From Sipunculus nudus (Eukaryota; Annelida; Sipuncula; Golfingiida; Sipunculidae), in assembly GCA_026874595.1 (NCBI GenBank), contig CM049318.1, forward strand, positions 49,568,750-49,632,749: 64,000 nt of DNA, given 5' to 3'. The notes below the pieces were generated by a model. The model was given only the letters and a program-made list of their open reading frames with translations, ran no database searches and was not told the origin of the DNA. Position numbers and translations under genes: made by a program. Within the stretch, counting starts at the first letter, position 1. Each line of letters starts with the position of its first letter. Below are positions 1-64,000 of this stretch, piece after piece.

Positions 1-1035
1 GTGGAGATATTTTTCTTCTTTTTCTTATAATTCTTTTTTATCCGATGTTATTTATTCTTACTTTGAATGTATCTCACTATGGTCTAATTAGTTTGATCCA
101 GTATCACTGACCTTCACCTACAGTTCAAGGTCACATGCCTAAATAAGACCGATTTTTTAGATTTTTAACTAGAGTATTTATTCCAGATACACTAAAAGGG
201 ATCAACATATCTTAAGTGAATCTAGTTTACAATTTTGAAAGTTTGAGATAGGTGACTCAGCATTCTTCAGTAAGGCTGCGTTTCCGCCTAATCATTTGAC
301 CTACAATCTCTCGCATCACACATTAAGCTGCCAGACCAAGCACGTTATATCTGTAGAAAAAAGTAGAATTGCAGTGTGAACCTCGATTATGATATCTATA
401 TTAATTTTTTAATGTTATGCAAATTATGAAAATATGACGTCACTTTTTTCATATAATCTGTGTAAACTCGATGAGGAACGATTAAAAATTTCATTTATGT
501 TTTGCAGAACAATCCCCCCCCCCCAATTTATTAGAGACAAATAAAAAAAAGATTAGATCAGTGTAAACACCCAAAATGATTGAATTGGGGGGGGGGGGGG
601 GGGAACAGGTGGATATCCCTGTCTGCCGTATAATAGCTTTCCAAGAAGTGAAAAGTTTTTTTTTTCACTTATCTGCAGATTGCAGATGCACATATTTTCC
701 CTCCTCATTGTTATTCTTTTTCTACTTATTCTGCCCCTATTTATCCGTATTTATTGATTCTTACTTAGGATATACCTTAATAGGGCCTAATTACTCTGAC
801 CTAGTTTCTGTGGCTTTGACCTTAATTCCAATGTCAAAAGGGTAAAAAAGTGCGGATTTGGGGGATTTTTAATGTTGATTTACCCTTATTCTGTTACAGG
901 TTCGGAAAAATTTATGTAAATGTTATGACAAAATCTAGTTGGAACCATTTCTTTTACTGATGCGCGCGGTGCCTGCGAAACCACACTTTTCCTTTGTTGG
1001 GGCCTTGAGTCTGACTTCAATGTGTATTCCTGCAG
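1..1035 (+). repeat. Intron of the VWA gene with an internal diverged direct repeat
   Basis: The sequence before the acceptor at 1035 has no convincing exon. Two stretches, about 11-180 and 690-870, look like diverged copies: both go from a T-rich tract through TATTTATTCTTACTT, then a CTAATTA box, then a TGACC box. Between them are an 11-base C run (514-524) and a 17-base G run (587-603). The missing first half of the VWA domain must lie upstream of the window. Confidence 0.45.
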
Positions 1036-1241
1036 AGCGTACGTCACGAGAAGCGAAAGAAGCCAAGGAACGGGGTATACGTATCATCACGGTTGCGGTG
1101 GGCGCGTCAGCCAATATGGGGATGATGGACAGTATTGCGTCAGATCCGGTCGAAAATAACGTCATCAAGGTCCCGGATGAAGACGCCATTGATGCTGGGG
1201 TGATCGAGCTGTTACACGCAATATGCGCAGACAGAACATAG
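1036..1241 (+). CDS. Terminal exon of a VWA-domain protein (partial gene)
   Basis: This is the 3' coding exon of a gene whose earlier exons lie outside the window. A splice acceptor (pyrimidine-rich stretch ending TTCCTGCAG) ends at 1035, and the frame runs to a TAG at 1239-1241. The exon begins with two bases that complete a split codon. It encodes about 67 residues with the C-terminal half of a von Willebrand factor A fold: the amphipathic helix SREAKEAKERGI, the buried strand IRIITVAVGA, then SIASDP, the strand NNVIKVPDEDA, and a final helix ending ELLHAIC with the conserved cysteine. VWA domains of this kind occur in collagens, matrilins and shell-matrix or adhesive proteins, where they bind partners through a MIDAS site. 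The MIDAS DxSxS motif would lie in upstream exons and is not seen here. The protein ends four residues after the domain cysteine, so VWA is its last domain. Family assignment is confident; the exact protein is unknown. Confidence 0.85.
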
Positions 1242-1324
1242 GACTCACATAGAATTTGAATCCAAATATATTTCTCACATACAAAACATTCCAAGTAGAG
1301 AACAGGACCAATTTATCTCATCAA

Positions 1325-1330
1325 AATAAA
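1325..1330 (+). terminator. Polyadenylation signal AATAAA of the VWA gene
   Basis: A canonical AATAAA lies about 85 bases after the stop codon of the VWA exon in AT-rich sequence. This gives a short 3' UTR and places the end of the transcript near 1350. No competing upstream AATAAA was seen between the stop and this site. Confidence 0.55.
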
Positions 1331-1889
1331 ATGAACATAAAGATACTTAAAATATTGTCAGCCTATGTTTAGGAAAAAAACCCTTTGTTATTCATTCATA
1401 ACAACATATTAAAATTTGTACAAGTTTTGGGAACGATTTATTATATGAAATGCAATGTGTACATAACGTTTGACGATGTCTTGTATTATTGGCTCAGGAG
1501 TTAATCTTTTTAGTATGGGTGTCTGTCTTGAAAATAAAAAAAAGGTCATTTATAAATGCATTGTACTTTTAAAGTACACTTTTAACTTTTGTTTACTTTC
1601 AAAGAATAATTTGTATAGAATTATAACGGTACTTTAAAAGTATACAGATAACAATTATATACTAATATTGCTATTCATTTCGCACAAATTTATCAGGTTG
1701 ATTCGTAGTCTCTTCGACAGATCCCAGGTAGCGCTGCCAAATAACAGAGCCCTTTTCCATGACATATTCATTTTCTACTTTAATTTTAGGCCCGTTTCAA
1801 TTTGGGTTTGTGTAGATAAATTACCTTATAACAGCTTGTGCACAGATGCATTCGTGCCTAAAATGTGCGCAAAATATAAGATATGAGAT

Positions 1890-2215
1890 ATTCTAGATAT
1901 GAGCGAAAAGTCCGTTTCATCCCCCCTGTCCACCTGATTTTTCTATGAAATTTTGTATTTGTTACATTTCAAAGGAAAATATTAATGTAGAACAGAAGAT
2001 TAAATGGCCTTATTTTCAACATGATAAAAAATTACCTACCTAACACCTTATTTAGGAAGAGAATTATTTAAAAATATAAGAAATCAGTCTTTATTTTACA
2101 ACATTTCAGCCCCGCTTATGGTAGTCAAGGACACTGGTTAGATGCAAAAACAGCCTAAATCTTCTGATTGTATGATGTCCTGTAAACATTTCAGAAATAC
2201 AACCAGCTAAGACAA
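1890..2215 (+). repeat. Dispersed repeat R, copy 1 (uninterrupted)
   Basis: This stretch aligns by eye with 32,625-33,620. Shared landmarks in order are a TACATTTCAA box, AGAAGATTAA/GAAGATTAAGGG, TACCTACCT(T)A(A)CACCTTATTTA, GAATTAT, and CAGCCC(C)G(C/A)CTTATGGT. Copy 1 is continuous where copy 2 holds a ~670-bp insertion, so it serves as the empty site. The class of the host repeat is unknown. From 2216 to 2936 I see no gene, only AT-rich sequence with short chance open frames. Confidence 0.55.
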
Positions 2216-3290
2216 AGATAGCTCCTCTAAATAGTAAAAAAGTTTGTAAAACATAAACTTGAGATTTATCTTAAAACTATTTATTGCCATATTTGGCAGA
2301 TTACTAAAAAATATTGAAAAATGTAAATATTCTTGGACATAATCTCCAAACAAACAAAAGGCAATGGGTTGATAGACCGGAGTATGCATGATATATCGTC
2401 AGAAATTCAAACCAATCAAAATGCGCCTTGCATAAATCCTTGGCGGGCTCTCTGGTTGCGTTGCTAAGGGACCTATGGGGAGTCTGCTGGAGTGGTTGTA
2501 ACACCGCAGCTTGCATTAGATATAGCTTTCATCTCGATAAAGATACTCTAGCGGTTGAATTAGGCTTCAGAAGGGGGAGATTTGTGTTATATATAAACAG
2601 ATTATTTGCATTACCACTTTATAAAATATATTTTGCTTTGACAGTGATGAGAATTTTATTTTTTTATAATAAATCACGTTGCTTTTCAAAAGTATAATGT
2701 CTTAGTGTTGTTTAAGTATTTCTTGGTTGAATACGTCATATTATGAGAAATGTTAGGTAAACCGAAAGATTTATCATTATTTGTAGACTGAGTACTATTC
2801 CTAATATCCTTATAGGAATTACGCAAGGAATACCAATATGCAATTCGGATTATCAGAACTAGAAATTCGAGTCTACATTTCAGTACACCACGTTTTCTGT
2901 ATTAAGAAAAACAGTTTGTGTAAACCTGGTCTGGGGCAGTGATGTGGTCGAATCCACACCATCTAGGTCAGCGAGTGCAAGTCCGAATCCAACCAACCCG
3001 AGTCCAAGATCGAGTCCTTGAGGTTCTAGTCTGAGCCATTTTCAAATCGAGTTCAAGACAGAGTCCAGTGTAAATAAAATTAAAATGAGAATTGGAGAAT
3101 ATCATATACATTTTTATGTTGGTTTATCCATGCTTTACACTTGTATGTTTCATTACATTTACCTCCCGACGCAGTGCTGAAGCTTGGTACATATGAGCTG
3201 TTTTACCGGATTTTTTACTACTGGGTCGGCCTAGTTTTTTTCGAGTTCTTACCACCACAAGTCCGAGTCTTGGACCCTCGAGACCAAGTC

Positions 3291-3373
3291 CAGTGGCGTA
3301 TCCAGGATTTGATAATAGAGGGGGCGCAGCCCTTAAGTCGGGAAAGGGGGCTGTTCTGCGTCTTTTAGACATG

Positions 3374-3429
<56 letters not shown>

Positions 3430-4831
3430 CTTTTTAATTATATTGATATTCCACAAAGCCCTATTAGTAGGAAGCAATCATATTTAAACTTGTTTGAACA
3501 CACTGTGTGGCTGTTAAATTGTCTCCTACTAAACATATCAAATATTGTTAGTTTGTGCATAATTATTATGATTATTATATGTAATTTTGTAAGGTATCTA
3601 GTTCAATTTGTTTATTATGTTAACCGTGGGAACCTCATCTATATATATATAATGCATTATTTGAACAACAGAAAAATACATGCATCAATAAGTGTAGTGT
3701 TGAAACTAATAGTAACTTTTAAGTCAGCACACATGTAAAAGAACCGAAATGGATTAACTATTATATATCACTGAATCTGTCGAAGGATACCACATCTGTT
3801 TTTCAAGTAGAGCTTCTGATAATGAATTCCATAATATAGGTTTTCGTAGATAAATTATTTTTGCAGAAATTAAGTTCGAACTATAGCCAGTTGGAGTTAA
3901 AAAGAAATAAAGATAGTCTGACCTGAGGTAATTAAAGTACATAAACACAAGAAATATTAGAAGTGAAAAATACTCATTGGCTGTTATTTGCATATCATTT
4001 TCAGGTTTATATTATTATTGAAAATGCAGCTCCTGACATAAAGCCTGTCCATCTAGCTCCATTGACAGTAGCTGGGTATTTAGAGGTGATTTTAATTACC
4101 CGTGAACCAAGAAACCAGAAGCTTTCATATAGTCTCGTGGTGTATTCCAGGGTAAATTTTAAAAATTAGGCAAAGCAAGCGTCTAGTGAAAGTACAAATA
4201 GCTTGCATGGATTGTTTAACAGAGTTTTTGATCCACCATCATGTTACAGAACAATCACAGGGTTTTGAGACTTCACTTCTGCTCACAAACAAAATAGAAA
4301 AGAGAAATAGTAAAAAACATGAGAGAAATGTGTAAGTATATAATTCCTTTACTGTTTAGATTTATTTTAGAAATTTTCAAAACACTCTTTTCATTTACAT
4401 TACGAACAATATCTTGCTAAGCTTTTGTTCTTTCTTCACAAAATTTCAACAAATACAACAAAACTAGTTTCTCTTTAGGTCAATAGGAACCTTTCGAACT
4501 GATAATAAATATACATTATTATATAAGATATATATATATATATAAATATTTACATTACAGACAAGATCTTTCTTGTTTTTCTTCTTTGTTTTCCATATGG
4601 GAATAACATTACCATAACCGCGCATAGAGAAACATGAAAACATTTTTTTTACATAAAACGCCATATCTTATATCCATGTGTGCGCATACTCAATTAAAAT
4701 AACATAAAATAAATCTGAGTTAACAAACATAACTCTTGCCGGTAGTTGACTGGTAATAGTGTTAGCAGAATTTTAGGGGGGGGGGGGGGCGCCCCTTTGC
4801 GCCCCCCTATGAATACGCCCCTAAAGTCCAC
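3291..4831. mobile_element. Nested MITE-like element with GGGGGCGC-rich inverted ends
   Basis: The left end, CAGTGGCGTATCCAGGAT followed by GAGGGGGCGCAG, is mirrored at the right end by GCGCCCCCCTATGAATACGCCCCTA. The inverted ends match in the core GGCGTAT and the G-rich GGGGGCGC block. AAGTC flanks the left side (3286-3290) and AAGTCC the right (4832 onward), as expected if it inserted into the AGTCC repeats of the surrounding hAT-like element. It contains a (TA)n tract at 3375-3426 and a 14-base G run at 4776-4789. No coding sequence is recognisable inside. Confidence 0.5.
3375..3426. repeat. (TA)n microsatellite
   Basis: About 26 uninterrupted TA dinucleotides lie inside the nested element, close to its left end. 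Confidence 0.95.
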
Positions 4832-4891
4832 ATCCGAATCCCTGAAAAAGTGAACTCGAATCTGGACTCGTCTTACATCACTGTTCTGGGG

Positions 4892-5362
4892 TCTGTATTT
4901 TATTGATGAATCGGCGAAAGTCCATGAGGGACAGCGATTTCATTTACCAAAATAACAAAAGTAAATTATTCACTAAAGTATTCATAAATGTAATGTCTTT
5001 CAGATTATTTTTTAAATCATCGTTATTACTTTGTCTTTACGAATATTTAGTCTAGGCGGACGAAGGTACTTGGTTTCTCTTCAATCTAAATGGAATTTGT
5101 TCTTATAGCAACGAGCTTAATCATCCCTTTAAAAACGACGCATCTCTAACAGAAAACTACTTCTGTTAAACGTAATATAAAGGTAGTTTCTATGTATCCC
5201 CCTCTTTTTATATACCTTATTCTTTAACATTTTAAGACTTTGGCATCCTTACAAGAGTATTGTGAATTTGAGATCCATACATTATTTTCAATGCTTTACT
5301 GTAAATAAAGGTTTTATATAGAATGAATGGACGCAAATACAAACGACATCCGACATTTTTGC
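4892..5362. other. No gene seen
   Basis: AT-rich spacer between two mobile elements. No exon, RNA gene or clear repeat was recognised. Confidence 0.5.
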
Positions 5363-5531
5363 GGGGGCGTAGCCAGAGAACTCCCCCCCCCCCTACACAC
5401 ACACACACACACACACACCCGGTCGCATCAACGTCTTCCAGGAATTTCACTTAGTCTAATAATAATTAATTGAATAACTGATATTTCTAATTTTAATTAA
5501 AACATTGGTTCCTTGAGTGGAATTATTGTGA

Positions 5532-5587
<56 letters not shown>

Positions 5588-5648
5588 TCAATTGCCTTCG
5601 TCTCGTTTTCGCCCCCTCGATTCCCTCCCTCTATCCCGGCTACGCCCC
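5363..5648. mobile_element. Small MITE with GGGGCGTAGCC inverted ends
   Basis: The left end GGGGGCGTAGCCAGAGA is inverted at the right end as TCCCGGCTACGCCCC. The 286-bp interior is simple sequence: an 11-base C run, (AC)n at about 5396-5417 and (TA)n at 5538-5582. The flanks share only TTTGC, so a target-site duplication is weak. The design (hAT-like ends around microsatellites) recalls the nested element at 3.3-4.8 kb, which it may be related to. Confidence 0.5.
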
Positions 5649-6570
5649 GGATTTGCTATTTGGATATAAATAAATGAATCTTGGTGAATTGTATTTTATT
5701 ACATATTTGACAAACATGCACTCCTGGTAAGGCTCTTGTTTCTGTAGACTTTCATTATATGAATCATGTGCGTCTCGCTTACATTTGTACAACATACCTT
5801 GGCTTGATGTTTGAAATAAATGCTGAATATACTCTTTGTGTTTAAACTCGTGCATTTATGAATTTACATTTGGTTCAAACCACTGGAGCTGCTTTACCAT
5901 ACAGCCACACAGCCGGTGTCCCTGAATACCTAAAGCGCACTTCTGTCAGTATTTGAGACGCCCTCTTCCTTCCCTGCAATCTCCACCAGAATTCGCTATC
6001 CCTGCGCTACGCTGACATCAACCTCGTACCCGGAGTAAGATCTGTTGTGGCTTATGAATGATACCTGCTTGAATATGACGGAATTAAGCTTACTTAAGGG
6101 CATAGGCAGGGAAACTGGTAAAATAGATGATGTTTCGTCCCCTCTTGATTTAACGCAAACTCCCCGTGGGCCTTTTGAAAGGTTCTTGCGTGTGTAAGTA
6201 AATAAAGTAATTTGTTGAAAATCAACAACATTGGAGATCAAGCGCAAACCTAGGCGGAAGTGGGCGATAATGGATAAATGGATGGAGAATGTACGACCTC
6301 AGAAATAGGGTAAAAAAATACAAGGTGCAAACCTGGGATCTAGGACTAACATATTGTGTCCAGTAAGTGAGTTTTTGAAGGGAAGCCTTATGAGACCCAA
6401 ATTAGGAGAAATAATAACAAAAAAAAAGTAAAAAAAAAATAAAAATAAAATGGGGTTGAACTCTTTGGGACCTGGGAAAAATCACCACAAAAAATACCAA
6501 AATATGGATAAGGAAATAAACTCATCAAGCCCTATAAGACTCCCTCCAAACGGGAGGAGGTTTAATTAGT
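5649..6570. other. No gene seen; AT-rich spacer
   Basis: Short open frames on both strands have no recognisable motif. A poly-A-rich patch lies near 6,418-6,450. A small hairpin, CCTCC-AAACG-GGAGG, sits at about 6,543-6,559, just left of the C tract that opens the next array. Confidence 0.45.
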
Positions 6571-8170
6571 CCCCCCCCCCCCCCCCCCCGAAGATGGAGG
6601 ACTACTAAAATAGTTCCTCCGCCCGTCCGTCCCGCCCTATTCTTTTACCACATATCTTGCATCTTTCTTCACCAAATTTTACAGACCCACCCAGCACATG
6701 ACTGACATGTGACTTTCACCTGCTATGTGCGCCTCCACTGTTTAACGATTTTCTGCGCCTCAAAATGTTTTTTTTTTCATTTTACTCAGATAAGTCAGTA
6801 AATAAGAACACTTTAGCCTTCAAATCAAATGCAAGGTTTCCTTGGAGCTAGGTGAATTTAATGAATACTATATTGTATAGAATTATTTTCAGACAGATCT
6901 TTCAACTGGAGTTCAAATTTTGCTGATCGTGAAATTGTCTTATAACCTTCAGTCTGTCTGTCCTGCCCATTCTTTTACCACATTTCTCTAAGACCCGTGA
7001 TGCTTTTTTTTCACCAAATATTACACACTCAATACATAACCGCCAGGTGATTATCACCGGCAGGTGGCGCCACCTCTGTTTAACGGATTTCTGCACTCCA
7101 AATTCTTTTTTCAGTTTCCTTCATATAACTCAGTAAATAAGTACACTTTAGCCTTCAAATCATATGCAAGGATTCCTTGTGGCAAGGGAAATTCAATGAA
7201 TACTATATTGAAAAGAATTATTAGTCCCTTGCAATTTTACACACATGTTAGTCACATGACGAGCATGTCATGTATTCCTGCCGGTGGTGCCACCTGTGTT
7301 AGACCTACATTTTCAGCCCTCAGCTGTATTCGCTTAAATTTGGATAATTCAGTAAATAAGAAAGCTGAAGCCTCCAAATCATATACACACATTCCTTAGA
7401 GTAAGAGGAATTTAATTATTACTAAATGTAAAATGATTCTTTAATAAGATTTTTAAAATGATGCTTTAATATGTCTAACAATTCAGCAAATTCTGTATTT
7501 TCATTATTCCATTTTTTTGTGTGCAGAAGATTATTACAATGTCGGGTGGACACAATTAACATGTGACTGCTATTTGATATTTCACCGGCAGATGGCACCA
7601 CTTGTTGTCGTGTCCTCTCTTTGAGATGAAATGGTATTTTCTAGTTATTCTTGAAGTAGTCTGGAAATGTCTACTATATCATTCATATACCTCAGTCACA
7701 TCCATCTTAGAACATAAGAAATAAGATTCATGTGGTTAAAATGTGCATTTAAACAGAAATAAAATTCATGTGAATGGTTTACTGTATCCCCGGACTGAGA
7801 AGTTGGAGATACGGTTTTGATACGGTCGCGTAACCGCTGACAAATCTTAAGGTCATGAAGATTACCATGGGTGACCTTCACCTTGAATAGGTCCATTTGG
7901 TCCATTTTTGCATATAATCACCTGTATATGAGGAGTGGTTCAACAGATTAGCTCTTTGTTTATTTCTATGGAAAGCTCTTGGACAGCTTTATCAGGTATT
8001 GAACTCTGTTCGCGCCACCTGTAGTTATTTTTCAATTATGGCTGTCTGTGGGTCTATTTTAGATTAAATTTATTTCAGTAATACTGTAAGTTTCCGGCCT
8101 GAAATTTTGCAAAGTCATATATTGTGGATAGATTAATCGCATATATAAGACAGGTGGCGCCACTGATAAC
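6571..8170 (+). repeat. Degenerate tandem array of ~290-bp units with palindrome GGTGGCGCCACC
   Basis: A 19-base C run (6571-6589) is followed by a bulged hairpin, GGAGGACTA...TAGTTCCTCC (6596-6620). Units then recur with the order CCATTCTTTTACCACAT, TTCACCAAAT, ACATGTGACT, palindrome, CAGTAAATAAG, AGCCTTCAAATCA, GAATACTATATTG. Clear units start near 6,613 and 6,948; more diverged ones start near 7,223 and 7,480. The palindrome is exact at 7063-7074. It is degenerate at 7283-7294 (GGTGGTGCCACC), 7591-7602 (GATGGCACCACT) and 8153-8164 (GGTGGCGCCACT). This is probably the core of a non-autonomous transposon, but I could not fix both ends. Confidence 0.6.
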
Positions 8171-11100
8171 TGTGTGATGTTTGGTCTTTTTGTTTAGTTG
8201 CATCCATTACACAAGACACCTTTAGATCCTGTATTGTCCTATTTCAGCCAATACCAAGGGAAAGCCTGTCACAGAAAATACCCACATTTTACGCTCCCGA
8301 GGCAGCGGAAATCTTGCGCTTCTAAAGAAGATTTCTGATTTCTGAATTTCACGCTGCCAGCTTTGACCGTTTATGATATATTTAGACACCAGATGGCGGT
8401 TTGCTGTCCGCTGAAAAAAAAACGTACGTATGATGTGACAAGCAGCCAACCTGATGCCAATAAACAAACACTCGACAGGCATCCTTGCTCCTGCCATAGC
8501 TGCGCTTCAAGCGCCGCTTGGTGAGAGTTAACGGTCAAATTTTTATTGCTCCCTCTGTATTCTCGCATCATCGACCGATTCGATTATGACATTATGACTG
8601 TGTTAGCGTAGCCATGTATATGTTGTCTGCAGAACTAAAACCAGCCAGCGAGGTGTGCACGCAGCCTTTGTTGTTACGTTTCATTTGAATTACAACTAAC
8701 CGGCCGGGTGTCCTATGTGCAAAAGGTCCTAAGCATACCACGTCTGGGGCAATTCTCTTTGAGCCTGTGGCCTGTTCATACGGTTACCGGGGCGATGAGC
8801 TGTCACTCAAAACGAAATGAACATGATTGGCTCCGTGTATTCCTCGCTTGGCCGTGTCTTCCAGCACAAGGTCTCATCTGATTGGACAAAAATACAGTGC
8901 TCCCCCCTGGTGTAGCAATTCAGGATACGAGGTCATAACAAACAGCGCTAACGATAAGGAGTATAGGCCTATAGTTAAAGCGCTGTGTAAAGAGCGTACC
9001 CACATTTGAGTTATGCATGTGGCTGGGGACTATTTGTGCCTCTGGACCCTTGTTAATCACGTCACTCTGGATCCCTTCCCTGCCATGAGGGACATACGAC
9101 AGATATGTTTGTTTTTAAACAAGCATATAGTATCCAACCTTAAAGTAAATTTATTCAGTTTGATAATTATCCGAATATGCATTTTGAAGAAACTAAACCT
9201 GTGATATATATATATATATATTAAACATAAATATCGTGGTTAAGTAGGGCTTTCAACCTTATGCAGCACTAAAACTCACTCTTGAGTATGTGATTTCTTT
9301 GTTGTTTTGAATTTTTTGGCTGTTACGAAATTTTCACCTGCTTCGTTCTGAGTGTGTTTAAGTTTCTGTGCACAGATCCCAGACAGGTCAGCCATATCTT
9401 AAGAGATTTTCTTGATTGATAAATGTCATGCATATCATCTTAATATAAAACCTAATCGTGATGTGTGTAAGTGTTACACATCTTTCCAACGTGACGGCCG
9501 TGTCAAGGATACGGAATCTCGTCTGTGTTGGGCATGTTCGTAGGAAATGTGATTAGTCTGAGATAGGAAATACGATGCAAGTACCAACCCCGCAATTTAA
9601 ATTTGAAACCCTAACGGGCATTAATTTCTCGTGCCGCGAGGCGCGGCTTTAACCGAATCATGAGAACAATATACGTGCTTTCCCTTAAGGTCGAACTGGC
9701 TGAGAATATATTTGGCATCCCGATGATAATTGAATATCTTACGACCCTGTATAGGTCTTACATGTAATGAATTGGGTGACAGAACGTCTAGCCGGACCTA
9801 CTTGTGACTTATTGAGAACAAATTTAGTTCTCAAGCACACAATCTGAAACCAGAAAAAAGGTTAACAATGGGACCACAGAAACCCAATTTCATAAGATAT
9901 GGTCTACCTTCTCAATGTCGTCTCCGACAATTTATCTCCTGCATCAACTGTTTGTCAAAACCATGGCTTTCTGTCACTAGGCACGAAATGCTTTTAGATT
10001 TTCAAATCTTTCCTGATGTGGTCTGAAAGGGGTACAAGAGGTTCGCATTGGCTGTCGAAAGATTTCCCACCTGCAATTTGCTGCATTAAAGGTGAATTTG
10101 ATTTGATATATTAAAGCAAGAATTATATCTATCTGTAATATTATTTAATATTCATCAAACGAAAAAGGGTTTCTAAACCTCCACATGAGCGCTTGCAATG
10201 ATTGTAGACAGTAACGCTAAGACGTTAGCTGAACTATTGACGTGGCCGGAACCGATCCCGAGGAATTTATTAAATTATCAAAAAAGTTATTTTATATTTA
10301 CTTACCCCGAATACTGGCTCCAAGGCCGGGAATCTCTGCTGCAGCTGGGGAACAAATTGATCTGTGCTACAAATGGAGAATGAATCGTGCTTTTTTGCCG
10401 AATAACATGAGGCGACATCTAGCGACCGAGTGTCACACTTCCTGTATCATTCAGAGTTTGATCCCATGAATAAATGAAAACCTGCATTCTAAAGAATATA
10501 AGCTTCCGCCATGTGGGGGTCCCTATCGTTGGATGCTACCTAAACCCACCCTTTCGCCATAGGTCTTTAGTACTCGAAATGAATCACTTCCTGATAGGCA
10601 CTGTGGGAAGGCCGGGACTACTTTGTCACAACAGTCAAACTTTAAATAAAAATTTGTTACATTTCAAGGAAACACGTTCTGTTTTATGTTTCACACTAGC
10701 TGACAAACCCGGCATACCGGGCTTTTTACCGGGTTGGGAAGATGTTTAAATTGACAGAATCCTTTTTGATAGAAAAAATTCAAAGAAAATACAGATTTTC
10801 AGTAGTTTACAGTCTCAATAAGATATGTACAATTATTTTGTAAACAATTATTTTGTGGCGCTGTGCTCGTGGCGAGAAATTCATACACCGGTATGTTGAC
10901 CTTGAAGACTTGGTCAGTGGTGATTTTTACATTAATTTGCGAACCGGAATGGGACGCGGGGACCCTCCAGGTTTCGATGACCTTTGACTGGTTACTATTT
11001 TTGGACGTTTAAAGTACAGGTTAATGTGAGGAAGACATTCTTTCAACATAGCTTATCTTAACCTCTAATTTAATCGGTGAAGGAAGACATGAAAGACGAA

Positions 11101-12100
11101 TTAAATGTAAGTTTTAAGGCAAGGAAACTGTTCCTGAAGAGAGAAATGGACATATGCATACCTAGTTAGTAGCAGAAGCGGACCCAAGGGAAGTCCAGGG
11201 GGTCGGTCCCCCTTTTCAGCTACATCCCTTTTTTAATCGTATTAGACCAATTTTTAGGCCTGGAACGTTTGCCCCCACCCCAACCCTTTTCCGGAAATGG
11301 GGACGTTGTATTGGGTTTAGTCATTCATCCTCCTGGGTTGTACCCCTCCTTTTCGTAAAGCGAGCCAGAGTCTCGCCAGAGCCATGTGTTTTTCACATTG
11401 ACTGACTACACACGTGGGTCAGAGCCTTTTTTCAAATGTCAGCCCAAACATGCATAAATACGTCACTGAAAGCAAGGTTATTCATATGCACGGTAGTCCT
11501 TAAATCGGCTTAATTCTGGACTTGAGGTGACCACAAAGAAAATCCTGTCTTTGCCGTAGGCAGTTCGGCTGTTTTCGTTGATGGCCTCCGCTCATATCAG
11601 AAACACGCAAAAATAACTAAAATTTATGTGTACATTAAAAATTATTTATTCTGATATCGGCCATGTCACTGAGGGAACAACAACTTTTAAAATGAGGCAT
11701 GGAACAGTATCATACGCAACGTGGTTTCAGAGAACATTGCGAACAGAGGTGGACCGAATTCCTTTTAGAAGTATTAGATGCGCATCTTACAAAATATCAC
11801 TTTTTCCGTGAAGTCCTTCCAACAAAAACACTCATGTTTATGTAATTTGTCTTGAAACAACTTATTTGGACCTGGCTGAGAACCTGCTAAGAGAAACACT
11901 TCAGCAACCTTCACCAGACCGACTTTTTTTGTAAAGAGCATCATCGAAAACGTAAGAAAAAAATTTGGTGAACGATTTAAAGCGGTGGTGTTACCAAATT
12001 ATGGGCATATTTTCAAAAGATGGACAAAATAAGGTTTGCGGAAATGGAATATTCAATACTATTTTTTGTAGGTTTTGTCTAATTTCTTTAGTATTGCCTT
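8171..12100. other. No gene seen; repeat fragments only
   Basis: About 4 kb with no supportable exon on either strand. It contains a (TA)n tract at 9204-9220 and a head fragment of the hairpin-headed MITE family at about 10,472-10,545 (TGCATTCTAAAGAATATA then GCTTCCGCCATGTGGGGGTC). Around 11,165-11,240 is a stretch (GCGGACCCAAGGGAAGTCC then GGGGGTCGGTCCCCC) that looks like a decayed MITE end. The open frames here have no family motif and read as chance. Confidence 0.5.
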
Positions 12101-12720
12101 AGTACTATGTTTAAGGTGGATTTGTAATGATACAGGTTCCCTGATATATTTTAGAATGTTCTCATTGAGACCTTAAACAATATTTGTAATATGCTAATTA
12201 GATCCGTCGCAATTAACAAAAATTATGCTGTTTCCAGTATCTCAAGAACTACCTTTGATAAAAGGCCAAACACTATGTCGACCTGGGTTTTCATGGTCAA
12301 AGATTTAAATAAAAGCATGCTAAAAAGAATTGGGATTATAATTTTTTAAAATTTTTAAATATGAAAATTACGGGGACCTTTGACAGAAAGTGTACTTTTT
12401 CCATCATCCCAAGAACTAACAATGATACTTGTTGAAACATTATGCTTATATAGATTTTTTTATGGTTGAAGATTAATATAAAAGCTTAGCAATATTGGTT
12501 TGCAAACATCTTTAATTTTCGGGGGTTTTTTTCTTCGTTTTCTCAAGAACTTCACATAATAATTGGGTCAAATATTCTTAATCTTGACCAAGTTTTCATG
12601 GTCAAGAATTATTTTAAATCATTAACAAGGGCTGAGAACATTTTAATTAGTAATTTGTAAGTAAGCATGATAAAAAAACCTATTCTTCTTTATCTAGTTT
12701 AATTGCGTATAGCAAACATG
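12100..12720. repeat. Diverged tandem array, left part
   Basis: Related ~130-170-bp units are marked by CAAGAACT (near 12,243, 12,409 and 12,543), followed by a TTTCATGGTCAA or TTATGGTTGAA box and an AATTTGTAA or AATTAACAAAAATT box. Similar boxes (GTTCTTGA, CTTTGACCATGAAAA, GGCGGCCCTAATTTGCATA) return at 16,330-16,541 and 17,378-17,640. The three stretches look like parts of one old array later interrupted by other elements. Confidence 0.45.
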
Positions 12721-13076
12721 TTAACCCACAGGAATGTGTAATATTTCTATATAGAACAAGTTGGATCTAAAGTATCAGTCATTGCTCTGCGTGTCGTATG
12801 CAAGTTTTAAATTCTTGTGCCCAACCTGCTCTATATACAAGCAAAATATGTCGCCATGGATGAATAACGTATATCATAGTATTTCAAGTATATGGAAACG
12901 ATGATATTATTTTATCCGCCAAAACAGAGTTTTGCGGATACTATGTTTTCAGTTGCACGCCGCCCCCGCCGTCGCCTAGGTTTCCGGAGAACTCCTCCGT
13001 AACCACATTGCAGAATTTTTTAAAATTCGGAATTATGATGTGGTCACATGTGAATTGCTGTGCCCTAATTTTTGGT

Positions 13077-13089
13077 TGACCTCTGACCT
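13077..13089 (-). promoter_or_regulatory. DR1 nuclear-receptor-type motif in Helitron A1 5' domain
   Basis: On the minus strand this reads AGGTCAGAGGTCA: two perfect AGGTCA half-sites one base apart, the classic DR1 arrangement bound by RXR, HNF4 and COUP-TF-type receptors. It sits at the same place in the 5' domain as the sites at 13,768, 14,065 (one change) and 23,524. Binding in this animal is inference. Confidence 0.4.
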
Positions 13090-13767
13090 TTCCTCTCTGC
13101 CCAGCGTCCATTTGTTCGTTTGTTTCAACACATAAACCCACATATCTCGGGAACCGTTGGACCGATCGGGTTGGAATTTTATATGTTTGTAGCTTTTGGA
13201 TAGCTTTATATTGTACAAAAAAAACTGGTGGCGCCACCTGCAACCAGTTTGGAACATTGTCCATCTGTTGGGTTAAAATTTCTTCTATCTCTGCAGTGGT
13301 TGGACTTATCCACCTGAAATTTTGCATGTTCATATATCTTAGGTATCTTTTTGGATTTTATGACAGGTGGCGCCACTTAAATTCACGTTTACGCTGCAGA
13401 AAACCAAGCTCATATCTCGGGAACCGTTTGACCGATTGGGCCAAAACTTTGCATGTATATATATCTCACATAGCGTTTTATAATATGTAACACAGGTGGC
13501 GCCACCTATAGCCATTTTTGCATGGCGTCCATCTGTTTGCCCGCTTTTGGAGAAATTACTCGTATCTCTAGTGAGAGTGCTTTTATTCACCCGATATTTT
13601 GCACAATTATATATCTGGGATAGTTTTTTTTCATTTATATGGCAGGTGGCACCACCTACATTCACGTTTATGCTGCAGACATCCATGCTAATATCTCAGG
13701 ACTGGTTTCACATATAAGCCTTATACTTTGCATGGGTAAATCTTACTTCAGCGCCCTCATTTTAGGT

Positions 13768-13780
13768 TGACCTTTGACCT
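13768..13780 (-). promoter_or_regulatory. DR1 motif in an internal copy of the Helitron 5' domain
   Basis: The minus strand reads AGGTCAAAGGTCA, a perfect DR1. It lies in a partial internal duplication of the 5' domain, followed by the same CTTTCCTCTCxGCCCAGCGTCC context as the first copy. Confidence 0.4.
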
Positions 13781-14799
13781 TTCCTCTCGGCCCAGCGTCC
13801 ATTTGTGCGTCTTTTTACACATATAAAGCCACATTTCAAGAACTATTTGACCGATCGGGTTGATATTTTGTATGATTGTAGCTCTTGGTAACCAATTTTT
13901 GCACAGTGTCCATCTGTTTGTCTGCCTGGTGAAAATTACTCATATCTCCGCCGCCGCCGCCGCGTTCGTTTCCGGAGAACTCTTCTGAGACTACTGGACC
14001 GATTTTTCCGAAAATTACACCAATTATCGGGTCACATGTGAGCTGGTGCCTAACCATTCGGTGTTGATCTCTGACCTTTCCTCTCTCCAGTGCGTCCATC
14101 TGTGCGTCTGTTTTGACACATTTATCAACATATCTTCGGACTCGTTTGGCCAATCAGGAAAACATTTTTACACAGATGCAGCCCTTTAATACCTTTATAA
14201 CATACACCAAAAAGTGGCGCCACCTGCTACCATTTTTGCAGAGAGTCCATCTCTTCGTTTTCCTTTGGTTTAATCACTCATATCTCGGTAGTAGTTTGAC
14301 CATTCACCTGCAATTTGGCATGCGTATACATCCTGGATAGCTTTCTTGATTTTATGACAGGTGGCGCCACCTACAATCACGTTCATGCTGCATATATCCA
14401 TGTTAATATCTCCGGACTGGTTTGACGTACCTGCCTGAAGGTTTGCATGTGTTTGGATCTCACATAGCTCTTTATCATACAAGAAATTGGTGGCGCCACC
14501 TGCAACCATTTTTGCACAACGTCCATCTGTTTGTCTGCTGTGGGATAAAATCACTCATATCTCGGCACTCGTTTGACTTTACCACCTGAAATTTTGCATG
14601 TGTAAACATCTTGGATACTGTATCATTCAAATAACAGGTGGCGCCAACTAAAATCATGTTTACGTGGCAGACATCCATGTTAATATGTAACACATCTAAC
14701 TCTATTTACCCTTGCCACTCAATCCATGCCCCACTTAAAACCGTCCTACTCTGATTCTGGCGGACACACGTAGTCGCTTGTCGACTACCAGTATTCTAG

Positions 14800-16541
14800 T
14801 TTAAATATGTTATTTTCCCATTGAATTTTCATTACCAAATATTGCTGTAAGAAAATATGGAAAAATTTTTGTTAGTTATTTTTTTTTTAAAATGTGCAAA
14901 TTATTGCGCAATTTCTCATCTATCTTCCATAATATTTCTACCATTAGAGAGATACAATATTTAAACCTCTACTGAATATGATAACGGATTCTAAACATCA
15001 AATATGCAAATTTATTCATGTATAGTTAATCCAGATGAAAGGCAAGTTTTACCTCTAATGACCAATGCTAAACTTATTTTGACGCAGTTCCTTCAAGTTG
15101 GTATCAAAATTAAATGAACGGTTACGGATACTTCCCTTTGTGTATCTTATTGATAAAGTTAACTTTTTATAGATTAACTGCCCAGTATATATTTTATAAA
15201 ACAAGGCTGCAGAACCTGCGGCAGGAGTAACACGGGAAGGACCAAATACATATCATTTGAAGAGCATTATTAAAACCGTCAGAAACATTTTGATAATTAA
15301 ACTGCTGACAACTTTTTTTCATATGGCCATTTTGCTCCCTTTTTTTTACCAATTTTGTGCCCAACAGTCACAATCAACAAATTAGTACAAAGGGTTTACA
15401 TTTTAGATCAGTTGTCTCTTAACGACCTTGGGCGATGTATACAGTATGCCATTAACAAAAGGTGTCCCTTCTCCAATATTTAAGTACTCACCTTGAAATC
15501 GGTCAAATGTAATGTCTTAACCTAGATTTTAATGTTCATTGATTTATATAAAACCATGTTAGCAAGGTTGGATGCACATTTTAAATCTTATTATGCAAAT
15601 GATGTTTGGGAATTTTATTTTTTTCAGTATCGCCATTGTAAACCATTATTATTCGACTACATGCTGTCTTCTTTGTGTCCACCAAAGGTAAACGTGTTCG
15701 GTCTTCATTTTTTTTATATTATTACGCAAATCAAGAGAGCCATCTTGGAATACTGGCTTGTCTCTAATATGTAAGAAAAGAGGATGAAATTACAAAAGAT
15801 GATATTTGTGTCTGGCTTTATTTTTCATTGTATCTGGAACACCCTCTTTGCAACAATAAAATTCAGATCAGGTATTAAAGATGGAGTAACATAAACCTTT
15901 AACACATTCACTGAAAAGTCCATGTTCACCCCCAGTGCCAGGGCCATATACAAGGACCCCAACAGTCCCGAGAGCTGCAGTGGTATCAAGACTAGTATAG
16001 GTGATTGGCACTGGGGGAATCATAATAACTGACGGGTATACACGTCATTGGCAGCGTATGTGTTAAAGCTCATATTGTCATCACTTGTCTTAATGGAATA
16101 CCTACCATTGATTTTGCATTGAACTAGTAATTATAACCCTTTGGTCAGGCATTGAGTTACAATTAGCTCATTATAAATCCATCGGCGGGGAGATGTGATT
16201 GGCATTTGGACTTAGAAAATGTAAATGTCGCTTGTACAGGGAGATGTTCGAGAACGCAAGGATTATAAACTGGTAAATAACGTGCAATATATCTGGGTCT
16301 AGGTAAATAATTTACCAATAATCATATCTGATTCTAAAGATATTGGAAAACGTTTATTTCCTGTCAATGGCGCCCTTAATTTGCTTATAACAAACCATAT
16401 GAAAATTTAAATTGATTCCTAACCGTTGTTGATATTCTTTGATATTGATCCTTGACCATAAAACCTAGGTCTGAACAAATTTTTGGAACATTATTGTTAG
16501 TTCTTGATATAATGGAAAATTATTGTTAGTTCTTGAGATAG
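14800..16541. other. No gene seen; AT-rich spacer and old array remnants
   Basis: No exon or RNA gene recognised. A stretch at about 16,330-16,541 has boxes of the diverged tandem array (CCTGTCAATGGCGCCC, CCTTGACCATAAAACCTAGGTCT, GTTAGTTCTTGA). The latter part, ATTATTGTTAGTTCTTGA, is duplicated immediately before the solo LTR. Confidence 0.45.
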
Positions 16542-17377
16542 TGTTACGGAACCTAATATCAACAGATCACGTATGCGTGATGAACAAAAAATTTGTAATA
16601 GAGAAAAAATCAGATTCTGTAACACTAGGCAGCGTGAAATGTCTAGGGGAATGAATAAAGAAGTCCGTGGTTTTTTGTTAACAAATAACTATAATTTATT
16701 CTTAAAACAACCCTTACATTACAATACACCAAATCAATACAATTACACAGTATAACAGCAGTATAACAACAAATCAATACAATCACACAGTAAAATAAAC
16801 AAAGTGCACAGTACCTGGATACCACCTGTGTCACAGCGATAAGTCCTTTAAAATGTATAAGCCGGACAAACAGTTCACACAAATTCTCTCGGAGAATAAC
16901 AGTCTAATGTAAAGCTCTTGTAACAATCCCGAAAGTAAACTGAAGACCAAATAAGATTCGCTACAAATCCAGAAGAAAATCTATAATTGCGGCACTTATC
17001 GGAATAGGCCCCACAAGCTGACATACACGCTTCTGTGTCCGCTGGAATATTCTCTCACCACTCTCCCGGCTCTAAAACACAGCCCCTATTTATAACCTTT
17101 TCACCTCAAGCCGAGAAATTTCCACTTCTCGAACAATCTAAATAATCTAACACAGTACACGTTCGAAGAACATACTAGAAGAAAGAACGCTGTGTATCTA
17201 GGGTTCAACCAAAGCGGATTAAACCGAGCCTGCAACATCCGGCCAGGCGAGGCCGCTACAACACAAGCTACGTGTGGCACACAAACCAAACGCCAGCAAC
17301 ACATGGAACATCCGTGTGCACAATGAAACAATCATCTGTAAGACCGCTGCATACATTAAAAAGGGGCACCTGTAACA
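16542..17377 (-). mobile_element. Solo LTR of a retrotransposon
   Basis: The 836-bp block starts TGTTAC and ends GTAACA, the short inverted TG...CA ends of an LTR. It is bounded by ATAG on both sides (16,538-16,541 and 17,378-17,381), a short target-site duplication. On the minus strand a TATA box (GGTTATAAATAGG, 17,085-17,097) lies about 280 bases in. A polyadenylation signal (AATAAA, 16,695-16,700 on the minus strand) lies further on, in the order expected for U3-R-U5. It is also more GC-rich than its flanks. No internal gag-pol sequence is attached, so recombination between two LTRs is the likely origin. Superfamily is not certain; Ty3/gypsy-type would fit the short duplication. Confidence 0.6.
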
Positions 17378-17700
17378 ATAGTGAAAAAAAAATACATTTT
17401 TTGTCAAAGGCGGCCCTAATTTGCATATTACTAAATATTAAAATAAAATTGTAACCCAATTGTTTTGGCTTGCTATTTTATTAATCTTTGACCATGAAAA
17501 GTTAGGTCTAGACATAGTGTAAGACCTCTTATCATGAGCAGTGCTTGATATGTTGAAACAGATAAAAAAGGTATTTCTTAATGGCGGCCTAATTCCTAAA
17601 TCCTAATGATAATACCTTATTTAAAATGTATCAGGGATTCTATATCAGTACAAATCCATCATTAACCTGTTACTTAGGTAATAGAGAAGTGAGGCAGATA
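17378..17700. repeat. Diverged tandem array, right part
   Basis: It contains GTCAAAGGCGGCCCTAATTT, CTTTGACCATGAAAAGTTAG and a second, weaker GGCGGCCTAATTCC. These match boxes in the stretches at 12.1-12.7 kb and 16.3-16.5 kb. Confidence 0.4.
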
Positions 17701-18060
17701 TCACATAAACTAATAATCCATGTCCGCAAACCTATTAAGAATTCATCCTTTTTTTTTAATATGCCCAATATTTCGCTTTGACTCGTGTATCCTAAATATT
17801 TCGTACCGGTACGTTTGCAAAGAGACTCTCTCCAGAAATTGGTCTGGTTAAATTTTGAGGTGTTACTCTTGACAGATTCTGAGCCTGGTCTATTTAAACG
17901 GACCGCAGTACCCTCATCACTGCATGTTAAACCTACGCCCGCTGGTGTATGTAGAAGCCGCGGTGCATTGTAGGGTCAGACTGTGACCCCCTTCAACCCC
18001 AAACAGCAGAGTCGTACTTTTGTGGGTCCGAGTCTGCGCAGTGTGCCCCAAAACACTTGT

Positions 18061-18350
18061 TTGCATTCAATTGATTATTCGGTCCATATTGTTTGGTTTA
18101 TTAATAAGTGACTGTACATTGAGGAGTATTCCTTGATGATGTGAATCCGGATGAGAATCCGGATGATGTTACAGATCCACACCAAAATCTAATTGATTCT
18201 TCATTGGCCCAGTCCCGAAATGGTCTGAAATTTTTATGAGATTCTGTTCATGGTTGTGTGTGTTTATGTTGCGAACACACACACACACACATCATCAAAC
18301 AAACACTAACAGACGAACGGGGATGCCCGCTTACCCTTCTCACTGAGGCA
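18061..18350 (+). mobile_element. Hairpin-headed MITE family, copy 1 (headless)
   Basis: It shares with the other copies the order TTGCATTCAxTTxATTCGG, TAAGTGACTGTACATT, ATTCCTTGATGATGT, AATCCGGAT, CCAAAATCTAATTGATTCTT, TTGGCCCA, ATGAGATTCTGTTCATG, then a (AC)n and AAAC-rich tail and ACGGGGATG. Here the AATCCGGATGA block is doubled. The 5' hairpin is missing. Confidence 0.6.
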
Positions 18351-18998
18351 AAAAATGAGGGAACAAGACTCACACAGGACAACCATCACTCATTAAATAT
18401 ATTAGCCTAACATTCTACATGCTGAATGAAATAAAAAAAAATATTTGTATCAAGATATTTAAAGGGACTGAGTCTTACTAGGGCGCTTGTTTAATAACCT
18501 TATTTTTTATCAACCTTAGGTTGATGGAGCCTTTCATCCCAGACATTTAACTGAGGGAAGTGATATCAATTATCAGGAACTACTTACAGCTTTAGGATTT
18601 TCCGACATATGCTTGTATCGTGCTAATCTAAATCCAGGCCGTTACGGCAATCAATAAGTCACAGGTGAAGTTGTTTGGTGTTTGATATCACTGACGTGAC
18701 GGGATTAAAATTTAATTCCATAGATTAATGCCGTCACTTTACTGGTAATGAAACCAAGATCAGAGAAACAGCTGGCAGCAGATAAGCAGAGGACTTACGT
18801 ACGAGTAGGGTTTTGGTTTATGGACGAAGACATTGTGTCATCCTTATACCTGTTCCCGCTTTTTAAGCATGAATTCCAATTACATATAACGATCTCACGC
18901 CCAGTTATTTCATTAGATTGGCCTGGTACATTTTAACATATTTCTTATATAACATGAAATCCTCTAAGAATGCAAGTCACCTCCATAGGTGTGTGTGT

Positions 18999-19018
18999 GG
19001 GGGGGGGGGGGGGGGGGG
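18999..19018. repeat. Poly-G tract of 20
   Basis: An uninterrupted G run follows (GT)n. It is one of at least nine G or C runs of ten or more bases in this window. Confidence 0.9.
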
Positions 19019-19137
19019 TCGCTATTTGGAAAGTAACAGAGTCAGAAAAAAAAAAAACATTGAGTTCCAGAATCCCCGTCAAAATGAGAGTAGTGTGTAC
19101 TCATACCACAACTAACAGATACTAATATTCAAAATAA

Positions 19138-19280
19138 CATGATTCACTTATTTGGCCCATATTCCTTCTTTTATTCGTCCATAATTAAGTGACTGTACAT
19201 TTGTGAATATTCCTTGATGACGTTCTTGAATCCGTTTCATTTGCCAAATCCAAAATCTAAACGTTTCTTCAGACAGGAAA
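19138..19280 (+). mobile_element. Hairpin-headed MITE family, copy 2 (core only)
   Basis: Core boxes GATTCACTTATTTGGCCCAT, TAAGTGACTGTACATTTGTG and AATATTCCTTGATGA match the other copies. Both ends are lost. Confidence 0.6.
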
Positions 19281-20184
19281 ATGTAAAGCGATCCTATCCA
19301 TTACCTGCGGTGAGATGCCTGTGGTTAATTTTGAGGTGACCTTGGCATGGACAACTGTTCCGTACGTCACATCATCAATACACCTAGCTTCCATATATGC
19401 CCATTTGTTTATCATTTTTATCCAGAAGCAAACCAAAAATTAGTATCAGACAGTTAAGTAATTGCTTGCAAATTGTAACCTGTTAAGGTACGGCGCTCAA
19501 AGGATCTTTACTTCTGGCTTTCCGTTAGAAGGGCACATTACCTCGAGTTAATTTAAAAGAACCACATAGGCTTTAGTTGAAGTCAGTGCGTATACTTTAT
19601 CGGCCAATGAACCACCTAAACGTTTAATTAAATTTCCTCATGCATGAGATCTCACTGAAAACCTGTTTACAGATTACATACAAGAATTTACCTAATTATC
19701 TTGCATTTGATTCGGATGACGTTACAATGTCTACCCCTTTAACTCGGCAGCAACAAACCTGGGAACCTATGGACCTTGGATGAACTCTCCCTCCGGCGAT
19801 AGTGGAGACAGACGTCGAATTACACCTTGACGTACTTGTTGATAATCTTCATTAAGCTAATGCAAACCCTTCGAGACTTATTACAGAGCAGTGCGCCAAC
19901 ATCACCGCATGACATCAAACTGGAGAAGTGTCCATGACAACGATTCATGACACATTACATATGAACTCCCCAAGTACCCTCATTCAAGACAGTCTTCAAC
20001 CACGCTATGATGTCTGGCCACGCGATGAGTAATTTTATTTTGACAGGAAGTTATATGTCTACATTTACTGTGAATATTTGCCTCCATTTGGAGGGTATGC
20101 GTTCATCCTAGACCGTGTGTATGTGTGTGTGTTCGAGTGTTTGTTCACAATATAGCTCCGCGACCCCCCTCCCCTGTAATATCA

Positions 20185-20432
20185 GGATCTTTTAAGGGCA
20201 TCTCGGAAAAGGACCAATGAAGAATTGATTGCATTGATACGCTACATGATTCGGGTTCAGGAACTTTATCAATTAATATTCACAAATAAACAGTCACTTA
20301 TGCACAAATGAACCTGGGAATATAGACCAAATAAGTGAATGCAAACACGGTTTTGGTAGCATCCCACAATAGGAACACCCCCCCCCCCCTCCCATACACA
20401 CAGGGCGGAGGCCTGCATTCCTTAGAATGCAG
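20185..20432 (-). mobile_element. Hairpin-headed MITE family, copy 3
   Basis: Reading the minus strand, it opens with a perfect 8-bp-stem hairpin CTGCATTC-TAAG-GAATGCAG (20,413-20,432), then GCCTCCGCC, a C/G run, TTGCATTCACTTATTTGG, TAAGTGACTGT, and the later boxes in family order. It is the best copy for defining the 5' end. Confidence 0.65.
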
Positions 20433-20589
20433 ATTACTAGTTTTGTATGAGACTTTCGGGATATAATGGAGAGAAACTAACTTAAAGTTGATTAAACGTT
20501 ATACGTATAGCTTGGATGGATGGTAAATAAGAAGATACAGCTTCTAGTTAGGATTCTTCATCTTGCATATAAATCACCCAGATACAGTC

Positions 20590-20705
20590 ACCGGTAATGT
20601 TTTGTTTTAATTGAAACTTATGCACGAATGAACATAGTAATGTAGGCCGAATAATTGAATGCAAACATTGCTTGAGGCTTGCAATCCTTAGACTGCGGAT
20701 TTCTA
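20590..20705 (-). mobile_element. Hairpin-headed MITE family, copy 4 (5' part)
   Basis: The minus strand has a decayed head hairpin near 20,688-20,705, then TTGCATTCAATTATTCGGCC and ACATTACTATGTTCATTCGTG. The rest of the element is gone. Confidence 0.5.
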
Positions 20706-22518
20706 TATTAACAGTGGGGACTGTGAGGCAAAGACGGTTGATCAGTCCTTCGATACCATGGATATGTGGTTTAGTGTTTTTTTTGTGAATTTTAACTTAC
20801 AAATAACTCAATATTACTAAAAAGCAGAAAGGGATAAACCTAATTCCAAGCTTTAGTCATGCAAGCATGATTTGATTACATCTATATATCCCTCCAAACT
20901 TCCGTTGTTTATCGTCCTGTTTACAGGTTTAAGGTTTACATGCACTGGGTTTACTGGGTTATATTGATTTGAATATATGTTTTAAGATAGCTTTCCGAAA
21001 ATGGAGAAGATGAAACTATAATGAGTTATTACGGACACTGTGTAGTTAAAGTATTCCTGAAAAGGGTGTTCACCATATATGAGCTTTACGTCATACCACG
21101 AAACATTTAACTATTACGTAGTCATACAATTGTATATACAGAATATTTTGAAAACGGTTCATTGTCCTGAAAAAAAAAATATGTATATAACAAGAGACCC
21201 AGGGGTCTAATGTTCACTCTGTGAATTACTGTGCAATTTGGCATGTGATTAAAAAAAAATGAATGTGAAAATACCATTCATTCCTTTCCAAGTAGACATT
21301 GTCCTATTGCACAAGGAAGGTGGCGCCACCTATCTGGTTTATGAGAAAACTTTCCAAGATGACTGCACATGCCAAATTTCAGACCAATACTCCTGAGATA
21401 TGGGCCATTTTCACCCAAAGCAAATGTATGAATGGACACCACAGGAAAATGATTGCAGATGGCGCCACCAGTCTTGTTTACGAGATGGAGGTGACGAAGT
21501 TCTATGGACATGCACAATTTCAACCCAATACACTGAACAAACACTAAGACAATCAGATGGCAAATGCAAAGTTGGACACTCCGCAAAAAGTATTGTAGGT
21601 GGCGCCACCTGTCTGGTTAATGAGAAAATTTCCTAGATGGATAGACATGACAAATTTCAGATCAATACATTGAACCACTTCTGAGATATGAGCAATTTTC
21701 ACCCACAGCAAATGTACCAGGGATGCCATGGGAAAACGATTGCAGATGGCATCATCAGTCTTGAGTGTAAGTCTGAGGGGTCCAAGATCTATGAATATGC
21801 AAAATTTCAGCTAAATACGTTGAACCACTCCTGAGATTGAGGGTTGTTATATAAAAGAAACCAAATTTGTACTGCACAAAAAGGTTCTCCATCATTGTTA
21901 CCTATAACTACATAGGTGATGGAACAAGTATGCCAGGTTTTGGAAAGATCAGTCCAAGAGTCCTAGAGGAGACTCTGTTTTTGTGGATTATAACAAATAA
22001 ATACTTAATGACATAAGCAGAAAACACCATTACAGCCTGCTGAAAGTAGCAAAACTGGTGGCACCACCTGGAGGTCAAAATCATTAAGCAGTCACATGAT
22101 CAATATTCCTGTGAAATTTGAAACTGAAGGCTGCAGCAGTCCTAAGATATTTGGTAACAGACAATACATCATGTATAGAAACACATCAAGTTCCGTAGAT
22201 ATGCCATTTTGAAAATCACCTGACTGAATTTATACTCAAATTATTCCTCTTCCTCTAAGGAACTGTTGACTATGAAATAGCCAAAGTATTTATACTTTAT
22301 GACATATCTTGGAAAAAGCAGAAAAGACCATTACAACCTGTAGAAAGTAGGTAAACAGTAGGTCAAATTATTTAGCAGTCACATGATGCAGTTCCTAAGA
22401 TAGTTAGTAATAGACAATACATCATGTATAGAAACACATCAAGCTGTCAAATTTTGCAATCGACACAGTTCCATAGAGACGCCATCTTGAAAATGAATTG
22501 ACTGAATTTATACTAAAA

Positions 22519-23701
22519 CTAGAATACGGGTAGTCGACAAGCGACTACGTGAATCCGCCAAAATCAGAGAAGGACGGGTGAGGTGAGGCATGGATTGAGT
22601 GGCAAGGGGATATAGAGTTACATGTGTTAAATATTAGAATGGATCTCTGCCACAGAAACATGATTGTAGGTGGCGCCACCTGTTATTTGAACAAGAAACT
22701 ATCCAAGATATATACACATGCAAAATTTCATGTGGAAAAGTCAAACCACTGCAGAGATATGACTGATTTTATCCTACAGCAGACAAACAGATGGACGCTG
22801 TGCAAAAATGGCTGCAGGTGGCGCCACCATTTTTGTTCATGTTATAAAGCTATCCAAGGGCTACATTTGTGTAAAAAATTTTCCTGATTGGTTGAATGAG
22901 TCCGGAGATATAAGCATGGATGTCTACAGCGTGAACGTGAATGTAGGTGGCGCCACCTGTCATAAAATCAAGAAAGCTATGCGGGATGTATAAGCATGCT
23001 GAATTTCAGGTAATTTGGTCAAACCACTGCAGAGATATAAGTGATTTTAACCAAAGGCAGACAAACAGATGGACGCTGTGCAAAAATGGTTGCAGGTGGC
23101 GCCACCTTTTGTTGTGTATGTTATAAAGCTATCCCAGGGCTACATTTGTGTAAAAAAATTTTCCGGATCGGTCAAACGGTTCCCAAGATATATGGATTTA
23201 TGTGTGGAGCGTTAACGTGAATGTAGGTGGCGCCACCTGTCATTAAATCAAGAAAGCTATCTAGGATGTATATGCATGCTGATTTTTAGGTGAATTAGTC
23301 AAACCACTGCAGAGATATCAGTGATTTTAACCCCAGGCAGATGAACAAATGGACACTGTGCAAACATGGTTGCAGGTGGCGCCACCTTTTGTTGTGTATG
23401 TTATAAAGCTATCCCAGGGCTACATTTGTGTAAAAATTTTTTCCGGTTCGGTCAAACGGTTCCTGAGATATATGTGTTTATGTGTGGAAACAGACGCACA
23501 AACGGACGCTGGGCAGAGACGAAAGGTCAGAGGTCAAGGTCACTTGGTTAGGCACCAGTTCACATGTGACCCGATAATTTGTGTAAGTTTCGGAAAAATC
23601 TGTCCAGTAGTCTCAGAGGAGTTCTCCGGAAACGAACGCGGCGGCGGCGGCGGCAGAACCCGGTCAAAAACATAGTATCCGCAAAACTTCGTTTTGGAGG
23701 A
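22519..23701 (-). mobile_element. Non-autonomous Helitron, copy A2, inverted and nested
   Basis: This is the second copy of the element at 12,915-14,799, in opposite orientation. On the minus strand it starts TCCTCCAAAACG, folds on GTTTTGCGGATACTATG, and carries a GCC-repeat stretch. It ends with the same perfect hairpin GTAGTCG-CTTGT-CGACTAC (22,530-22,548), seven bases, then CTAG (22,519-22,522) followed by host T. Six exact palindromes GGTGGCGCCACC lie at 22,669, 22,817, 22,946, 23,095, 23,226 and 23,375, so spacing alternates 148, 129, 149, 131, 149. Flanking sequence on both sides is the 341-bp unit of the host element, broken between TATACTAAAA and AATTATTCC. Confidence 0.75.
23524..23536 (+). 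promoter_or_regulatory. DR1 motif in Helitron A2 5' domain
   Basis: It reads AGGTCAGAGGTCA and is followed directly by AGGTCA shifted by one (GAGGTCAAGGTCA). Position and orientation relative to the Helitron 5' end match the sites in copy A1. Confidence 0.4.
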
Positions 23702-25031
23702 TACAATTATTCCACTTCCTCTGAGGAACTGTTGACTATAATATGAAAGCCAAAATATTATTACTTTATGACTTATCTTGAAAGAAGTGGAAAGGAACAT
23801 TTTGTCCCAGAGAAAGTAGGTCAACACAGCTGGCGCCACCTGGAGGTCAAAATCATCTGGCAGTCACATGATCAATATTCCTGTGAAATTTGAAACTGAA
23901 GGCTGCAGCAGTTCCTAAAACATTTGGTAACAGACAATAATACATCCTGTATGGAAACACATCAAGTTGCTAAATTTTTCAACCCTCACAATTTGAAGTT
24001 CTATAGAGATGCCAACATGAAAATGATTTGACTGAATTTACACACAAATTAATCCCCTTCCTCTAAGGAACTGCTGACTATGATATGAAGGCCAAAATAT
24101 TAATACTTTGTGACTTATCTTGAAAGAAGTGGAAAAGATCATTTTTTTCCCGCAGAAAGTAGGTCAACACAGGTGGCGCCACCTGGAGGTCAAAATCATT
24201 TAGCAGTCACATGATCAATATTCTTGTGAAATTTGAAACTGAAGGCTGCAGCAGTTCCAAAGATATTTGGTAACAGACAATACATCATGTATAGAAACAC
24301 ATCAAGCTGTCATATTTTGCGATCGACTGAATCTGAAGTTACATAGAGATGCCATCTTGTAAATGACTTGACTGAATTTATACTCAAATTATTCCCCTTC
24401 CTCTAAGGAACTGTTGGCTATGACATGAAGGCCAAAATATCAATACTTTGTGAGTTATCTTGGAAGAAGTGGAAAAGACCATTTTATCCCGCAGAAAGTA
24501 GGTCAAAACAGCTGGCGCCACCTGGAGGTCAAAATCATTTAGCAGTCACATGATTAATATTCCTGTGAAATTTGAAACTGAAGGCTGCAGCAGTTCCTAA
24601 GATATTTGGTAACAGACAATACATCATGTATACATAGAAACACATCAAGCTGTCATATTTTGCGATCGACAGAATTTAAAGTTCCGTAGAGACGACATCT
24701 TGAATATGACTTGACTGAATTTATACTCAAATTAATCCCCTTCCTCTAAGGAACTGTTGGCTATGATATGAAGGCCAAAATATTAATACTTTATGACTTA
24801 TCTTGAAAGAAGTTGAAAAGACCATTTCATCCCGCAGAAAGTAGGTCAACATAGGTGGCGCAACCAAAAGCTTATTTTTGCATGTCCATCCCATGATCAG
24901 TAATTCTGCAAAGTTTCATGAAGGTAGCTGCTGTGGCTGTTGAGATATTTGGTAACAGACGGTGGACAGTGGACAGTGGACAGTGGACGGCGGACGCTGC
25001 GCCATGGCATAAGTTCACAGAGTGAACTAAA

Positions 25032-25907
25032 AACTAAATGCTTAACATGCACCACCGTTTCTGACACAAATGATTAATGTTACCAACAGAAACCTGAAAC
25101 TTAGTAAAATATGCTTTGAAAAAACAATAACTACTGAAAGTAGATCACCAAAAGCAAAACAGACTGTCATGAGCTGAGTTTCTAGTAGTTTCATATGAGG
25201 ACGGGGAAGTAAATTTTTTTGAAGTTTAGAAGGAAAGTATTAAACTGTGTGGTAACCACTAAGATAAAGTGGTTAATGAATGTAGAAGTTTGAGAAATTA
25301 ATATTTAACGATAAGTTAAGTTATGCCGGTTGGTCACACATCTGAATTCGTTTTAAGAAATAGAAACTTTTTTTTATGGTTGGTAATTACGTAAATTTAC
25401 TCTTATGAGTAGAAAGGTACATTGGATCATTTATATGCCTCAGACTACAGAAAAATTTGTAAACAGATCATATTAGAATTAAAAAAGGAGAGAAAATTAT
25501 AAAAATAATAAAAGTATTACATGCATCGTACCTTTAAACAATTTTGCGTCACGTTTATGTCAAATTTTTTCGAATTAGCTAAATATAAATAAATTTTTTG
25601 AGCTTGGGTGTTGATGGAAGGTCAATCTTAAGTTTGAACTCCATTTGAGTTCGAACGTCAGACGGTCGTTTACATATCATTCAGCTTAACATTACCTATT
25701 AAACGTAAAAATGGTTGTAATTTGTATCTATAAATATAAATTAAAATAAACATCAGTATTTAATAATAATAACCTCGATATGTAACTGGGTTAAGAATGC
25801 GGGCCATTGACCACATGTACAATGAGGTGCCAAACCTTCCAGCTGTTTATTTATAATTGATTCTGAAGAACTGGTTCTTCTTAATGTCCTCAAACTTTGC
25901 ATGATCA
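25032..25907. other. No gene seen; AT-rich spacer
   Basis: No exon, RNA gene or clear repeat recognised. The sequence is very AT-rich with runs of A and T. Confidence 0.5.
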
Positions 25908-26240
25908 CCGGCTTCTGTGGTTCAGGGGTAGAGCACAGGAATCAAAGCCGGGAGATCGAATCTCAGCCGAGGCGGTGAGATTTTTCACGGTTGGCCCCAA
26001 CCCAGGGTGAGCGCTCTGCAGGCTTAATGGGAAGGCCGTGCCAAACGGCCGTGTATCACTCATTCACGAGTGCGCCTTTCGGGGGTTCCTCGGTGGCATT
26101 ACCCAGCAATGGGGACGATTACGCACCAAGGGCCCGCAGGTGCAGTAGTCACCGGGCCTGGTTGACGCCAGGATATACAATGAGGGGCAGCGTGTGATAC
26201 TGCTCTGTCACGTTGTCCAAAACCGGAGCGGATTTCTGCA
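25908..26240 (+). mobile_element. tRNA-derived SINE
   Basis: The head resembles a tRNA. An A-box-like TGTGGTTCAGGGGTAGAGCAC (25,917 onward) and a B-box-like GAGATCGAATCTC (25,952-25,964) are spaced as in tRNA genes, and GGCT at the start can pair with AGCC after the B box. A GC-rich body of about 260 bp follows, unlike the AT-rich surroundings. An A-rich stretch near 26,290-26,322 could be the remains of the tail. It is not a functional tRNA gene, since the anticodon arm does not fold. Pol III transcription would be internal. The SINE family name is not known to me. Confidence 0.55.
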
Positions 26241-26683
26241 GATGTACATATACGTAGTTAAGTTTGCTTTAAAAAATCGAGGCGGTTACCTCTACACAAA
26301 AAACAAAATTAAAAAAAAAAACCTTGCATGAGGAGAAAAATTCATTTGAGGAGGATGCACATACTTTTACTTTAATCGAAAATTGTAGCAAGTAAAAAAT
26401 TCTTGAATACACTCACATATCTGTTAATTTTAAAGCACTGAGAATTTACTAAAAAACTTATAGAATTGTTAAAATTTAACATAACCGCTACAACTTTACC
26501 AGATGAAATGTTTTACCATGTTCAATATATGTGCAAAAGATAGTGGGAATCTATACTGCTATTGCTGAGAAATGCCACCCATTGTTTTACAGATCGAGGG
26601 CATGAACCAGGGTCGAGGTACTAATGTGTTCTAGACTGGTTCTGAAAAACTGGTTGGGCCAGTTTTCTTCACATTTGCAAGTT

Positions 26684-26686
<3 letters not shown>

Positions 26687-26724
<38 letters not shown>
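26687..26724. repeat. (TA)n microsatellite
   Basis: About 19 TA units, uninterrupted. Confidence 0.95.
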
Positions 26725-26727
<3 letters not shown>

Positions 26728-26879
26728 CATGCTAGGTCACGGTTTCCAATGCAGAAAAAAATCAAGCATTCTAGTGCATCCCTCGATCCCATATAGTCCA
26801 TTTTCTGTTACCCCTTCCAATGGCTACATTGCTTCGACCTTGAATGGAATACATATTTGATTGAACTGCCTCAAATTTG

Positions 26880-27200
26880 CCTCTCTGAGGCCCTGTATAT
26901 AACATTCAACAAGATCACACTCCCATGGGCTTACTTGACCTCACAGTGATGTGGAACAAAGAGCCGAAAGCGAACCCGAAACCTCAGACGGCCTCCCCGG
27001 TGACCTATCAATTTTAGGACCATCATTAAGCTCTGATCGGGGTTGAATGAACTGTGACGGAAGCGGAGCAGACGGCCGCCAGCAAACCAACGGGCCTATT
27101 ACCACCAGGTGACAGTGCGGGCCAAACTAGCCGCTGGAGCTTGCAATTGACGTCGCCAAGTGGATGGACTCCTAACCGGGAATTTGATGATAGCCTCACC
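26880..27200. other. GC-richer patch of unknown nature
   Basis: The stretch around 26,950-27,180 is clearly richer in G and C than its flanks (for example GGCCTCCCCGGTGACC, GGAGCAGACGGCCGCC, GCGGGCCAAACTAGCCGC). No open frame with a recognisable domain spans it on either strand. It may be a decayed repeat or an exon remnant. Confidence 0.3.
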
Positions 27201-27654
27201 AATTTTTTTTTAAACTAACAGCGTGTTGAATACCATATTTAAGCTACCAGAACTATTTCAGTAACGCTCGCATCAACACCAAATACGTTTTGAATACGAT
27301 ATTGGCAGGTGCCAAGTAAATTGGATGCGAGTTAGTGTTCGCCTACGTACTGAGCCTCCCAGTGAGGCTTACAAGCACTCTATATAAAATGATGGTATGC
27401 GTGCGAGGACACAGATTTTTATATAAATCATGTAATTACCTTACAATACACAATCCTTTGAAAACTGATTGCTCCCTTGTTCTGTACTTTAACTGACAAC
27501 GTTGTATGAATGTAACTTGTCTAAGGAATGTCAATTCGTTTCCACGACAAACTGCTCCCTTCCTTGTGGTCATGAAAACGAGCAACCTGTCCTTTTTGGT
27601 TATAAAAAGCTCGTCCTCCTCGCTTCGTAACTTTGTACTTAAGTTGATAATAAG

Positions 27655-29017
27655 TGTCATTGCTTGCCGGAACTTCGATTTCGGCAAGCATGTTTGTCAG
27701 TTGCGTATGTCTGTTTGTGTGTTTGTCACGACTCTACGGGCCACAATTTTGCAGGAACCGCTTTGAAACTTGCGGAGATGATGGAAAACCAAAAATCCTA
27801 GAAGCCTATTGTTTTTGGTCTAAAAAAAGTTAAAGGTCAAGGTTATAAAAACTTTTATTTTTTACGTCATAAATGCATTTATTTTAGTCCTATCTTTACA
27901 AATTATGACTCATTTTTTTCTCTGCAATTTTTCATCACCTGGTCTTGTCAACTTTTCTCAAACTAGTGTTAGTTGTCAGTATGTCTGTCTGTTTGTCAGT
28001 TGTCACAAATTCCAATTGCTTGCAGCTTCTTGTGTCCTACATATTGCATTCTACAGGCCACGGTTTTATAGGAATCACTTTGTAGCTTACTCATATTGTA
28101 TGTCGGAACGATTTCTGGAAGTCTTAAGTATATTATTTATATAGGTCAAAGGTCAAGGTAAAGGTCATGTAAACGTGTCAAAATCATAATTTCCTCATAA
28201 TCTTTAATATTGGCCCTGTGTTTATAAACTATAGCTATTTTCTTCCTATTTGTCTTCTCAATTACCTGGTGTAGTCACCTACCCTCCATACATACATAGA
28301 GATGATTTCCGGAAGTCCTATGTATATTATTTAAATAGGCCAAAGATCAAGGTCAAAGTCATCGAAACATTTCGGAATCTTATTTTCCCTTAACTTTTTT
28401 AATAGTGGTCCTATTTTCACAAGCCATAGCTCATTTTCTTCCTACATGGTCTTCTCCAAAACCTGCTCTAGTCACCTAATATCTCAGATGTGTCACTTTG
28501 TCAGTATATCTGTTTTTCAGCGGTCCTCAGTTTCGGCTGCTTGCTGGTTCTTGCGTCTTACAATGACCATTCTACAGGCCACATTTTTGGAATCCTTTTG
28601 AAAAGTGTATATCTCATATCGTATACATATATCTCGAAAATATATTTTTATTTTCGGAAAATAGCCACTCGAAAGATTACAACATAACATTTTTTCGCCA
28701 TATCTCGTCCTAAATTGGTTCTAAATTTTGCGGGCTTTCTGTTTCTTGCACTTGACATAGAGCATTCTACAGGCCATAGTTTTCCAAGAATCACTTTGTA
28801 ACGTTCGCGTTTTATATATAGGAACCATTTCTGGAAACTGTATATGTATTTTATAGAGCTTAAAGTTCAAGGTCAAGGCAATCAAAACCTTATTTCCCTA
28901 ATAGCTTTGCCAATATTGGTCCTATCTTCAAGAACAATGTCCTATTTTCTTCCTTTTTTTCATTGCTCATTAATTTGAGTATTACTTCGTCATTACCGGC
29001 AAGCGCTCGACCTCTAG
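27655..29017 (+). repeat. Tandem array with AAGGTCAAGGTCA boxes, possible Helitron-like element
   Basis: Near the left end is a hairpin GCTTGCCG...CGGCAAGC (27,662-27,690). Near the right end CCGGCAAGC recurs, then GCTCGACCT and CTAG (29,014-29,017) followed by T. Between them are about five degenerate ~240-340-bp units. Each carries a GTCTGTTTGTCAG-type box, a TTCTACAGGCCA box, a GATTTCTGGAAGTC box and an AAAGGTCAAGGTCA-type box, then TTATTTCC and TCTTCC. A 3' hairpin before CTAG is not convincing, so Helitron membership is less secure than for the elements at 12.9, 22.5 and 41.2 kb. Confidence 0.45.
28143..28155 (+). promoter_or_regulatory. DR1 motif in tandem array
   Basis: AGGTCAAAGGTCA is followed by AGGTAAAGGTCA, giving four half-site-like words in a row. 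Other units carry decayed forms (AGATCAAGGTCAAAGTCA near 28,345). Confidence 0.35.
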
Positions 29018-29599
29018 TCGTTTTCTTTTTTGAGCAATAAATCAAGTTAGGTGTCGTAGCTAGATCATATTTCCCCTGTAAATCTTTATGGATTTTGACA
29101 TTATTTTGCAAAGGGTCTAACGCAGCGACATCGAACAGAAACTTAGCCAGAGTTTCCAGCTCGTCCCATTGAAAACCCGTACGTTGCAAACTCGTCCATG
29201 GAACACCTGTCCTGGAGGAAGTCGCGAGGACCTGTCTTAGCGCAAAAACGGATATGTTAGCTACGTGTGCAGTGCGAAAACATTATTTATTTCAATGGCC
29301 TGAATATATTTCTCATGGCTGCGCCAAAAACATTATCAAATTATCAAGCAGTGACCTGTCATTGTGCGGTTGAGTCGATGCTAAATTCATAGATGGTGAT
29401 CGTTTAGACTAATCAATAGAAGATCGATAATATCATCTCCGTTTTCGTTTTCAGCTGGCAACGACATTATTTAGAGAGCTTGGTTTCTTGCGTAAAATAT
29501 GTGACGAATTCAGTACTACTGATCATGTGATGTCACATTATTGCGCATGTTTTGTATTGTAATCTATTGGAGGAGAAGTACCTATACCGGATAGTAGTA

Positions 29600-30135
29600 G
29601 CGTATTAATAACTCTGTTGTGATACATATATTTTTTACTTTGATGTTTTGTGCTTTGTGTATGACGTCTGAGACTGTGCAACTGTGGCTGATTTTGCCAT
29701 TGAGGCATTGGCTAGTTACAATCTGTTACAAAAGATGGGAAAAACAACAGAGTTATAAAACCACACAAATTTAGGTACATATCGCTTTTTTAATAAATTT
29801 ATTTTTACTTGTGATGTTCAGTGCCATGTGTCAGCCTTCTGAGACTGTGTACATGTGCCAGGTTTTACTACTGACCTGAGGCCGTGGGTAATTAGTATCT
29901 TTTACTGAGTTAGGGACAATACGAGGTTGACAAAACATCCGAATTAAGGTAAATATCGTGCATGATATTATTGTTGACCTAAAACCCTGGGTAATTAGTA
30001 TATTTTACTTAGTCAGAATAATAAAAAAATTGACAAAACATCCAAATTATTAAATATCGTGTTTTGTGATACATATATGCTAAGGTAGGGACAATAAACG
30101 TGATTTAAACATCCGAATTTAGGTATATATCGTTC
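29600..30135 (+). repeat. Degenerate tandem repeat, four units
   Basis: Units share CTGAGACTGTG, GGTAATTAGTAT, TTAGGGACAATA and AAACATCCGAATTTAGGTA ending in ATATCG. The ending box is at about 29,763, 29,937, 30,039 and 30,110. Unit length shrinks from about 175 to 75 bases to the right. From 30,136 to 31,690 I see no gene. A fragment near 30,760-30,860 resembles the duplicated block at 34.8 and 36.7 kb. Confidence 0.5.
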
Positions 30136-31698
30136 ACTGAATTAACTGAACTGAATTTTATTAATGAAGAATAGACCAGTGCACCTCAAGGGAAGGGCAA
30201 CATCGCAACCTTTAAAGTCCCAACTGGATCAGCTGGTCTATAATGTAAAGTATGGATGCAATTCACTGAATGCCGAGATTAAAAACAAGACTGCGGGGAT
30301 AACTTGATACCACGTGATCACTTTAGATAAACAGATGCCCTTGTGGAGGAGGTGGCAGGGACTTCTTGTTGAGTTTTTTCCGGGAACATAGAGAATCAGG
30401 TTACAAGTTCCGCGTCATGGCTTGCCAATTTTCTTAAAAGCTTTGATGGATTTTCCTATATAGTACCTGACCTAGATACTTCTATACCTAGACGGAAATT
30501 TAAGTTCTGCATGACTGTTAACCTTTTTTGATTGTAACCTTTGCCGGTTGGTCTTGAGAAAAATTAGTAATTGATTATACATTGATTGCTCTCTTCAGGG
30601 TGACTTCCTACTAAACAGGACCTTATATATTGTTATTTATCAACTCTTTGGAACAGGTTTATGTCATGCTTCATTCCTGCATAAAGACGTCGCCAACAAA
30701 GGGTTTCTCTCATCCGTCCAGAGCGCTGCTTTTAGACTTCTATAGACCAACATGTTTTCTCCATTATGTCAGCACTGGGCTCAGCAGGCACAATATACAA
30801 GGTCACTGTAACATGATCTTAATCCTGATAAATCTGACCCAGATTACACAAGAAATAATCTGACATGACATTGTTAAACTAGTCGATAAATGTGACCGAT
30901 CATCACTCAGCTGGTAACAGATGCAGTTCTCAAGATACAAGTCCCAATACCTTAGAGGCCTTGTTGAAAACTCCCGAGAAATTTATTCTAATATTTCAGC
31001 CCGAAATTAAGTCTGTAGGGATATAAATCAAATCATGCAACTTACTTAGGTAACTTTCGGTAAAAGAGAAGGATTTTAAATCCGTCCCGGATTCTTTAAG
31101 ACAGGCATACGTATAATCTAATGTAGATAGTAAAGCCGTCATATTTTCCATCGTTCTCATTAAACTGATTACGTAAAAATAATTAAATTGTTGTCTTGAT
31201 AACAAAGGTACCCACCCCTTCTTTGATTCACTGAAAGTCCTAAAATTAATATTTTTTTGGGGGATATCTTTGGGAGAATTTTGAAAACTCTTTGGAAACT
31301 CCTCAAAATATCATTTGGCTGGCTCAGCTCTTGAGTACCGAATCTGCGTAAATATATTATAGTTTAATTTAGCCCATTGTGAGGCTTATAACATATTTCA
31401 TTCATTCTTTAAATCCCCATGTTGTTCGTCTTTAGAAATATATTTGCATTCAATGGCCTAAATTAAAGTGTTGCCGGTTGAAAATGTAAGAATTTAGGGA
31501 GTTAACAGATAAAAAAAAATTTTTGTTAAGCGACTCCTTCACAAAAGTGTTTTAATTTCAGTTAACACAAAAATAATAACATAATATTTTTTTGCCTACT
31601 TTCCTCGCGAATATTTTGAACAACTTCACTCAAGTCTTTGTATTATTATTTTATTGCCACACTTTGGTTATAGCTTTATATGCTGTACAGAAAAGTGG

Positions 31699-31699
<1 letters not shown>

Positions 31700-31758
<59 letters not shown>
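31700..31758. repeat. (TA)n microsatellite
   Basis: About 29 TA units, uninterrupted. Confidence 0.95.
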
Positions 31759-31760
<2 letters not shown>

Positions 31761-32029
31761 TAAATAGAACTGTATCAGTTTGAAGTATCTGTAACTTTAT
31801 AAACATACTACCACACGCAAGGAAATGTATATAGAGAGCTTTATCATACTGAACTTTAAAATATTATAAGGACAGTGTCAGATTGGTCAAAAGTACAATT
31901 GATACATATACCACATTCTCTTCATAGATTTAATAATCAAAACTTTCAAGTTAACAATAACTACCACCACATGAATCGTTGGTAATTTTTTAGGCACACT
32001 ATGGTTGCTTTCATATTCGCCGGGAAAAA

Positions 32030-32420
32030 TTTCGCAATTTCCATATTTTCAGTGTTTCAGCGATAATTCAGTTATCGCGATCTCACAATAATAAGATCCT
32101 TTACAAAGTAAACTAAAATTATATGAATCAGTCATTTCCAATAATTTGTGCGCAAAAGTTTAATAATTGAACGGGGACCCAAGTGAACATCAAACGAGCT
32201 GAAATTACTTTTTTATTAGTGGCAGATAATTTGAATGATCTGATACGTTTCAGGCCCGTTTTCTGTGATCGCTCCGGTGTAAAACATGTTTACCGTTTCA
32301 ACGATCGCGTTTCCGCATGTGGGTTTTACCCGCGCGGAAAACATTAGCGCAATGCGCGATTTTTCCGCGCGCGAAAAAGCAATCATAGAACCTCATAACA
32401 ACAACAATTTAACATACAAG
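32030..32420 (+). repeat. Dispersed repeat S, copy 1
   Basis: Shared order with 54,460-54,700: CGCGATCTCACA, AAAGTAAAC, TTATATGAAT, TGTGCGCAAA, ATCAAACGAG, TGAAATTA, TTTTATTA, GATCTGATA. Both also have GTTTCATTTTCGCGATA-type boxes downstream. It is an old dispersed repeat of unknown class. The stretch at 32,270-32,390 is locally GC-richer, with CGCGCGGAAAA and CGCGCGCGAAAA. Confidence 0.5.
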
Positions 32421-32624
32421 ATCGATTATAATTCATATTAAATATCAGTCTTTTGACCTGCTTCCAGCGATGGGACCTCTTATTCATGAAAAGGTTTCAT
32501 TTTCGATATAATTCCCTTTCGCGAATTTGAAATCCTCGGGAACAAAAACGCAACCACAGTGTATATTGTCAGGAGAGTTGTCATTATCAAGTGTATAACG
32601 TAACCAAGTGGGGAGATTTTTTTT

Positions 32625-33620
32625 TATAGAGTCCATTCCATCCCTTCATGTGCATCTATTTTTGCAAAGAAATATTTTTAGATACATTTCAAGGGTAAAA
32701 TGGTAATGCAGGATTGAAGATTAAGGGCATAATTTTCATCAAGGTAAATAAATACCTACCTTACACCTTATTTAAAAAACAGAATTATAAAACAAGTCAC
32801 CCATGGGTCATGACTCCGAGCTGACTAGGAAGACATTCACAAAAGGAATTTATCATCTGAATGACAAATTTTGCAGGTAGTACCCGCATTCAACTGAAGC
32901 ATAACTGGGAGGATATTGGTAACAGAGACCTAATCTCAGGCTTCCAAGACATTTTTCAGGGACCTCACTGGATGTCAAGGTAGACGATTCTATGTACAAT
33001 GGTTACGATTTGTGCCCTGTTAACAGACGACCGTACCTTTGAAGGTCTAAAAAATAGAGAAAAATGCGTAGAAATGGTAAAAATACATGTGGCGCTACCA
33101 GTCTGCAGGAACTAATGAAACATTTGATGATCAATATGCATGTAAAGAATCATGGTGATCAATGCATCAGTTGTTCAGATACTGGAGCTTTTGTATAATA
33201 TTTTCAATTATTCCGGGGGTATACTTCTGAGCCGGATAGCTCGGTGGATATGGGTAACAGAGACCTAATTTCAGGTTTCCAAGGATATTTTTTATATGGA
33301 CTCCCTACATGTTAATTTGGAAGATTTTAGGTCCAATGGTTACGATTTGTGCCCTGTAACGGACGGACGGACAGACTGATACACAGACAGACGAACAGAC
33401 AGACGGACGACGGAAAATGATTGATCGCTATAGCTCAGATGACTTTCAGTCAGCTGAGCTAAAATATATATGGGAAATCCTCATTTTACAAAATATCAGC
33501 CCGACTTATGGTGGTCATGGTCATTGGTAAAGGCAAAAACAACCTCAATTGATAGCTGCTGATTGGTTGATGTCATGATGTCATATAACAAACTAAAACA
33601 AAGATGGCTACTCATGCAGG
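32625..33620 (+). repeat. Dispersed repeat R, copy 2 (interrupted)
   Basis: It aligns with 1,890-2,215 on both sides of the insertion at 32,792-33,464. Left-side boxes TACATTTCAAGGG, GAAGATTAAGGG and TACCTTACACCTTATTTA, and right-side boxes ATTTTACAAAATATCAGCCC and CTTATGGTGGTCA, match the first copy. Confidence 0.55.
32792..33464. mobile_element. Small element with ACAAG...CTAAAA ends
   Basis: The left end is ACAAGTCACCCATGGGTCATG, followed by CGAGCTGACT. The right end is CAGTCAGCTGAGCTAAAA, whose reverse complement carries AGCTCAGCTGACT, matching the left subterminal block. It is inserted between GAATTATAAA and TATATATG of repeat R, which is intact at 1.9-2.2 kb. The inside has two ~300-bp related units, each with a GGTAACAGAGACCTAATxTCAGG box and a GGTTACGATTTGTGCCCTGT box, and a GGACGGACAGA/CAGACAGACG tract. 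A decayed palindrome (TGTGGCGCTACC) lies at 33,089-33,100. It is the same element type as 21,190-25,031. Confidence 0.6.
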
Positions 33621-33967
33621 GACATATATGATATGTCAGACCATAGTAGAGAGTAAAAATAAGTTTATCACAGACTTTTTGTTACCTTCCTCGCTATAAA
33701 TAAAACTTTCTGTCATATTAATTCTGTTTGCATTATGGTTTGAAAAAAAAAAAAAAACAACAACATATAAAAATATATTTTCACGACAAGTTTTTCTTGA
33801 TGAAGAATACTAATTCTAAAACTTGAATCGCGAAATATTATTCTAATATTTCTATTTGTTGGTCTTGAATATTCATAATTGTTTTTGGTAGTAACCAGTA
33901 TAATGACAACAATCTGTAGTTAATATTTAGCTGTTTTTTATGTCATATTATATATTTTCTGGAGTTC

Positions 33968-35045
33968 TGCATTGTTGTCTTTAAAGCCTGCCGTATATTA
34001 CAATGTAAGTTTGCTTATTTAATGAATGCCCTATATCCTTCAACTCTAGTGAAATTACACAGAGATGACTTATTAAATTATATTGACTGCGTACTGAATT
34101 TTGGAACCAAAATCTAATTTTAAATTATGATATGGAAATAAGAATGAAACAATTGGTATAGACCTAACCATGACAACCCGACTCTACTATGCTTACAAGC
34201 CCAATTATCATTGCCTCCAGAGTCGTGATACAAGCAATATCGAGAAATGCTTCGCAGTGGTCTTCCATGCATTCATATTCTGGTAAACAGCTCATAATCT
34301 TAACATTATGGTACGAATGATGAATTAACACGAGAGAATACATGTGAACTCACAAGCCAAACTGAAACTCAGTCTCAATGGTAAGGAGTCATTTCCTGTA
34401 TCGCCTTCAAGTTGGCTGTGTCCAGGAACTCATGCGAGCCATGCCTGTACTCATACGGTCAGAAATTCCCCATATGCGGAGTTAAAAAGGAACTTTTCTT
34501 GCTCATGTTTGGTGTCATTAGAAAGTACACTAAACATGCTAAAGATTAGTCTAGATTATCTATATTGACAGTGTACCTATAGCCTATGAGGCGTTGCCAA
34601 AAATGACAAAAACATTTGCATCCTGTTAGGGCCTTATCATGCGTTCCTCAGAGCTAGATGTAAAGGCAATCTGAGAGCCAGTAATCTGGTCGTAACGTCG
34701 GAGGGCCGATATGGCGCTAGTATAACGACCGTGTTGTATTTTAGCACAACTGCTGGTAACAAAGGGTCGGCGTGTATTCAGTTCTAGGCCAGCAAGGTGT
34801 ATTGATTACTTCAGTTTCAGTGCTTATATAGCAGATATTGTACAAGGTCAGAGTAACATGATCTTCACGACAAATAACTGACCTAGATTACATGCACAAC
34901 CATCATCTTGGGATAAAATGTGTTTGTTTGACTTATCAACCTGGTAAACGCCATGTTCCGATGCCGATAAACGTCGCACGACAATGATCAGCCCATAACA
35001 TGCACCGGGCTTTAACACATGGGATCATCGACGCATAAGACCATG
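33968..35045 (+). repeat. Segmental direct duplication, copy A (longer)
   Basis: It aligns with 36,411-36,925. Shared order: AAGCCTGC, TTTGxTTATTTAATGA, GAAATTACACAGAGATGACTT, ACTGAAT/CTGCGTACTGAA, GAATGAAACAAT, then TGTATTTTAGCA, GGCGTGTATT, TTGATTACTTCAG, AAGGTCAGAGTAAC, TGATCTTCACGA, CTGACCTAGATTACA, GCCATGTTCCGATG, ATGCACCGGGCTTTAACACA. Copy A has about 540 extra bases (about 34,170-34,725) absent from copy B. Confidence 0.65.
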
Positions 35046-35138
35046 TCTACTTAAATATCCACTATATCTTCAACAATGTGCATGTATGCACTCCACGTAC
35101 CCCACAACACTTGTAGATGAGGGACAGGGGAGACATGA

Positions 35139-35154
35139 CCCCCCCCCCCCCCCC
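35139..35154. repeat. Poly-C tract of 16
   Basis: Uninterrupted C run. The sequence from here to 36,010 shows no gene and no clear repeat. Confidence 0.9.
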
Positions 35155-36015
35155 TCCCCATCCCTTCACTTTTCATGGGGTCGGGGGCGGGTGCAAAGTA
35201 TGTGATGTTATTAATAAAATAGCAAAATGCCTGATAAAATGATATAATTCCTTCGTTTCCACGATCCTGTGGTAACTAGCCATTAAACGCGCAAATAAAT
35301 AAGTAATACAGTTAATATAGATGGGAATATTTAAGGAAAACATTTTTACTTTTTGTCGGTTTCTGTCTGAACAGTACTATTCCCTTTCATATTATTCTCA
35401 AACTACTTCAATATTGCTTATATGTTGACTAAAAATTAAAAATACATTCACCCGAAAGTTGCAATTAACCCTGGTGATATTTGAGCAATATTTTGTGATT
35501 GAAAAAGCCTTCGTTTTCAGTTAGTCAATTGCCATTCATATTGGACTGATAAGCATACTTTGATCGGACAGTCACTAGACTTTCTTATGTCCGCGAAGCA
35601 AAGAAACTGTTATAGTTATACCATGAGTGGACGCCTTGCTCATTCACCCTGTTACTTGGTACTCTGAGATGAGATACCGGGTTAGGCCCCCCTTGCCCTG
35701 GGAAATGTTTACAAATTATCAGTTGCACTGAATGATCAACACCAAACACTGATCTTTCACATGCATTTTGTGTCATTTTCACTGTTACTGTCCACTTGTA
35801 AAATGTCAACCCCAAACTGAAATATACAGTTTTGGCATAGATCTAAAAGTGAACCTGTTCAAGGATTCTGAGAGTGGCTTGTCTAAGAGAAAGTTTGTAG
35901 AACAGTATGGTATATCCAAGGATGCATAGGGTAACTCATCAAAATTAGCAGATTTAAATAATAGGATCAATTCTTGTAGGCTATTATCATCGATATATGT
36001 TATAACACACATATG

Positions 36016-36068
36016 GATATATTTATATATCTATATATCTATATATATATCTATATATGTATATAATT

Positions 36069-36112
<44 letters not shown>
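36016..36112. repeat. (TATATC)n and (TA)n microsatellite
   Basis: Imperfect TATATC units grade into about 19 TA units. Confidence 0.9.
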
Positions 36113-36114
<2 letters not shown>

Positions 36115-36230
36115 CTCAATTATAAATTATTACTTTTTAACCTTTATGTTTAAAAATAGGAAGAAAATGCATAGATCAATCAAATGAAGTACTCTCTAAA
36201 CAGGAGTAAAGATAGTAATATTTCAAAGTA

Positions 36231-36345
36231 GGTGGCGGCACTGAAAGTTGCAGCTATTATCTCCTTATAGTGGGCACCTCTATAAAGTGGGCAGTTTGGC
36301 CAAGTCCCAAGGGTGCCCACATTATAGAGGTTCGACTGTATTTAG
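36231..36345. repeat. MITE end fragment with inverted repeat
   Basis: CTCTATAAAGTGGGC and GTGCCCACATTATAGAGG are inverted partners around GGCCAAGTCCCAAGG, ending in TTCGACTGTA. This style of end (a TCGAACCTCTATAAT-type terminus) is seen in pogo/Tigger-like MITEs. A decayed palindrome, GGTGGCGGCACT, lies at its left edge (36,231-36,242). Confidence 0.4.
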
Positions 36346-36410
36346 TTTCATTATTTGTAATTTTATATATATATATTTGTAATTTTATATAAATATATTT
36401 TTTTAAATTT

Positions 36411-36925
36411 TAACATTACTGTCCTTATAAGCCTGCATTACATCACGATGTAGGTTTGTTTATTTAATGATTTCCACTCTTAAGGTTTTGCAGAATGCCA
36501 AATATTATTCAACTCCAATGAAATTACACAGAGATGACTTTCCAATTTATACTGAATGCGTACTGAACTTTGAAACAAAATTTGGAATAAGGATGAAACA
36601 ATCATTATAGATCGTGCTGTATTTTAGCATAACCGCTAGCAACAAAGATTCGGCGTGTATTTAGATCTAGGCCAGCACAGTATTGATTACTTCAGCTCCA
36701 GTGCTAACATAGCAGATAGTGTATAAGGTCAGAGTAACGTGATCTTCACGATGGGAAACTGACCTAGATTACACCTCCAACATCTTAGAATAAAATTTGT
36801 TTGTTTGACTAATCAACTTGGCCAACGTTCGCCATGTTCCGATGTCGATAAAAGTACGTCGCACGGCAATAACCAGCTTAACATGCACCGGGCTTTAACA
36901 CATGCGATCATGGACGCAAAAAACC
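36411..36925 (+). repeat. Segmental direct duplication, copy B (shorter)
   Basis: It matches 33,968-35,045 without the ~540-bp middle part, joining at TATAGATC/GTGCTGTATTTTAGCA. The copies are diverged by many substitutions and small indels, so the event is old. No coding frame is conserved between them. From 36,926 to 38,350 I see no gene. Confidence 0.65.
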
Positions 36926-38357
36926 AAGCAATATCCTTATGATGGACAAACCTTTGATTTCAGTTATCACGGCATGGAGCTAAGCAAGTAATAATTTTAG
37001 TTCTTTATACGGGACTTGGTATTAGTTTCATAAAAAAAACTGTAAAAACATCTAGGCCGACAAGCATGACAAAGAACGATCAAAAATGCTTAACTTAAAA
37101 TTGATCACAATCCTATGGGTTGTTCTGCCACTCAGGCGTCTCAAGAAATTAAATATCCACGTTTGGGTGGTTAGGCTGCCCCTTATATTAGCCGAAAAAA
37201 AACACGATATTTTTCGTACTTGTCAAAATCAGCATTAGGCCTATATCATGGGTTAACGAATCTTATCGCAAACGGAATGCAAGAATGCTGTGGACTTATA
37301 ACCAACGCAGATTAAACCACGGCGAGTCTATCTAAGCGCCGAGTACAAGTCCTTAATATTTAACTACAAATGTGTCCATGGCTAGTTTTCCTAGCCCGAG
37401 ACGAGGGCAGTTTTAATTGAAAATATTGCATGCTCCTTTTGCTCCTACTTTTGATTTTAAGTTCATTGAATCTAATCTATTATTATGTGTTATTTATGGA
37501 TCTCAATCCAAGTCACTCCCGATCCAGTGATGTAAAAATAATATGGTACTATTTTTTTTTCAAAACAAACTACAATCGCGGTTCAGGTGTGACAAAACAA
37601 TCTGAAGGTTTTACTCTAATGCACCCAGAGAGCGCATATACCTCTCCAATGACGAAGTATACCATTAAAATATCATTCTCCGGGGATATAAACGATAATA
37701 ATGCTTCAGCCAGACAAAGAACAGTTCAGCCGATGTTCTCTAGATCCGTCACGTGTTTATGACGTGGTGGAGTATTCATACGGTGCCCGTGGCGCCTTTT
37801 CAACTTGAAAACTGTTAATTCACAATATTGCTTTGGCGCCTGTAAATCCCCATTTTCCGACAGGCTTAACGCTGTTCACTGTTCTGCTAGACTGAAGCCT
37901 TAGTCCTGGTCGGGACAATGTCAACTTCGAGATCTAAGGGTAGTTCGGAGATATAAAAAAGAAAGCAGAAAACAAGATAAAATACATATATTATTTCGAG
38001 TCGTACACCGATTTTCTCTTGTTTCTTATGATTTACATGACGGGCAACACGTAGCCGTTCAATCCTTAACGCTATGATACTGACCTGTCCAAAATAAAGG
38101 CGTGACCACTGTGACGGAAACCAAACTGATAAATAGCCCATCAAATTTAAGTTTATACCTTCTTTTATGCGGCCACTGCGACACAAACTCACACTTGCTC
38201 ATAAAAGCTCATCTAATTAAATGAATGGACATGTGTAGTTTCGGGGGGCTTCTTTACTGTACCGGCTTCATAGATTTTTTGTATGTATAAGGCTGTTATA
38301 CCTGTACATAGAATGCCGGGCTATTTTACCTGTGCCTGTAACTTAAACGTCCTGTAA

Positions 38358-38358
<1 letters not shown>

Positions 38359-38447
<89 letters not shown>

Positions 38448-38606
38448 GCCAAAGGGCCATCTTTGTACAGTGACCACCTCCAAATATAGACCACTTGTTT
38501 ACAGTCCCGATTCTTTTTTTTTTCTTATTTCTATTGGTCTTTTTGTTCTCTCTCTGTCTCTCTGGTTCTCTCGCTCTCTCTCTCACTCTCCCTCTCTCTC
38601 TTACTC

Positions 38607-38660
<54 letters not shown>
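38359..38660. repeat. Duplicated composite microsatellite (CT)n(TA)n
   Basis: (CT)n at 38,359-38,403 runs into (TA)n at 38,405-38,444. After about 100 bases (with TACAGTGACCACCTCC, a MITE-like piece) a second imperfect (CT)n at 38,548-38,610 runs into (TA)n at 38,611-38,660. The same compound order twice suggests duplication. Confidence 0.85.
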
Positions 38661-38663
<3 letters not shown>

Positions 38664-39540
38664 GTGCGGAGATCTAGAAAAACCATGGATCATCGTCCGT
38701 ATCCCTGCAGACCATCCCCAACCAAAACTTTCAGGGTTCCACTCCTGGTCTGATCGTTCTTAACCTACTTCCTTGGGGTCTGAAGGACTCATATGAAGCC
38801 TTTATATATCTTGCTTGCAGACAACCTCGTGTGAAGACAGCCTCTTCTGTCGGGGATAATTAATAAACGTCGCCGCGAGTCGTCCCACCATTCCGTAGCA
38901 GTAATGTTCTTACGGGAGTTACGTAAACAACACGTAGACCTATGTGTGATCTCGCATGTACTCTTCCGTTGTTTGACGTGGTCTAGCTTCGCTTCTCAAG
39001 CAGCGGTAATACACTGCAGTCGTCCTAGCTCTCCTTGGTTTTTAACCGCTGTCCTGTATAGCAGGATGCAGTTGGTTCTGATTACACCGGTTCTGGCAGA
39101 GGGCCAAGAATTAGACCAACGAGAGCAAGTGTTGCATGTTTAAAATTTGGAGCTGGGTGCACATGCAGTGCGATACCATGCTATCTCATTGTTCTCATAA
39201 CAAGTCTTTGCTCTTAGTGGTGGAACACAGAGAATCTTGCAATACACAGCAGCGGTTAAGCAACATATGTCTGTTTACTTGAGAAGTTTCTGGAGTATAG
39301 TTTAAATATGGAGAGCAGATAAATTGTAAAGAGGTTACTTGTATATTACACTTCATGACATGAGATCGTTTGCTTAAACAAGCGAACACATACGCCATCA
39401 TAGCCTTATAAATATTATATAAAACATCTCCTTTTGAATAATAGCGTTTTTACTGAAGCTTCACAAACATTACTAACACGTTTGCAAAGTTCAAAATACG
39501 TTTAACATGTTTTTTACGACTTTTAATGTTTTTGATTATT
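38661..39540. other. No gene seen
   Basis: Mixed-composition sequence with short frames on both strands. Nothing with a recognisable domain or splice context. Confidence 0.45.
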
Positions 39541-40015
39541 AAAGGGGTCCAATCACCAATAAAGCATGTTGAATTTACACGAAAAATAGCTTCTTCCCTT
39601 TAAAATAAATCTGTACCTGCCAAAATATTGCCTTTAAACCGTTTGCTTACTCATGTGCTTACTCATGTTACTCACGAGTGTTAAAAACAGTGGACCGGGC
39701 GTGTCAATATATACACAGTGCGTGGACCCGTGAGCATCGCGAAGCCACAACACGTGTCAATCAGGAGATGATGCCCTGATTGACTTGGCCCAAAAAATGT
39801 AATACGTGTTCCTGCTGGCTGAAACACCGAATGTTGCGGCTCATAATCGGACCTTCGGTCGCGCTGCCTTATTTTCTGTTCTTAAACAAACACACATGGA
39901 CTGTGTTTACCAACACGCAGAGCCACCACAAGGTGTTAAACAGCTATATGCGAGGTAGCGGGACTGTGTGGTGGGATGGTTTTGCCGGGAAGCTTTTGGA
40001 TAAAGCAAAACTGAA
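39541..40015 (+). repeat. Dispersed repeat T, longer copy
   Basis: A moderately GC-rich block starts AAAGGGGTCCAATCACCAAT and ends near GGGATGGTTTTGCCGGGAAG and AAGCAAAACTGAACTAA. The end matches 58,890-58,990 (GGGATAGATTTGCTGGGAAA, AAGCAAAAGTGAGCTAA). Inside, a palindromic stretch TGTCAATCAGGAG...CCTGATTGACTTGG (about 39,755-39,787) forms a hairpin. No coding function. Confidence 0.4.
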
Positions 40016-40410
40016 CTAATTGTGTGAAAGAATAGGCTTAATATTGCTACTGATTATGTCTTTAAATATTTTACATGAAAATTCATATTACAAAATTAAA
40101 CCATCATAAACCAATCTATAATCCTTACAGTGTGTTATTTCATTTTCCATATATTTAGTGATTTGTACAGTTGCCTAAAGGTGGCAACAAACGTTGTACA
40201 TTAAAGCGACAGTGATATTAAGATTATCGGTTAAGCGTTAAGACTTCTTCATCTCTGGAAATCCTTCTCTGGAAGTCATATGACATAAAGTTGTGTCCCT
40301 GAAAAGCAATTTTACATCGAAGAAAACGCGGACTAATTATAAATATTTGCATGCAACTTATCGCACTCTCATGTAATAACAAAAGCGTGTATCACAAATA
40401 TAACTAGAAA

Positions 40411-40673
40411 TCTACATTCCAAGGAATACAAGCCTCCGCCATGTGGGTATTCACTTATTCGGCCCATATCTCAGTTTCATCCATGCATGAGTAAACGAAC
40501 ATTTGTGAATATTTCTTTATGACCCTCCTTAATCCGAACCATGTGCCTTATCCAAAATCAAATCTTATCAATTCTTTATTGGCCCATTCCCAAAATGCCC
40601 TGAACAATTTCATGAGATTCCTTTATGAATAAAGAGACACGAACGCACACACAAACAGGAACGGGGATGAACG

Positions 40674-40739
<66 letters not shown>
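40411..40739 (+). mobile_element. Hairpin-headed MITE family, copy 5, ending in (TA)n
   Basis: Head hairpin CTACATTCC-AA-GGAATACAAG, then GCCTCCGCCATGTGGG, ATTCACTTATTCGGCCCAT, TGAATATTTCTTTATGA, TTATTGGCCCATTCCC, TTTCATGAGATTCC, an (AC)/(AAAC) tail and CGGGGATGAACG. (TA)n then replaces the 3' end (40,675-40,739). Confidence 0.6.
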
Positions 40740-40742
<3 letters not shown>

Positions 40743-41213
40743 TTACCTTTAAATACGGTATTTCCTTTTTACGAATTTCTAATTTAAAATTTATAATTAA
40801 GTTTCGAATTAAGTTTCTAATTAAAATTTGTCTCCGCAGATTTCGGGTTTACTTGTGATGAAATTCCTTGACACTTTGAAATTTAAGGATGCAATTAGTG
40901 TTTTATGAAAAGATCCCCGGTTAATTGTTATAAGGCCTGCTATAATTAACTGCGATACCTGAGGGATAAGCAATTGATACTTTATCATTTAACGGGTTCA
41001 AACATGTACATAATCTTTACACTTCTTTTATATATCTGGAATGTTAAATGTTGGTTTAAGAAACTTATCTGTATATGAGATCAATTAATTTCTTTTTTAT
41101 TAACTGAATTACAATAAAATGCAACTGGTTTGAGAGGGTATTACATATTAGCTTTTTCTTAATTAAGCATGTACTATTATTGTTATTACTATTGCTATTA
41201 TATTATTATTTTA
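40740..41213. other. No gene seen; AT-rich spacer
   Basis: AT-rich sequence with TTATTA repeats just left of the Helitron-like element. No exon or RNA gene. Confidence 0.5.
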
Positions 41214-42637
41214 TCGCCAGTCAAAGTCTGGAGATACTATGGTTTAGGCACGGTTGCGCCGTCTCCGTCGCCGCCGCCGCAGAGATTTCGTTTGGACGCG
41301 ATAACTCAAAAAATATTTTACGGATCTTTACCAAACTTGACATGTGCATAGATATGGGTGAGGGGACGAAGCCTATATAAAATGGGGTCATGACCTTTAC
41401 TAGGAGAGTGACCTTGTTCTTGAATAAACCAAATTCTTTAATATCTCAAGAAATCTTTCATGGATTGATCCCAAACTGGAAACTGGTGGCGCCACCTGTT
41501 ATCCTTTTCTTGTGTTCGTGCCATTTAATACCCCCATCATTGACACTTAACAGTTTTGTGAGCATTATAAGTCACGACTAATGGACAGCTTTCTTTCATA
41601 TTATGCATATACATAGACGTGGGTTATGGGATGATGTATATTTAAATTGGGGTCATGACCTTTCCTATGAGAGCGGGTTTGACCTTGAATATTGCCATAT
41701 ATGGTGAAAATCACACTAAATCATAAATATCTCAATAAGGGATGCATGCATTGGTCCAAAAATTAAATTGACTGAAAATCTTGGATAGCTTTGTCTTTTG
41801 CGGAAGACAGGTGGCGCCACCTTCTGTCTTTCTCTTGTTTCGTGCCTTTTAATACCCCATCATTGCCACTTGACAGTACTGTGAGCATCATAAGCCTAAA
41901 ACTTATGGACAGATTGGGCTGAAATTGTGCATGTACATTGATACCTCCATCTTGTATTCAAGACTTGGAGGCGCCATCTGCAATCGTTTGCAGTGGCGTC
42001 CATCTGTATATTGTGCTTTGGGTGAAAATTGCTCATATCTCCGGAGTGGTCCAAGGTATTGGTCTCAAATTTGACATGTCCATCCATCTCCGAAATTTTT
42101 CTCGTAAACCACACAGATGGCGCCACCTACCTTCCCTTTCTTTTGTAGAATGAATTAATGCCCTTTTCTGAGGAGTGATTTGCACTATTGACCTGAAATT
42201 GTGCCTATCTATAGATCTCGGACTCCTCCATTTTGTACGCAAGACAGGTGGCGCTATCTGCAATCGATTTGCCATGGCGTCCATCTGTATATTTGTTTAC
42301 GATGAAAATTGCTCATATCTGAGGAGTCCTTCAATGGGTTGGTCTCCAATTTGGTATGAACATCCATCTGGGAGAGATATCTCGTCAACCAGACAGGTGG
42401 CTCCACCTACCTTACCATTTTTATAGTATAAATTTATCCCCTTTTCATAAAAGTGATTCTCTTTATTTGCCCCCATAATTTGTGAAAAATATTGTTTCTC
42501 AAGTTGATAGATGGAAGAAACCACAGTCGCTTGCCAAATGTCAGTGTATGCTGCTGAAGATGGGGACCAATCTTAAAGGGGGGGGGGATTAATTGTCTGG
42601 CGATACTATGGCACCTGCGGTGCCAAGAAATATCTAG
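41214..42637 (+). mobile_element. Non-autonomous Helitron, subfamily B
   Basis: The 5' end TCGCCAGTCAAAGTCTGG leads into GAGATACTATGG, like the GGATACTATG of the A copies, then a CCGTCGCCGCCGCCG run. The 3' end has hairpin GGCACC-TGC-GGTGCC (42,610-42,624), nine bases, then CTAG (42,634-42,637) followed by host T. The sequence GTCTGGCGATACTATGG before the hairpin repeats the 5' arm inverted. The body has units with palindromes: exact at 41,485 and 41,810; variants at 41,967 (GGAGGCGCCATC), 42,116 (GATGGCGCCACC), 42,247 (GGTGGCGCTATC) and 42,396 (GGTGGCTCCACC). The last four are 130-150 bp apart. These units match, in reverse, those at 21,319-21,756. A 10-base G run lies at 42,578-42,587. No Rep/helicase gene. 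Confidence 0.7.
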
Positions 42638-42854
42638 TTACAATATGGTTTTTGCCACCTTGTGTACGACACAGAATTGAGCGATATATTGTTCAACAAA
42701 GAAGTCGGGTGATGGGTTGGGTAAAGGCTTCGACTCAAAGCGACTGTGGCATGCATCCGGCCGGGATTGTTGTACTCTTCCATAGTAATACCCGCTATTT
42801 TGGAACTTAATTAGATGTCCAGTTATGTGACAGAAACTAAATATAACTTATGGT

Positions 42855-42896
42855 CGTGCTACCTTAATATCAGGTTAACTTGTGTAAGGTAGCACG
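42855..42896. repeat. Perfect 12-bp-stem hairpin
   Basis: CGTGCTACCTTA (42,855-42,866) and TAAGGTAGCACG (42,885-42,896) are exact inverted partners around an 18-base loop. It could be a tiny MITE, a joined pair of TIRs, or a structured RNA. No second copy of the stem was noticed in the window. From 42,897 to 45,330 I see no gene. Confidence 0.7.
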
Positions 42897-45329
42897 CATT
42901 TGTTGAAGAGGCCTATTCCGAAATCTGACATCTATTAATTAAAGATATTCGTTAAAAAAACGGGCAATGAAACGCCGAACTCCCCGCACATAGGCTGTTC
43001 GTCTTGTTTATACCCACGTGTTTATAACCAGACACGTTTAACACATTCAACAAGATATCTGGCGGCCAGAATTTTGCAAAAAGGAATTTTGCAACTGGTC
43101 ACCTTTCAGATCCCGCACATATGCAACCTACCAAATTAGGATTTGGTTTTCTGTTTGCAAATACTGGCGCATGGACGAAGTTTACTAACGCTTGAATATA
43201 CACAAGATCATACATCCGACACAGAGGGGTCAAGAGAACTTTTCTTGAAAGGAATTACCTGTATTTCATTCAGATGTACGCAGATTAAGCAAATAATCAC
43301 ATACATTCTACAGAAGAGGATGTAAGAATCCTTTCCTGGCGCTGCTATTCTGTTTATGTGCCTATACTGTGCGACATACACGGAACGGGCTTCAATAAAC
43401 AGACAAGAGGCCTCAGCCTCAACGTTCTTACCAGCTTAATGTAAATGAATTTGTATAGGCTCCTGTTATTTTTTACAAAAAGCTTTCATGTTTCCTTAAT
43501 CAATACTGATGTTACCCTGCGACGTAATATAATTGATGATACAGTTTCTGTAAAGAATTAGGTCAAGGATATCGACAATCTTTTTTTCTGTCCTGAATTA
43601 AAGACGCGTATAGTTATACCAACAACTGACATGTAGGTCAATCCGTCTTTTGACAGTACTTAATCGCACAAAGGATTGGACGTAATTACTTGAGTTTCTG
43701 ATGATCTTTTTAAGAGCAAATGCATCCTTTTTTTGTCCCAAGCAGGTGTTACGTTCACTCTCACTAAACTTGCTACGATAATATGGCCTGGATATGTAGG
43801 GACCAATCAATTTAAAAATTAAAAAAAAAATTGTCCATTAAATGTTGTCACGATACATTCGTTATACGGCTCCTTTTTCTTAACCATTACATTCCCTAGC
43901 AGGGTTTGCTTTGTTTCGCTACCAGGGGTGGCACAGGTTAAATCACATTCTTCATTCTTGTTTGACATTCTGTGCCTTAAGACGACCTGCATTTCCGTCA
44001 TCTAAAAATACCAGCCACACCTAGACCATTTGGTAGCAGAGCATTCTATTTTACTTATAATGTCCATTTTAAAAAAATACGAACAATCAATGTTTGTCCA
44101 TGATCGAATACAAAGAAATATAAAGGAATAGAAAGAAATACTCCCCATCTTGTGAACGTATATACTTATATCTTTTGGCATTTTCCCCGAAGGTGCACGT
44201 TTTCAGTGTAGTGGGCGGTGGCGTTCTATGCATAAAATGGCAAATTCTGCCGCTCTTGGCCTGACAGAGAGATCGAAGTATGTCTTGTAGAAATATTTCC
44301 ACTTTAATCAATTAATTGAGTCCCTTATACCCTACAACATACACTGTGCTAAACAGACTGACGCCACTGCAAAGTTTATAGCTTTTACTATCTTCACTTC
44401 TTTATTATTACGTTCCTCTATTTCGACTAAAATTCCAAACTTGGTTGCTTCATGACAATTTTCGTATTGAGGGTTTAATCTATATTCATATTACACTGCT
44501 CATTAAATAGTTATGCTAACTATTCAAGGCACTCTTCTTGGCTCAGACGATGGCATTACGTAGTCTTTAGGGGTAGAAGAATTCGAAGGACCCAGAATAA
44601 ACCATCGATCTTGGAAGCTAAACATTGAGTCGTTCAACGATGTTTGGGTTCGGTTTCAGATTATTTCCTTTACTTCATACTACCGTATTAATTGCTCTTG
44701 TATGGACCAAGTCACCACGTTCAGGTCGATATTCTATGGTCCTTTCATCGTAAATGATTGCCAACATTTTTTTTATACATAATATAAAAAAAGTTTATAG
44801 CTTTCATACTAGTTTCACTACTTAATCCTTGCATATCATAACTAAACAACCAATAGAAGTGACTAAATAACAGTTTGTCGGATGATACGTTTGTTGGCTA
44901 TCATTCAGTTTTTTTATCATTGATTTGAAGTTCTTTTTACTACAAGGTTCGGAATTAGTTCAATAGTTCTTCTATCTTGGATGATTATAAAAATTATCAC
45001 GATTATCAAGTTTTCCTGGCTGGGTAAAATTTTTGCCGCAAAGATACTGGAACAATATTATATGTTAGATTTGAGGATTTAAGCGTGAGTTGCTTAAAGG
45101 AGAAGAAGATCCGCTGTGGGAATATCGATATCAACTAAATATAATACAAAATAGTATTAAACCACATGATAAACTTGTTCAATAATAAAGAGACATTATA
45201 CAATATGTGCCATGCAGGGAGTTTCCGACACCAGATAATATTTTATGCGATTTTACTTTTATGAATGATGACTGGGTTTCTTGGTGACAGTAGCTGCAAA
45301 AGAGTACCAAGAAACAATGGAAGAAAATA

Positions 45330-45625
45330 AACCATTTAAATTGTAAGCATAACAAAAGGGCAAAAAGTGAAACACATGACAAGAAGAGAACACATGAAGA
45401 ATGAAACATATGACAATAAGGGAACACAAAGAAATGAAAGACATGACAAAAACAGATCACAAAGGAATGAAAGACATGAAAAGACGAAAAGATAATAACA
45501 CATAAATAATATAAAATATGGGAGAAAATACATAAAGAATAAAACATATGACAAGAAAAGAACACTTAAAGAATGATAAATGACAAGAAAAGATCACCTA
45601 TAGAAAGATGTCTATATATGTCACA
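45330..45625 (+). repeat. Degenerate ~34-bp minisatellite
   Basis: About eight units follow the pattern GAACACATGAAGAATGAAAC plus ATATGACAAGAAAA, with variants GAACACAAAGAAATGAAAGA, GATCACAAAGGAATGAAAGA and ATAAAGAATAAAACATATGA. The minus strand has a 128-codon open frame, but it is only the cysteine- and phenylalanine-rich translation of this repeat. Confidence 0.75.
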
Positions 45626-45964
45626 AAAAAAACAATATAACGTGAAGAGTAATAAGCAATAAGAAGATCCATTTAACCCTTATCACGTAGCAGTTTAAGT
45701 TGCATTTTAATAGATAATATCACTATTTTTTAACTTATATTAAAATACAATCCATTTTATTGCTCGTAATTAGATCGTGAATGCAAAGTGTTAGACTTGA
45801 ATGTAACCAGGTGTTTCTACAATATAATATGTTTAATAAATCTATAATTTCAACTCAAGATATTTGATAACCATAGGTAACCTAGAGACCAACCGGACTC
45901 ACTTTGTGAAAATTATGAATACATCTATAAAATAGAAATCAGCATTCTGAGGAACGATATAAAA

Positions 45965-46250
45965 AAAACGACGTTTGCATTCACTTATTCAGCAAATATT
46001 CCTTAGTTATTTCCTGCATAAGTGATTGTACTTTTGTGAATATTCTTTGATGATGTTCCTAAATCCGGATCATGTGCCCAATCCAAACCAAAGGTTAATC
46101 GATTCTTCTCTGGCCCATTCGAGAAATGCCCTAAAATACATTGATATTCATATCAAAATGCGTGAGTTATGTTGTGTTTAACACCAAAACAGGCACATAG
46201 AAATACACATGAACTATGGATGATCGCACACCCTCCTGGCGGAGGTAGTT
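45965..46250 (+). mobile_element. Hairpin-headed MITE family, copy 6 (3' complete)
   Basis: Core boxes TTGCATTCACTTATTCAGC, TAAGTGATTGTACTTTTGTG, ATTCTTTGATGATGTTCC, AATCCGGATCATGTGCCCAA, GATTCTTCTCTGGCCCATTC. It ends CACCCTCCTGGCGGAGGTAG, which inverts the family's head word GCCTCCGCC and so gives the family terminal inverted repeats. Confidence 0.6.
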
Positions 46251-46254
46251 ATCC

Positions 46255-46330
46255 ATCTACAGTGGAACCCCGCCCTGCGACCACCCCAGAATTGCGACCA
46301 CCTACCATTACGACCGCTGTATATACAAGC
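46255..46330. repeat. MITE-like terminal fragment
   Basis: CTACAGTGGAACCCCGCC, then GCGACCACC twice. It resembles the terminal part of pogo/mariner-type MITEs. It directly abuts the previous element. From 46,331 to 47,550 I see no gene. Confidence 0.35.
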
Positions 46331-47561
46331 CCATCTAAATCACTAGATAAATTTGCGTGTGTAATAATTGCTAGATGCCATATGATATTATAATAACTCC
46401 TTTATTTTCATTACATGAATTTGCAAATTGCATCCGCGATACATTGTGCTAAACTTCGGACTGACATCCCTACCGTTGATAAAATGTATACAGTTTTTAT
46501 ACTACATGTATTTTCTTTACCTGTTTCATGACCACCTTTCCGACTGAACTACCAATCAGTCAAAGTTACTAAATAACGATCTACCGGATGGTACGTTCAG
46601 TTGTTACCACCATTTATCTTAGTTTGGTTGAAAGTTCTTTTGACTCCAAAGTTCGGTATTAGTTGAATTTTATGATCAACCTGAAATCATGCTAAACAGT
46701 TGCTCTGTTATGAATAATTATCACGATTCAAGTTTTCTTGCTTGAAAAGTTTGTTTTTTACTGATATCATATTTCCTGTCGCAATGATTATGAAAACCGC
46801 AGTCAGCCTTGAATGTTTTCAGTTTTGAAAAGCCATATTATATTCCCTGGAAGGAAGACGTTTTACTTTCATTGTGGTTAAATAAACATCAGCTTAGCAA
46901 CCTACAAAGGGATAATGTGCTCGCCTTGTCCTAATATATGATAAGCTAAAAAATATACAAATTTGTATTGCTAAAACTGTCACGTGACTCTCTGTTGTTA
47001 GCTCGAAAAAAACATTACAAATCACCATAAGTAAAAAAAAAATAAAAGCTTTCCGTTGGAATATACATGAGAAATACCAAGACAAACGGTAATCAGAAAT
47101 TGCAACATAATTATGGATTGAAACTCATAATGGATTGCATACAACATTTGTTCTTCACATTTTGGCAGAACTGCTTAGCCTTTTTTGTCCAAATGATCTG
47201 TAATAACCGGACAATATGTCTTCCAGACGTACTCTTCAGTCATTTTATAACAAACAATAAGTATATGAGTGCAAAATATCACATGAATATCAGTTGTCGG
47301 TTTCCGTGCAAACAGATAGAAATCAAGAAAGTGCCATTAATATCTGATAAAGGGATCAAAGATAATTTAGCACAGTATATTTTATGAAATCCATGCATGC
47401 TAAGTTTTAAGAATTTGTAAGTGATTTTTTAAAACGAGCTAGCTGTGACAGTTTTGTTCAAATTTCGCATTATGACAGGTGCATTTGTATAAATAAGATA
47501 CGTTAGTTTTATTTAGAGATCATATTAGACATTTTAATAGCCTTATAAACAGTATTGCAGT

Positions 47562-48689
47562 CCGGGTTGGGGCCAGGTACTTGTACCTGTACCTGGACCT
47601 GTAACTAGGTACACAATTCAGAGTACCTGTACCTGGACCTGTACCTGGCTGTCATGAGTAGGAAGTACCTTGTACCTGTAACTGTACCTGTACCTGGAAC
47701 TAAAGTACTTGTACCTGGTATAAGGTACTCCAGGTACAAATTTGATACTAGAAATGGACATCAGGCTTGGGTCAATTGCATGTACAAAGCTGTCACTCCC
47801 TGTCAGGGCAGTTAATTATCTCTGGCAGGGCTAATTACAAAGCATTTATCCCTGCTACCTTTGTAGCTAGCTAGGCTATCAAGCTGGTCAACATCAAGCC
47901 TCGAAACAGGAAGTTCATTGTGACATTATCAGCACAAGTATAGGGCAACTAACAAAGGATCGGAACAGGGCTGCCTACATGCCCCATGTAGACAGTTGTC
48001 TAGTATGATCACAGAATGGGGTTGTGACTGGGTATTTGTACCTAGGTACACAATTCACATTTATGTGAATTACAGGTTCTGATACTGGAAAGGGAAATCA
48101 GGTTGGGTCAAGTAAGTGTACTGAACTGTCACCCCTGTCAGGGCTGTTACTTAAACCAGACAAGAGGTAATTACTTAGCTTTCATCTTTGCAGCCTTTAA
48201 AATTGAGTTGGTCAAGGTTAGTAGCATGCTGTCCTAGCCACCTCCAGCATCTTTACAGGAAGTTCATTGTGTCATTATCAGATATAAAGGGTACAGAGTA
48301 AAGAATATGGGCTATATTTATCTGAAACTCAAAACTTGATTTAAAATATAGACATAATAGTTTAGTATATGAATTTTTATATTTCTGTAGTAATAACTTT
48401 GTAAACCTTATCAGCTTCATTCATTGATCACATTTACTAAAGGCAATCCTTACATTTGCCAGGCCTGTATTTTTTTCTGATTACATAGAAAGCGATCATC
48501 TAAAACTTTATACTAGTATATTCCGTCATTCTATAATAACAAATTATAAAGTACCTAGGTACTTTATAAAGTACCTGTACATAGGTGCTCTACAAAAATG
48601 TTGTACCTGTGCCTGACCTGTACCTGAACATTTAACAAGTACCTGTTTCTGAACCTAGGTACTGTCGCATGTACCTGGCCCGAACCCCG
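47562..48689. mobile_element. TIR element with GTACCTG-repeat ends
   Basis: The left end CCGGGTTGGGGCCAGGTAC and right end GTACCTGGCCCGAACCCCG are inverted partners with two mismatches. The flanks are ATTGCAGT (47,554-47,561) and AATGCAGT (48,690-48,697), an 8-bp target-site duplication with one change, as in hAT elements. Both ends continue inward as many degenerate GTACCTGTACCTGG words. The centre is two diverged ~300-bp direct repeats (about 47,730-47,960 and 48,060-48,290) sharing GGTCAAxTxxxTGTAC, CTGTCACxCCxTGTCAGGGC, GAGTTGGTCAA/AGCTGGTCAA and CAGGAAGTTCATTGTG. No transposase. Confidence 0.7.
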
Positions 48690-48759
48690 AATGCAGTATC
48701 TTCTATATCAAATCTTTCGCCTCGTAGCTCATATAATATGGGTCACTCTGACATAAGTT

Positions 48760-48870
48760 TTCGTTTGCATGGAGATTTTACATGGAGCTTTCTGGAATAA
48801 AGTGAGAAATTGCTTGGGGTCATGGTTGCGATTTATGCCCTGTCAACGGACGGGAAAACGACTAGGCAAA
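48760..48870 (+). repeat. Fragment of the ACAAG...CTAAAA element family
   Basis: TGGAGATTTTACATGG, then GGTCATGGTTGCGATTTATG and CCCTGTCAACGGACGG, resembles the unit in 32,792-33,464 (GGTTACGATTTGTGCCCTGT, AACGGACGGACGG). Only part of one unit is left. From 48,871 to 51,190 I see no gene. Confidence 0.4.
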
Positions 48871-51189
48871 GACTTTAAAGTGAGCTCTAAACTTCAAAAT
48901 TCCGTTTTAAAGAGAAAAATATTAAGAATTTTGTTTAAGGTATTTGACCGGTCATGGTGATAAAATAGGGTGTCTACGTAAAAAGAAAACAAAATGGCAG
49001 ACATATCACTCCAGGGAAGTGAATTCCGGGACGCTGAGCAAAATTTAGGAGAATCACGTGGGGTTTTCTGGCATTCCAAAGGCAGTAATCTGTATCATAT
49101 TTTGAACTGAATTGTAAAATTGAAAATATGAACTCCCCAATGTAATGCTATTGCATACCGTGTGTGTAATATATAAGTTTCAACTGCCAGCTTTCAGCGC
49201 GGGGTCTGCCCAGATAACTGGTTTGTTTGATTTTACAGCCGTCATTGGTCAGTGACTGCAAAGAGAGCCAAATTTCTTCCTGCTTGTCCTACAGACGGTA
49301 AATCGCGCGTCCGTCAGGAATGCTTTGACCCTCCTAACCAAGCAGATGAAAGGCATTTCGACGCTGACCCCCGCTTTCCTGAAAGCTCTATATACATAAT
49401 ACATGTATACCATACAAAGACACCCTTTGAGTTATCACCGTTTAATGCAGGGCCTTTTGTTTTTATTACAGATCTATGAAATAAGGACAGAATTAAGGCT
49501 CTAGGTATGTCTCAGTGTTCCCACATCGCCGTCCAGCTCAACTCAGACCATTACATCATCGTCACAGGACAATAAAAGAAGAGCTTTCAGGCTTTTATAA
49601 TATTCAGTACACAAAGGTAATTTAACATTGGACCGGAAGAGACTAAGAAACGCAGTTGACGGGTTTGACAGGACGTGTTGATGATATTAGGTGGCCAAGT
49701 CTCAATGAAATACTACTGTAGGAAACTGAATCGCCCACCATTGATTCATCTTGTGGATGTGACCTACAGGGTTACAACTGGTTCAGTGCACAGCTTGATA
49801 TTTGTTATCAGGGATCGAAATAAATGAATTTTTCAGCCTTCCAACGGAAAGGCATTAATATAAATTTGCATTTCCGCAGAACAATTTGCCATTCCGCTTA
49901 AGATGCATCCTACCATCATATCAGACTTTCAGTCACACTTCGCTCAGTTTAAACCTTATTCTGACATCTTATATGCCTTTGTACATGTACTCTGGCATGC
50001 AAAAATAATTTAATAACTTTTTAAATGGTAAAATTGTTATATCAGAAACACGATAAAGCAGAAAAAAAGCTAGAAAAATATAAGATAGTGTCGGAAAGTA
50101 AAAGAAGCAATAGACCATTTTTAATGGAAAATTTAGGGAGTCGGTGAAACCATACCTGTCAAATATTTTATATTTCTCGTCCTGTTTGCTACTTTATACC
50201 TATCAGATCTAATGTGGAAAACATCTAGGTGTTCACCTGTCCAACGGATTGGTAGAAAATGAAAAATGCCTTTCCGTGCACATGTTTGCCTGTCTGAGTC
50301 GGGCGTAAAGGCGTTATTTTGAGCCCTGGTGATCTGTGAGATAACTATAAATCTCACATAAATCTTATAAATGGTATTTTTCTACTTTCGCCGAGAGTTA
50401 TTTAGAGACTTGCAAATGCCATAGATATAAACCTGAGAAGAGCATTCCTTAAGGTTTCACTGGACGTATACTATTTGTATACAGCTTATTAGAGAGATAA
50501 ATGTCTGATTAAATACCATATAATTAAGTTAATATATAGCCAATATATTCAGAATGGGTCACATTATTTGTTTTTAATTAAAGGGAAGGAATCATTTTGT
50601 TACAGCCCTATACTTCCAAACCCTTACGAGTAAAGCGACAGCACGAAAAACAAGGGTTGTACAGAAACTATATCATTAACCTGGTGCAACGTGGTGTGAA
50701 TAGCATACACATTTTCAACACAGAACCTCACTCTTGTTTAAAAAAAACACAAAAAATAACAGAAACCCAGAGGGCCAACTGACGTGATTTTAATATATCT
50801 TTTCTAGGCGAGCAAATGGTCACCAGTTCTACAGTTAGGGCATGTTCTGTATCATTAAAAGCGTACTATGTTTAAACAGCTAAATGTCTTCCAACGCATG
50901 CATTCAGTCATCGCGGCTTTCGGTAGATTAATTGTTAACATCCTGAAATCAAATCGGTTTTTATCGAAATTGAAGAGGGCGGAGTCATATCTGATGGTAA
51001 AAGAGCATTTGTGCAATACTGCTTACCAGCTTGAACGAGACCTACGGCAGTTTCGTAATGTCGCAGGGTGTTGAATATCAACTGTGTGTCTTTATTATAG
51101 ATTTTTTGTTATCATGCATTTCTGTAATGGTCACAGACAAGTACCATGGGCAATTTACTTGTAAATGATGTGTGCTGAACCTAATAGGA

Positions 51190-51480
51190 CACCCTTCTGA
51201 CCTTAACCATAATAGGGTCCAGATTGTGACTTCCATTAACCAAAACCAGCAGAATATTACTCTTGTGAGTCCGATTCTGCGCAGGAGGATCCATGATTCG
51301 GAAAATGGAGGGTCCAACGCGGGACAAAACCTGAAAAAAGTCCAAAGGTCCGGAAAAAGGTAGGGGGGGGGGGGGGGTCCCGGCCGGAAAAAAAAATTGT
51401 GTGAAACCCTTAAAAAAATTTGCGATGGCTGGGGGGATGGGGGCCGGTTGCCCTGGTCCCTCCGAAACACAACCAGCCGT
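51190..51480. repeat. G-rich decayed repeat with 15-base poly-G
   Basis: GTGAGTCCGATTCTGCGCAG resembles 18,027-18,045 (GTGGGTCCGAGTCTGCGCAG), suggesting a shared repeat. A poly-G run lies at 51,363-51,377. The longest open frame of the window (minus strand, 51,078-51,602, 174 codons) crosses it and is proline/phenylalanine-rich without any family motif, so I do not call it a gene. From 51,481 to 53,640 nothing further is recognised. Confidence 0.35.
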
Positions 51481-53647
51481 GTGACAAGATCTGATTCGGT
51501 ATTAGTAACAGGGCGGTTCAAGCAACTTCGGATGCATGAAGCACTTCGGATACATGAAACGTAATTGCACTTTTTGCTCCAAACCATCCAGAGCTCTGTC
51601 ACCTTCCTACAGATAGTAAGCGTCCCTGGGTATCAGTTTCCTACTGTACATAAATCAAATAAAAGGGGTATGATGGTTGAATTTTAAAGTCGCACTTGAT
51701 AAACTTATTTCATAAATTATAGCTATACTTTGTACGTGGCTACAGATATTAGGCTGCAGCTGTGTCATAACAATTATAAGTGATGGTGATGAAGATTATG
51801 ATGGTTATTACTGGCAGTATACTCATATTTTCGACATGCACCTGTGACATCCATGTATTAATGTGTGTGCATAATGGCAGTGCCATGAGCGTTTTTAAAG
51901 GAAATGGCAGAAATAAACTTGCCAGAATTCGATAAGGTGCAACGTAATCCTTGTTTTGGGATAGAAAGTGATTCCTTTAATCGTTTATAGAAAATTAATT
52001 CAATATATCGCGTTAATGTACATCTTTACAAGTATGTTCTTCATTTACGCTCCCAGAGTCCAATTTTGCATTTACAACCGGAAGGTGCCAAAAGCACAGT
52101 GGAGGAGAAGTAAAGGTTTATGTCAACCCCTGTGGTTTGAATTGTCTTTATTCAGATGACAAGTGCAGCGCTTTCACGGTTCACTGTTTTTTTCCAGTTG
52201 GTCACTTTGCAGGTTTTCAGGCGTGAATTTCAGTTGTGACTGTCACAGCACACGAACCTTTTTCTTATTTAGTCTTGAAAAATCTAATTTTCTTCACAGT
52301 AATTGCCCAAATTTTTAAACATACTGATCATTCTGCGGAAATTTTTTACCAAGAAGAGTCTAATCATCTGTTACTTGGTCTCTTCATGTTAAACAAAGAC
52401 AGATCTGTCCAACTATCTGTAGGGTAATTAATCATCGAAGTAGGATGTAGTGCGATCCATGTCAACCATGGTCTAGCGGTACTTACTGCATGCATGCAGC
52501 TAGATGTAAGAGACGCATGTGTCGGATGTTTCGCGCCAAATACAATGGACGTCAATGCCATTGTGACGTTCTCTCCATCAGATTGAAACAAGGTACAATT
52601 TTCAGTTTAGGGTGTCAGTTTCCTGTCGTTATACAACAGACTGACATTTCTTATTTCAAATGCATCATATGAAAACCATTAAATACAGAGTAGGCATTTT
52701 ATATTGCTGAAAGTTATTCCCCGCCATTTTGGTTCTGTCGCCGGAGGAAATGTAATAGAAGGACAAAGTTCTCCAATAAAATAGTTTAAAAGTTGCCAAA
52801 TTCCAATCGCAATATAGCGACAGTCTGTAAAAGTTTACTTTTATATTTCGCTTTCTTTAATATGAAAATTGATACGTATATTAGCTTTGAAAGGCGTATA
52901 TTTCAACTAGGTCTGGGATGTGTTCATTAAGATAACGGGTTGCTGGGCTACATTAGCACTTATTAAAATCGTTTCTTTTGATAAAAGATAAGTGATGCTA
53001 TATCTAAGACGACCCAGGAGAGACAGAGGCTGTTAACAAAATCAAAGGCCGGCAGAGTGATAAATATCACGTGAGGGACGGTTGCTAGACAACTGAAGGT
53101 CATTGAGATTGAACGCACACCCCACAGGACACAGGCCTGGAACTAATGCCGGGTCAATCCTTTGTTCCCCTTTATATGCTCCAGTATGTCGATAGGTCGC
53201 GATCTCTTGTCTAATGAACTGGTACTTTAAAGACTGCGGGCGTGTGATCATCCAACCATTTCAAAAATGGTACCTCTAATGGCGATCCTGTAAGTTGATA
53301 TAACTCTTTGAATTTATGGGTTTCTATTATATACACCAAACAGCTAGATTATTACCATGAATATACCCTTTCAATCTTTCTTTTGACACATGAACCATAT
53401 ATGAATAATATTGACCTTTAATATTATCTGCTGCACCATATTTATTTCCGAAGAATGTAAAAAATAGGCTTCATGGAGTGGATGAACTGTCTGCTCAAAC
53501 CACCAGCATTGGGTCCATGTGTTACTCCGTGCAGTGTTTTAATGAAGCCGACAAACTGAAACATTCCCTGATGATTGGGTCAAGAAACTAATTTAGGAAA
53601 ACGATTCTGGGTATAAGGATATCTTTATAAAAATAAGGAATTAGAAC

Positions 53648-53955
53648 TTCACATTCTATGGAATGTCAGCCTCGGCCGTGTGGCGGTCCCTATTGTGGCA
53701 TTCACTTAATCGGCCCACATTCCCAGATATAAGTGCCTAAACATTTATAAGTTTTCCTTGATGATGTTCATAAATCCGGATCATGTGAAGGGATCATGTT
53801 AAATGCCCTGAAAATTTCATGAGATTCCGTTCATGATCGCATTAGATATGTGGTGAACAAATGCACAAACACAATCGCCCACCCAACCACCCTCACGATC
53901 ACATGCATACACACACACGCACAAGATCCGGGACGAGAGCAAATCCCGGAGGCAA
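53648..53955 (+). mobile_element. Hairpin-headed MITE family, copy 7
   Basis: Head hairpin ACATTC-TATG-GAATGT (53,651-53,666), then CAGCCTCGGCCGTGTGGCGG, ATTCACTTAATCGGCCCACA, TTTTCCTTGATGATGTTC, AATCCGGATCATGTG, TTTCATGAGATTCCGTTCAT, an (AC)n tail, and CCCGGAGGCAATG at the end. It has lost part of the middle (the TTGGCCCATTC box). Confidence 0.6.
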
Positions 53956-54459
53956 TGATTCATTCTAATCGTGCCGTAAATGATCTAATAGAAATTGATT
54001 TCAGTTAAACATATGGATTTGAATTTCATGACGTAATTTAATCCAACCTTCCACAGAATAGTCCACTAACGTCAGTTTATCATGCGCCTACCCAAGTACC
54101 ACAAAGAGAAGTAGCAGAAACAGAACCTCAAACAGATGTTAAATAGAAGGCCTTGTATACCTCTATTTCTTACACCTAAAGTAATTAATATTGATAAATC
54201 AGAAGTATTTATCCACTTTATAGCCTATAAATATGTGATGTTCTAGCAGACCAATCATGGGACATAAGAGAATCAAAAGGTTAGGCAACTGTCAACTTCA
54301 CCTGTAAGAGAAATTCCTTAAATAAAATGAAGAAAGGTCAAGTTTTTATGCATGTCAGTTTATCATTCTTTTTGTTGAGAGATGTTTGCTTATTTATGTA
54401 TGTTCAGTGATTGCCTTTATATTCGTTGGATTAAAATGTCGCGATTTCCTTTAATTCAA

Positions 54460-54790
54460 TGTTTCGCGAGAGTTCCATTTTCGCGATCTCACATTATTGA
54501 AAACTGAAACAAAGTAAACCATTATTATATGAATAAATTGTATTAAGTAGGTTGTGCGCAAATTCTTGAATTTGGAACCAAGGGAAGATCAAACGAGTTG
54601 AAATTATTTTTTTTATTAAAGTTAGATGACTAGATAGATCTGATATCATTTATAACAGCAACCTTTGAACCTACAAGGTCTATTATTGTTTATATTGGGA
54701 TATCAGTCGTTTACCATTCAACTTATCCATATGTTCACGAAAGTTTCATTTTCGCGATAATTACCCTTAAAAAACGAATATTAACACTCG
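54460..54790 (+). repeat. Dispersed repeat S, copy 2
   Basis: It matches 32,030-32,420 in box order: TTTTCGCGATCTCACA, AAAGTAAACCATTATTATATG, TTGTGCGCAAATT, GATCAAACGAGTTGAAATTA, TTTTTATTA, GATCTGATATC, then AAAGTTTCATTTTCGCGATA. From 54,791 to 56,500 I see no gene. An open minus-strand frame at 55,435-55,735 is discussed under rejected items. Confidence 0.5.
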
Positions 54791-56500
54791 CGAACAAATA
54801 AAGGAGCACTGCACAGTGAATTTTCCAAATTATGATTGCGGTCGTATAAACAAAATGTAAATGCTCCAGCTCAGAATATTATTGAGACTCCTGTTTCCCA
54901 TTTCCGATATTTCAGAATGTAATCTGTTCCGTTAATTATACAACCGTAAAGTCCAAAACAATTTTTTTTAATGATGTCACAAAATTGAAGAGTGAAATAT
55001 GTGCGATTAAGTATTAAACTGTGTATATATTACTCTCCTCAGAGCGGTTTTGTTCATCCAGAATTTTCTTGCATTGTTTTGCTATATTTATGGGGCTAAT
55101 GAACTCACTTTTTCTGGAGGCAGAATTGACATAGACCTTTCACGAAAAGGATAAATATTTAGGACTGGCCATAGATAAGGAAGTCGTTAAACTGTTAAAT
55201 TTATAAATAATTGATTAAGCTACAATTTTTACTGAATATGAATAAACTTCCTCTTTACCATAAATACTCTTGGCATTTAACCTGCATGTAAGATATTCTA
55301 TGGTGGTAATTATTATTGTCCTTTCAACAATTTGTTAAATGCAGTTGTTGAACATATCTTTATAACTATACGTTAAGGCTGGTAGCCGTCAGTGGGTACA
55401 CTTGGTACGGAATAGTGATCGCACTGAACCTTTGTCACGGTGAAGTCTCGCCATGAATATGAGCGTTTTTTTTTTTTAATTCTTGTACTGCCAGGAGTGT
55501 TTCAAAGTGTGTCCTAAGGGGGTTCATTTTTCTTATTTCTCCGCGGATCAGGGGATGTCTCCAATTATTTTTCGATGGGGCTATCAAATCGCCCCCTTTC
55601 GGCAACTGTGATTGTGTATCAATGCAGACTATTTGTTTCTCTGAATCAGGGCCTAAATTAAGCTCCAGTTTCTTTAAATTTTCTGAGACTCGTACAGTCA
55701 GGCATAACAATATTTTCAGTTCTTCAACAAAGAAGATTCGAACCTATTAATAAAATATGTGGTACGAGCCTTATATATTGCTTATTAATTTATCGATTAT
55801 ATTTAAGCATGTTATTCTCATGGACTGTGGAACAAAATGTAAACCGGCACCGGTGTTGTTGTGTTACCTGTTAATAGTGAAAAATTTTAGCAAATCTAGC
55901 CAGTTGGAATAAACTAGTCTTCAGGTGCTAAATAATGAACGGGAAGGGTAAGCTCAGATCTATAATACTATGACATATTGGCCAATTACCTTGTGGCAGT
56001 GTGTTCTCTCTGTGTTCGGAATTATTAAATAACTGAAGGGTTGTTCCACATTAGTAGGCACTTTCTCAAAGGACATGGCCTTGGCCGGCAACTCTACAGG
56101 TAGTGTTAAGTATATTACCTACCAAACCACGTATATTATTTTCTCCTCTTTAAGTTACAATACAAGTCCCACCGGGGGCACTATATGTAAGTTTTATGCC
56201 GTTTGGGTCTTATGATAGATAATGTGTGGGTGTGAACTACAAAAACCTCTTTCTCCTGGGAAATCCTTTAAAAGGTCAAGTGTACACGATACTGTCACTT
56301 AACTTGTCATTGCATGCTAATGTGTCAGTTAAAACTTAACCGTAATTCTATTTTATGTTTCGTGGAAAACTAATGGATGATTGAAAATGTTCGCATCTAT
56401 TATCGTGAAGAAAAATCGCTGATATATATACATACATTCATATATATACATATACATATATATACCAGTAAAAATTTAAATAGTTTTCTTCCAGAAGACC

Positions 56501-56600
<100 letters not shown>

Positions 56601-59229
56601 CAAATGAGGAACGTACCATCGGCCATAGTCTCAGTTTTGAATTTTCGTAAGTATTTCGTCCATTACTTGGGGACGACACTGGTTCAGAAATCGGTATACA
56701 CCACTCAGTAGACATTAATATTAGACAGGTAAGTACTATCTGATACAAGTCATTCGGGGGTATGTTCTGGAGTGGTTTCCTACCTATTGTATCGTGAACG
56801 ATATCGTAAATGATATATCGTGGTAAACTGCGGACAATCTATACAATAGATTTATCTATACAAACTAAAAATCCATCTATATGATAACGGGTCTTTTTCC
56901 TATGCTCTCGTCCAGTAACCTGTGGGAGCCATGCTTGTATTCATGCGGTCCGATATTCAATAAACATGCAGAGGGGTTTACCAATATGCGGATTTTTTTT
57001 ATATTCATATATATTTATAGATTCAAGGCTTCTCAAAAATGGCAAAAATATTAGATTCCTAATCTTTTAGAATTGTGGACATAATCTGCAATTATACTTA
57101 ATTCAATAAAAATGTTAATGTTTTAAGTAATGTCCGAAATTTCTGGCCAATAAGAACTCCGTAATACACGTCGACATTTAAACATTCAAAAGTGATGGGC
57201 CGGGGTCGACCGAGTGTATGGCAAGGCCCCCGGCAGGGTCTCGGGGCAGAGAAGTTTGTTACTCTGAATCAGGGCCTCTGAATCAGAAATTTATAAAGAA
57301 GTATATATTTTTTAAATTAAAGCCTTTATTCTAATATTAATTATTTTTCTAATATTTTTCATTACATAATGTTACTGAGATGCAACTGAGACGCACACAT
57401 TCCACCTGGTATAATTAGAATTATCATTTTTGTTGTGATTTTTTTAGGAAACCTATTGTTTTCAAAATAAAATAATTCCTTATGGTGTCCAATATACTGA
57501 ATTTCAGGGCATGCACCGTACTGACTGCTACTGTTTCATTCAAAATCCCAAAATCGTATTTTTAAGTTTACAAAGTAATAATTCCGAAAATAAAAGTGTC
57601 TTAAATGTGTTTTCAAGATGTTTATAAATCTCACTTAATTTTTTTCCCTCTTGAAGTGAATTTTTTTTAGCTCAGGTAAATTGATTTGACACAATTTACC
57701 AACTTATTCAACACTGTATGCACTCCCGTTAAGTTACTGCGCCGTGAATGCTTTCTTTGGACACACAGATGTGAGCTTTTCTTTTGTGCTTCGGCCAGAT
57801 CAATCTTAGTAAAACAGTTACCAACACATAGTTTCCGCATACGGTCTTATAGATGGGCAGGCCCGGTTCGTTCCTTCTCCCACACTCGATGAGGGACTAT
57901 ATTTCGCTGATCAACGCGGCGATCAGTGTATAAGAGACTATTCCCCTGATCATCACCAGGCAGTTATATAGCTATATTATAATTGACAGTGGTCGCACTG
58001 GACTTGTCCTGGAACTCCTAATGCACGTGTTTGGACTTGAAAGGGAAAAAGCAGTTTGCTACTTTGAATCCAGGCCTTGAGGCCCTCCGACGGTTTATGC
58101 CGCGGCTGTTGTCAGACAGTTCCAGATTGTTTCCCTATATGTCGACAGTTGAGTTAAGATGACGCAAAATACAATGTCATTGGCACTTGGTCAACATCCA
58201 TTGGACCTTCAGTAATGACTTGTTGTTGTAAACTAAAATAAAGTGATAGCGGAACTCTCCGCTAAAAGAACATACCTCACCGGGATATAAGATCCAAGCA
58301 GCCAACGATTGGGGCAAACTCTTTATTGTTACATTTATTTTATTACGCTATTGTTGTCGACAATTTGACAAATTTTAGAAGTAAGATGGACTTTGAATAA
58401 GATAATAGGTAATGTAAACTGTGGTGGATCAAACATGTGAAACATCATTGCTTATGGGAGAGGTTATGTGTTTCGTAGTATATACGGATCTCAGAGATGA
58501 GACGGGCCATTTGGAAAGTGTTTATGTTTATTCAAGTTACTTATATACATACAAAAAACGTAGAATATATGAATTTAATTGTTTTTTCTTTAGAATACAA
58601 TCACATTGTTCTTAACCCGTTTGTTACTCCTGTAAACAAGCGGAAATAACCCTGCACCGGGCGGTATCAGGGTCCAGAAAGATGAACATGAAGTGCACGC
58701 CACCTGTTGGCCGAAACCTAGCTCCATCAATAAAAATTTTCAAGCTTCCAGCCTGTGTCTCTTACGTGTTTCATCTTCATACTTCTTCTCCCTAATTAGG
58801 AGTGGTCGCTAATATGACTTCTGGTTACGAATTCGTGTTATTGCAAACAGTCCCTCGAATTTTCTCACACATACAACCATAAAAACGCATAAAACAGTTA
58901 ATTGGAAACAATAATTCTACGTGCTGGGATAGATTTGCTGGGAAACTTTTTTATTAAGCAAAAGTGAGCTAAAAGCATGAATTAAACACATTGTGGTTTA
59001 TGTACACTTAAAAACTGTATAGATGATGTTGGTTATCCTTGATCGAGTTTTGGATAATCCTTATAATAGAAACTAAACCCATTTTATTTGCTTTCTTTGT
59101 GAAGCAGGATAGGTTTTCCTCTTATCACCAGTCTTGTGGTTGGCAACCTAATAAAATAAAAAAAGAGGTTATATGATTGAGGTTAAAAGATGTATCCTTT
59201 AGAATCATCGAACGGTTAAATACTTAAAA

Positions 59230-59689
59230 CAGTGATGTAGGACTCGAGTCCAGACTTGATCCTGGACACGCACTTGGATTCAAAGGTCAGGATGAGTCCA
59301 TCTCTAGTCCAGCTGAAAAAAAAAAACACTGTCGTGTAGGACCTGACTTTAAGATTCTATCATAAATACTAATATACGTGAACCAATGACAGAATATTAC
59401 AAAAACATGTTTAGACTTTGTACCGAACTCAGTCTATGCTTTGGAAGTTAAATGATATTCAATATTGAATAAAATCCTTGTGTAAACATACTTGCCTAAA
59501 AATACTAAACGTATGGACATGGTGATCTCAAATTTGAATTTTGATGTGCTATTATTAAGACTTTTATTTGGACTCGGACTTCGATTCGAGTTCCAAAAGA
59601 CTCGGACTCGAGGAAGGTGGACTTATATTGGACTTGAAAGTTAAGGACTTGGACTTGGACTCGGATACGTGGACTCGACTACATAATTG
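59230..59689. mobile_element. hAT-like MITE with AGTCC/GGACT-rich ends
   Basis: The left end CAGTGATGTAGGACTCGAG is mirrored at the right end (CTCGACTACATAATTG). Flanking repeats ACTTAAAA (59,222-59,229) and CTTAAAAG/GCTTAAAA (59,689-59,697) share CTTAAAA, consistent with a near-8-bp duplication. Like the element at 2,937-4,883, GACTTGGACT-type words fill both ends and there is no coding capacity. It is a more intact relative of that element. Confidence 0.65.
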
Positions 59690-60785
59690 CTTAAAAGCGA
59701 ATCTCATCTCGTCAAAATAATGTAATATTTTAACAGTCAAACTCATTTACCTTCGGTCCCTTCGGGCACAGTGTATATGTTTGGATCAACACATGACAGG
59801 GGGATGTACCTCTCTGCCTCTTTCTCCAGTTTCTTTATTGGTACTTTGTAAGTATTGTCTTAATTAAAAAAAGACATTCGTACACCCTTCTTCCGACTTC
59901 TTATAGCACATGAACACCACAAAGATCATGTTTTGTCAACACCATGGAGAAAGGTCACTTCTGTGGTTGGATTGGAAAAAAAAACAAAGATTGTAACGAG
60001 GTGAAGCTTGTGGCCCATGGGCCATGGAGCTCAGTCGAATTTTACAATGTAGGTCTGATTACAACTTAAGGTCACAGTGACTAAATTTTAGGTTTCTAGG
60101 GAAAACATTCACAACCTATCTGCATATAAAGTTTTGACTGCTCAGGTCAATTTTTAAGAATATATGACAGCTGTCATAATGGTCAATTTATCCGGTTCAA
60201 CCTTATGTAATCAAAACGAACCAACCCGATCTCCCCTTTTGACCAGTGTCAACGCAACTTATACACAGTAAGTTTCTACACGGACAGATTTTGATCGGTT
60301 GAAACCGCTCCTAATAGCTGCCAGGGTTCGTACCTGGTCGTGTATCGGATCACCGACACCAAAAAGTACACTACGAAAACGTCCGGATCAGGTTCTTATC
60401 AAAATGACGTCACATTCGCTCCTGATAGTTACTGTCGAACTTGTTTTCTTGTCTCGCATTGTATATATTTATATATGGCATTATCAGTTTTTAACCAAGT
60501 AACTGTACGTGTGTCGATAAACAGTATATACAAAATGTACATTTAAAATCAATGCATGCACTCTACCGGTGCAATTTTTGGTATAACTGAGAATAAGGCC
60601 AGTACAAATAACAAGGTCTATTCCTTAAGTTAGTCAAACGGATTTTCGTTCGCGAAATGTAACTTAATTATGCAAGTGTACAGAAGATGGAAGTGATCCG
60701 CCTTAAACTTTCATTACATACGACCTTCTATTTTACCTTTAAAAGAAAAGATAATCAATGTTTATATCTTAAATATACAAAAATA

Positions 60786-60905
60786 TTCAATCTATCTAAT
60801 CTATCTATCTATCTATCGATCTATCTTATCTATCTTGTCTTTCTTATCTTTCTTATCTATCTTATCTTTAGAACTTATCTATCTTATCTATCTATCTATC
60901 TGTGT
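60786..60905. repeat. (TATC)n microsatellite, imperfect
   Basis: TATC units with scattered changes, ending in (GT)4. No gene seen in the flanking 1 kb on either side. Confidence 0.85.
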
Positions 60906-61609
60906 GTGTGTTTTCTTTTTCAATTTTCTCATTTCTACAGTATTTAATGTTTTGGGCAATACTTCATCCAAAAGTCCGTAACTTCTGAGACAATTATTTT
61001 GCAAACGATTAGGTAGAAAGTTATTAGTAAACTGGAGAGAAAGCTCAGAGATACGTGTACAAAGACTAAAGTGTCATTATTTCATGAATTCTTAATATCC
61101 TCCGGTTAAGGATTTGAGCTGCCACTATTTCCAAAGGACAGATTTAAGGTCAGGAAATTTTTACAAGGCTTGTACGTTAATGAAGGTCAGGCCTAATAAT
61201 ATTGTGAGGTTTCATGTCAAGATGAAATTTGAATTTGAATACCTTTTCCTTGTAATTAAGTTTTGGTCATTTAGATTAGTTAAGGTGGTTGTAAGGATTC
61301 AATTTTTGGATTAATGTGTATCCATTAGATCTGCAGTGATTGATGGTGTCGTATGTGTATTTAAACGTTAGAAAAGGACAATAGGCAGACAGTGGAGTTT
61401 GTAGAGCGTAGCCGAAAGAAGGAGAGTCAGAACCAGAGAGTCAGAAGGTGGTCTTTAGGAGTCTTTAGGAACGATAGTCAGTAAGGATCTTTTTGTTTGT
61501 AAGAAGATCAGTTATTTAGAACATGATCGTCAAGCAAGGTGTTCAGTTTTATAAGTGTATAATTAATAAATCATAATCAACCTTCAAGAAATGTTTTCAT
61601 GCAGTAGCG

Positions 61610-61610
<1 letters not shown>

Positions 61611-61671
<61 letters not shown>
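61611..61671. repeat. (TA)n microsatellite
   Basis: About 30 TA units. Confidence 0.95.
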
Positions 61672-62330
61672 CAGTGGTCCGTCTGTTAGTCTGCAGGTGG
61701 GTCCACTTCCTTGTCAAGTTCGTTTATTGAAGAGCGAATATATCAGCGAAACCAGGTTGTTGTACATGACGATTTATTTATACAGTGCGGTTGCAGTATA
61801 TACAGGGTACTTGTCTCTGGAACTGAACATAAGAAATAACTGTAGACGAACTGCTTACACGGAGAGTCAGCGCTGGTCTCTTTATAGAGACCAATTTAAC
61901 AAGAAATATACGTAGGTAATAATATGAATATACATAAAGTACTTGGCACTAACGACTAGTGTGTCACTAAATACTTTATCGACGGTTAAATACCTCGTAT
62001 TTGAACTTTTTATGAACAAGTAATTCCAACAGTAATTCCTTCCATTAAATTACTTCGTTTCTGAACATTTACAGAAGCAGCATAAACATTAGTATATAAT
62101 ATTTCTTAGAATAATAAGGACTACTTCATGAAGGATAACTTAACCTTTAGTCGCTATTTTATGACTTCGTAAGATACTCTGAAGAAGGCCTACCTGAACA
62201 TAAGAAATAACTGTAGACGAACTGCCTACACGGAGAGTCAGCGCTGGTCTGAATCTCCTGGACAGTTCGCCCTGAGCATTCGCGGTGACCACAACTTTCC
62301 GCTCTATTACACCCGTTCATTACAACAGTT
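61672..62330 (-). repeat. LTR-like block with a 57-bp direct duplication
   Basis: The minus strand runs from TGTTGTAATGAACGGG (about 62,312-62,327) through a TATA-like TGTATAAATAAATCG and an AATAAACG to a GACCACTGTTA end, an order that recalls U3-R-U5 of an LTR. I could not find a target-site duplication. Within it, 61,823-61,879 and 62,194-62,250 are 57-bp direct repeats differing at one base (CTGCTTACAC versus CTGCCTACAC). Confidence 0.35.
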
Positions 62331-62509
62331 CATGATAACGAAAACCGGTCCCAAGGAGTGGAACTGGTTTACAAGCAAGTATGACCAGCGAAAACACGAA
62401 ATTGCAAGCAATATGGCCATTGTACTAAAAAAATAATAATAGACCCTATGAGTGATAATATATAAAGGGTACAAAATTGATGATAAGGTGCCTATATTGA
62501 ACGAACCAT

Positions 62510-62512
<3 letters not shown>

Positions 62513-62573
<61 letters not shown>
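62513..62573. repeat. (TA)n microsatellite
   Basis: About 30 TA units. From 62,574 to 63,600 the sequence is AT-rich with TATCTATATATATAAG-AATAAACCTTAAA words repeated three times near 63,295-63,395. No gene seen. Confidence 0.95.
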
Positions 62574-62578
<5 letters not shown>

Positions 62579-63600
62579 TAGCGTCTGTATGACACATTTC
62601 GAATATATTACAATTAAATTTAAGGTTTTAGAAAATATGGTTATATGTTTCCAATATAAATTAAATCTAAACCAGGTTTAGATATATAATATTTTATAGT
62701 AAAATCATATATGAAACCATAGTCTATTTATATTTTTCATTTGCATTATATATATGTCAGCCTAATAGGAGAGGGGTAATTACATTGACCATCCCCCTTT
62801 CCAAAATGTAGAAGGATATATACCCCCATCCCTGTATTGACATCCCTATTCTTATTTTTAACAGCTGAAGGGATGGAGCTAACCAAACCCTCGCGCCGAC
62901 CAAGTAACCTACACACTTAGTTAGAATATAAGCCATTTCCACTTGTTTAAACAAAAGTAACAATGACAATGTGAAATCATCTATATAGAATTCCGCTAGA
63001 GTATGTACGTGGAATAACAAAATAACAATAATATGTTTATTTATTTATTCCATTAGAAACAAATATGATGCTAGACCTTAATAGAAGCTGACGTCAAAAT
63101 AATTTGAAAAAACTACCTTTGTCATTTTTTATAGTTGGGTGTCCGGTTTTCTTTTTACAGTGTCAGGTAGTAGTCATATTGGTTACCAATGTTTGTCTGA
63201 TAATGTCCCCAAAATCGATGCGTTCGAGGAGCTGAAAAATAAACAGTTAGTAACTCGTATATTTTATGTTGAAGAAATGATCGATACCTGAACGGTATCT
63301 ATATATATAAGAATAAACCTTAAAGTTATCTATATGTAAGAATAAACCTTTAAAGGTATCTATATATATATATGAATAAACCTTAAATGTTTCTTTGACA
63401 GTACCTTACTAAAGTGAACCTGTACTGTTGTAAACAGCGGTTTCCGTTACAAAATAAATATCTTGCCACTTTTAGTAATTGAAAGATACTTACCTCTTAT
63501 TCTTTTAAGTTCTTGACCCCCGGAATCGAGGGTACAAAGTCCTCAACAAAAAAAAAACAAAATGACCACAGGTCACACGCTTGCCGGAAATGGAAATAAA

Positions 63601-63632
63601 GCAGACAGACAGAAAGACAGACAGAAAGACAG
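63601..63632. repeat. (CAGA)n tract
   Basis: CAGACAGACAGAAAGACAGA and similar units. No gene seen from here to the end of the window. Confidence 0.8.
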
Positions 63633-64000
63633 GGGATGTAGAAACAGTAATATAAATGAGCAACGAGATTTGGCAAGACTTCCAGTTTTATCTTGTCAAG
63701 CTGGGCTTATGTAACGAAATGCCGAAAACTAGACCTGTGTAGCTGTTAAAGTCGCCGAGTTATAAGCAGTAATGTTTTCGTGTAATCTCTTTTTTTTCTC
63801 GTTTTTCGAGATATGGTGCGAGATTTTGCAAGACTTGCACCTAGTCCCAAACCGACATGGAACTCTGCGGATGTACATACATAGCGTAAGAAGATAAACA
63901 AATCTTTACTAAAAGTTTTATATGTATGGTTAATTTAGCACGTTCTGACAACTTTCTTCCACTTCAAAATTTGCTTTTCCATCGTGACATATTTGGTCCC

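Follow-up and report, generated by a model that had tools for sequence, protein, structure and literature searches.

A 12-bp palindrome in the tandem repeats of Helentron-like elements of Sipunculus nudus as a candidate CTCF-type protein-binding site

The 12-bp palindrome GGTGGCGCCACC, which is found in the tandem arrays of several transposable elements of Sipunculus nudus, is proposed here to be a protein-binding site, most likely of the CTCF type, that is kept by selection in the central repeats of non-autonomous Helentrons (HINE); judging from the sequence, we would put the probability of this reading at about 45%. The window, i.e., the whole 64-kb stretch of DNA that was analysed, is AT-rich (GC content of 32-42% per 2 kb) with abundant repeats, and the palindrome occurs there in 16 exact copies, 13 copies with one mismatch, and 5 with two. 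The total of 34 contrasts with 100 dinucleotide shuffles, which gave 0.42 copies on average and never more than 2 at up to two mismatches. Indeed, among the 12-bp palindromes that are not made of A/T only (29 examined), GGTGGCGCCACC ranks at the top with its 16 copies, and the others have at most 2. An earlier, sequence-only reading of this DNA had claimed about 30 exact or near-exact copies beyond chance, and this claim is borne out by our counts. Arrays are present at 6.6-8.2, 13.2-14.7, 21.3-25.0, and 41.5-42.4 kb, in agreement with the earlier description, and the palindrome copies in them are located at 7.0-8.2, 13.2-14.7, 21.3-24.9, and 41.5-42.4 kb.

Some details of that description need to be modified. 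Of the two decayed copies, the one at 33,088 has a flank similar to the 341-bp unit and can be retained; for the other at 36,231, no unit context was found by eye, and the copy may have occurred by chance, given that 0.42 copies are expected at up to two mismatches. Also, the unit of about 290 bp (a period of 280 in TRF) turned out to be a dimer of units of about 130 and 148 bp, each of which bears its own palindrome. The rule of one palindrome per unit is valid in general but has exceptions: the palindrome is missing from a 341-type repeat at about 22.24-22.52 kb and from a truncated unit at 13,841, and that of the unit at 21,746 is degenerate with four mismatches.

The palindrome had been considered to be shared by different transposon classes; the carriers, with D set aside, instead resemble HINE (Table 1). 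Their layout is the one described in passages on Cg_HINE of the Pacific oyster (Vojvoda Zeljko et al. 2020, PMC7492417), namely, a 5' subTIR with an inverted repeat, a microsatellite, a satellite-like centre, and a 3' subTIR with a hairpin. Between the end modules, a microsatellite (types CCG, GTCC/GTCT, and CCACTGT) followed by central tandem repeats was recognized by eye, with the internal repeats of E being too diverged for a TRF call and X being essentially one palindrome unit. For the inverted subterminal ends, 300 random segments drawn from the window served as a control, and the number of segments scoring as high was 0 for C, 2 for B, 19 each for A3 and E, 65 each for A and X, and 269 for D. 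A subTIR is thus evident in C and B, weak by itself in A3 and E, within the range of chance by itself in A and X, and unsupported in D. As for a 5' hairpin beside the subTIR, 15 of the 300 segments scored as high as X, 43 as E, 69 as A, 123 as C, 180 as A3 and as B, and 257 as D; when the ends and the 5' hairpin were combined, 5 segments were as good as X, 5 as E, 14 as A3, and 19 as A. The 3' hairpins, listed without a chance control, are GTAGTCG/CGACTAC in A (at its right end) and A3, ACCCATGGGT in X, that of B given in Table 1, and AGACCC/GGGTCT in C, the last one identified by eye from the 3' end; the 3' hairpin of E is ambiguous.

Table 1. Elements carrying or lacking the palindrome and the best-scoring CTCF-like 19-mers in the window (p-values refer to the hand-entered vertebrate matrix)
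Feature	Position	Strand	Description
Element A, probable HINE	12912..14801	+	Left end TATCCGCCAAA next to a complementary repeat; microsatellite rich in GC; 8 units with the palindrome
Element A3, A family	22520..23706	-	End words as in A; nested in C; 6/6 palindromes exact
Element B, HINE	41212..42637	+	subTIR TATCGCCAGTCAA; CCG-type microsatellite; 6 palindrome units; 3' subTIR; TGGCACC/GGTGCCA hairpin
Element C, HINE	21190..25028	-	subTIR GTTCACTCTGTGAAC; two arrays; interrupted by A3
Element D	6567..8220	+	GTCC-type microsatellite; 5-6 diverged palindrome units (7,824 doubtful)
Element E, probable HINE	27661..29035	+	Diverged internal repeats; internal comparison
Element X, probable HINE	32795..33461	-	One decayed palindrome (33,088); flank like 341-bp unit (TATTGATCAT)
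CTCF-like 19-mer TGACCTCCAGGTGGCGCCA	23831..23849	-	Identical at 24,174 and 24,513; p 1.8e-9 each
One-base variant of TGACCTCCAGGTGGCGCCA	22,059		Over palindrome; p 5.6e-8
CTCF-like 19-mer TCACCGGCAGGTGGCGCCA	7054..7072	+	Over palindrome; p 9.6e-9
TCACCGGCAGATGGCACCA, relative of TCACCGGCAGGTGGCGCCA	7,582		Over three-mismatch palindrome; p 7.7e-8

B and C are, therefore, well supported as HINE. A, A3, and X are probable HINE, an assignment that for A and A3 rests mainly on the layout, the common end words, and the 3' hairpin; E and X are fairly supported as HINE. The random-segment control weakens the HINE reading for A, A3, E, and X; it removes this reading for D, of which the left end was placed by eye only and neither a right end nor a 3' hairpin was found. 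The odds of the main reading are left as they were, since it builds on the constraint and on the motif described below. Element A, furthermore, has a second, internal left end at about 13,948, which is reminiscent of the tandem truncated copies mentioned for oyster Cg_HINE in the passages of PMC7492417. In C, the 139-bp units are located at 21.3-21.8 kb and the 341-bp units at 22.04-22.52 and 23.7-24.9 kb.

Many units have a layout in common, which was traced by eye: ATATCTC, TTTGACC, GAAATTTTGCATG, GGATAGC, the palindrome, and GTCCATCTGT. When the A, B, and C139 units and the last D units are aligned on the palindrome, ATATCTC, TTTGACC, GAAATTTTGCATG, ATC..GGATAGC, and GTCCATCTGT-like words stand in register, again by eye. 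A profile of the upstream flank only, which was built from 25 units chosen via the palindrome and is hence not independent of it, gave 26 matches at E<1e-3; in 24 of them the palindrome is where it should be, with no more than two mismatches, and the other two are one unit with a degenerate palindrome and one truncated unit. A further partial match at 13,699 (E 0.006) is without the palindrome. The 341-bp units at 22,057, 23,829, and 24,172 (E 2.2-6.3) and the copy at 33,088 (E 1.5) match the profile weakly but consistently in position and strand, and from these sequences they are likely to share descent with the other units. These landmarks beyond the palindrome point to one ancestral unit. 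An ancestral unit and a functional site had been presented as an either/or; the evidence favours both together, and descent alone is not enough to explain the conservation of the palindrome. According to the passages on oyster Cg_HINE (PMC7492417), its monomers in different clusters have two conserved segments in common and differ in the remainder; one of the two may correspond to this palindrome, although those passages name no palindrome within the repeat unit and give no function for the two segments. The oyster repeats are mostly 140-180 bp (PMC7492417, in part), whereas the units here also reach about 130 and 341 bp.

A comparison of substitution rates inside and outside the palindrome had been suggested as a check of function, and its outcome is in favour of function: the palindrome diverges less than the rest of the unit in all six groups, though weakly in C341. 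The respective divergences are 0.024 and 0.274 in A_a (7 units), 0.071 and 0.338 in A_b (7 units), 0.156 and 0.498 in B (6 units), 0.181 and 0.475 in C139 (4 units), 0.250 and 0.597 in D (6 units), and 0.117 and 0.201 in C341 (5 units), where the flanks of B and D could be aligned only roughly and the palindrome itself served to align the D units. Other 12-column windows with an equally low value numbered 0/139 in A_a, 0/139 in A_b, 0/141 in B, and 0/138 in D, against 5/141 in C139 and 20/139 in C341. As the palindrome was singled out for being conspicuous, such comparisons carry a selection bias.

The constraint also appears when the differences are divided by how they are distributed among units. 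Variants common to at least two units are found in 3 of 48 palindrome columns versus 123 of 434 flank columns (four alignments; Fisher p 4e-4), and private differences, i.e., singletons, in 10 of 312 palindrome cells versus 207 of 2786 flank cells (p 0.003), with columns and cells treated as independent in these tests. The counts cover 26 units (all 14 of A, 4/5 of C341, 4 of C139, and 4/6 of B) and leave out 24854 (C341), 41485 and 41810 (B), D, and any column with more than one gap. Variants common to units probably arose while the elements spread, and private differences would mostly be later decay; the deficit in shared variants thus suggests that the constraint was strongest during the life of the element. 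C341 shows the opposite in terms of shared variation (1 of 12 palindrome versus 1 of 110 flank columns). Within the palindrome, furthermore, constraint is tighter on the eight inner bases, with 9/264 substitutions versus 13/132 at the four outer ones (p 0.018) in 33 units, a tally without 7824, 21746, 33088, and 36231.

Which protein might read the palindrome is suggested by its core. The CTCF motif is about 19 bp long and has the core AGRKGGCRS. GGTGGCGCCACC contains the CTCF core AGGTGGCGCC on both strands, and in an exact copy the core (A)GGTGGCGCC is present on both strands at once, so that an array would offer a cluster of sites free of orientation; in the window, AGGTGGCGC was counted 18 times on one strand and 20 times on the other. 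The 127,964 positions of the window were scanned with a hand-entered version of the CTCF matrix of vertebrates (JASPAR MA0139.1), after four motif words had been tried. Ranks 1-6, the six sites with p<1e-7, are all on palindrome copies (Table 1). When the matrix columns were permuted 600 times, the top score was attained by 1 matrix, a top six entirely on palindromes by 1, and an equal lead over all other sites of the window by 2, and 7 equalled the number of palindromes in the top 20. The 19-mers at 7,054 and 7,582 differ in two bases, both at positions where the matrix takes G or A. The sites in A, B, and C139 score at p 7e-7 to 3e-4, that at 21,746 at 0.01, and the C341 unit at 24,854 at 2e-3.

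The upstream CC module of the CTCF motif (positions 4-5) is present in 8 of the 35 units: 4/5 in C341, 3/6 in D, 1/14 in A, 0/6 in B, and 0/4 in C139. When three D1 units and the C341 unit at 24172 were compared with one another over the 12 upstream bases, offsets -6, -5, and -2 were identical in 6/6 comparisons; the first two correspond to the CC at motif positions 4-5 and the last to position 8. Motif positions 1-8 match in 30/48 cases versus 66/186 farther upstream (p 9e-4, which is too small a value as the pairs are not independent). Offsets +12, +14, +17, +27, +29, +39, and -34 are also identical in 6/6 comparisons, and the fixed bases are thus not confined to the motif. The upstream flanks of D1 and C341 share GTGACTGCT..GAT and hence are not independent witnesses. 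Based on the motif, the CTCF reading is supported for the C341 and D unit types and only possible for the A, B, and C139 types.

As the upstream CC was seen in no more than 8 of the 35 units, 7 belonging to C341 and D, the reader might instead be another, truly dimeric host protein that recognizes TGGCGCCA with its GG/CC arms. A winged helix of the E2F/DP type, a zinc finger for a bipartite E-box (CAGGTG-GCGC-CACCTG), or some other factor would be examples. The dyad symmetry of the palindrome is perfect, and full mirror symmetry is not a feature of CTCF sites and fits a dimer better. The tighter constraint on the inner eight bases is also in line with a dimer, as is the absence of the CC on both strands in 13/14 A, 6/6 B, and 4/4 C139 units. 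The E2F palindrome TTTGGCGCCAAA, however, has T/A-rich arms around GGCGCC instead of GG/CC and scores at most 9/14 at the palindromes, while the best E2F-like sites of the window are elsewhere; a match to the E2F palindrome was therefore rejected. The bipartite E-box was set aside as well: of the 59 CAGGTG matches in the window, 27 are no more than 10 bp away from one of 31 palindromes, but so short a word carries little information. Moreover, a dimer would leave unexplained the fixed CC at motif positions 4-5 in D1 and C341, and we regard this alternative as somewhat unlikely.

The palindrome might also serve the element itself as a cis site, either as an iteron-like site for the Helentron Rep/helicase or as a hairpin at a second-strand origin in rolling-circle transposition. 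Such a role would suit its location in repeats within HINE-type elements and the constraint seen mainly in variants common to units, i.e., during the lifetime of the element, and a 19-nt single-stranded DNA could fold into a 5-bp stem with a GCGC loop. This hairpin is, however, weak (-3 kcal/mol, z -1.1), the arms pair elsewhere in the best fold of two native stretches (z 0.4 and -1.0), and the loop is no freer than the stem, with 5 substitutions in four loop bases and 17 in eight stem bases; a hairpin origin was thus rejected. Also, the probable HINE E has internal repeats with no palindrome within 2 mismatches (one word with three at 28,268), so that mobility may not need the palindrome. A cis site of the element is accordingly unlikely.

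Plain common descent, where the palindrome is the luckiest word of one ancestral unit and is maintained by array homogenisation, would account for the further landmarks that the units share. Some selection bias in favour of a conspicuous word is certain, and the equally conserved windows in C341 (20/139) are what such descent would produce. In four of the six groups, nevertheless, no 12-column window is as conserved as the palindrome, which in addition has a CpG, a dinucleotide known to decay faster where germ-line DNA is methylated. We thus consider descent by itself quite unlikely to suffice.

A recombination or array-expansion point, at which units duplicate or exchange, is very improbable: palindromic motifs are proposed as aids to tandemisation in passages of PMC11136912 and PMC8268682, and similarity does switch at the palindrome in the end unit of the C341 array (24,854), but the homology of other units continues, by eye, across the palindrome on both sides, which leaves this earlier suggestion with little support beyond that one array end.

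With a palindrome of the CTCF type, each array, having about 3-8 units, would form a cluster of sites without orientation at a spacing of roughly 130-340 bp. The upstream CC is kept in the majority of the C341 units and in half of those of D, and six of these units amount to near-complete CTCF sites. The elements might profit from holding a chromatin protein, for instance if open, insulated chromatin allowed them to stay transcribed and active, and spreading elements would distribute ready-made sites through the genome; binding of the protein, the benefit to the element, and any effect on the host are what we infer here. A broader proposal, which we make tentatively and with considerable doubt, is that the arrays of Helentron-type elements in an invertebrate are clustered, orientation-free CTCF sites under selection as a cis requirement of the elements and, by their spread, have seeded the genome with many candidate insulators or loop anchors; the satellite-like arrays in genomes of the oyster type would then be CTCF platforms. 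We know of no explanation for the frequent short satellite-like arrays in Helentron-type elements, and a conserved protein site in the units would tell what these arrays are for. Should CTCF be the protein, they would be an invertebrate counterpart of the mammalian story on transposons and CTCF and open a direct route to asking whether transposons shape the 3D genomes of non-vertebrates.

In mammals, the dispersal of CTCF sites by transposable elements, SINE B2 in particular, was reportedly described by Schmidt et al. in 2012. The likeness is that a transposon family brings the CTCF motif to many places; here, in contrast, the carrier is a DNA element of the rolling-circle type in an invertebrate, there are several tandem sites per copy, and the evidence comes from sequence only. 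The CENP-B box is a short protein-binding word conserved in diverging satellite monomers, a similar principle with a sequence different from this palindrome. ISX and ISY of Drosophila miranda are Helitrons. These two elements, according to passages of PMC6598467, have spread binding sites for dosage compensation, which is alike in that a transposon amplifies the motif of a chromatin protein; the motif and the protein are different, and the motif here is in satellite-like units of several families. Transposon-linked motifs at loop anchors were detected by Micro-C in placozoans (TIRs of Mutator) and ctenophores (non-CTCF proteins), as stated in parts of PMC12221973, and likewise tie a transposon motif to the 3D genome outside vertebrates, whereas the present case is made from the DNA letters.

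As for the protein, passages of PMC10658182 report CTCF orthologues in molluscs and annelids, those of PMC9023564 an enrichment of a CTCF-like motif at TAD boundaries in squid, and those of PMC12407938 CTCF-like motifs at coleoid loop anchors. At echinoderm boundaries, CTCF-like motifs are described as weaker and without orientation, with no enrichment at loop anchors (PMC13317027, in part). Our search of titles, abstract starts, and passages, with few subscription journals covered, gave no paper that deals with this palindrome or with CTCF sites borne by Helitrons in invertebrates. Judged by titles and abstract starts, the exact 12-mer appeared in the context of bacterial chitinase only, AGGTGGCGC as a CTCF consensus in HTLV-1 only, and TGGCGCCA with E2F or palindrome in parasites and a downy mildew only; nothing on such sites was found for Helitron with CTCF motif or for CTCF, oyster, and transposable elements. 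GGTGGCGCC was not found in the bivalve literature covered by the search.

The coding content of the window was also surveyed. No match was obtained in the window with Rfam at the gathering threshold, no tRNA was detected there, a search of phage records with one 301-base unit gave no match, and the same was true for a PDB search with the ORF at 51,078-51,632. A Pfam search with 20 of the 30 stop-to-stop ORFs that reach 100 aa or more hit no transposon domain; the ORF at 939-1241 matched VWA (1.3e-5), along with AIRC at 0.007, below the cut-off of that family.

A second conserved box lies beyond the palindrome, the 12-bp word kept in the tandem units of several elements (table), and was also observed at a like distance (~20 bp) past the palindrome in several further units. 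This box is similar to the GTCC microsatellite of HINE (non-autonomous Helentron) left ends, and in the predicted fold of 13,480-13,560 it could pair with a palindrome arm. The counts of GTCCATCTGT per strand were 7 and 2.

Coordinates of the second box and the CTCF-like site
Feature	Sequence	Position	Remark
Second conserved box	CGTCCATCTGTTTG	14519-14534	~20 bp beyond palindrome
CTCF-like site	TAGACACCAGATGGCGGTT	8383-8401	p 5e-7, rank 9 in window (vertebrate CTCF matrix)

Element A is probably composed of head-to-tail copies truncated at their inner ends; a second, internal left end was noticed at 13948. Also, the 341-bp array of element C, a HINE (21190-25028), is interrupted by element A3 (22520-23706), both on the minus strand, and A3 is younger than C because it sits inserted in that array. 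The element at 27661-29035 is probably of HINE type; its internal repeats are diverged, with self-matches spaced 194-716 bp, and were not called by TRF, lack the palindrome and showed no unit landmarks by eye.

The open frame 939-1241 matches Pfam VWA (E 1.3e-5) and may belong to a host gene as one of its exons. The CTCF-like site contains no palindrome and lies directly past the array of element D.
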